From: a bacterium
GTDB taxonomy: Bacteria; UBA6262; WVXT01
DNA length: 32,799 nucleotides
Direction: 5' to 3'
NCBI GenBank assembly: GCA_011773355.1
Contig: WVXT01000031.1
Coordinates: forward strand, 3,672 to 36,470
Made by a program: the position numbers and the translations under genes
The notes under the pieces: generated by a model
Database searches by the model: none
The model's input: the letters and a program-made list of their open reading frames with translations, nothing else
What the model was told of the DNA's origin: nothing
Shown: in pieces, positions 1 through 32,799 of the stretch
Position numbering within the stretch: the stretch's first letter is position 1
How the letters are laid out: the number at the start of each line of letters is the position of its first letter

Positions 1-2
1 GG

Positions 3-893
3 TCTAGATACCTAAGTAATAGGCGCTTACGAAGAGTAGTCCAGGCGCTAATCATAGTTGTAACTCTGTTTCTGGTATTTTTCTTCAGGCGATTCTTCAT
101 AGCTGATATCCACCACAACATTGCTATTGCTTACTCCAAAGCGGGGATGTGGGAAAGCGCTTTGAAGGAGTATCAGACTGTTTTGAGAAATAATCCTTAT
201 TATGCGATGACTCACTACTTTATGGGCAATGTCTACAATGATAGATGGAATATGAAAGAAGTTTACGACCCTCGCTGGGACTCTGTAAAGCCAGAGCAAA
301 AATATTTCTTTCCCCGCATTCATAAATTGATTTATGGGGCGGAAGAAGACCCAAGAAATGCCCGCACTGACGCTGACAGAGCGGTAGCGAAGTATGCTGA
401 CTTAAAAGAGCTAGCCCCTAACTACGTGCAGGTCCACTTCCAGGAAGGGAGTTTATATACTAAACTGAAAGATTGGGATAAGGCCATAGAAAGTTTCGAG
501 AAGTATTTGGACCTTGACCCTGTGTACGCTCCTACCTACTTCAAGATGGGCTGGTGCTACGTTCAAAAGGAGGACTGGGCTAAGGCAGAGAAGGTTTATC
601 TTAAGGCTGTAGAGTGGAATCCAAAATTGAATCAGGCATACATAAATTTAGGTAATGTCTATTTTATGCAAAAGAAGTTCGTGGAGGCTGAAAAGACTCT
701 TAAGAAAGCAGTTGAACTGAACGATTCTGACATTGGCGCCCACAGGAGCCTTGCTACTTTCTACTGGAATATAAATAGACGCGATTTGGCATTGAAGGAA
801 TGGAAAAAGATATTGGAATTGAATCCTGAAGATAAACAGGCAAAATCTATAATTGAACAGATGAAAGCCACAAGGCCGGGTGTGAAAGATTAA
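3..893 (+). CDS. TPR-repeat membrane protein, 5'-truncated by window edge (probable O-antigen ligase/TPR paralogue)
   Basis: The frame is open from base 3 with no stop, and the first ATG (147) lies inside the first TPR unit, so the gene starts before the window. The visible 296 residues begin with one hydrophobic segment (about residues 12-28) bounded by arginines. About five TPR units follow, with W/Y-G-A-P spacing and helices such as DWDKAIESFEKYLDLDP. The layout of a last transmembrane helix, then RRFF, then TPRs matches the next gene, where the last helix is followed by RYFRGEVHYFKG and TPRs. I infer that this is the C-terminal part of a tandem paralogue of that O-antigen ligase fusion. 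TPRs normally mediate protein contacts, here probably in the periplasm. It could instead be a stand-alone TPR protein with a single anchor; the missing upstream sequence decides. Confidence 0.85.
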   Translation, partial: SRYLSNRRLRRVVQALIIVVTLFLVFFFRRFFIADIHHNIAIAYSKAGMWESALKEYQTVLRNNPYYAMTHYFMGNVYNDRWNMKEVYDPRWDSVKPEQKYFFPRIHKLIYGAEEDPRNARTDADRAVAKYADLKELAPNYVQVHFQEGSLYTKLKDWDKAIESFEKYLDLDPVYAPTYFKMGWCYVQKEDWAKAEKVYLKAVEWNPKLNQAYINLGNVYFMQKKFVEAEKTLKKAVELNDSDIGAHRSLATFYWNINRRDLALKEWKKILELNPEDKQAKSIIEQMKATRPGVKD

Positions 894-927
894 TATTTTC
901 CTGTCGAGCGGCTTTTTTTATTATAAA

Positions 928-3198
928 ATGGATTTCGATCGCTTAATAAAATATATCTTTTTTCTTATTTTTTTAATCTGCCCTCTAATCTTTCTTACCG
1001 ATACTACTCGCAATCCCTATATAATCCAAAACGTGGTGTTGGCAATTGGTCTGTCTGTAATTTTGGCTATCTGGTTAATAAAGAGTAATCTCAAACGGCA
1101 GATTATTTTGCCCAGAACATACCTGGATAAACCTCTTTTTATCTTCTTTTTGGTCTCGCTTCTTTCAGTTGCCTATTCCTTCTATATCCATCCGAATTTT
1201 AAAATGGCTATCATTTCTTTTGGCGGCAGAAGACTGCTATTCTTATTACTCAATTGCCTGACGATATTTTACCTGACTGTCTATCTCCTTCAGGATGAAA
1301 AAAATCTCAAAAGGTTAATCTATATTGGTTTTGCCGTGGGAACGGTTGCCTCTTTGTACGCATTGCTTCAGTACGCGGGAATTGAACCGATATGGCCGAT
1401 GAAGTTAGATCCTTTTGGCACGCGCAGCGTCTCCACCTTTGGCAACCCCAATTTTATGGCAAGTTTTCTAATGTTAATCTTGCCGCTGATAGCGGTTCTG
1501 GCTGTTTATGAAAAGGTTTCCCTTAAGAAACTCTTTTTAGGCGGACTTTTTGGAGCTAACTTCTTTGGACTCCTGGTGACCCGCACGCGCAGCGCCTGGC
1601 TGGGGCTTTTTGTGGCTTTGATTTTTGTTATCTTTTATCTCCTCGTCTACCAGCGCACTTTGATTTTGAGGAATAAAAGGTGGTTACTTCTTCTGGTGGC
1701 TCTTCTGTTTGTGGTGATGCTCTATCCTGTAAGGGCCGGCGGGGAAAGGAAAGTCAGGATGGTGAAAGTAGCCTGGGACAAGGTCAAGAGCGTTACTGAT
1801 TTTAAACAGATGGCCTATGTTCAGAGATTCTTGATCTGGGAGGCTGCCTATTCTATGTTCAAGGAAAGTCCACTTTTGGGCCATGGCTGGGGAAATTTCG
1901 AGATTATCTATCCATTCCATCAAGGAAAATTTCTGAAAATAGAGCAGTATTCTCCTTTTCGCACGCACGCCAACAATGCTCACAATGAGATATTAGAGGT
2001 GGTCTCTCAGATAGGGATTGTGGGTCTGGGAATATATATCTGGTTCTTCATTCTCTTTTTTAAACTGGGAATAGATAATTACAGAAAGCTTACTGGCGAG
2101 TATGAAAAAGTAGTTGCTCTGGCACTTCTGGGAAGCATCTTGGGAATGCTCGTTGACAATTTATTGAATGTCTCTTTACATTTCCCGATGCCTGCTCTTC
2201 TTTTCTGGGTATGGATGGGATTGATCGTGGGAATATGCCAGAGATGGAACGTGTCAGAACGCAGGATTCCCATTAAAAAATTTGTAGTTTACCCATTAGG
2301 AATAATTCTCCTGGGAATTGTTATATTTAATATCAGATATTTCCGGGGAGAAGTCCATTATTTCAAGGGCTTCAAGTACGCAAAAAATAATGCCACGCTG
2401 GCAAGGGCAGCTCAGGAGTGCGAGCTATCCTATAAGATTTATCCTCTAAATGTGGATAATAATTATGAATTGGGTAACGCTTATGCTCGCCTGGGCGAGA
2501 AGGAGAAAGCTATTTGGGCTTACCTTAGGGCGATTGATGCAAATCCTGGATACGACGAGATATATTCAAATTTGGGAATTATGTACGGACAGACGAATAG
2601 AATACCAGAGGCGATTGAAGCTCTGATTAAATCGATTGAGATAAATCCTCTCTCCGTGCCTAATCGCTCCTACCTGGCGCAGGTATATATTGGAAAAAAG
2701 GAATGGGAGAAAGCTAGCGAGCAGTATCGAGAGATATTAGAGCTTGACCCGGAAAATGCAAAAGCTAAGACGAATCTTTCGTATATTCAGGCGCAGATGA
2801 AAAAGAAACCCCCTATCCCTGCGGCAACACAGGAAATCAACCTTCTTTTTGAGAAGGGAGAAGGATATGTAAAGAATAGAGATTGGAATAGGGCAGAAGA
2901 GACTTATCGGAAGATTGTAAAGCTTGTTCCGGGAAGCATAAAAGCGCACCTCTATTTGGGTAACATATACTTCAGCCAGGGTAAGATAAAAGAATCAATC
3001 AATCAATACCAGAAGATAATCGAACTCTCTCCCACGTTCAATACCGGGGCCCATAATAACCTTGGTCTTGCTTACCTGGAATTGAAAAAGGTCAATCTGG
3101 CAAGAGAAGAATTCCAGAAAGTTTTGAAAGCTGACCCTGGAAATGAATTGGCTACGAGAAAATTGAAAGAAATAGAATCGGGGTTTAAGGAAGAATAG
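928..3198 (+). CDS. O-antigen ligase/polymerase family membrane protein with C-terminal TPR domain
   Basis: A 756-residue protein. The first ~470 residues are a polytopic membrane domain with the Wzy_C/WaaL-family signature: TRTRSAWLGL near residue 218, and a large periplasmic loop with GHGWGNF near 318 and AHNEILEVVSQIGIVGLG near 350. Members join O-antigen or other glycan chains to an acceptor such as lipid A-core, or glycosylate proteins, from undecaprenyl-linked donors. From about residue 473 there are six clear TPR units plus a degenerate first one. This fusion is known in several diderm phyla, where the TPRs may bind partners or acceptors. No strong ribosome-binding site is visible before ATG 928. 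It lies 34 bp after the preceding TPR gene and is probably co-transcribed with it. Ligase, polymerase and protein O-glycosyltransferase cannot be told apart from sequence. Confidence 0.88.
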   Translation: MDFDRLIKYIFFLIFLICPLIFLTDTTRNPYIIQNVVLAIGLSVILAIWLIKSNLKRQIILPRTYLDKPLFIFFLVSLLSVAYSFYIHPNFKMAIISFGGRRLLFLLLNCLTIFYLTVYLLQDEKNLKRLIYIGFAVGTVASLYALLQYAGIEPIWPMKLDPFGTRSVSTFGNPNFMASFLMLILPLIAVLAVYEKVSLKKLFLGGLFGANFFGLLVTRTRSAWLGLFVALIFVIFYLLVYQRTLILRNKRWLLLLVALLFVVMLYPVRAGGERKVRMVKVAWDKVKSVTDFKQMAYVQRFLIWEAAYSMFKESPLLGHGWGNFEIIYPFHQGKFLKIEQYSPFRTHANNAHNEILEVVSQIGIVGLGIYIWFFILFFKLGIDNYRKLTGEYEKVVALALLGSILGMLVDNLLNVSLHFPMPALLFWVWMGLIVGICQRWNVSERRIPIKKFVVYPLGIILLGIVIFNIRYFRGEVHYFKGFKYAKNNATLARAAQECELSYKIYPLNVDNNYELGNAYARLGEKEKAIWAYLRAIDANPGYDEIYSNLGIMYGQTNRIPEAIEALIKSIEINPLSVPNRSYLAQVYIGKKEWEKASEQYREILELDPENAKAKTNLSYIQAQMKKKPPIPAATQEINLLFEKGEGYVKNRDWNRAEETYRKIVKLVPGSIKAHLYLGNIYFSQGKIKESINQYQKIIELSPTFNTGAHNNLGLAYLELKKVNLAREEFQKVLKADPGNELATRKLKEIESGFKEE

Positions 3199-3210
3199 AA
3201 ATAGGACAAC

Positions 3211-3239
3211 TTGACAAGATAGTTGAAATCTGTTAGGAT
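3211..3239 (+). promoter_or_regulatory. Sigma70-type promoter
   Basis: A perfect -35 box TTGACA (3211-3216), a 17-base spacer, and a -10 box TAGGAT (3234-3239) preceded by TGT. It is about 60 bases upstream of the ATG at 3301 and lies just after the stop of the O-antigen ligase gene. It would give the outer-membrane protein gene its own transcript. Confidence 0.6.
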
Positions 3240-3300
3240 TATCTGGATAAAATTGAACGACGGAAATTGCAAGGAAAAATAATTCATAAAGGAGAGGATA

Positions 3301-4032
3301 ATGAAAAGGATGCCCTTTCCATTAATTTTATTGGTAGGATTGGTTATTACTTATATTTTAGCCATTTATTCCGTGTCGTCTGCAGGAGAAGTAATCGATT
3401 TGATCGACACCCCCACGCCTCAAATTACCGAACAGGGGGGATATAACGTGAACTTCCGCTTCTATAGTATGGAAAACGATGAAGGCAGTAATATTAGCGG
3501 ACTTCTGGCGGGTCTATTCTTTGGGGTATTGGAACATATGAACCTGGGAGTTTATCTGGATACTGAAAATATGATAGGGAATGATGACATCAAGCTCAGA
3601 CGACCTCGACTTTTTGTGAAATTTTACCTGTTCAGCGGGACCGAGTACTTTCCATCCATTGGTGTTGGTTACGATGATCAGGGTTATGGAGAATATAAGG
3701 ATGGAAAGTACGAGCAGAGAGAAAGAGGTTTCTTTATAGTCCTGTGCAAGGAGAATTTCCTTCCTAATTTAGAAGTCTGCAGCGGGATTAACGGCTACGA
3801 TTTTGATAAATTCAGGGTGAGGGGATTCGTTAGCCTATTCTCCAAAATGTATGAGAACATAATTCCCATGTTGGAATTCGATAATCTGGGCGGAGGCAGA
3901 GAGGTCAGGATAAACATAGGTTTACGTTATTTCATTACGCCAAGCTTAAACGTTGAAATAGACGGAAGAGATATCGCCCATACCCATGGTTTTGATCGCA
4001 TCTTTCGCATTGGATATATGAGCGCATTTTAG
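3301..4032 (+). CDS. Predicted outer-membrane beta-barrel protein (exported, unknown function)
   Basis: A 243-residue protein with an N-terminal signal sequence (basic MKR, hydrophobic residues 5-25, likely cleavage after SSA at residue 28). The rest alternates polar and hydrophobic residues in short strands rich in aromatic residues and glycine (for example NVNFRFYSM, PRLFVKFYLF, EVRINIGLRYF) and ends in ...RIGYMSAF. A terminal phenylalanine is the usual outer-membrane barrel sorting signal. There is room for about 8-10 strands. A good ribosome-binding site (AAGGAGAGG) precedes ATG 3301, and a promoter lies at 3211. It may be a small porin-like or YjbH-like protein, but I do not recognise a specific family. 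Its neighbour is a surface-glycan gene. Confidence 0.7.
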   Translation: MKRMPFPLILLVGLVITYILAIYSVSSAGEVIDLIDTPTPQITEQGGYNVNFRFYSMENDEGSNISGLLAGLFFGVLEHMNLGVYLDTENMIGNDDIKLRRPRLFVKFYLFSGTEYFPSIGVGYDDQGYGEYKDGKYEQRERGFFIVLCKENFLPNLEVCSGINGYDFDKFRVRGFVSLFSKMYENIIPMLEFDNLGGGREVRINIGLRYFITPSLNVEIDGRDIAHTHGFDRIFRIGYMSAF

Positions 4033-4035
4033 AAA

Positions 4036-4133
4036 TGTAGCTGTCCCGATAAATCGGGACTAGAGTAAGCAAAGCTTACGCTTTGCTGTTACAAGTAATG
4101 TCGCTACACCAAATCCCCTCGCATTAAGGGGAT
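4036..4133. repeat. Composite palindromic intergenic element (type B)
   Basis: Starts 3 bases after the preceding stop codon. An outer pair TGTAGC (4036-4041) / GCTACA (4103-4108) encloses two hairpins. One is GTCCCGAT/ATCGGGAC with a 2-base loop (4043-4060). The other is AGCAAAGC-TTAC-GCTTTGCT (4068-4087). A third hairpin, ATCCCCT/AGGGGAT (4113-4133), follows. Related pieces occur at 14385-14419 (GTCGCT...ACACCAAAT) and 26630-26654 (the AAAGCTTACGCT segment). No terminator-type U-run directly follows any hairpin, although T6 occurs nine bases after the last one. Confidence 0.75.
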
Positions 4134-4134
4134 A

Positions 4135-4182
4135 CGTCCTCGTTTTTTGACCAGAATTCCAATAGCTCTTCACAAACTATCT
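4135..4182. repeat. Short dispersed repeat D, copy 1
   Basis: About 40 of 48 positions match the segment at 25150-25196, with one single-base gap. Both begin with CGTCCTCGTTTTTTG. This copy ends 27 bases before the revised accA start; the other lies 53 bases before holA. It is the reason the accA reading frame can be over-extended upstream to a TTG at 4147. Confidence 0.65.
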
Positions 4183-4209
4183 ATTAATTGGTGGGAAAGG
4201 GAGGATATA

Positions 4210-5217
4210 TTGGCAGAAATTGAAGGTTTGGATTTTGAGAAGCCGGTTGTGGAACTGGAAAAGAAGATTGAAGAGTTAAAAAGTCTCGGCACTGCCAACA
4301 AAGTTGACTTTTCCAAGGAGATAGCAGGTCTGGAGAAAAAATGCGATAAACTTAAGAAGGAAATCTTCGGGAATCTCACTCCTTGGCAAAAGGTTCAACT
4401 GGCCCGCCACCCTAAACGTCCCTACACTTTGGATTATATAAATGTCCTTATGAGTGATTTTGTGGAACTTCAAGGAGACAGAGGTTTTGCCGATGACCCG
4501 GCTATAGTGGCGGGAATGGCTAAGTTTAAGGGAGAAACGGTAGTAATTATTGGCCATCAGAAGGGCCGCACGCTCCAGGAAAACATGATTAGGAATTTCG
4601 GGATGTCCCATCCCGAAGGGTACCGCAAGGCATTGAGAATGATGAAGATGGCTGAGAAATTTTCAATTCCTGTTATTAGTTTCATAGATACTCCCGGGGC
4701 TTATCCAGGAATCGGTGCAGAAGAGAGGGGGCAGGCAGAGGCAATTGCCCGCAATTTGAAAGCAATGTCGGAACTGGAAGTCCCTATTATTGTGGTGGTG
4801 GTGGGAGAAGGTGGCAGTGGTGGAGCGCTGGGAATCGGCGTCGGCGATAAAGTGCTAATGTTAGAAAATGCTATCTATTCGGTTATCTCTCCTGAAGGTT
4901 GCGCCTCAATTCTGTGGAGGGATGCAGCGAAGGCTCCCGAGGCGGCTAAGGCACTGAAGTTGACCGCTCAGGATTTACTGGAATTGAAGGTGATTGACGA
5001 AATTATCAGTGAGCCTCTGGGTGGCGTCCATCGGGATATAGAGTTTGTCTGCAAGCAACTGGAAGAAAAAATAGAGAAAGATCTGGAGGAATTGAAAAAA
5101 CTGCCTGTAGAGGAACTGTTGAAAAAAAGGTACCAGAAGTTTCGCCTGTTGGGTGAATTTGTGGAAGTAGAACCAGGCAAAAAAGCAAAAACAGAAGCAA
5201 AAGAAAAGAAGAAATGA
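4210..5217 (+). CDS. accA: Acetyl-CoA carboxylase carboxyltransferase subunit alpha
   Basis: AccA pairs with AccD to transfer the carboxyl group from carboxybiotin to acetyl-CoA, the first step of fatty-acid synthesis. The protein opens with the family's [17 protein letters not shown] coiled region. It then shows the crotonase-fold core: [52 protein letters not shown] and [13 protein letters not shown] chose TTG 4210 (335 residues) over TTG 4147 because GGGAGG sits five bases upstream, the length fits the family (~320), and the longer frame starts inside a repeat. The C-terminus is a lysine-rich tail. The stop overlaps the start of the next gene by 4 bases, and accA-pfkA linkage is known in many bacteria. 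accD is not in the window. Confidence 0.95.
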
Positions 5218-6176
5218 AAAGGATTGCTATTAACACTGCTGGCGGAGATGCACCGGGGATGAATGCTTGTCTTAGAGCAGTAGTGCGCTCAGCAATCTAC
5301 TATGGCTTAGAAGTGGTCGGATTTGAAGAAGGGTATTGGGGGCTGATTAAAGATAAGAAAAGAAGAATGGATTTGCGGTCGGTTAGCGGGATTATCAGTT
5401 GGGGCGGAACGGTACTGAAGACGAAAAGATGCGAACAGATGAAGACGAAAAAAGGAATACAGAAAGCAGGAGAAGTTTTGAAAAGGAACAGGATTGATGG
5501 GTTGATTACCATTGGCGGAGACGGTTCGTTTAAGGGAGGAATGGAACTCTATCGGGCAAGTAGAATACCTATTGTTGGTATACCGGCAAGTATTGACAAT
5601 GATATTCCCGGCACGGAAGATACTATAGGTTTTGATACAGCGGTAAATACAGCATTAGAATCTATTCAGAAAATTCGTGATACTGCTTCTTCCCATGACA
5701 GAATCTTTATCATTGAAGTTATGGGTAGAGAGAGGGGATTTATCGCCTTAGCAGTGGGATTGGCTTCTGGGGCGGAGATAATTTTAGTGCCCGAAGTAAG
5801 ATATAATCTTAGTAAAATCTCTCAGGAATTGGAACAAGGTAGAAAGACTGGTAAGAAGAGTAGCATTATTGTTATGGCTGAGGGAGCAGGAGCTGCCTAT
5901 GCCATAGCCCATCAGATAAGAGATGTTACTGGCTATGAAGTTAGAGTTAGTGTCGTTGGTTATATTCAACGTGGCGGTTCACCAACTGCCCGCAGCGTAA
6001 ATTTAGCCAATCTTTTTGGACATCAGGCAGTGAAGACTCTGATGAGAGCGAGATCGGCAAGGATGGTGGGATGGGAAAAAGGGGAAGTTGTAGTTCATCC
6101 TTTGGATTATGTAACAAGACAGAAAAAAGAGATAGATAGAAATCTTTACAGATTGGCGCATATATTGGCAATATAA
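5214..6176 (+). CDS. pfkA: ATP-type 6-phosphofructokinase
   Basis: A 320-residue enzyme of the PfkA superfamily that phosphorylates fructose 6-phosphate in glycolysis. Visible motifs are [12 protein letters not shown] at the N-terminus, IGGDGS with Gly104 and PASIDND around residue 124 (catalytic Asp128), then EVMGRERGF, a Glu in AEGAG, and GYIQRGGSP. Gly at the GGDG position together with a small residue rather than Lys before the TIDND motif marks the ATP-using type. The ATG overlaps accA by 4 bases, so the two are translationally coupled. Two oddities: the usual substrate-contact His of GHIQRGG is Tyr, and the common DR pair after that motif is absent. Both suggest altered kinetics or a lineage variant. 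A second, PPi-type paralogue lies downstream. Confidence 0.9.
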
Positions 6177-6177
6177 G

Positions 6178-6285
6178 GAGGAGGAAGGGATAGTTTTCGG
6201 AGTCGCTCGGTTAGAACCTCGCTCTAAAATCCGTCCCGATGCATCGGGACGGATTTGAAGCTCCTGTAACTATCCCTTCATCCTC
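6178..6285. repeat. Palindromic element A, copy 1
   Basis: 108 bp, beginning one base after the pfkA stop. The terminal inverted repeat GATGAAGGGATAGTT pairs with AACTATCCCTTCATC (one mismatch on the left arm). The stem can extend three further bases on each side. Inside are a GGAG/CTCC pair, a small hairpin GGTTAGAACC (6209-6218), and a perfect 30-base palindrome at 6227-6256 centred on GATGCATC. There are six differences from copy 2 over 100 bases. A degenerate half-unit (GGGATAG...TCGGAG) follows at 6302-6316 after a linker shared with copy 3. Confidence 0.9.
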
Positions 6286-6368
6286 AGGGTGTTAAAAGGT
6301 TGGGATAGGTTTCGGAGACACAATGTTTACGGAGAGAAGAAGATAAAGGAAGGAGAGTAAAAATTACG

Positions 6369-7394
6369 ATGAGAATTGGAGTATTGAGTGGTGGAGGAGA
6401 TGTGCCAGGTTTAAATCCGGCAATTCGTGGATGTGTGATGCGGGCAATAGATTTCGGCTGGGAAGTAGTAGGGATTAGCGAGGGATGGAGGGGATTGATT
6501 GAGGGTTTGACTCAACCTTTGGAAATTTCCCAGGTGGAAGATTTGATGGATAAGGGAGGGACGATACTGGGCACTTCCCGCACCAGTCCATATAAGGTGG
6601 AGAAGGGCGTAGAGAAATGTTTACAGAATGTGAGAAAACTTAAACTTGATGCAATAGTGGCTATGGGTGGGGAAGATACTCTGGGAGTAGCCAATAAACT
6701 ATATAAAGAACACAAGATGAAAGTTGTTGGTGTTCCCAAAACTATGGACAACGACCTTTCCTCCACAGATTACACTTTTGGTTTCGATACCTCGGTTACT
6801 CTGGCGATGAATGCATTGGAAGTTTTAAAGGATACGGGAAAATCGCATAGAAGGATTATGGTTTTAGAGGTAATGGGCAGGCACGCCGGCTGGGTGGCAC
6901 TATTTACCGCCATTGGCGGTGGTGCAGACTGGGTTCTGCTTCCCGAGGAAAAAGTGGACGTGGATTCTATGTGCAAACATTTGAAAAAGGTTTATGAAAG
7001 GAAAAAGGTAGCCACAGTGGTAGTCTCTGAGGGTATCGAAGTTCCGGGAAAGAAAGTAGCTAAAGAGAAGCTGGATCAGTTTGGCCATATGCTGTTGAAA
7101 GAGAGAGGGGTGGGAGAAGGTATTGCTGAGATTATAAAGGATAGACTGGGAATTGATACCAGGGCGAGCGTTATTGGTCATATGCAGCGGGGAGGAGCTC
7201 CCACTCTATTCGACCGGATGCTGGGAGTGAGGGCTGGAGTAAAAGCAGCGGAACTGATTAAGGAAGGAAAGTTTGGTCAGATGGTCTCGTTACGGGGAAC
7301 AGAGATGGTGGGGGTTAGTTTAGAAGAAGCTGTGGGTAAATTAAAGACTGTTTCCCGCGAATGGATTGACTTTGCGCATACTCTTTTTAAATAA
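6369..7394 (+). CDS. pfp: Pyrophosphate-type 6-phosphofructokinase
   Basis: A 341-residue PfkA-superfamily protein. Motifs are GGGDVPGLNPAIRG at the N-terminus, AMGGEDT (Asp103 where ATP enzymes have Gly), VPKTMDND (Lys124 before the catalytic Asp127), EVMGRHAGW, SEGIE and GHMQRGGAP. The Asp plus Lys pair is the established signature of PPi as phosphoryl donor, so I predict a reversible PPi-dependent enzyme acting in glycolysis and gluconeogenesis. AGGAG lies 13 bases before ATG 6369, a rather long spacing. It is separated from the ATP-type gene by repeat element A. Lys and Asp together make an ATP-dependent member unlikely, but only an assay is decisive. Confidence 0.9.
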   Translation: MRIGVLSGGGDVPGLNPAIRGCVMRAIDFGWEVVGISEGWRGLIEGLTQPLEISQVEDLMDKGGTILGTSRTSPYKVEKGVEKCLQNVRKLKLDAIVAMGGEDTLGVANKLYKEHKMKVVGVPKTMDNDLSSTDYTFGFDTSVTLAMNALEVLKDTGKSHRRIMVLEVMGRHAGWVALFTAIGGGADWVLLPEEKVDVDSMCKHLKKVYERKKVATVVVSEGIEVPGKKVAKEKLDQFGHMLLKERGVGEGIAEIIKDRLGIDTRASVIGHMQRGGAPTLFDRMLGVRAGVKAAELIKEGKFGQMVSLRGTEMVGVSLEEAVGKLKTVSREWIDFAHTLFK

Positions 7395-7407
7395 GGAATT
7401 AAAAGAT

Positions 7408-7515
7408 GTCATTGCCAGGCGAAGCCTGTCGTCCCGATGAATGGGGACTGCACTTTGTTCGCAATGAGAAGGCTTTGTTGCTAAGCAAACAAATCGTTTG
7501 CAGGAATGAGGGGAA
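7408..7515. repeat. Palindromic element C with internal hairpins
   Basis: Begins 13 bases after the pfp stop and runs to the pheT start. An outer TCATTGC/GCAATGA pair (7409-7467) encloses CAGGC-GAA-GCCTG and GTCCC-GATGAAT-GGGGAC (7431-7448). A second part holds CAAAC-AAATC-GTTTG around 7487-7501. The GTCCCGAT module resembles those in elements A and B. The pheT ribosome-binding site (GAGGGG) sits at its right edge, so any structure could affect pheT translation. Confidence 0.7.
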
Positions 7516-9951
7516 ATGAGGATTTCTTATAATTGGCTAAAGGAATATGTAGATTTTTCTCTGTCTCCTCCGGAACTGGCTAAACGTCTCACCATGGCCG
7601 GTCTGGAAGTAAGCGATATTGTCTATTTGGGGTCAGAGGTGGAGAACGTAGTCGTTGGTGAAATTCTTTCTCTGAAGCCTATTCCCCAGGCGGATAAATT
7701 AAGTCTTTGCCAGGTTTCCGACGGAAAGCAAATCTTTTCTATAGTTTGTGGAGCAAGTAACATAAAGGTCAAAGATCTGGTTCCTCTGGCCAGAGTGGGA
7801 GCGAAACTTCCTGGAGGCAGAAGAATAAGTAAAGCGAAAATAAGAGGGCAGACTTCTTACGGAATGCTCTGTTCTGAGAAAGAATTGGGCGTTGGAGAAG
7901 ATGCCAGCGGCATTCGTATTCTTCCCCCTGGGTCTAAATTAGGTGCTGACATTAAGAAAGCTTTAACGTTGGAAGAAGTAGTGCTGGAAGTAGAACTGAC
8001 TACTAATCGGTCCGATTGCGCCAGCATATTTGGGATGGCGCGTGAAGTTTCCGCTATTTTGGGTGGTAATTTGAAGCCGCCCAGGATTGAGTTGAAAGAA
8101 AACGGAATTTCTGTTTCTGATTTGGCGAAAGTGGAGATTCTCGCTCCCCAGGCGTGCAGGCGTTATACCGCCAGAATTATTCGCGACCTGAAAGTCGGTC
8201 CTTCTCCTTCCTGGCTAGTTAAGAAATTGGAAACAGTAGGGCTCAGGCCGATTAATAATGTAGTGGATGTGACCAATTATGTTCTGATTGAACTTGGCCA
8301 TCCTCTTCACGCCTTCGATTATGATAAATTGTCTGAGCATAAAATTGTCGTGCGCTTTGCTACCCCTGGCGAGAAACTTTTGACTTTGGATAATGAACAG
8401 AGAAAATTTACAGAAAAGAATCTACTTATTGCTGATGCCAGTCGCCCGGTGGCTTTGGCGGGAATCATAGGAGGGGTAGAGACCAGCGTTGAAGAATCTA
8501 CTAGAAATGTACTTCTGGAAAGCGCTTATTTTGCTCCTCAGGTAGTAAGAAGCACAGCCCGCCAGTTGGGCATTGATACGGAATCATCCTACCGGTTTGA
8601 ACGCGGCGTTGATGTGGAAAACGTCATTGTCGCCTCCAATAGAGCTTGCCAGTTGATTAAGGAACTGGCCGGAGGAAAAATTGCCTCGGGAGTAATCGAC
8701 GTTTACCCTCAGCCATTCTCTCCAGTAGAGATAGATTTTTCCCCGGAAAAGGCCAACCATATTCTGGGCTCTAATATATCCACTAAAGAAATGAGTGAAA
8801 TTTTAACCCGCCTGCGATTTAATGTCTCCCAAAAAGATGGAGAGAAGAGCTTGGGGGTCAAAGTGCCTTCCTATAGGAATGATATCTCCCGCCCCATCGA
8901 CCTGGTGGAAGAAATTGCCCGACTGTATGGATATGATAAGATTCCCTCAGGTATGCCGAAAATAGAGGTTAGCGGTGCAGTTGATGACAAGGTTTTGACG
9001 TTAGAAGACTTTGTAAGAGATGTTTTAACTAGATTGGGATTATGCGAAGTTGTCAGCCGTTCTCTGGTTAGTCCGGAATATTATAATGAACTGGACATCG
9101 CTATTCCCTCCGAGTTTAAAGGAACTGTGGAGATTACTAATCCTTTGTCTCGAGAACAGAGTCTTTTACGCACTTCCCTTCTGCCGGGTCTATTAGCGGT
9201 CCTGAAATGGAATTTAAACCATGGTGTGCCTGGTATGAAAATATTCGAAATAGGACGTGTCTTTTTTCCGGGAAAAGATGTGCCGCAGGAGAAAAGGGTT
9301 TTGGCGGGTGTGCTGGTTGGTAGTCAGGAAGAGCGATATTGGGAAGATTCTTCAAAAGCTATCGATTTTTACTATGTTAAAGGTATTGTGGATTCCCTGT
9401 TAGGAGAGCTAGGTGTTATTCCCGAACGTCGGGGAGAATCCGGGATAGAGAAAAGCAGCCATTTTCTTCTGGAACAGGGAATTTCAAATAAGATAATGGT
9501 AAACAATGAACATCTGGGCGATTTAGGGGAATTAGTTAGTAAGGTCTCCCGGAAAATGGAATTTAGAGACAAGGTATACATTTTTGAGTTAGATTTTGAC
9601 AAATTGTGTGCACTCATGGAGATTAAGAAAAAATATGAGAGAACGTCGAGGTTTCCCTGGGTTTCCAGGGATATTGCTTTGGTAGTTCCTCAAGGCTTGA
9701 CATTTGGAGAGATTTTTGTTAAAATAAAAAAGGCTGGAGGTGAACTGGTTGGGGACATAAAACTTTTCGATGTCTATTTCGGAAAACAGATTGAGCCCGG
9801 GAAGAAGGGGCTAGCTTGTAAAATTATTTATCAATCTATGGAAAAGACTTTGAAGGATGAAGAAGTAAATAGTTTGCATACGAAAATAGTGGAAACATTG
9901 GAAAGAGATTTAAAAGTAAAAGTGAGAAAACAGAACTTGCTCGGGAAATAA
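7516..9951 (+). CDS. pheT: Phenylalanine--tRNA ligase beta subunit
   Basis: An 811-residue protein of normal length for bacterial PheT, which forms the alpha2-beta2 enzyme that charges tRNA-Phe and edits Tyr-tRNA. In order: an N-terminal EMAP/tRNA-binding fold (VVVGEILSLKPIPQADKLSLCQV near residue 45), the B3/B4 editing domain (NNVVDVTNYVLIELGHPLHAFD near 250), the B5 domain, a catalytic-like core, and a C-terminal anticodon-binding domain (SRFPWVSRDIALVVP near 710). GAGGGG precedes ATG 7516. The usual upstream partner pheS is absent; the gene follows the PPi-type phosphofructokinase and repeat C. Downstream is the frequent pheT-zapA arrangement. Confidence 0.96.
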   Translation: MRISYNWLKEYVDFSLSPPELAKRLTMAGLEVSDIVYLGSEVENVVVGEILSLKPIPQADKLSLCQVSDGKQIFSIVCGASNIKVKDLVPLARVGAKLPGGRRISKAKIRGQTSYGMLCSEKELGVGEDASGIRILPPGSKLGADIKKALTLEEVVLEVELTTNRSDCASIFGMAREVSAILGGNLKPPRIELKENGISVSDLAKVEILAPQACRRYTARIIRDLKVGPSPSWLVKKLETVGLRPINNVVDVTNYVLIELGHPLHAFDYDKLSEHKIVVRFATPGEKLLTLDNEQRKFTEKNLLIADASRPVALAGIIGGVETSVEESTRNVLLESAYFAPQVVRSTARQLGIDTESSYRFERGVDVENVIVASNRACQLIKELAGGKIASGVIDVYPQPFSPVEIDFSPEKANHILGSNISTKEMSEILTRLRFNVSQKDGEKSLGVKVPSYRNDISRPIDLVEEIARLYGYDKIPSGMPKIEVSGAVDDKVLTLEDFVRDVLTRLGLCEVVSRSLVSPEYYNELDIAIPSEFKGTVEITNPLSREQSLLRTSLLPGLLAVLKWNLNHGVPGMKIFEIGRVFFPGKDVPQEKRVLAGVLVGSQEERYWEDSSKAIDFYYVKGIVDSLLGELGVIPERRGESGIEKSSHFLLEQGISNKIMVNNEHLGDLGELVSKVSRKMEFRDKVYIFELDFDKLCALMEIKKKYERTSRFPWVSRDIALVVPQGLTFGEIFVKIKKAGGELVGDIKLFDVYFGKQIEPGKKGLACKIIYQSMEKTLKDEEVNSLHTKIVETLERDLKVKVRKQNLLGK

Positions 9952-9958
9952 GAGGAAA

Positions 9959-10207
9959 ATGAAAGGGTATAATGTTGTCAGGAAAAAGATAGAGGACATT
10001 GTTGTATTAGTCAATTCGCTGAAACAGGAAAAAGCAAAGTTACTGGAAGAGATTGAAAGACAAAAAGAAGATATCAAATCTATGGAAGGAGAGAATAAAA
10101 CAGCAAAGAAAATAGTCGCTGAAGCAGAGCGCTTGGAAAAAGAAAAAAAAGCAGTTAAGGAAAGACTCCGGGTTTTGCTTGATCGATTAGAGAAAATGAA
10201 AGTGTAA
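9959..10207 (+). CDS. Small coiled-coil protein (ZapB-like in shape)
   Basis: An 82-residue, highly charged protein, helical throughout, with heptad-like spacing of leucine, isoleucine and valine (KKIEDIVVLVNSLKQEKAKL and onward). No catalytic motif is seen. AGAGG precedes the ATG, which lies 7 bases after the pheT stop and 24 bases before zapA. A short coiled coil next to zapA suggests a divisome-associated role like ZapB, but this rests on shape and position only. Confidence 0.7.
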   Translation: MKGYNVVRKKIEDIVVLVNSLKQEKAKLLEEIERQKEDIKSMEGENKTAKKIVAEAERLEKEKKAVKERLRVLLDRLEKMKV

Positions 10208-10231
10208 TCCTGGCACAGGTACGAGGGTTAG

Positions 10232-10531
10232 ATGCTCAAGAAAGATGAGGATAAGATTCCAGTAAAGATATATAACCGTGAATTCGTAATCGAAGGGGGC
10301 AATTGGGACCCTTTATATGTTTCGGCGTTGGCGAAATACGTTGATGATCAGATGAACAGAATAGCTAACACATCAAACATTGTAGATACAAGCCGAGTAG
10401 CAGTTTTGGCTGCTTTAAATATTGCTGATGAATTGTTCAGGTTGAGAGAGAGTAAGGATACCAGTGGCCAGGAAATATCAAAAAGATCTGATGAATTAAT
10501 CAAGCTGCTCGATCAAGCGTTAAAAAAATAG
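10232..10531 (+). CDS. zapA: Cell division protein ZapA
   Basis: A 99-residue protein matching the ZapA fold. The N-terminal strand region is PVKIYNREFVIEGG, followed by the diagnostic helix entry YVSALAKYVDDQMNRIA and the helix VAVLAALNIADELFRLRE, then a short coiled coil. ZapA binds FtsZ and promotes bundling of filaments at the division site. GAGGG lies five bases before ATG 10232. Its neighbours support the call: pheT and a coiled-coil gene upstream, and a 6S-like RNA directly downstream, as in the zapA-ssrS-ygfA order of gammaproteobacteria. Confidence 0.9.
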   Translation: MLKKDEDKIPVKIYNREFVIEGGNWDPLYVSALAKYVDDQMNRIANTSNIVDTSRVAVLAALNIADELFRLRESKDTSGQEISKRSDELIKLLDQALKK

Positions 10532-10565
10532 TTTCTATATTATTTAAATATGGTAGGTTTTTGTG

Positions 10566-10722
10566 GTCCCTGCGATGTGCGTGATGTGTTGACTATTTTA
10601 AGCCGACAAGTATAATTCAGGGAATCCGGAGTCTCTGGTAATCGTGGTTATCGGAGCAGGATACCCACTTTGAGTTGGGCCTTTAAAACAGTCAGACACA
10701 CGGCAGAGCGGGGACTTTTTTT
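10566..10722 (+). ncRNA. ssrS: 6S RNA (SsrS-like), ending in a U-run
   Basis: A rod-shaped RNA can be drawn. The end stem is GTCCCTGC (10566-10573) with GCGGGGAC (10708-10715). The inner closing stem is 10586-10604 with 10678-10699 (GTGT/ACAC, TGACT/AGTCA, TTTTAA/TTAAAA, GCC/GGC). There is a central bubble (10605-10619 and 10667-10677), then GGG..CC/GG..CCC, then a 9-bp apical hairpin (10633-10656). U7 follows directly at 10716-10722. 6S RNA binds sigma70-RNA polymerase by mimicking an open promoter. The motifs AGCCGA and GCCTTTAAAAC resemble E. coli 6S as I remember it. The position between zapA and a ygfA-type gene (with rarA inserted) is the classic 6S location. The 5' end is inferred from pairing. 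Confidence 0.8.
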
Positions 10723-10742
10723 AATATAAGTCGAGGTAGGGA

Positions 10743-12119
10743 ATGGAACTTTTTGCCAAGCAAGAATTAGAAACTATTAGAGATGTGCCTTTGGCTTTGA
10801 AGATGTCTCCCAGGAGACTTTCCCAGTTTGTGGGGCAGGAGCACATTTTAGGCAAGGGTAAACTACTCAGGCGAGCTATTGAGGCGGATAGAATTGTCTC
10901 TCTCATTTTCTATGGCCCATCAGGATGTGGTAAATCGGCACTGGCCAGAATAATCGCTGAACGGACGAAAGCGCACTTTGAAGAGCTAAATGCGGTGACT
11001 TCCGGGGTTGCTGATTTGAGAAAGATAATTGAGAGAGCCTGGCAAAAAATAAAGTTTTCTGGTCAGAAAACAATTCTACTAATCGATGAACTGCACCATT
11101 TTAACCGAAGCCAGCAAGACGCCCTGTTGCCAGACGTGGAGAAAGGGACAGTTACCCTGATTGGCATCACTACGGAGAATCCTTATTTTTATATTAATTC
11201 CCGGTTGCTTTCCCGTTCCCAGATTTTCGAATTTAAACCTCTGAGTAATGAGGAGCTAAAAGTTATTCTGAACAGGGCAATCGAGGACAGAGAGAACGGC
11301 CTGGGAAAGACGAGAATAAAAATTACTCCCCAGGCGCTAGACCATCTGATAAAAACTGCAAATGGCGACGCCAGGAGAGCGTTGAATGCGCTGGAAGTGG
11401 GAGTGATGACTACAAAACCGGGCCGAAGTGGAGAGATTAACTTTACCTTATCAGTTGCTGAAGAATCGATCCAGAAAAAGGCTGTGGTCTACGACAAGAA
11501 AGGGGATGAACATTACGATACGATATCGGCTTTTATTAAAAGCATGAGAGGTTCTGACCCGGATGCAACTTTATACTGGTTAGCAAAGATGATATACGCT
11601 GGTGAAGACCCACGGTTTATTGCCAGAAGGATTGTGATTTGTGCCAGTGAAGATGTAGGCAATGCAGACCCGCAAGCCCTGGTAGTAGCCAGTGCAGCTC
11701 TGGAAGCTTGCGAATTCTTGGGAATGCCCGAAGCCAAGATACCACTTGCTCAGGCGGCAATATATATTGCTTGCGCCCCGAAGTCTAATGCGGCTTACAA
11801 AGGAATAGATAAGGCTTTGACCGATATAGAAGAGAAGAAAGTTCTTAAGCCTCCGAAATATTTGACTAAGGTTGGACAGAAAGATTATAAATATCCTCAC
11901 AGTTACGCAAAAGGATGGGTGAAACAGGACTATTTGCCCGTGAAACGCAGGTACTATTTTCCCACAGAAGAAGGCTATGAGGCGAAGATTAAGAAGAGGA
12001 TGGAGGAACTGGAATCCCGGATTGCCAGGAGTGATAAGCCCTCCCAGAGGCAGAAGACAGGCCATTACGAGAAAAAAGCGAGCGGGCAAGGAAAGAGGGA
12101 TAAAGGCAGAACTTCTTGA
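10743..12119 (+). CDS. rarA: Replication-associated recombination protein A (AAA+ ATPase, MgsA/WRNIP1 family)
   Basis: A 458-residue clamp-loader-like ATPase that acts at stalled replication forks. It has Walker A GPSGCGKS at residues 58-65, and Walker [21 protein letters not shown], which is the RarA signature with His where Arg is common. Then come the sensor region [20 protein letters not shown], followed by [12 protein letters not shown] and the C-terminal tetramer domain ([23 protein letters not shown], then [18 protein letters not shown]). The last ~40 residues are a basic, Gln/Lys-rich tail. ATG 10743 has GAGGTAGGG just upstream. The gene starts 20 bases after the 6S-like RNA and ends 3 bases before the cyclo-ligase gene. 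Confidence 0.95.
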
Positions 12120-12122
12120 AAA

Positions 12123-12728
12123 ATGGAGGAGAAAAAAAGAAAGCTCAGGAAAGAATTCCTGAAGAAGAGAGATAACCTCTCCCGTGAGGAAATAGAATCT
12201 AACAGCGGGAAAATCGAAAAGAGGCTCTTTGCCTTACCTGAGTTCCATCGGGCAAAGACGGTTATGTTTTATGTGTCTTTTCGCAGCGAAGTGGCAACAG
12301 GGAAAATGATGAGAAATGCAATGAAATTGAAAAAGAGGATAGCAGTACCTGTGGTGCATGGAGAAAAGATAGTGGCATGCGAGATTAGAAATCCAAGAAA
12401 AGAACTCACCAAGGGAAGTTTTGGAATAAGAGAGCCGAAGAAAGAGTTCAGAAGGAGGGTGAATAGAAAAGAGATTGATGTGGTAGTTGTTCCTGGAGTA
12501 GTCTTTGATAACAGGGGAGGTCGCCTGGGGTATGGGAGAGGATACTATGATCGATTTTTGGGAAGTAAATCGACAAAAGTGACGATGAATCGCTCTCATA
12601 AATGCGCGCTGATTGGACTCGCTTTCGATTTGCAGATTGCCAGGAAAATTCCTCTCAAAAAGAAAGATGTGAAGGTTAATAAAATAATTACTGAAAGTAG
12701 GATAATAAACTGCAAGAATCGGCCATAA
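12123..12728 (+). CDS. ygfA: 5-formyltetrahydrofolate cyclo-ligase family protein
   Basis: A 201-residue protein of the family that uses ATP to convert 5-formyl-THF to 5,10-methenyl-THF, returning a storage or inhibitory folate to one-carbon metabolism. The N-terminus KKRKLRKEFLKKRDNLS is typical, followed by FYVSFRSEVATGKMM and the signature GVVFDNRGGRLGYGRGYYDRFL near residue 120-140. A basic insertion (KSTKVTMNRSHKC) follows the signature. It is 3 bases from rarA and surely in the same transcript. In enterobacteria the gene directly follows the 6S RNA gene; here rarA is between. Confidence 0.9.
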   Translation: MEEKKRKLRKEFLKKRDNLSREEIESNSGKIEKRLFALPEFHRAKTVMFYVSFRSEVATGKMMRNAMKLKKRIAVPVVHGEKIVACEIRNPRKELTKGSFGIREPKKEFRRRVNRKEIDVVVVPGVVFDNRGGRLGYGRGYYDRFLGSKSTKVTMNRSHKCALIGLAFDLQIARKIPLKKKDVKVNKIITESRIINCKNRP

Positions 12729-12824
12729 GCAAATTCTAATAGTCGTATCATCGAATTTCTCGTATCTCCAATAAGAACAACTTGAGCATGGTGATTTTCC
12801 GCAGATGTATATAGGGAGGAGGAA

Positions 12825-14381
12825 ATGAATAATCTAATCTTGATTGGTGCGGGTTGCCTTCTATTGGGAATATTGGTAGGATATATTTTGAGATTTATTT
12901 ATGCGAGACTTCAGGCATCATCGGTTGAAGCACAGTCGAAAAGGATAATCGATTCCGCCCGGAGAGACGCAGAATCGAAAAAGAAAGAAGGCATCCTGGA
13001 AGTAAAAGATGAGATGCACAGAGCAAGGATTAAATTTGAAGAAGAGACGAGAAGTCGACGGAAAGAATTAGAAGGTCTGGAAAATCGGTTAGCACAGAAG
13101 GATGAAAATCTAGACCGTAAAGTTGAGATCCTGGAGAAGAAAGAAAGAGAAATTACCAAGAAGGAGAGATACGTTTTAGGAAAGGAGAAACATTGCGAAG
13201 ATGAGGCAAAGAGATTAGCTGAAGCAAGAGAGGAACAGAAAAGGGTATTGGAAAGGTTAGCCAGGATGACCCCCGAAGAAGCAAAGAAAGTTCTCTTGGC
13301 CAGTATGGAGGAAGAAGCTAAGAAAGAATCGGCGACGATTATTAGACGGATGGAGCAAGAAGCTGTAGAAACTGCAACAAGAAAAGCTAAAGGGATTTTG
13401 AGTCAGGCTATCCAGCGTTGTGCTGTGGAGCACACTGCGGATATCACCGTCTCCACAGTTTCCTTGCCTGATGACGAAATGAAAGGCCGGGTGATAGGAC
13501 GGGAAGGCAGGAATATTCGGGCTTTCGAGAACGCTACGGGAGTTGATTTGATAATTGACGACACTCCTGAAGCAATTGCACTTTCTGCCTTTGATGGGGT
13601 GAGAAGGGAAATTGCCCGGGTTGCTCTGGAGAGACTAATTGCCGATGGCAGGATTCACCCGGCAAGGATTGAAGAAATTGTAGAAAAAGTAAAGAAAGAG
13701 ATGGAAGCACATCTAAAGTCAGTGGGAGAACAAGCGGCATTTGATGTCGGCGTTCAAGGTCTCCACTCGGAAATAATCAGGTTGATAGGCAGGCTTAAAT
13801 ATCGGACCAGTTATGGTCAGAATGTTCTACAGCATTCTTTAGAGGTAGCTCACGTAGCCTCTGTATTGGCTGGCGAATTAGGCCTGGATGGGAAATTTGC
13901 CAGACGGGCGGGATTGATACATGATATAGGTAAATCGATCGATCGCGACGTCGAGGGAACGCATGCCCAGATTGGTGCAGATTTGGCAAGAAAACATAAC
14001 GAATCCTCGAAAATGATCAATGCCATTGCTGCTCATCACGAAGACTGCCAGGCTCAGAGCATAGAAGCAGTCTTGCTGCAAGCTGCTGATGCAGTCTCTG
14101 CTTCCCGGCCAGGTTCTCGGAGAGAATCGCTGGAATACTATTTAAAGAGACTGGAAAAGTTAGAAAATGTAGCCAATTCTTTTCGAGGAGTAGAGAAAGC
14201 TTATGCCATTCAGGCAGGACGAGAAGTAAGGATTATTGTGGAACCGGAAGAGGTGGAGGACAGTATGGTGCAAACTCTGGCCAGGGAAATAGCCAAGAAA
14301 ATCGAGAAAGAAATAGAATATCCCGGCCAGATAAAAGTCACGGTTGTCAGAGAAACGAGAGCCATAGAGACGGCAAAATAG
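12825..14381 (+). CDS. rny: Ribonuclease Y
   Basis: A 518-residue membrane-anchored endoribonuclease that initiates mRNA decay. In order: an N-terminal transmembrane helix (residues ~3-25), a long charged coiled coil (~30-200), a KH RNA-binding domain ([15 protein letters not shown] near 220), and an HD phosphohydrolase domain with HD at 366-367 ([12 protein letters not shown]) and AIAAHHED downstream. Length is normal. GGGAGGAGG directly precedes ATG 12825. The 96-base gap upstream holds only weak promoter-like matches. The next gene is the YmdB-type phosphodiesterase, the same order as in B. subtilis. Confidence 0.96.
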
Positions 14382-14384
14382 GGA

Positions 14385-14419
14385 AGTAGCTCGGGATTTG
14401 GTCGCTGGCTACACCAAAT
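14385..14419. repeat. Palindromic remnant related to element B
   Basis: Starts 3 bases after the rny stop. GTAGC pairs with GCTAC (14386-14412) and ATTTGGT (14396-14402) with ACCAAAT (14413-14419). The right half (GTCGCT....ACACCAAAT) matches 4100-4114 in element B apart from a 4-base insertion. Confidence 0.6.
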
Positions 14420-14446
14420 GCCTGGCGATAAGATGAAGGAGAAAAG

Positions 14447-15250
14447 GTGAAAATATTATTTATTGCTGATATTATTGGTAAGCCGGGTAGGGAAGTAGTG
14501 AAAAATATTCTTCCAAAAGTGATGAGGGAGGAAAAGGTCCAGTTTGTGATTGCCAATTGTGAAAATGCAGCAGGCGGTTTCGGTCTCACCCCTAAGATTT
14601 CCCGTGAGATATCTTCAGCGGGAGTGGATGTAATTACTATGGGCAATCACGTATGGGCAAGGAAGGAGATTTCAGAAATAATTGAAGAAGAGAATATCTT
14701 GAGGCCGGCAAATTTTCCCCCCGAAGTCCCGGGAAAAGGGTGGACGATTATTCAAGCGGGCGATGGAACAAAAGTTGGCATCGTAAATCTTATGGGCAGG
14801 GTTTATATGTCCACTTTAGAGTGTCCCTTCCGTACAGCTGATGGGATTATAGAAGGAATCAGTAAACAGACAAAGATAATAGTTGTAGATATGCATGCGG
14901 AAATTACTTCAGAAAAAGTTGCAATGGGTTGGTACCTGGATGGTAAAGTGAGCGCAGTAATAGGCACTCATACTCACGTTCCTACTGCCGATGAACGAGT
15001 TCTTCCGCAGGGCACAGCTTATATCACCGATATAGGAATGACCGGGCCCCTCGATTCGGTCATTGGCATAAAAAAGGAGATTATACTGAAGAAGTATTTG
15101 ACCCAGATGCCCATGAGGTTTGAAGTGGCAAAAGATGATTTAGTTTTTGCCGGAGTAGTGATGGAAATCGAGGAGAAAACAGGAAAGGCTAAAAGCATAA
15201 GGAGAATTGCTAAGCCATTTGAAGGAAGAATAGAAGAGAGTAAGGAGTGA
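14447..15250 (+). CDS. ymdB: YmdB/TIGR00282-family metallophosphoesterase
   Basis: A 267-residue protein of the YmdB family of dinuclear-metal phosphodiesterases; B. subtilis YmdB hydrolyses 2',3'-cAMP and influences biofilm and motility choices. Metal ligands are visible in order: Asp8 (FIADIIGKPG), the Glu/Asn of NCENAAGG, GNHVWARKEI, DMHAE and IGTHTHVPTADE. The gene uses GTG 14447 with AAGGAG upstream. It follows rny as in Firmicutes and overlaps the context of xseA with a 3-base gap. The substrate in this organism is not shown by sequence. Confidence 0.92.
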   Translation: MKILFIADIIGKPGREVVKNILPKVMREEKVQFVIANCENAAGGFGLTPKISREISSAGVDVITMGNHVWARKEISEIIEEENILRPANFPPEVPGKGWTIIQAGDGTKVGIVNLMGRVYMSTLECPFRTADGIIEGISKQTKIIVVDMHAEITSEKVAMGWYLDGKVSAVIGTHTHVPTADERVLPQGTAYITDIGMTGPLDSVIGIKKEIILKKYLTQMPMRFEVAKDDLVFAGVVMEIEEKTGKAKSIRRIAKPFEGRIEESKE

Positions 15251-15253
15251 AAG

Positions 15254-16504
15254 GTGGAAGAGCCAAGAAAAATCTATAAAGTGTCGGAGATAAACAAAAT
15301 AGCCAAGAATCTCCTGGAAGGAGAATTTCCGGATATTTGGCTTGAAGGAGAGATATCTAATCTTACCCTCCACTCTTCAGGTCATCTCTATTTTAGTTTG
15401 AAGGACGAAGAAGCTCAGATAAATGCCATAATGTATAAGTGGCAGGCTGGACAATTGGAGTTTATGCCCGAAAGTGGAATGAAAGTAATTGCCCAGGGGA
15501 AGATAAGTGTTTTCGTAAAGGGTGGAAGATACCAGATTATTGTATATGACCTTAAACCTATAGGCATAGGCGCTTTGCAGCAAGCGTTCGAACAATTAAA
15601 GCGGAAACTGGATAAAGAAGGCCTATTCGATAAAGCGCGCAAAAGACCAATACCTATGTTACCTCAAAAGATCGGCATAGTTACATCGCCTACGGGAGCA
15701 GCAATCCGTGATATATTGAATATAATTGAGCGCAGATTTGCCAATGTACACATTTTGATCAATCCGGTCAGAGTTCAGGGTGACCAGGCGGCCGGGGAGA
15801 TTGCCGATGCAATAACCTATATTAACGAACATTTTCCCTCCCTGGATGTGCTAATCGTGGGAAGGGGTGGCGGATCGCTAGAGGACCTTTGGTCTTTTAA
15901 TAGGGAAATTGTTGCCCGGGCCATCTATGACTCCAGGATTCCTGTGATTTCCGCTGTCGGTCATGAAATCGATTATACTATCGCTGATTTCGTTGCCGAC
16001 CTTCGTGCACCCACGCCATCAGCTGCGGCCGAATTGGTAGTCGCCAATAAAATCGAGCTGGAAAAGAGAATGCTGCTCCTGACTTCTAAGATTAAATCGT
16101 CCATGACGCACGAATTGGATGAACTGACCAGCCAGTACAGACGTCTTGCGGACAGTAGAATCTTTATTCATCCTGAAGAACTATACTCGCAATTTCAGCA
16201 GGATATAGATTACTATTTGGAAAAAATAATTTCCCACTGTAGGCATTTTTTTGATTTCCAGAGCGAGAGGTTAAATTCACTTATGGGAAAGTTAGATGTT
16301 CTTTCCCCACTGCATATTTTAGCCAGGGGGTACAGCATCACCTATAAATTGCCGGGAAATGAGATTTTAAAGAGCATATCTCAAGTTACAATGAAGGATA
16401 AGGTAAAAGTTAAGCTACATCGGGGCGAAATAATCTGCACGGTAGAAGAGACAGACATGCCAGTGGAGAAAGAAACAGAAAAAAGAGGGGTGAAAGGAGA
16501 GTAG
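15254..16504 (+). CDS. xseA: Exodeoxyribonuclease VII large subunit
   Basis: A 416-residue protein. The N-terminal OB fold (DIWLEGEISNLTLHSSGHLYFSLKDE) is followed by the catalytic region with KIGIVTSPTGAAIRDI, VGRGGGSLEDLWSFN, ISAVGHEIDYTIADFVADLRAPTPSAAAELV. A coiled coil and the C-terminal ARGYSI segment follow. With XseB it degrades single-stranded DNA from both ends. It uses GTG 15254 with AAGGAG a few bases upstream. It is followed after one base by xseB. Confidence 0.96.
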   Translation: MEEPRKIYKVSEINKIAKNLLEGEFPDIWLEGEISNLTLHSSGHLYFSLKDEEAQINAIMYKWQAGQLEFMPESGMKVIAQGKISVFVKGGRYQIIVYDLKPIGIGALQQAFEQLKRKLDKEGLFDKARKRPIPMLPQKIGIVTSPTGAAIRDILNIIERRFANVHILINPVRVQGDQAAGEIADAITYINEHFPSLDVLIVGRGGGSLEDLWSFNREIVARAIYDSRIPVISAVGHEIDYTIADFVADLRAPTPSAAAELVVANKIELEKRMLLLTSKIKSSMTHELDELTSQYRRLADSRIFIHPEELYSQFQQDIDYYLEKIISHCRHFFDFQSERLNSLMGKLDVLSPLHILARGYSITYKLPGNEILKSISQVTMKDKVKVKLHRGEIICTVEETDMPVEKETEKRGVKGE

Positions 16505-16505
16505 A

Positions 16506-16760
16506 ATGGAGGAGATGAAGTTTGAAGAGGCGATAGGTAGATTGGAAAAGATAGTGCAACAGCTGGAGGAAGGAGAAAAGTCTCTTGAGGATTCTTTGAA
16601 ATTATTTGAAGAAGGGATAAAATTATCAAAATTTTGTTCAGGGAAACTGGAAGAAGCGAAAAAGAAAATTGAGATTTTGACCAAATCTGATAAGGGAGAG
16701 GCAGTAACAAAACCTTTCAATCTGGAAGAAGAGATAGAAGAGGAAGAGACTGATTCTTGA
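16506..16760 (+). CDS. xseB: Exodeoxyribonuclease VII small subunit
   Basis: An 84-residue protein with the family pattern FEEAIGRLEKIVQQLEEGEKSLEDSLKLFEEGIKLSKFC, a helical hairpin that binds the coiled coil of XseA. The C-terminus is a glutamate-rich tail. It begins one base after the xseA stop and its own stop overlaps the TTG start assigned to ispA by 4 bases. Confidence 0.95.
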   Translation: MEEMKFEEAIGRLEKIVQQLEEGEKSLEDSLKLFEEGIKLSKFCSGKLEEAKKKIEILTKSDKGEAVTKPFNLEEEIEEEETDS

Positions 16761-17650
16761 GAAAGCGAAACCTACGAAATAGAATTGTTCCTATGAGGTT
16801 TTCAATCGAAAAATACTTGAAAGAAAAAAGAACTGCTATTGATTCTACTTTAAATAGGCTCCTTCATTCTCCCAGGAAGTATCCACCAATAATCCATCAG
16901 GCTATGCGCTATGCTGTCTTTGGAAAGGGAAAACGCCTGAGACCTATCCTGCTTATTGCTGCAGCAGAAGCATGTGGAGGAAAAGCTTCTGATGTCCTGC
17001 CCGCTGCCTGCGCCATAGAAATGATCCATACTTATTCTCTTATTCACGATGACCTCCCGGCGATTGACGACGATGACTATCGCCGAGGCAAATTATCTTG
17101 CCACAGGAAATTTGGAGAAGCTATGGCTATTTTGGCTGGAGATGCATTGTTGACTAGAGCCTTTGAAGTTTTATCGCAAATGAAAGCCTCTAAAAATGGA
17201 GCGTTGCAGGCAGAGGTGATTTCCCATGTCGCTCGAGCCATAGGAACAGAGGGGATGCTGGGAGGGCAGGTGGAGGATATTCGATTTCTCAGTTCGCCAG
17301 GGCAAGCACAAAGGAAAAAGAGAGTAGCTTACATCCACTCCCACAAGACCGGTGCTCTAATTAACGTAGCGTTAAAAGTGGGAGCGATATTAGTGGGTGC
17401 TTCTCGTGGAGAATTGAAAGCGCTGGATAAATATGGCACAAGTTTTGGATTAGCGTTTCAAATTACTGACGATATTCTGGATAAGAAAGAAAAGCGAGAG
17501 ATAACCTATCCTCGAATTTATGGCTTGAAAGGTTCCAGGGAAAAGGTGAAGAGCCTGGTTAGAAATGCCAAAACAGAGTTGAACATATTTGGCCAAAAAG
17601 GAAGACTCCTTAAAGAATTAATTGATTATTTTGTCCAATCCAGAATATAA
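16757..17650 (+). CDS. ispA: Short-chain polyprenyl diphosphate synthase (farnesyl/geranyl type)
   Basis: A 297-residue trans-prenyltransferase. The first Asp-rich motif HDDLPAIDDDDYRRG and the second ITDDILD are present, with GKGKRLRP and GGQVEDI. The two-residue insertion in the first motif and the following CHRKFGEAMAILAGDALLTRAFE match bacterial IspA. These enzymes condense IPP with allylic diphosphates to give FPP (or GGPP). TTG 16757 overlaps xseB and has a purine-rich stretch upstream. ATG 16793 is an alternative that removes 12 basic residues but has no ribosome-binding site. The xseB-ispA-dxs linkage is classic, but here a LarA-type gene separates ispA from dxs. Confidence 0.92.
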   Translation: MRKRNLRNRIVPMRFSIEKYLKEKRTAIDSTLNRLLHSPRKYPPIIHQAMRYAVFGKGKRLRPILLIAAAEACGGKASDVLPAACAIEMIHTYSLIHDDLPAIDDDDYRRGKLSCHRKFGEAMAILAGDALLTRAFEVLSQMKASKNGALQAEVISHVARAIGTEGMLGGQVEDIRFLSSPGQAQRKKRVAYIHSHKTGALINVALKVGAILVGASRGELKALDKYGTSFGLAFQITDDILDKKEKREITYPRIYGLKGSREKVKSLVRNAKTELNIFGQKGRLLKELIDYFVQSRI

Positions 17651-17667
17651 TATAGAATAATAGCCTA

Positions 17668-17723
17668 GTAGTCGCTCCTATTCATGGCAGCGTTCGAATT
17701 GGCAGCCTGAAGGTGGCGACTAC
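17668..17723. repeat. 56-bp inverted-repeat element
   Basis: GTAGTCGC (17668-17675) and GCGACTAC (17716-17723) form perfect 8-base ends. A TTCGAA palindrome lies near the centre, and two GGCAGC direct repeats lie inside. It sits 17 bases after the ispA stop. The longest frame of the next gene starts (GTG 17713) inside its right arm, which argues for a later true start. Confidence 0.7.
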
Positions 17724-17751
17724 ATTCATGGGAGTGTTTTTTGAGGGATTT

Positions 17752-19032
17752 ATGGAAGAAGTAAATATAAAATTATCATATGGAAGAAAAGGTTTAGATA
17801 TCACCCTTCCGGAAGAAGGCCTTACGATTATTGAACCGGAATTCGTGCCGGGGCTTTCTGACGAGAGAAAAGCTTTCATAGATTCCTTAGACCACCCCAT
17901 AGGAAGTCCGCCACTCAAGGAATTGATTAAAGCCAAAGATACTGTAGCTATTGTCTTTTCGGATATAACCAGACCTGTACCTAATAGAAAGATTATTCCC
18001 TGGCTTTTAGAAGTATTAAGTGGTGTCAGCAAAGATAGAATAATTTTGATCAATGCCACGGGAATGCATCGCGCCAATACAACCGAAGAACTTGCGGAGA
18101 TGCTGGGTGAAAAAGTTGTTAGAAATTATAGAATTATTAACCATGATGCCCAGAAGGAAGAGGAAATGGTCTATCTGGGAAAAACAAAAGCCGGAGGGGA
18201 TATATGGGTAAATGGTAATTATATTCGAGCTGATGTTAAAATTCTGACTGGATTTATCGAACCCCACTTCTTCGCCGGATTTTCCGGAGGCCCGAAATCA
18301 GTACTTCCTGGTATCTGTGGTGAACAGACGATAATGCATAATCATGGCGCCAATATGTTGAACAATCCAAAGGCAGACTGGGGAATTACCCGGGGAAATC
18401 CTCTCTGGGAAGAGATTCGAGAAGTAGCTCTTATGACTGGACCCACTTTCATAATAAATGTTACATTGAATAAGGAAAAGGAGATAAGCGGTGTCTTCTC
18501 GGGAAATATGGATTCTGCACATCAGAAGGGCGTGGAATTCGCCCGGAAGAGCGCGATGCGCGCTGTACCTCATCTATTCGATTTAGTCATTACCACCAAT
18601 AGCGGTTATCCCCTCGATTTAAATCTATACCAGACAGTAAAAGGAATGTCTGCGGCAAGCCAGATTGTAAAGAAAGGCGGAGCAATTATCTGCGTGTCCG
18701 AATGCTCAGATGGCATTCCCGAACATGGCAATTATCGCCGTATTCTCCAGATGGGCAAGAATCCAGCGGAGATACTGAAGATAGTCTCATCTCCCGGGTT
18801 TTCTATGTTTGATCAGTGGGAAGCCCAGATACAGGCTGAGATTCAGACTAAGGCACGAGTCTATCTATATTCGGAGCTTCCAGAAAAAGAAGTAGTATCC
18901 TGCCACCTTGAGCCCATCAAGAACATAGAAGACACAGTGGCAAGAATAAAAAAAGAGCTGGGGAATAGTCCCAGAATAGCAGTTCTCCCGGAAGGACCTA
19001 TGACCATTCCTTACCTGAGTCAGATTTCTTAG
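17752..19032 (+). CDS. LarA-family nickel-dependent racemase/epimerase homologue (DUF2088)
   Basis: A 426-residue protein. All key LarA residues appear, with a constant offset of two from L. plantarum LarA: His106 (TGMHR), His172 (EPHFFAGFSGG), Lys182 (GGPKS, the cofactor-bound Lys) and His198 (MHNH). In LarA these hold the nickel-pincer nucleotide and act in hydride transfer that racemises lactate. Family members act on other 2-hydroxy acids, so the substrate is open. ATG 17752 is chosen because GAGGG lies just upstream; the longer frame starts in a repeat. No larB, larC or larE is nearby. The gene separates ispA from dxs, ends 22 bases before dxs, and is preceded by an inverted repeat. This is consistent with an insertion into an older operon. 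Confidence 0.88.
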   Translation: MEEVNIKLSYGRKGLDITLPEEGLTIIEPEFVPGLSDERKAFIDSLDHPIGSPPLKELIKAKDTVAIVFSDITRPVPNRKIIPWLLEVLSGVSKDRIILINATGMHRANTTEELAEMLGEKVVRNYRIINHDAQKEEEMVYLGKTKAGGDIWVNGNYIRADVKILTGFIEPHFFAGFSGGPKSVLPGICGEQTIMHNHGANMLNNPKADWGITRGNPLWEEIREVALMTGPTFIINVTLNKEKEISGVFSGNMDSAHQKGVEFARKSAMRAVPHLFDLVITTNSGYPLDLNLYQTVKGMSAASQIVKKGGAIICVSECSDGIPEHGNYRRILQMGKNPAEILKIVSSPGFSMFDQWEAQIQAEIQTKARVYLYSELPEKEVVSCHLEPIKNIEDTVARIKKELGNSPRIAVLPEGPMTIPYLSQIS

Positions 19033-19054
19033 AATCTTGGAGGATACAGAAAAT

Positions 19055-20905
19055 ATGGCAGTCCTGGAATTGATTGACCGACCAAGTGATCTCAGGCTGA
19101 TCAGGAAAAAATTACTCCCACAACTTGCGCAAGAGATCAGAGAGAAAATAGTTAAGGTGACATCCCAGAAAGGAGGCCATCTTGCCAGTAGTCTGGGGAC
19201 GGTCGAATTGACCATAGCTTTACACTATGTATTTGACTGCCCGCATGATAGGATTATTTGGGATGTTGGTCATCAGGCCTATGCCCATAAGATTATAACA
19301 GGCAGGAGGGACAGTTTTTCTACTCTACGCCAGCACGGAGGAATAAGTGGTTTTCCTGCTCCCGATGAGAGTGAATATGACGCCTTTGGCGTGGGACACA
19401 GCTCTACTGCAATCTCAGCGGCTCTGGGAATGGCCTGCGGCCGCGATTTATCCGGCAATAATAACTGCAAGGTGGTAGCGGTGATAGGAGATGGTTCGAT
19501 GACCGGAGGAATGGCTTTCGAAGCTCTCAATAATGCCGGGCACCTTGGTAAAGACCTTCTGGTAATTCTAAATGACAATGAGATGTTCATTTCCCACAGG
19601 GTGGGCGCCCTAGCAGGGTATCTGACAAAATTGATGACTTTAGGTCTGGTTAAGAAACTGGAGAGGAAAGTAAAAAAGTTTTTGACCAGAGTCTCCTTCT
19701 GGGGCGTTGCAATTCTCAGAGTAGCTCGGCGATTTAAAGTACTCCTCTTTCCCGGGATGCTTTTTGAGGAAATGGGTTTTTCTTATCTGGGCCCTATCGA
19801 TGGACATAATGTTCACTATTTAATCGAAATTTTTCAGAAAGTGAAAGATATGAAAGGTCCGGTCCTGATTCACGTAGTTACCAAAAAAGGTAAAGGATAT
19901 CAGCCGGCGGAGCGAGAACCCATAAAGTTTCACGGGACATCGCCATTTAATATTTTGACTGGAGAGATGGAAAAAAGTAAAATACCTTCATATACAAAAG
20001 TCTTTGGTCGCACTCTCATAGACTTGGCTAAATTGAATGAAAAGATTATTGCCATTACTGCGGCAATGCCTCAGGGTACAGGGTTGGACGAATTTGAAAA
20101 GGAGTTTCCCAGGAGATACTTCGATGTGGGAATTGCTGAACAACATGCGGTTACTTTTGCCGCAGGGTTGGCTAAAGCCGGGTACAAGCCTGTTTGTGCC
20201 ATATATTCCACGTTTCTTCAAAGAGCATTTGACCAGATAATAGATGATGTTTGTCTGCAGAACCTCCCGGTAGTCTTTGCTATAGATAGAGCCGGTATAG
20301 TAGGTGAAGATGGACCAACTCATCAGGGAACGTTTGACCTTTCGTATCTTAGATTAATTCCCAATATGGTGGTAATGGCCCCCAAGGATGAGAATGAGTT
20401 AGTGCACATGCTCAATAGTGCTCTCTCATGGAATTTTCCCTGTGCCATTCGCTTTCCTCGAGGAGAAGGCATCGGGGTTAAATTGGACAGGCAATATAAA
20501 GTACTTCCCCTGGGAAAGGCAGAGGTGCTTGCAGAGGGGAATGACGTAGCTATGCTGGCGATAGGGAATACTGTCCACCCTTGTCTGTTAGCTCAGCAGA
20601 GACTGGAAGCAGAAGAAATAAAAGCAACTTTAGTTAATATGAGATTTGTTAAACCTCTGGATGAGGAGCTAATAAATAAGATAATCAAGAAAGTTCATAA
20701 AATTGTCACTGTAGAGGAGAACACCCTTTCCGGAGGTTTCGGCTCCGGTATCAAGGATTTACTGGCGACTGATAATGTGCGTATTTTAAGTATTGGACTT
20801 CCCGATAGGTTTATTGAACATGGTAGTAGGGAAAAATTAAGAGAGAAGTATGGACTGACCGCCGGCAAGATTGCCCAGAGCGTCAGTGAATTCATAAAGG
20901 GATGA
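19055..20905 (+). CDS. dxs: 1-deoxy-D-xylulose-5-phosphate synthase
   Basis: A 616-residue thiamine-diphosphate enzyme that joins pyruvate and glyceraldehyde 3-phosphate in the first step of the MEP isoprenoid pathway. It shows GGHLASSLGTVELTIALHY and WDVGHQAYAHKI at the N-terminus, the TPP motif GDGSMTGGMAFEALNNAG...NDNE, DGHN, the pyrimidine-domain DVGIAEQHAVTFAAGLA, and DRAGIVGEDGPTHQGTFDLSYLR. NDNEMFIS replaces the more usual NDNxMSIS. ATG 19055 is preferred over TTG 19037, because the TTG overlaps the GGAGG (19039-19043) that would serve the ATG. The stop codon lies inside the left arm of repeat element A copy 2. Confidence 0.96.
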   Translation: MAVLELIDRPSDLRLIRKKLLPQLAQEIREKIVKVTSQKGGHLASSLGTVELTIALHYVFDCPHDRIIWDVGHQAYAHKIITGRRDSFSTLRQHGGISGFPAPDESEYDAFGVGHSSTAISAALGMACGRDLSGNNNCKVVAVIGDGSMTGGMAFEALNNAGHLGKDLLVILNDNEMFISHRVGALAGYLTKLMTLGLVKKLERKVKKFLTRVSFWGVAILRVARRFKVLLFPGMLFEEMGFSYLGPIDGHNVHYLIEIFQKVKDMKGPVLIHVVTKKGKGYQPAEREPIKFHGTSPFNILTGEMEKSKIPSYTKVFGRTLIDLAKLNEKIIAITAAMPQGTGLDEFEKEFPRRYFDVGIAEQHAVTFAAGLAKAGYKPVCAIYSTFLQRAFDQIIDDVCLQNLPVVFAIDRAGIVGEDGPTHQGTFDLSYLRLIPNMVVMAPKDENELVHMLNSALSWNFPCAIRFPRGEGIGVKLDRQYKVLPLGKAEVLAEGNDVAMLAIGNTVHPCLLAQQRLEAEEIKATLVNMRFVKPLDEELINKIIKKVHKIVTVEENTLSGGFGSGIKDLLATDNVRILSIGLPDRFIEHGSREKLREKYGLTAGKIAQSVSEFIKG

Positions 20906-21003
20906 AGGGATAGTTATCGGAGTCGCTCGGCTAGAGCCTCACTCTAAAATCCGTCCCGATGCATCGGGACCGATTTGAAGCTCCTGCAACTATCCCTTCA
21001 TCC
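20900..21003. repeat. Palindromic element A, copy 2
   Basis: 104 bp. The left terminal repeat GGATGAAGGGATAGTT contains the dxs stop codon (20903-20905), and the right arm AACTATCCCTTCATCC is perfectly complementary. The small hairpin is GGCTAGAGCC (20929-20938), where copy 1 has GGTTAGAACC, so the two changed positions keep the pair. The central palindrome (20947-20976) has one mismatch compared with copy 1. The element fills almost the whole dxs-tlyA gap. Confidence 0.9.
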
Positions 21004-21018
21004 ATAGACACGGATACT

Positions 21019-21771
21019 GTGAAAATAAAAAAGAGAAAAGAGAGATTGGATAAGCTTCTCGTGGAAAGAGGTCTGGCGTCGAGCCGCGAGAAAGCAAAGA
21101 GATTGATAATGGCTGGCTGTGTGTGGGTGGGGGAGCGAAGAGTTACTAAGGTAGGTGCTGAGTTCCCTGCCGACATGGAGGTAGAAGTAAAAGAATCTCC
21201 TTTACGAAAATATGTCTCCCGGGGAGGATTGAAGCTAGAAGCAGCCATAAAGGATTTCGGGCTTAGCATTAAAGGAAAAGTCTGTCTTGACGTTGGCGCA
21301 TCAACGGGAGGGTTTACGGATTGTCTTCTCCAGAATGGGGCGAAAAAGGTTTACGCCCTGGATGTAGGTTATGGCCAGCTTGATTGGAAATTGCGGAACG
21401 ACCCCAGGGTGGTCACCATTGAGAAAACGAACATAAGATACTTTAACGGAAAAGAGATTAAAAACCCGGTCGATTTGGCTACTATCGATGTCTCTTTTAT
21501 TTCCCTGGATAAAGTCTTGCCGAAGGTTAAGGAGTTAATTGGGAAAAAGGGCGAGATAGTCTCTTTAATTAAGCCACAATTTGAAGCAGGGAGAGAAAAA
21601 GTACAGAGAGGTGGTGTGGTTAAGGACAAAAAGGTTCACCAGGAAGTTATCGATAAAATAAAAATTCTATCTGGAGAGTTGGGATTAGAAGTAAAAGGAT
21701 TGACTACTTCGCCAATCAAAGGTCCTTCGGGGAATATTGAGTATTTTATCTACTTAAGGAAAAAAGAGTAG
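21019..21771 (+). CDS. tlyA: TlyA-family rRNA (cytidine-2'-O)-methyltransferase / hemolysin A homologue
   Basis: A 250-residue protein with an N-terminal S4 RNA-binding domain (RLDKLLVERGLASSREKAKRLI) and an FtsJ-like Rossmann methyltransferase domain with the SAM motif CLDVGASTGGFTDCLL, followed by ALDVGYGQLDWKLR and SLIKPQFE. TlyA of mycobacteria methylates 16S and 23S rRNA. GTG 21019 gives the standard start (MKIKKRKERLDKLL). The longer frame to ATG 20959 runs through repeat element A and is not credible. No Shine-Dalgarno is visible before the GTG; the repeat ends 15 bases upstream. dxs-tlyA linkage is common in bacteria. Confidence 0.92.
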   Translation: MKIKKRKERLDKLLVERGLASSREKAKRLIMAGCVWVGERRVTKVGAEFPADMEVEVKESPLRKYVSRGGLKLEAAIKDFGLSIKGKVCLDVGASTGGFTDCLLQNGAKKVYALDVGYGQLDWKLRNDPRVVTIEKTNIRYFNGKEIKNPVDLATIDVSFISLDKVLPKVKELIGKKGEIVSLIKPQFEAGREKVQRGGVVKDKKVHQEVIDKIKILSGELGLEVKGLTTSPIKGPSGNIEYFIYLRKKE

Positions 21772-21815
21772 ACAAAACAGAATCAAGAAGTAAGGCTATT
21801 AAGGGCGCATTAAGC

Positions 21816-24278
21816 ATGGAGAAAATCTATAATTTTAAAAAGATTGAAAAGAAATGGCAGAAGAAATGGGAAAAGCGTGGAACTTTTAAAATCTCTGAAC
21901 ACGGGGGAAAGAAAAAATTCTATCTTTTGGAGATGTTCCCTTATCCTTCGGGAGAGCTGCACATGGGACACATGCGCAATTATGCTATTGGCGATACCGT
22001 GGCCCGCTTCCTCAGAATGAGAGGGCTTAATGTCCTTTATCCTATGGGTTATGATGCACTGGGATTGCCAGCAGAGAACGCTGCAATAGAGAAAAAGATT
22101 CACCCTTCTTCCTGGACGAATAGATGTATTGATATGATGAAAGAGCAGCAAAAGAAAATGGGATTGAGTTACGATTGGGGAAGGCTGGTAATTACTGCTG
22201 ATCCAGAATATTATCGCTGGAACCAGTGGATTTTTCTTAAGTTTTATGAGAAGGGCCTCGCCTATAGGAAAAAAGCGCCTATCAATTGGTGTCCCCGGTG
22301 CGAGACAGTCCTGGCCAATGAGCAGGTGGTAAATGGAAAATGCTGGAGGTGCGAGGCTTTTGTTGAGATTAAAAGCCTGGAGCAATGGTTCTTTAAAATC
22401 ACCGAGTATGTTGAGGAACTTCTGGAAGATTTAAAAAAACTGAAGGACTGGCCAGATAGGGTCAGACTTATGCAGGAGAACTGGATTGGCAAAAGTTACG
22501 GAACGCTGGTCAATTTCAGATTGAAGGATTCTGACGGTCTGATTCCAGTATTTACCACTCGACCGGATACCCTTTACGGCGCCACTTTTATGACCTTCGC
22601 TCCCGAACATCCCAGGGTTCTAGAGTTTATCGCTGGAACAGAATATGAAAAGAAGGTAAAAGAATTTATCAATAGGGTCGTAATTGAAGATAGATTCACT
22701 CGCACGGGAGAGAACAAAGAAAAAGAAGGGATGTTTATTGGCAGGTATGCGATAAATCCTTTAAATGGGAATGAGATTCCCATCTATGTAGCCAACTTCG
22801 TGTTGATGGAGTACGGGACAGGAGCAATAATGGCTGTGCCAGCTCACGACCAGAGAGATTTCGAGTTCGCTAAAAAGTACGATATCCCCGTAAAACAGGT
22901 AATCGTTCCTTCTCCAGAGGGAACTTCTACAGGGAAAGATATGAAAGAAGCTTACGAAGGTGAAGGAATTATGGTCAATTCAGCCCAGTTTGACGGTCTC
23001 TCTTCCCCACAGGGAAGGGAAAAGATTACGCAATATCTGGCCCAGAAAGGATGGGGAAGAAAGACGCTTCAATACAGATTGCGCGATTGGCTAATTTCCC
23101 GACAGAGATACTGGGGTACGCCTATTCCCATAATTTACTGTGATAAGTGCAAGATTGTGCCTGTGCCGGAAAAAGATTTACCGGTAAAACTGCCTACGAG
23201 AGTCGAGTTTACGGGAAGGGGAAATCCTTTAGCTAAAAGTAGTGAGTTCGTAAACTGTAAATGTCCCAAGTGCGGTGGTCCGGCAAGAAGAGAAACCGAT
23301 ACTATGGATACATTCGTTGATTCCTCCTGGTATTTTGCCCGTTATTGCAGCCCGCATTTTAAGAAGTTACCTTTTGACAAGAAGAAAGTTAAGTACTGGA
23401 TGCCGGTTGACCAATACATAGGAGGGATTGAACATGCGATTATGCATCTCCTATATGCCCGTTTCTTTACCAAGGCCTTGAGGGATATAGGCTTGTACAG
23501 TATCGACGAGCCTTTTACAAGACTCTTGTGTCAAGGAATGGTAGTTAAAGATGGTGCAAAGATGTCAAAATCGAAAGGGAATGTAGTTAGCGTGGATGAG
23601 ATAACTCAGAGATATGGCGCTGACACAGCGAGGTTATTCATTCTCTTTGCCTCACCTCCGGAAAAAGATTTAGAATGGAGTGATAAAGGCGTTCGTGGCT
23701 GCTACAGGTTCTTGAACAGAGTTTGGAATCTGGTTAGGGAAATAGGAAAAAAGCGTAAAGGAACCGCTCTTAAGACTTACGACCAAGAAGAAAAAAGGCT
23801 AAACAGAATTACCCACTCGGCTATTAAGAAAGTCACTGAAGACATAGAAAGTTTTCATTTTAATACTGCTATTGCCGCCATTATGGAACTTTGTAATGGA
23901 ATATATGATTACTTAAAGAAGAAAGGCACTAATTCCCACTTACGGGCAAGTATAGAAAAGTTAATACTTTTGCTATGCCCTTTTGCGCCGCATATCTGTG
24001 AAGAATTATGGGAGGTGCTGGGACATCGGGGAAGCGTGATTAAAAAATCCTGGCCAGAATATGACCAGGAAGTAATCAAAAAAGAGGAGATGCTTATTGT
24101 TATTGAAGTGAATGGCAAAGTGAGAAGCAAAGTAGAAGTTCCCGTAAATTTGGAGGAAGAAGAGATAAAGAGAAGAGCACAGATGGATGAGAGAGTTAGA
24201 AAGTATATTGATAATAAAAAAATTAAACAGATAATCTATGTCCCCAAACGGCTGGTGAATATTGTAGTAAAAGAATAA
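21816..24278 (+). CDS. leuS: Leucine--tRNA ligase
   Basis: An 820-residue class I synthetase of normal bacterial length. PYPSGELHMGHMRNY carries the HIGH-type motif (His49-His52), and KMSKS is at residues 582-586. The CP1 editing domain shows TTRPDTLYGATF and MAVPAHDQRD. Zinc-binding cysteine pairs occur in NWCPRC...CWRC and YCDKC...CKCPKC, followed by DTMDTFVDSSWYFARY. The C-terminal region (VNGKVRSKVEVP) is typical. An AAGGG lies 11-12 bases before ATG 21816, a rather long spacing. leuS-lptE-holA is also the order in enterobacteria. Confidence 0.97.
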   Translation: MEKIYNFKKIEKKWQKKWEKRGTFKISEHGGKKKFYLLEMFPYPSGELHMGHMRNYAIGDTVARFLRMRGLNVLYPMGYDALGLPAENAAIEKKIHPSSWTNRCIDMMKEQQKKMGLSYDWGRLVITADPEYYRWNQWIFLKFYEKGLAYRKKAPINWCPRCETVLANEQVVNGKCWRCEAFVEIKSLEQWFFKITEYVEELLEDLKKLKDWPDRVRLMQENWIGKSYGTLVNFRLKDSDGLIPVFTTRPDTLYGATFMTFAPEHPRVLEFIAGTEYEKKVKEFINRVVIEDRFTRTGENKEKEGMFIGRYAINPLNGNEIPIYVANFVLMEYGTGAIMAVPAHDQRDFEFAKKYDIPVKQVIVPSPEGTSTGKDMKEAYEGEGIMVNSAQFDGLSSPQGREKITQYLAQKGWGRKTLQYRLRDWLISRQRYWGTPIPIIYCDKCKIVPVPEKDLPVKLPTRVEFTGRGNPLAKSSEFVNCKCPKCGGPARRETDTMDTFVDSSWYFARYCSPHFKKLPFDKKKVKYWMPVDQYIGGIEHAIMHLLYARFFTKALRDIGLYSIDEPFTRLLCQGMVVKDGAKMSKSKGNVVSVDEITQRYGADTARLFILFASPPEKDLEWSDKGVRGCYRFLNRVWNLVREIGKKRKGTALKTYDQEEKRLNRITHSAIKKVTEDIESFHFNTAIAAIMELCNGIYDYLKKKGTNSHLRASIEKLILLLCPFAPHICEELWEVLGHRGSVIKKSWPEYDQEVIKKEEMLIVIEVNGKVRSKVEVPVNLEEEEIKRRAQMDERVRKYIDNKKIKQIIYVPKRLVNIVVKE

Positions 24279-24294
24279 AAGAGAGGAGGAATTT

Positions 24295-24861
24295 ATGAGA
24301 AAGTCTATTTTCGTTATTATTGGGTTGGGAGTGTTTCTATTATTTGGTTGTGCTTATACGCCTGTGGAAATTTTGCCTAAGCACATTAAGACAATAGCCG
24401 TGCCCACATTTATCAACAGAACCGCTCACTACGGTATTGAGTCTAAACTTACCGATGCTGTAATAGAAGAATTCATTAGAGATGGCCATCTCTCCATTGC
24501 CAAGAAGAACGAGGCTAATGCTCTATTAACTGGGGAGATTATTACTTACGTTTTAGAACCCCTCTCTTACGATGCTACAGAGGTAGTTGAGCAGTATAAA
24601 CTCTGGGTCATAGTTAATCTCTCTTTTCGAGATTTAGCTACAGGAGAGGTTCTCTGGGAAGAGAAGAGGGAGAGCATAGAAGGGAACCTTATTGGAGGAA
24701 TTGAAGGAGATGTAAGGTACTATGTAACTCCCCGAGCGGGTAGAACCGTGGAGACAGAGGAGGAAGCGCAGGAGCGCTTGGTCGTTGAACTCGCCGACCA
24801 TATTGTGCGACGCACAGTCTATGGATGGGGAAGCCAGATTGAAATCCAGAGTGGAAGATGA
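24295..24861 (+). CDS. lptE: LptE-type LPS-assembly lipoprotein
   Basis: A 188-residue lipoprotein. A short signal peptide ends in the lipobox L16-F17-G18-C19. The mature part starts with a CAYTP segment, then IKTIAVPTFINRTAHYGIESKLTDAVIEEFIRDG, the usual LptE alpha/beta pattern, and strands such as KLWVIVNLSFRDLATGEVLWEE. LptE plugs the LptD barrel and helps place LPS in the outer membrane. GAGAGGAGG precedes ATG 24295. Position between leuS and holA matches the conserved neighbourhood of lptE and raises confidence, since the sequence family is poorly conserved. Its stop codon overlaps the first bases of repeat element A copy 3. Confidence 0.85.
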   Translation: MRKSIFVIIGLGVFLLFGCAYTPVEILPKHIKTIAVPTFINRTAHYGIESKLTDAVIEEFIRDGHLSIAKKNEANALLTGEIITYVLEPLSYDATEVVEQYKLWVIVNLSFRDLATGEVLWEEKRESIEGNLIGGIEGDVRYYVTPRAGRTVETEEEAQERLVVELADHIVRRTVYGWGSQIEIQSGR

Positions 24862-24976
24862 GGATGAAGGGATAGTTATCGGAGTCGCTCGGTCAGTAAA
24901 ACCTCGCTCTAAAATCCGCCAGCGCTGGGGTGATACCTAGCGGATTTGAAGCTCCTGCAACTATCCCTTCATCCTC
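24860..24976. repeat. Palindromic element A, copy 3
   Basis: 117 bp. The terminal repeat GAGGATGAAGGGATAGTT is perfectly matched by its complement at 24959-24976. The first two bases of the element are the last two of the lptE stop codon. The core differs from copies 1 and 2: AAATCCGC (24912-) and GCGGATTT (-24947) still pair, but between them CCAGCGCTGG and GGTGATACC replace the GTCCCGAT palindrome. The side hairpin keeps GGT/ACC but has a longer loop. Confidence 0.9.
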
Positions 24977-24991
24977 AGGGTGTTGAGAGGT

Positions 24992-25018
24992 AGGGATAGT
25001 TATCGGAGTCGCTCGGTT
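24992..25018 (+). repeat. Partial copy of element A (left end only)
   Basis: The first 26 bases (AGGGATAGTTATCGGAG onward) are identical to the left part of copy 3. A 15-base linker (AGGGTGTTGAGAGGT) separates it from copy 3. The same linker and a decayed half-unit follow copy 1 at 6286-6316. Confidence 0.85.
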
Positions 25019-25249
25019 GATAATTTAAAAGATAGTTTGCTCATCCGTAAGGAATTTTTTAACGCCAAAAAACTTCAGACTCTGCACAGCGCAAATCAAA
25101 ACTTCTCGCTTCGCTCGTCAAACAATGATTTGCTTCCAAGGAAAAGGGTCGTCCTCGTTTTTTGGCTAAAATTCCTAAAGTCTTCGCAAATTATCTTTCA
25201 AAAATTAAGATATTAAGAATTCGGGAGAGGTTGCTGAGAGGCTTTCATT
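25019..25249. other. Gene-free repeat-derived segment upstream of holA
   Basis: Together with element A copy 3 this makes a gap of about 390 bp without a credible gene. It holds an inverted repeat GCAAATCA (25091-25098) / TGATTTGC (25126-25133) around a CGCTTCGCTCG core, then repeat D copy 2 (25150-25196). I see no convincing promoter. GAGAGG at 25236-25241 is a plausible ribosome-binding site for holA. The short reading frame that crosses it consists of repeat sequence and is not called as a gene. Confidence 0.6.
25150..25196. repeat. Short dispersed repeat D, copy 2
   Basis: Pairs with 4135-4182 (about 40 of 48 positions, one gap). Both copies lie just upstream of a gene start (accA and holA) and both begin CGTCCTCGTTTTTTG. 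Confidence 0.65.
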
Positions 25250-26287
25250 ATGGGAACGATGATGAAGTATAAAGAATTAATTACAAAGTTGAAGAAGAAA
25301 GAAATTGCCAATTGCTACTTTTTCTGTGGGGAGGAGGATTATCTAAAACAGGAAGCAATTCTATCATTGAAGAAGATGCTAATCAAGCCCGAGGCACAGG
25401 ACTTTGACTTTGGGCTTCTCTATGCTGAAGATATTTCTGCCAAAGAAGTAATTTCGCTTGCCGAGACCTATCCTTTTATGTCGAAAAGGAGATTGGTGGT
25501 GGTTAAAGGCATAGATAAGTTCACGGAGAGTGAGTTGAAGGAGATTGTCAAGTACTTGAAAAACCCTATTTCCTCCACATGTCTTGTTCTGGAGAGTGCA
25601 AAAGTCAAAAAAGAGGGATTAGCTAGAGGAATATATAAAACAATTTCTTCCCTTTGTGAGACGGTTATTTTCTGGAGGCTTTTTGATACGGAGATTCCGG
25701 GTTGGATTGAGAATAAGATATCAAGAGAGGGAAAGACTATCTCGCCACAAGCGGCACATTATCTGTTTGTAGAAGCGGGAAACAATCTATTAGACTTGTC
25801 CGGAGAGATTGAAAAATTGTTAATCTATACTAGAGATAGAAAAAAGGTCATCCTTGATGATGTGGAGCAATTGATAGGTCGTTCTATGTCTGATTCTATT
25901 TTCGACCTTTTGCGAGCGATTACCCGGAAAAACTTAACACGTTCTCTGGAAATCCTGGCAAAGTTGACCGAGGCGGGAGAAAAGCCAGTAGGGATTTTAG
26001 CAAGAATAGCAAAGAGGATTCGACAAATAATTTACGCTAAGGAACTTATGCGCCAGAGAGAAAAACCAGCCAATATAATTGAGGAAGTGGGGCTACATCC
26101 TTTTTTTGACAAAGATTTCCCATCACAGATTCAAAACTTCAGTCGCAAAGAACTATTGAACAATTTTCATCAATTACTTCGGGCAGACTGGGAAATTAAG
26201 GTAGGCAGGAAACCAGCTCAGCTTGTGCTGGAGCTTCTAATCATGAATTTGTGCGGTGAGAAAACAGCATCAGCTTATTCAGGTTAA
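25250..26287 (+). CDS. holA: DNA polymerase III subunit delta
   Basis: A 345-residue clamp-loader subunit. The N-terminal domain shows NCYFFCGEEDYLKQEAI, then YPFMSKRRLVVVKGIDKF and STCLVLESAKVKKEG. The middle has LLDLSGEIEKLLIYT, and the C-terminal domain contains DSIFDLLRAITRKNLTRSLEIL and the region KPVGILARIAKRIRQI. Delta opens the beta sliding clamp for loading. ATG 25250 has GAGAGG eight bases upstream; ATG 25259 and 25262 are alternatives. It follows lptE as in E. coli and converges on rpsT, with one base between the two stop codons. Confidence 0.9.
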   Translation: MGTMMKYKELITKLKKKEIANCYFFCGEEDYLKQEAILSLKKMLIKPEAQDFDFGLLYAEDISAKEVISLAETYPFMSKRRLVVVKGIDKFTESELKEIVKYLKNPISSTCLVLESAKVKKEGLARGIYKTISSLCETVIFWRLFDTEIPGWIENKISREGKTISPQAAHYLFVEAGNNLLDLSGEIEKLLIYTRDRKKVILDDVEQLIGRSMSDSIFDLLRAITRKNLTRSLEILAKLTEAGEKPVGILARIAKRIRQIIYAKELMRQREKPANIIEEVGLHPFFDKDFPSQIQNFSRKELLNNFHQLLRADWEIKVGRKPAQLVLELLIMNLCGEKTASAYSG

Positions 26288-26288
26288 T

Positions 26289-26576
26289 CTACTTTTTTGC
26301 TTTTAAGGAATTGATTCTTTTTGCCAATCTTGACTTTTTTCTGGAGGCTCTTGCTTTAGGTATGATTCTCTTACTGGCAGCCTTATCTAACTCTTTCATT
26401 GCTTGCAAGAAGATTTTTTTTGCTTCTTCGGGTTTACCCTGAACGACTGCCTTCTCTACTTTTTTAGCTATTGTCCTGATTTTTGCTTTGACGGCGACAT
26501 TCCTTAGATGCCTTTTCTTATCCTGCCTTTGCGATTTAAGTGCTTGAGTGTGTCGTCCAGATTTTAGTTTGACCAT
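26289..26576 (-). CDS. rpsT: Small ribosomal subunit protein bS20
   Basis: A 95-residue, very basic helical protein with KSGRHTQALKSQRQDKKRHLRNVAVKAKIRT, then EEAKKIFLQAMKELDKAASKRIIPKARASRKKSRLAKRINSL, the three-helix S20 pattern. It binds 16S rRNA. The start at 26576 (MVKLKSGRH) is chosen because AGGAG lies nine bases upstream on the minus strand; the longer frame to 26633 adds 19 unrelated residues. It is the only minus-strand gene here. It has its own promoter and a structured leader. The holA/rpsT/murJ neighbourhood recurs in several phyla. Confidence 0.95.
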   Translation of the reverse strand: MVKLKSGRHTQALKSQRQDKKRHLRNVAVKAKIRTIAKKVEKAVVQGKPEEAKKIFLQAMKELDKAASKRIIPKARASRKKSRLAKRINSLKAKK

Positions 26577-26611
26577 CAGGGATATCTCCTTGCCGGCAGC
26601 TTGAGAGCAAT

Positions 26612-26637
26612 AGCTTTGCAGGCGGAAAGGCAAAGCT
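26612..26637 (-). promoter_or_regulatory. Hairpin in the rpsT leader
   Basis: AGCTTTGC and GCAAAGCT form a perfect 8-bp stem with a 10-base loop, 36 bases before the rpsT start, inside its predicted 5' UTR of about 110 bases. One arm belongs to a repeat (26630-26654) shared with 4069-4093. It could be a regulatory structure, since S20 represses its own translation in E. coli, or simply a repeat remnant. Confidence 0.45.
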
Positions 26638-26692
26638 TACGCTGTGCTGCTACAGAAAATGATTTATGGGTGAAAAGTCTATCTTGTCGTCT

Positions 26693-26721
26693 AAAATAAC
26701 ATATTGAGAAGGGAAAGTCAA
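26693..26721 (-). promoter_or_regulatory. Sigma70-type promoter for rpsT
   Basis: Read on the minus strand: -35 TTGACT (26721-26716), a 17-base spacer, -10 TATTTT (26698-26693). Expected transcription start is near 26686, giving a leader of about 110 bases before the rpsT start at 26576. Confidence 0.6.
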
Positions 26722-26748
26722 GAATAATCTTTATTTCGGGGAAGCATA

Positions 26749-28392
26749 TTGCAAAAGGAAGGGAAGATTACCAGATCAGTTGCTGGTGTTAGCGTTTCTA
26801 CCCTGGCATCTCGGATTCTCGGATATCTGAGAGACATGCTTATTGCTAATTTTTTCGGTGCTGGTTTGGTAGCCGATGCCTTCTTTGTCGCTTATCGCAT
26901 TCCCAATCTTCTTCGTCGGCTTCTTGGAGAAGGGGCACTCTCCGCATCGTTTATTCCGGTGTTTACGGAATATTTAACTACCAAGCCTAAGGAAGAAGCA
27001 CAGAGACTGGCGAGAATTTCGGGTTTGCTGCTTTTGACCGTCTTATCTATTTTGACGGTTCTGGGAATTATTTTTTCTCCCATGATTGTCCGCGTAATTG
27101 CTCCGGGATTCATTAAGAATCCGGAAAAACTTGCCTTAACCATTACTCTTACGCGTATCCTTTTTCCTTTCATGATTGCCATAGGTATGGCAGCTTTAGC
27201 TCTGGGAGTATTGAACTCTCTCCACAGGTTTATTATTCCCGCCCTAGCCCCCAGCCTCCTCAGTATTTCTGAAATCTTATTTGTCTTGTTTATTTGTCCA
27301 TTAATGGAACGACCAATAATTGGACTTGTTTTAGGGGTTCTGGTTGGGGGGTTTGCCCAGTTCTTCTTTCAGGTGCCCTCTTTAGTAAGAAGAGGTTTTG
27401 TTGTGCCAGCAGGGAAGATTTCCCATAATCCCCGGTTAAAGCTCATGGACTATCCCCAAAATCTCTTGAAAAACTCGATTGTCCTGGGGAAGAAATGGGT
27501 TTCCATTCTAAATCATCCTGGGGTGAAAAGAATAGGGCTGTTGATGCTCCCGGCGACTCTGGGGTTATCTGTATCACAGATAAATACCTTTGTAGACACA
27601 ATATGCGCTTCGTTACTTAGAGAAGGAAGTGTTACGGCCCTGTATTATGCAAATCGTCTAATGCAACTTCCTCTGGCTTTATTTGGAACAGCAATAGCAA
27701 CTGTTGCCTTGCCCATGATGTCTCGCTCAGCGGCAGCTACCAACATAGAAGAACTAAAAGATACTCTATCCTTGGCACTAAGAATGATACTATTCACTAT
27801 TGTTCCTGCTTCACTGGGACTTATTATTTTAGGAAGCCCCATAGTCTCTCTTCTGTTTGAAAGGGGGAGATTTACAGCTCAAGCTACCCAGGCCACCAGC
27901 TGGGCGCTCCTATTCTATTCAACCGGGATAGTGGCCTATGCGGGAGTAAAAGTAGTGGCATCTGCATTTTATTCCATGCAGGATACCCGGACCCCGGTGA
28001 GAATAGCCTCCATTGCTATGGTGGCAAACATAGTTCTCAATCTCATCTTAATGCGCATTCTGGACGTAGGCGGGCTTGCTTTCGCTACCGCCATTGCTTC
28101 TTTTATTAATCTGTCGATGCTCTTATTATATCTGAGGAAAAGGATTGGCAGGTTGGGAGGAAAGAAAGTATTGTTTTCACTTGCTAAGATTCTACTTGCC
28201 ACTTCAGCTATGGGAATAGCCTGCGTATATTTCTCCCGATTATTAGGCCAGATTAACAAATTGACACAAGTGGCTGGCACTATCCTCATCTGTGTAATTA
28301 TCTACATTTTGGTAACGCATCTTTTGCGCAGCGATGAGATTAAATATGTATGGAAGATAATCACGCGAAAGGAATCGACAGATGAAGTTTGA
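26749..28392 (+). CDS. murJ: Lipid II flippase MurJ
   Basis: A 547-residue polytopic membrane protein with about 14 hydrophobic helices. The N-terminal family signature is SRILGYLRDMLIANFFGAGLVADAFFVAYRIPNLLRRLLGEGALSASFIPVF; LMQLPLALFGTAIATVALPMMSR and RTPVRIASIAMVANIVLNLILM follow. MurJ moves lipid II across the inner membrane for peptidoglycan synthesis. It starts at TTG 26749 with GGGG a few bases upstream. It is divergent from rpsT and overlaps uvrC by 11 bases, so the two are likely co-transcribed. The promoter is not clear. Confidence 0.95.
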   Translation: MQKEGKITRSVAGVSVSTLASRILGYLRDMLIANFFGAGLVADAFFVAYRIPNLLRRLLGEGALSASFIPVFTEYLTTKPKEEAQRLARISGLLLLTVLSILTVLGIIFSPMIVRVIAPGFIKNPEKLALTITLTRILFPFMIAIGMAALALGVLNSLHRFIIPALAPSLLSISEILFVLFICPLMERPIIGLVLGVLVGGFAQFFFQVPSLVRRGFVVPAGKISHNPRLKLMDYPQNLLKNSIVLGKKWVSILNHPGVKRIGLLMLPATLGLSVSQINTFVDTICASLLREGSVTALYYANRLMQLPLALFGTAIATVALPMMSRSAAATNIEELKDTLSLALRMILFTIVPASLGLIILGSPIVSLLFERGRFTAQATQATSWALLFYSTGIVAYAGVKVVASAFYSMQDTRTPVRIASIAMVANIVLNLILMRILDVGGLAFATAIASFINLSMLLLYLRKRIGRLGGKKVLFSLAKILLATSAMGIACVYFSRLLGQINKLTQVAGTILICVIIYILVTHLLRSDEIKYVWKIITRKESTDEV

Positions 28393-29701
28393 GGAAAAAC
28401 TTGCTTCCCTGCCCGATGCGCCAGGGGTATATATGATGAAGGACATTACCGGGAGAGTTATCTATGTGGGCAAAGCAAAATCGATTAGAAAGAGAGTCCC
28501 GTCATATTTTCAATCCCCAAGTACTTACGCTCCCAGGACTTTTGCTCTGGTTTCCAATGTGCGAGACCTGCAATACATTGTAACCAGAAACGAAAAAGAA
28601 GCCCTAGTCTTAGAGAACGAGTTAATAAAATATTTCCATCCCAAATATAATATAGCGTTAAGAGACGATAAAACATATCCCCACCTAAAGTTGACCGTTG
28701 ACGAGGATTTTCCTAAATTGGTAATGACACGAATCTCAAAAAAGGAGAGGATGAAGCACAGAACACCCGGGATAAAATACTTTGGTCCTTATCCGGATGT
28801 TTCTTCGCTAAAGAGGACACTCAAGACAATCCAGAGGATATTCCCTCTGGTTAAATGTAATAAAGGTTTCTTTCTGGCTCGACGAAAGGAAGGTAGCCCC
28901 AATAGTTGCCTAGATTTTCATCTGGGGCAGTGCCTGGCACCTTGTGTGGGGAGGATAAGTAAGGAAGATTATGGAAAAATAGTGGAGAAAGTCGTTCTGT
29001 TCTTATCGGGAAAGGGAGAGCGCCTGTTGAAAAAACTGAATGAAGAGATGAAAAAGGCATCCCGGGGGCTCGAGTTTGAAAAGGCAAAAAATTTGAGAGA
29101 CCAGATACAGGCAATACAGTCCATTTCCCAAAGGGTTAATTTGCGACAGGTGGAGAAACAGAAGTTAAAAGCTGCTGGCAAGGGTCAGGTTCTAATTGAA
29201 CTTCAAAAAGCAATAGAATTAGAAAGCTTACCGGAAAGGATAGAAGCGTTTGATATATCTGAGATTTACGGAGACTCGGCTGTGGGGTCTATGGTCGTGT
29301 TTTCTGGCGGCAAGCCTGAAAATGAGTCTTATAGGAAGTTTAAGATAAAAACGGTTCCGGGAATTGATGACGTAGGTATGATGAAAGAGGTAATCCGCCG
29401 GAGATATACAAGGTTGTTAGGAGAAAAAGGATTGTTGCCAGATTTGATTCTGGTTGATGGGGGAAAGGGGCAAGTGAATGGCGCTAAAGTAGTTCTTAAA
29501 GAACTTGGCCTGGATAGAATTCCCGTTGCCGGACTGGCAAAAGGAGAAGAGTTGATATTTATACCTCAACGGTCCCGTCCCATTCATCTTCCTTCCAGTT
29601 CACCTGCTCTGCATCTAATCCAGCACGTACGCGACGAAGCCCACCGCTTTGCTATCAGGTATCATAGGTTACTGCAAAAGAAAAAACTCATCGGAAAGTA
29701 G
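28382..29701 (+). CDS. uvrC: Short-form UvrC excinuclease subunit
   Basis: A 439-residue homologue of UvrC (usually ~600). The N-terminal GIY-YIG nuclease is intact (GVY at 15-17, YVG at 28-30, conserved Glu in EALVLE). The Cys-containing region (CLDFHLGQCLAPCVG) and the UVR motif (RGLEFEKAKNLRDQI) follow. The RNase H-like nuclease keeps its triad Asp291 (FDIS), Asp359 (LVDGGKGQV) and His421 (RDEAHRF). About 110 residues usually found between UVR and the RNase H core are missing, as is the C-terminal helix-hairpin-helix pair. No frameshift explains this; downstream frames do not encode the missing domain. Role: dual incision in nucleotide excision repair, perhaps with altered DNA binding. Confidence 0.88.
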   Translation: MKFEEKLASLPDAPGVYMMKDITGRVIYVGKAKSIRKRVPSYFQSPSTYAPRTFALVSNVRDLQYIVTRNEKEALVLENELIKYFHPKYNIALRDDKTYPHLKLTVDEDFPKLVMTRISKKERMKHRTPGIKYFGPYPDVSSLKRTLKTIQRIFPLVKCNKGFFLARRKEGSPNSCLDFHLGQCLAPCVGRISKEDYGKIVEKVVLFLSGKGERLLKKLNEEMKKASRGLEFEKAKNLRDQIQAIQSISQRVNLRQVEKQKLKAAGKGQVLIELQKAIELESLPERIEAFDISEIYGDSAVGSMVVFSGGKPENESYRKFKIKTVPGIDDVGMMKEVIRRRYTRLLGEKGLLPDLILVDGGKGQVNGAKVVLKELGLDRIPVAGLAKGEELIFIPQRSRPIHLPSSSPALHLIQHVRDEAHRFAIRYHRLLQKKKLIGK

Positions 29702-30033
29702 TCAAGCTCGAATAAATAGAACAATACCAATTAGGAAAAGTGAGTTGTCCATGAAAGAGCAAAATAATGCAATGACATCTAACCGGTGGCAGAAAAATGA
29801 AAAAGTAATTCTGGTTATAGTAGGAATTCCTGCATTGCTTCTTTCATAAATACTTTTAAAAATTCACTTATCCGGGATGATACGGGACGCATTGTAGAAA
29901 ATGGGTATATAAGACGATTAGATAATCTCCCTGTGTTTTTTAGAGTTATTAGCCCTTGTAAAACAAGTCTGTTGACAAACTATCGGTTTTATGGTAATTT
30001 TAGTTGAAGTAAAATAAATGAGAGGGGGTTAAT
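29702..30033 (+). other. Intergenic region with a promoter; no confident gene
   Basis: A 332-bp AT-rich gap. A possible 32-codon frame (29751-29849, MKEQNNAMTS... ending in a hydrophobic stretch) lacks a convincing ribosome-binding site and resembles nothing I know. The notable feature is the promoter at 29972-30000. No strong terminator hairpin for uvrC is visible. Confidence 0.5.
29972..30000 (+). promoter_or_regulatory. Sigma70-type promoter
   Basis: Perfect -35 TTGACA (29972-29977), a 17-base spacer, -10 TAATTT (29995-30000). Expected start is near 30007, about 27 bases before the small membrane protein gene, leaving room for the AGAGGGGG ribosome-binding site. It probably drives the 30034-32517 group. 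Confidence 0.7.
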
Positions 30034-30240
30034 TTGAGACTGTTAGAAATCCTGATAGGTCTTTTATTACTGATAATCAGTGTCGGGTATCTCTACCGGC
30101 CAACAATTATAATAAGATTTAACGACTGGGGGCGAAAGTATCTATTTAACGACCAATTGTTAATAACCCACCGCAAGAAGATAGGGGTAGTCCTTTTAAT
30201 CATTGCCATCATTTTCCTCTACGGGGGATTTGTAAGATAA
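30034..30240 (+). CDS. Small two-helix membrane protein, unknown function
   Basis: A 68-residue protein with two hydrophobic helices (about residues 2-20 and 47-66) joined by a basic/aromatic loop, RPTIIIRFNDWGRKYLFNDQ. It starts at TTG 30034 with a strong AGAGGGGG site six to seven bases upstream and a good promoter before that, which supports real expression. The positive loop suggests that both ends face the periplasm and the loop faces the cytoplasm, or the protein binds lipid or a partner. I do not recognise the family. Confidence 0.75.
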   Translation: MRLLEILIGLLLLIISVGYLYRPTIIIRFNDWGRKYLFNDQLLITHRKKIGVVLLIIAIIFLYGGFVR

Positions 30241-30274
30241 TAATGTTTTAATCTTTAAGTAAGAAGGATTTGAT

Positions 30275-31648
30275 GTGGACTATTTAAAAATAGGCAAGGA
30301 CATAATCGAGCGAGTTTCCCGTTCAAAGGGAGAAGAAGCTGAAGTTTATATAAGAATATTTCGGGCAATCAATGTAGATATTTCCCAGCAGAAACTAGAA
30401 AATTTTAATACTCCTGAAAGTTCTGGAATTGGCTTGAGAATATTTTCTAAAAATAGGATGGGTTTTGCCTATACTACTGGTTTTGACCGGGAAAGTATTG
30501 ACAGGTTAATTCAGCATACTAAGAGTAATACCTTAAGTGGTACTCCCGATGAGTGGAATTCTTTGCCGCAAGTCAGCAGGCAAGAAAAATCGAATAAGTT
30601 TTTACGTGAAGATTTGTATGATGAACAGTTAACTAAGATTTCCGTGGGAATAAAAATTGACAAGCTTATAGAGATGGAGAAGAAGGCCCTTGCTTTCGAT
30701 AAGAGAATAAAAAGAGTTTTCAGGACAACCTATGGTGATAGCCAGCATGAAATATTTATCTTGAATTCAAAAGGACTGGAAACAGGTTATACAGGTACTC
30801 ATTGTTCTTGTGGCCTTATTGCTGTGGCTGAGGGCAAAATGTTTCTGAAGAAAGGAAGTAAAGAGATTCAGCTTGGCTCCGATTTTGCTGTAAAGAGAAA
30901 ATTCAGAGAGCTCCATTTCAATGGTCTTGCTGAAAATGCAGCCCGTCGAGCTGTCTCCCTTTTGGGAGCAAAGAGGGTAAGAACTCAGAGAGCAACTATC
31001 GTTTTCGAGCCCCTTGTGGTCTCAAGTTTTCTCAACTTTATTTCCAGAGGTCTTGGTGCCGACTCTGTGCAGAAGAAAAAGTCCCCATTTGCAGGAAAGA
31101 AAGGAAAGAGAATTGCCAACAAGATTGTTAATATTGTTGATGACGGCACATTGAGAGGAGGAGTAGCTACATCTCCCATCGATGATGAAGGCATACCGAA
31201 AAGAAGGACAGTATTAGTTAAGGATGGCATACTTTCTACCTTTCTTTACGATTCCCACACTGCGAGGAAGGATAAAGTCTCCTCAACGGGTAATGCTATC
31301 AGGAGTTCTTTCAAGGCTCTACCCTCCGTGGGTATTACCAACTTCTTTCTGGAGAAAGGAAAGACCAGAAAGGAGGAATTGATTGCCAATACAGATAAGG
31401 GGCTTTATGCAATGGAGATTATGGGGATGCATACGGCCGATCCTGTGTCTGGAGACTTTTCTGTGGGAGTTAGTGGATTATGGATAGAAAGAGGAAAGTT
31501 TTCCTTTCCGGTCCATGGGATTACTATAGCAGGCAATGTTCTTGACCTTTTGAATTCAATCGACGCCATTGGCGATGACTTAGAATTTTATGGAAGTCTG
31601 GGTTCTCCTACAATAAGAATATCCAATCTTCTTATTAGCGGTGAGTAG
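30275..31648 (+). CDS. pmbA: TldD/PmbA-family protein, TldE (PmbA) type
   Basis: A 457-residue member of the TldD/TldE family. TldD-TldE is a heterodimeric metalloprotease that trims modified peptides (microcin B17, PQQ-type precursors) and aids CcdA turnover. Visible family features are EVYIRIFRAINVDISQQKLENFN at the N-terminus, SGIGLRIF, the central RATIVFEPLVVSSFLNFISRGLGADSVQKKKSPFAGKKG, and the C-terminal VSGDFSVGVSGLWIE. No HExxxH zinc motif is present, which fits the non-catalytic TldE/PmbA partner. GTG 30275 has GAAGGA upstream. The expected tldD gene is not in the window. It is followed 2 bases later by aroE. Confidence 0.88.
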   Translation: MDYLKIGKDIIERVSRSKGEEAEVYIRIFRAINVDISQQKLENFNTPESSGIGLRIFSKNRMGFAYTTGFDRESIDRLIQHTKSNTLSGTPDEWNSLPQVSRQEKSNKFLREDLYDEQLTKISVGIKIDKLIEMEKKALAFDKRIKRVFRTTYGDSQHEIFILNSKGLETGYTGTHCSCGLIAVAEGKMFLKKGSKEIQLGSDFAVKRKFRELHFNGLAENAARRAVSLLGAKRVRTQRATIVFEPLVVSSFLNFISRGLGADSVQKKKSPFAGKKGKRIANKIVNIVDDGTLRGGVATSPIDDEGIPKRRTVLVKDGILSTFLYDSHTARKDKVSSTGNAIRSSFKALPSVGITNFFLEKGKTRKEELIANTDKGLYAMEIMGMHTADPVSGDFSVGVSGLWIERGKFSFPVHGITIAGNVLDLLNSIDAIGDDLEFYGSLGSPTIRISNLLISGE

Positions 31649-31650
31649 AG

Positions 31651-32517
31651 GTGAAACCATCAGGTTCTACAAAAATTGTGAGATTGATTGGCTATCCGGT
31701 GGAGCATTCGAAAAGCCCGCTTATGCATAATGCAGCTTTCCAATCCCTGGGGCTCGATTTTGTATATAACCTTTTTTCGGTAAAGCCCTCGGATTTGAAG
31801 GAAGCGATAACAGGTTTAAGGGCCCCGAATGTCGCGGGGGCGAATGTAACCATACCCTATAAAGAAGAAGTTATGAAATACCTGGATGAAATCTCTCCGG
31901 AGGCTGAATTTATTGGTGCTGTAAACACGATTCATAATCGCCAGGGAAGACTTGGAGGTTATAATACGGATGGTCAGGGCTTCATCACATCTTTACTCAC
32001 AGAGGGCAGAATAAAACTTGAAGGCCAGAAGGCTTTACTGCTCGGCGCAGGAGGGGCGGGAAAAGCAGTAGCCGTGAAATTGACTGAGAGAGGAGTAGAA
32101 AGACTGGCCATTACTGATAAGATAGCCGCAAAGGGTGAAGACTTAGTAGGCAGACTTCGAGAAAATATTCCTGATTGTCCAGTCTATGCTGTGGCTATGA
32201 GTAGCAAGGAATTTGCGGAGACCGTATTTGAAAGCACACTTCTGGTTAATGCCACGCCAGTGGGTATGAAAGAGGGAGACCCTTGTGTAATTGATCCCGA
32301 GTATCTACATAAAGACCTTTTCATTTATGATGTTATTTATAACAGAGAGACTCCATTGGTTGCAGAAGCAAAAAAAAGAGGACTAAAAGCTCTGGGCGGG
32401 ATAGGAATGTTGATATATCAGGGAGCAGCATCATTTGAAATCTGGACAGGCCAGAGAGCACCTGTAGAAGTAATGAGAAAAAAGATTCTTGAAGAGCTAT
32501 CCAGTGCCAGTATATAG
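31651..32517 (+). CDS. aroE: Shikimate dehydrogenase (NADP+)
   Basis: A 288-residue AroE, which reduces 3-dehydroshikimate to shikimate in aromatic amino-acid synthesis. Substrate-site residues are Ser20 and Ser22 (HSKSPLMHN), catalytic Lys71 (NVTIPYKEE), Asn92 (GAVNTI) and Asp107 (GYNTDGQGF). The Rossmann fold shows LLLGAGGAGKAVA, and NATPVGM and GGIGMLIYQGAASFEIWTG complete the signature. It uses GTG 31651, 2 bases after pmbA, with GAGG in front. Length is typical. Confidence 0.96.
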   Translation: MKPSGSTKIVRLIGYPVEHSKSPLMHNAAFQSLGLDFVYNLFSVKPSDLKEAITGLRAPNVAGANVTIPYKEEVMKYLDEISPEAEFIGAVNTIHNRQGRLGGYNTDGQGFITSLLTEGRIKLEGQKALLLGAGGAGKAVAVKLTERGVERLAITDKIAAKGEDLVGRLRENIPDCPVYAVAMSSKEFAETVFESTLLVNATPVGMKEGDPCVIDPEYLHKDLFIYDVIYNRETPLVAEAKKRGLKALGGIGMLIYQGAASFEIWTGQRAPVEVMRKKILEELSSASI

Positions 32518-32555
32518 CTAGAGAGCGAAGCTCCACTTTTGGGGACACAGATAAG
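32518..32555. repeat. Short hairpin/repeat-like spacer
   Basis: GAGC-GAA-GCTC forms a small hairpin directly after the aroE stop, followed by CTTTTGGGGACACAGATA. A GACACNG(A)TA-like string also follows element A copy 2 (21007-21016). It looks like a remnant of a dispersed palindromic repeat. Confidence 0.4.
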
Positions 32556-32780
32556 ATGTTAAAGGTAAAATGTTATTCCGATTATAAGGCTAACCAAAGA
32601 CCCGTTAGTTTTAGCATTAATCATAAAGAATTTCTAATCAAGGAAATAATTGATCAATGGTATAGCCCTGGCTGTCTCTATTTCAAAGTGAGAGACAAGG
32701 ATAACCACATCTATATTTTGAAATATGACCAGGAAAGGGACTTGTGGGACCTCGAATTCTTTAAAAAAGAGAAGGAATAG
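32556..32780 (+). CDS. Small conserved-looking hypothetical protein
   Basis: A 74-residue, strand-rich protein (FSINHKEFLIKEIIDQWYSPG, then YFKVRDKDNHIYILKYDQERDLWDLEFF). The pattern of a WY turn followed by YFKVR and YILKYD resembles small uncharacterised proteins that I have seen in diverse bacteria, but I cannot name a family. It starts at ATG 32556 with only a weak ribosome-binding site. It could be the last gene of the pmbA-aroE transcript. No catalytic residues are apparent. Confidence 0.65.
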   Translation: MLKVKCYSDYKANQRPVSFSINHKEFLIKEIIDQWYSPGCLYFKVRDKDNHIYILKYDQERDLWDLEFFKKEKE

Positions 32781-32799
32781 ATAAAAATTTTTTAACGGA

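Follow-up and report, generated by a model that had tools for sequence, protein, structure and literature searches.

A palindromic element recurs three times within 19 kb of the stretch of DNA analysed here (32,799 nt, hereafter the window; lying on contig C37 of metagenome bin G000, 1.33 Mb in size), each time at the end of a gene, and the question raised by this locus is what the element is and why it stands at stop codons. A preliminary description of the window proposed either selection for an RNA or DNA structure at gene ends or a MITE-like element that targets stop-proximal DNA. The explanation which we consider probable draws on both proposals: the element appears to be a miniature mobile palindrome, hitherto undescribed, that is maintained as a structured RNA between cistrons and has had its core overwritten repeatedly by other palindromes.

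Copies in the window and distribution of the element

The three full copies of the preliminary description are present in the window, with ends at most 2 nt from those given there, as are its two partial copies, each a solitary 5′ arm, one following copy 1 and the other copy 3 (Table 1). Also found were the terminal repeats GGATGAAGGGATAGTT/AACTATCCCTTCATCC (16 bp) with the inner GGAG/CTCC pair, both side hairpins, GGTTAGAACC and GGCTAGAGCC, and the pairing AAATCCGC/GCGGATTT of copy 3, and the elements do lie at, inside or next to the upstream stop codon. The claim that the central sequence was replaced in copy 3 stood in one part only: the whole core does differ between copies 1 and 2 and copy 3, but in the opposite direction, copy 3 carrying the ancestral core and the TCCCGATGCATCGGGA centre of copies 1 and 2 being the derived cassette.

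Table 1. Positions of the copies, their parts and the adjoining stop codons in the window
Feature	Position	Strand	Remarks
Stop codon TAA of the upstream phosphofructokinase-like gene	6174..6176	+	just 5′ of copy 1; at -13 of GGGATAG
Copy 1, full element, CGG-type core (TCCCGATGCATCGGGA)	6180..6283	+	E 1.3e-19 with model R1
5′ arm (LA, 24 nt) of copy 1	6187..6210	+	= G000:C37:9858-9881
3′ tail TCAGGGTGTTAAAAGGT behind copy 1	6284..6300	+	common to most copies of every cassette type
Partial second 5′ arm GGGATAGGTTTCGGAG	6302..6317	+	repeat family D1
Copy 2, full element, CGG-type core	20900..21003	+	supplies the TGA stop (20903-20905) of dxs
5′ arm of copy 2	20907..20930	+	
Stop codon TGA of the lptE-like gene	24859..24861	+	just 5′ of copy 3
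Copy 3, full element, ancestral type I core (..CCAGCGCT..ACCT..)	24862..24974	+	E 1.2e-25 with model R1
3′ tail of copy 3	24975..24991	+	
Second 5′ arm in tandem	24993..25016	+	124 nt after the first arm; continues as a longer palindromic cassette
B2 cassette (long form) following the second arm, with the end TTCGCAAATTATC	25017..25195	+	

When the genomes were searched for the 24-nt 5′ arm, LA (GGGATAGTTWTCGGAGTCGCTCGG, up to three mismatches), 18 matches were obtained in the window's genome and none with the reversed control, together with 5, 17 and 21 matches in three congeners and none, as a sequence, in 56 other genomes. Chance is ruled out by the 18 arms against 0 for the reversed control and by the RNA folding z-scores of the three window copies, which range from -5.5 to -7.4 relative to shuffles. 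The element is present at about 26 loci over the four congeneric genomes; one right arm in the window's genome (G000:C41:41706-41728, L180) was left unpaired by the 5′-arm pattern. A covariance model built from 18 genus copies brought to light five more in the order's second family, its only other one, and a second model with these five included added another four, so that nine diverged copies are counted there. By covariance model the element occurs in all six genomes of the order and in none of 284 other genomes, the large scan having been run with stricter filters, under which weak matches can be lost. Pattern scans of IMG/VR with the genus arm and with the core of the other family yielded nothing, nor did BLAST against phages and plasmids. 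At the gathering score Rfam matched only a 6S RNA in the window, and a permissive scan gave only chance microRNA-type matches. The remark of the preliminary description that no named family matches agrees with the Rfam, phage and plasmid searches, and the family, of about 110 nt, appears to be hitherto undescribed and restricted to one bacterial order.

The 6S RNA gene (RF00013, 61.9 bits) is located at positions 10564-10718 of the window (plus strand), between a short ORF and a rarA-like AAA ATPase gene. Other, quite different palindromes (GCAAAGCTTACGCTTTGC, TCCCGATNNATCGGGA and more) fill the intergenic gaps throughout the window and a syntenic relative, with complete turnover at about 88% DNA identity (positions 4040-4180, 26610-26660 and 14390-14430 of the window; 625-913 and 2470-2625 of L019).

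Placement at stop codons and traces of movement

Placement was measured for each primary copy from the nearest same-strand gene end, the reference edge being GGGATAG in the genus and the element start in the other family, at the 34 loci where the gene upstream could be read (26 in the genus and 8 in the other family). The element lies on the strand of the upstream gene at every one of them, and at 32 the stop codon is no more than 17 nt from the reference edge, the remaining two being at -26 and -33. Three classes of stop are seen in the genus: TAG within GGGATAG (+4), TGA within GATGAA (-4), and a stop just upstream. The genomes concerned have short gaps (34 of the 69 co-directional gaps without an element in an 87-kb contig measure 20 nt or less), so a random site in a random co-directional gap would be equally close 40–49% of the time, by simple ORF-based gene calls. 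The observed proximity is far beyond this expectation, and gap size does not explain the single orientation. The stop-proximal preference suspected from three copies holds over these loci.

Clearly empty relatives were found of the loci at pfk (in G003), cinA (G000), dxs/tlyA (G002 and G003) and one trp gene (G000 and G002), and among the loci compared no insertion locus is common to both families. Because the loci differ between the families and empty sites exist, the element has moved, as the idea of a MITE-like element had implied. Many genus loci are common to two or three species, and these insertions therefore predate the species split. The element possesses terminal inverted repeats; no clear target-site duplication was seen at the four loci with an empty relative, where the flanks have decayed. 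Neither a full-length transposon nor an autonomous element with the same ends was found, all arm matches in the four genomes being short elements.

A search for the mover detected no Y1 transposase in G000 or G001, and neither LA nor RA at any of 20 Y1 loci in relatives. One Y1 (RAYT-like) transposase gene of a congener (L128, G003:C107:15298-15585) has CAC and GGT REP palindromes on both sides, in a REPtron-like arrangement, and these REPs also occur as cassettes behind the arm. A retro-element or group II-like element found no support, as no reverse transcriptase (RVT_1) was detected in any of the six genomes of the order; in the same six genomes the integron integrase model TIGR02249 gave no match above the cut-off. 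Genes for tnpA of the IS200/IS605 type, beside large second ORFs resembling tnpB, are present in G002 and G003 (L121, L122, L124 and L125) and absent from the window's genome; one tnpA/tnpB-like copy of G003 is interrupted by a stop and lies on both contigs C14 and C49, an apparent duplicate assembly.

Conserved fold and exchanged cassettes

Full copies share an architecture composed of an outer stem P1 (16 bp), a short internal loop, P2 (GGAG/CTCC), a side hairpin P3 and a central stem P4. Within the genus (18 copies) two-sided changes affect five pairs in 12 cells, and none of 500 shuffles reached the same cells or score; P1 also carries uncompensated changes there. Across both families, in an alignment that was fitted to the structure model and so leans toward structure, two-sided changes were counted in 26 of 34 pairs and 86 cells, again attained by 0 of 500 shuffles (mean 16.4 pairs and 28.6 cells), with 15 pairs in the best slid control. 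A hand alignment agrees with the fitted one: P4 forms at least 9 of its 10 pairs in every copy tabulated, and 2 or 3 different pair types occur at 6 of the 10 positions. The P1 and P4 stems are only 44% identical between the families (180/410) and still pair, whereas the unpaired motifs CGCTC, CTCGCTC, CGCT and AAC (the core being written as CGCTC, CTCGCTC, AGCGCT..AAC) are 96% identical (142/148). The proposed selection for structure at gene ends accords with this strong covariation and with the unpaired core kept across the two families. The refuting test set for the idea in the preliminary description, covariation and proximity to stops over the genome, was carried out, and the idea survived it.

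A pseudoknot between AGCG of the P4 loop and CGCT of the junctions was dropped, since L198 has lost AGCG and the pairing is not kept in every copy. As for an intrinsic terminator, a pattern scan of positions 20800-25400 flagged no element, and there is no U tract. An unrelated 30-nt palindrome is located within P4 of one second-family copy (L200, G004:C13:12031-12173).

Behind the 5′ arm several kinds of cassette are found: type I, CGG, TAG, CAC/GGT, and the long forms B1 and B2. Type I, which is common to the genus and the other family, is the ancestral cassette, and the TAG and CAC/GGT cassettes look like true GTAG REPs. The same 3′ tail stands behind most cassettes, and tandem arm-cassette-arm arrays with a period of 120–138 nt are common. 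Fourteen loci seen in at least two species gave 33 orthologous pairs, of which 6 have the same cassette behind the arm, with 5.4 expected under random dealing within genomes (P 0.44). The arms of orthologues with different cassettes are closer to each other than permuted ones, at 1.11 vs 1.65 mismatches (P 0.0026). At the trp locus a rare arm variant, GGAGGCGCTCGG, is common to three species, one of which has B1 behind it and the others type I and a second arm. Exchange of the cassette is observed even where the upstream coding DNA differs by only 0.4–6%. At the hom locus of G002:C14 and G003:C8 (L153:3096 and L162:1560) the upstream DNA is only 0.4% different. The cassettes there are nevertheless unlike, as are the opening bases of the following gene, a pattern suggestive of a recombination tract whose end lies just within that downstream gene. 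In L160 (G003:C67) a CGG REP is nested within a CAC hairpin.

Interpretation and relation to known systems

According to the explanation preferred here, the element would insert at gene 3′ ends in sense orientation, usually within operons, with its 5′ edge at the stop codon or supplying it. As it is sense-oriented and intercistronic, a strong hairpin starting at the stop codon is expected in the operon mRNA, and co-transcription with the neighbouring genes would give a branched hairpin between cistrons, made up of P1, P2, P3, P4 and the conserved unpaired core. By analogy with REP, NEMIS and ERIC, this intercistronic RNA would most likely affect the upstream message through termination-proximal translation, processing or stability, a role proposed on the precedents of REP hairpins, GTAG REPs and Correia elements. 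In the genus, the ancestral core would have been overwritten by REP-like TAG, CAC/GGT and CGG units and by the long B cassettes while the 5′ arm stayed at its locus, and the simplest routes of exchange would be recombination between the shared arm and tail, loss of one unit from tandem arrays, and insertion of REPs into the core. A bolder version, which we advance only tentatively, is that of a new cis-acting, sense-only class of intercistronic RNA with a branched conserved core, installed at stops as a fixed docking platform. Its structured insert would be swapped between copies at a rate well above that of change in the flanking DNA, perhaps through a dedicated recombinase or transposase that is structure-specific.

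Several of the same observations would be expected from purely selfish, REPIN- or MITE-like DNA, with structure and core kept as a transposase substrate (single-stranded or cruciform), and with placement and orientation reflecting tolerance of insertions in tight co-directional operons. We regard this as rather unlikely. The empty sites and the lack of loci common to the families do show a mobile element, half of the co-directional gaps in the 87-kb contig are short, REPs and Y1 transposases are present in congeners, and GTAG REPs are known to give flanking genes their stop codons (PMC3733652). Tolerance alone, however, does not yield 34 sense insertions out of 34 for an element with the same terminal repeat at both ends, a matching transposase is absent from the element's own genome and from G001, and the arms of fixed copies evolve more slowly than upstream third codon positions (4.2% vs 15.6%, with some ascertainment bias). 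It is less likely again that the structure is maintained, without function, mainly by mutation (quasipalindrome correction) and by gene conversion among copies. Template-switch correction of imperfect inverted repeats is a known process (PMC7202029, PMC3820800) through which compensatory changes in DNA palindromes can arise without selection, and the homogeneity of the arms across loci (7% mean difference) counts in favour of this reading; yet neither the identity of the unpaired core across two families nor the sense-only placement is explained in this way. Such correction would preserve pairs and not unpaired motifs, and that the latter are kept is the main ground for preferring selection on structure, which most likely maintains both pairing and core.

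Cassette exchange could be mimicked if the assembly of short-read bins had joined the wrong repeat core to a locus, an artefact that seems improbable as a general explanation. All genomes are metagenome bins, several contigs end within elements (e.g., G000:C31 and G001:C154) and some copies are identical (G2 trp and pfk), so misassembly is possible for some cassettes. Against it, most copies have substitutions of their own, synteny extends over both flanks and the forms differ by more than 100 nt in length, one congener locus combines a new 5′ half with locus-specific variants in the 3′ half (L007 vs L167), and placement and covariation remain untouched. Hardly credible is the possibility that the elements are integron attC-like sites, conserved in structure and variable in sequence, which enable the exchange of cassettes 3′ of genes: they do follow the stop in the orientation of the gene, keep their fold despite stem divergence and have their cassettes exchanged, but they are single sites in housekeeping operons and form no cassette arrays, the exchanged part is a palindromic core and not a gene, and no integron integrase scored above the cut-off in the order. 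An attC site proper is refuted by the sequence, as the copies have no GTTRRRY/RYYYAAC boxes at their ends. An analogous recombinase, other than of the integron type, is possible as the exchanger.

The small palindromic repeats of bacteria are usually viewed as loose intergenic litter. From natural sequence data alone, one family is seen here to combine stop-level placement, a single orientation, selection-like covariation and core, an inherited anchor and an exchangeable centre. With such a family one can test directly whether repeats of this kind function as RNAs between cistrons or serve as substrates for transposition, and by what means one palindromic cassette replaces another at a fixed site.

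The likeness to REP, BIME and REPIN sequences lies in small intergenic palindromes 3′ of genes and in mosaic clusters. A REP, however, is a palindrome of 20–40 nt with a GTAG (or CGTC) tag at one foot, occurring singly or as an inverted pair, whereas the element measures about 110 nt, has a branched fold with a conserved unpaired core, occurs in the sense direction only at 10–25 loci per genome, and resides in a genome without a RAYT (TnpA-REP). At its feet the genus has GGATGAAGGG / CCCTTCATCC, and the second family has other sequences there, with no GTAG/CGTC tag; a RAYT-mobilised REP or REPIN was therefore rejected, since the tag is found only in the TAG and CAC/GGT cassettes and no RAYT is flanked by the element, the one flanked Y1 locus having CAC/GGT REPs instead. 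In E. coli, REPs often lie no more than 15 nt from the stop codon, and hairpins so placed reduce the translation of the gene upstream (Liang 2015, as reported in PMC12306157), and GTAG REPs often provide the stop codon (PMC3733652). The NEMIS or Correia repeat enclosed elements (CREE) of Neisseria are similar in their length of about 100–150 nt, their terminal inverted repeats and their position adjoining genes; their core is conserved, and RNase III can bind or cleave them (PMC2649163). They differ in sequence and host and are not anchored at stops, whereas in the element the stems are rewritten, the core bases kept and the cores swapped at fixed loci; its predicted fold is compatible with a NEMIS/CREE-like processing element.

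With integron attC sites the element shares conservation of structure over sequence, a position 3′ of genes in the same orientation and the exchange of what lies between sites, and it differs in having no R/L boxes, no integron integrase and no gene cassettes. ERIC (127 bp) and the pneumococcal BOX are likewise small palindromic intergenic elements, BOX being modular with constant ends; in BOX it is the number of one central module that varies, not the identity of the module, and we know of no strict stop-codon anchoring in either ERIC or BOX. BOX and RUP repeats have been described (PMC3049150). The element behaves most like NEMIS, ERIC and REP while falling fully within the definition of none of them, and it is set apart from the known small palindromic repeats by its unusually strict stop anchoring, its single orientation, its structured core and its exchangeable centres.

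Follow-up and report, generated by a model that had tools for sequence, protein, structure and literature searches.

6S RNA is a small bacterial RNA that acts as a promoter mimic and occupies RNA polymerase. In 6S RNA, the apical arm carries the -35-like region, and the central bubble carries the -10-like region on its 3' strand; the P2 or closing helix represents the downstream duplex (PMC8876501). Synthesis of the product RNA (pRNA) begins on the 5' strand of the bubble and proceeds into the closing stem (PMC8876501), and GG at positions 4/5 or 5/6 has been described for 6S product RNAs (PMC8414754). A position of 6S beside rarA has already been described in lactic acid bacteria (PMC8414754).

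The 6S RNA of the present locus resembles the SsrS RNA of E. coli (RF00013) in its full-length match to the model and in its closing stem, central bubble and apical arm; the two RNAs also have in common a conserved GCCGA adjoining the product-RNA start. Its neighbourhood, zapA-6S-rarA-fau, agrees with the gene order zapA-ssrS-fau of E. coli, but differs by the insertion of rarA between 6S and fau. At 155 nt it is shorter than the RNAs of E. coli (183-184 nt) and B. subtilis (6S-1, 190 nt), and its predicted product RNA would be initiated with G, whereas that of E. coli is initiated with A. In comparison with B. subtilis 6S-1 (bsrA), the start is on C in both (C40 in B. subtilis, predicted C10607 here) and rarA is nearby in both, although the orientation to rarA differs (PMC8876501, PMC8414754).

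A 6S RNA gene upstream of rarA

In the 32.8-kb window, which is the whole stretch of DNA that was analysed, the Rfam model RF00013 matched positions 10564-10718 over its full length (model 1-187) and gave a score of 61.9 bits (E 3.9e-10), which exceeds the cut-off of 46.4. The suggestion of an earlier note on this DNA, that a 6S-like RNA is encoded here, was therefore right. A search of this genome with RF00013 gave a single 6S copy, the one in the window. The stretch 10566-10722 folds far more stably than its shuffles (z -5.45), and the rod contains a closing stem, a large central bubble and an apical arm; when this sequence is folded alone, part of the bubble is paired. Upstream of 10564, the best promoter sites for the 6S gene itself reach only 8/12, and none was assigned. 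The features of the locus are as follows:

10232-10531, + strand: zapA (Pfam PF05164, 9e-18)
10564-10718, + strand: 6S RNA (SsrS) gene (Rfam RF00013; fold z -5.45)
10566-10583, + strand: 5' arm of the closing stem, partner at about 10699-10715 (Rfam consensus structure and minimum free energy (MFE) fold; pairs kept in all congeners)
10589-10594, + strand: TTGACT, paired segment of the P2/closing stem (+14 to +19 of the predicted pRNA template, downstream)
10605-10619, + strand: 5' strand of the central bubble, the template strand, containing TATAAT (Rfam alignment)
10607, + strand: predicted template base of the product-RNA start, equivalent to E. coli U44 (from the cmscan alignment)
10611-10616, + strand: TATAAT, not conserved in the genus (3/6 positions variable)
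10620-10666, + strand: apical arm, upstream and -35-like (Rfam alignment and fold; one compensatory pair change in congeners)
10667-10677, + strand: central bubble, 3' strand, taken as the -10-like side from the analogy with E. coli (Rfam alignment; role from PMC8876501)
10716-10722, + strand: run of seven T after the closing stem, terminator-like (sequence; kept in three congeners)
10743-12119, + strand: rarA/mgsA (Pfam MgsA_C, 2.2e-61)
12123-12728, + strand: fau/ygfA, 5-formyltetrahydrofolate cyclo-ligase (Pfam PF01812, 8e-46)

In the window, the genes run in the order pheT, an 82-residue ORF, zapA, 6S, rarA, fau and rny. The location of 6S upstream of rarA was also observed in loci from metagenome-assembled genomes (MAGs) of Omnitrophota, Elusimicrobia, Nitrospirae and Planctomycetes. 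The host phylum was represented in the comparison set by six genomes, and the host group is small. The 82-residue ORF (9959-10207, between pheT and zapA) is coiled-coil-like and has no Pfam match. The locus extends the known family by a 6S RNA whose lineage is poorly sampled.

Promoter-like boxes and the polarity of the mimic

The earlier note had drawn attention to two strings in this RNA, TTGACT at 10589-10594 and TATAAT at 10611-10616, and had proposed that the RNA itself offers sigma70 a literal copy of an open promoter, both boxes included. The strings are present exactly as claimed, with a spacing of 16 bases, and TTGACT-16-TATAAT matches the sigma70 consensus at 11/12 positions. TTGACT was also correctly placed in the paired closing/P2 stem, with a pairing probability of 0.79-1.0 with 10690-10695. 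TATAAT had been described as unpaired in the bubble; this holds in the Rfam consensus alignment but only in part in the single-sequence fold, in which most of the box (10613-10616) is predicted to pair with 10674-10677 (probability 0.54-0.71 in the ensemble of the free RNA).

When the 159-nt stretch is shuffled with its dinucleotides preserved, 0.08% of the shuffles contain an 11/12 site at a spacing of 16-18. The + strand of the 32.8-kb window contains two 11/12 sites, the second of which is located within pheT, and TATAAT is found 14 times per strand. The match of the boxes is uncommon, yet it was chosen after the fact and is not conserved. No paper reporting such boxes in 6S RNA was found in a literature search.

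In the cmscan alignment with E. coli ssrS, C10607 is positioned opposite U44, and the product RNA predicted from this base would read 5'-GUCGGCUUAAAAUAGU... At the level of sequence, GG is found at positions 4/5 of this predicted product, GUCGGCUU... Numbered from C10607, TTGACT occupies positions +14 to +19, and TATAAT occupies -4 to -9 of the template strand. The would-be -35 box is therefore downstream and is no -35 element of the mimic, and the would-be -10 box has the wrong sense on the template strand, so that the boxes run against the mimic. The template in the bubble is its forward strand, so that a forward TATAAT at this position is not what sigma would read. Any promoter-like string in a 6S RNA has to be interpreted according to the polarity of the mimic.

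A literal copy is suggested by the exact strings at promoter spacing and by the position of TATAAT within the consensus bubble. In the known mimicry, however, the -35 region is in the apical arm, the -10 region is in the 3' bubble strand and initiation proceeds towards the closing stem (PMC8876501), whereas here one box belongs to the downstream helix and the other to the template strand. Moreover, TATAAT is not conserved, and its last four bases are predicted to be largely paired in the free RNA. With polarity and strand both opposite to the known mimicry, and with TATAAT lost while the arms are kept, the proposal of a literal open-promoter copy is hardly credible.

The locus is very probably an ordinary 6S RNA of a little-sampled lineage, in which the pair TTGACT/TATAAT is coincidental. 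By analogy with the 6S RNAs that have been studied, it would imitate open promoter DNA in binding to the RNA polymerase holoenzyme that contains the housekeeping sigma factor. In this imitation, the upstream (-35) side would be represented by the apical arm, the -10 side by the 3' bubble strand and downstream DNA by the closing stem. Release would come after a short product RNA had been made, starting at about C10607 and proceeding towards the 5' end. TTGACT would then belong to the downstream helix as a conserved, paired segment, and TATAAT would be a variable, A/U-rich part of the bubble strand on the template side.

Conservation of the boxes and the possibility of an internal promoter

Three congeneric species, 93-94% identical in 6S, were available for comparison. 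All three retain TTGACT, the T7 run and almost the whole of the arms, whereas TATAAT is replaced by TGTAAA, TGTAGA and TGTAGA. Variable columns make up 3/6 positions in TATAAT against 10/153 elsewhere (Fisher p 0.0075), and no part of the RNA is more variable than the one that contains TATAAT. Two pairs are changed on both sides within the genus, although among only four sequences this covariation is not beyond that of shuffles (85/500). The earlier note had named beforehand a pattern that would speak against its reading, namely boxes kept without arms; the opposite was found, with the arms kept and one box lost. Because the boxes are reversed relative to the polarity of the mimic and are not kept together by close relatives, coincidence is the most likely origin of their match.

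In a 6S RNA of a related lineage (L033, positions 2098-2252), TATAAT is found in the same bubble strand, preceded at a distance of 17 bases by a weak CTGAGA; CCTGAG is located where the species of the window has TTGACT.

The two strings may also be read as DNA. In this species, a real promoter within the 6S gene would consist of TTGACT-16-TATAAT with a start near 10623 and would give a transcript reading into rarA. Such a transcript would not contain the 5' arm of the closing stem and could not form the 6S terminator, and rarA begins 20 bases past the T run. Consistent with this, the fold predicted for an RNA that begins at 10623 is not significant (z 0.02), and its MFE structure shows no hairpin adjoining the T run. 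The 11/12 match, rare in shuffles, the presence of TATAAT in L033 too, and the short gap between 6S and rarA (24 bases from the end of the Rfam match, compared with 126-135 in two congeners) point in the same direction. The gap of locus L035 is equally short (27 bases), however, without a strong internal site. None of the three congeners has an intact -10 hexamer, with positions 2 and 6 changed in every one and position 5 in two of them, so that the conservation of both boxes in close relatives, as looked for in a sigma70-type internal promoter, is not seen. No excess of such sites was found among 60 other 6S genes. An internal promoter is therefore unlikely. That a functional promoter exists in this species only, and that its transcript escapes the 6S terminator and expresses rarA, is quite improbable; if true, it would couple 6S and rarA oppositely.

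Between 6S and rarA, the three loci of congeners L031, L032 and L019 contain about 130-170 bases with GGGGCTAATCC-like repeats, which are absent from the species of the window.

A family-wide excess of forward promoter-like sites was also considered. Among a first set of 47 6S sequences, which includes the present finding itself and L033, 3 sites that scored 10/12 or better in this layout were counted against 0.31 expected, and TATAAT was counted 2 times against 0.39. This hint was gone in 60 newly drawn, independent 6S RNAs, in which 1 site of at least 9/12 was detected against 1.9 expected, with no site of at least 10/12 in this layout and no TATAAT. Promoter strings in the forward sense do not characterize 6S RNA.

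A closing-stem element in a sister family

In a sister family, the place of 6S just before rarA is occupied by an element of 86-100 nt, observed at about 1409-1494 of locus L112 (G005:C190) and on the reverse strand of locus L115 (G004:C53). The element keeps the closing stem of 6S (GTCCCTGCTATGTCTGTGATGTC ... CAGTAGAGCAGGG, followed by T7), without the central bubble and the apical arm. Rfam scans of the sister-family loci L111 and L112, even at E 0.5, gave no 6S, and none was found elsewhere in either sister-family genome. The element looks like a 6S RNA reduced to its terminal stem, and this apparent loss of everything except the closing stem may be the more useful lead on the loss of 6S. 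The remnant is perhaps kept as a terminator or as a leader of rarA.
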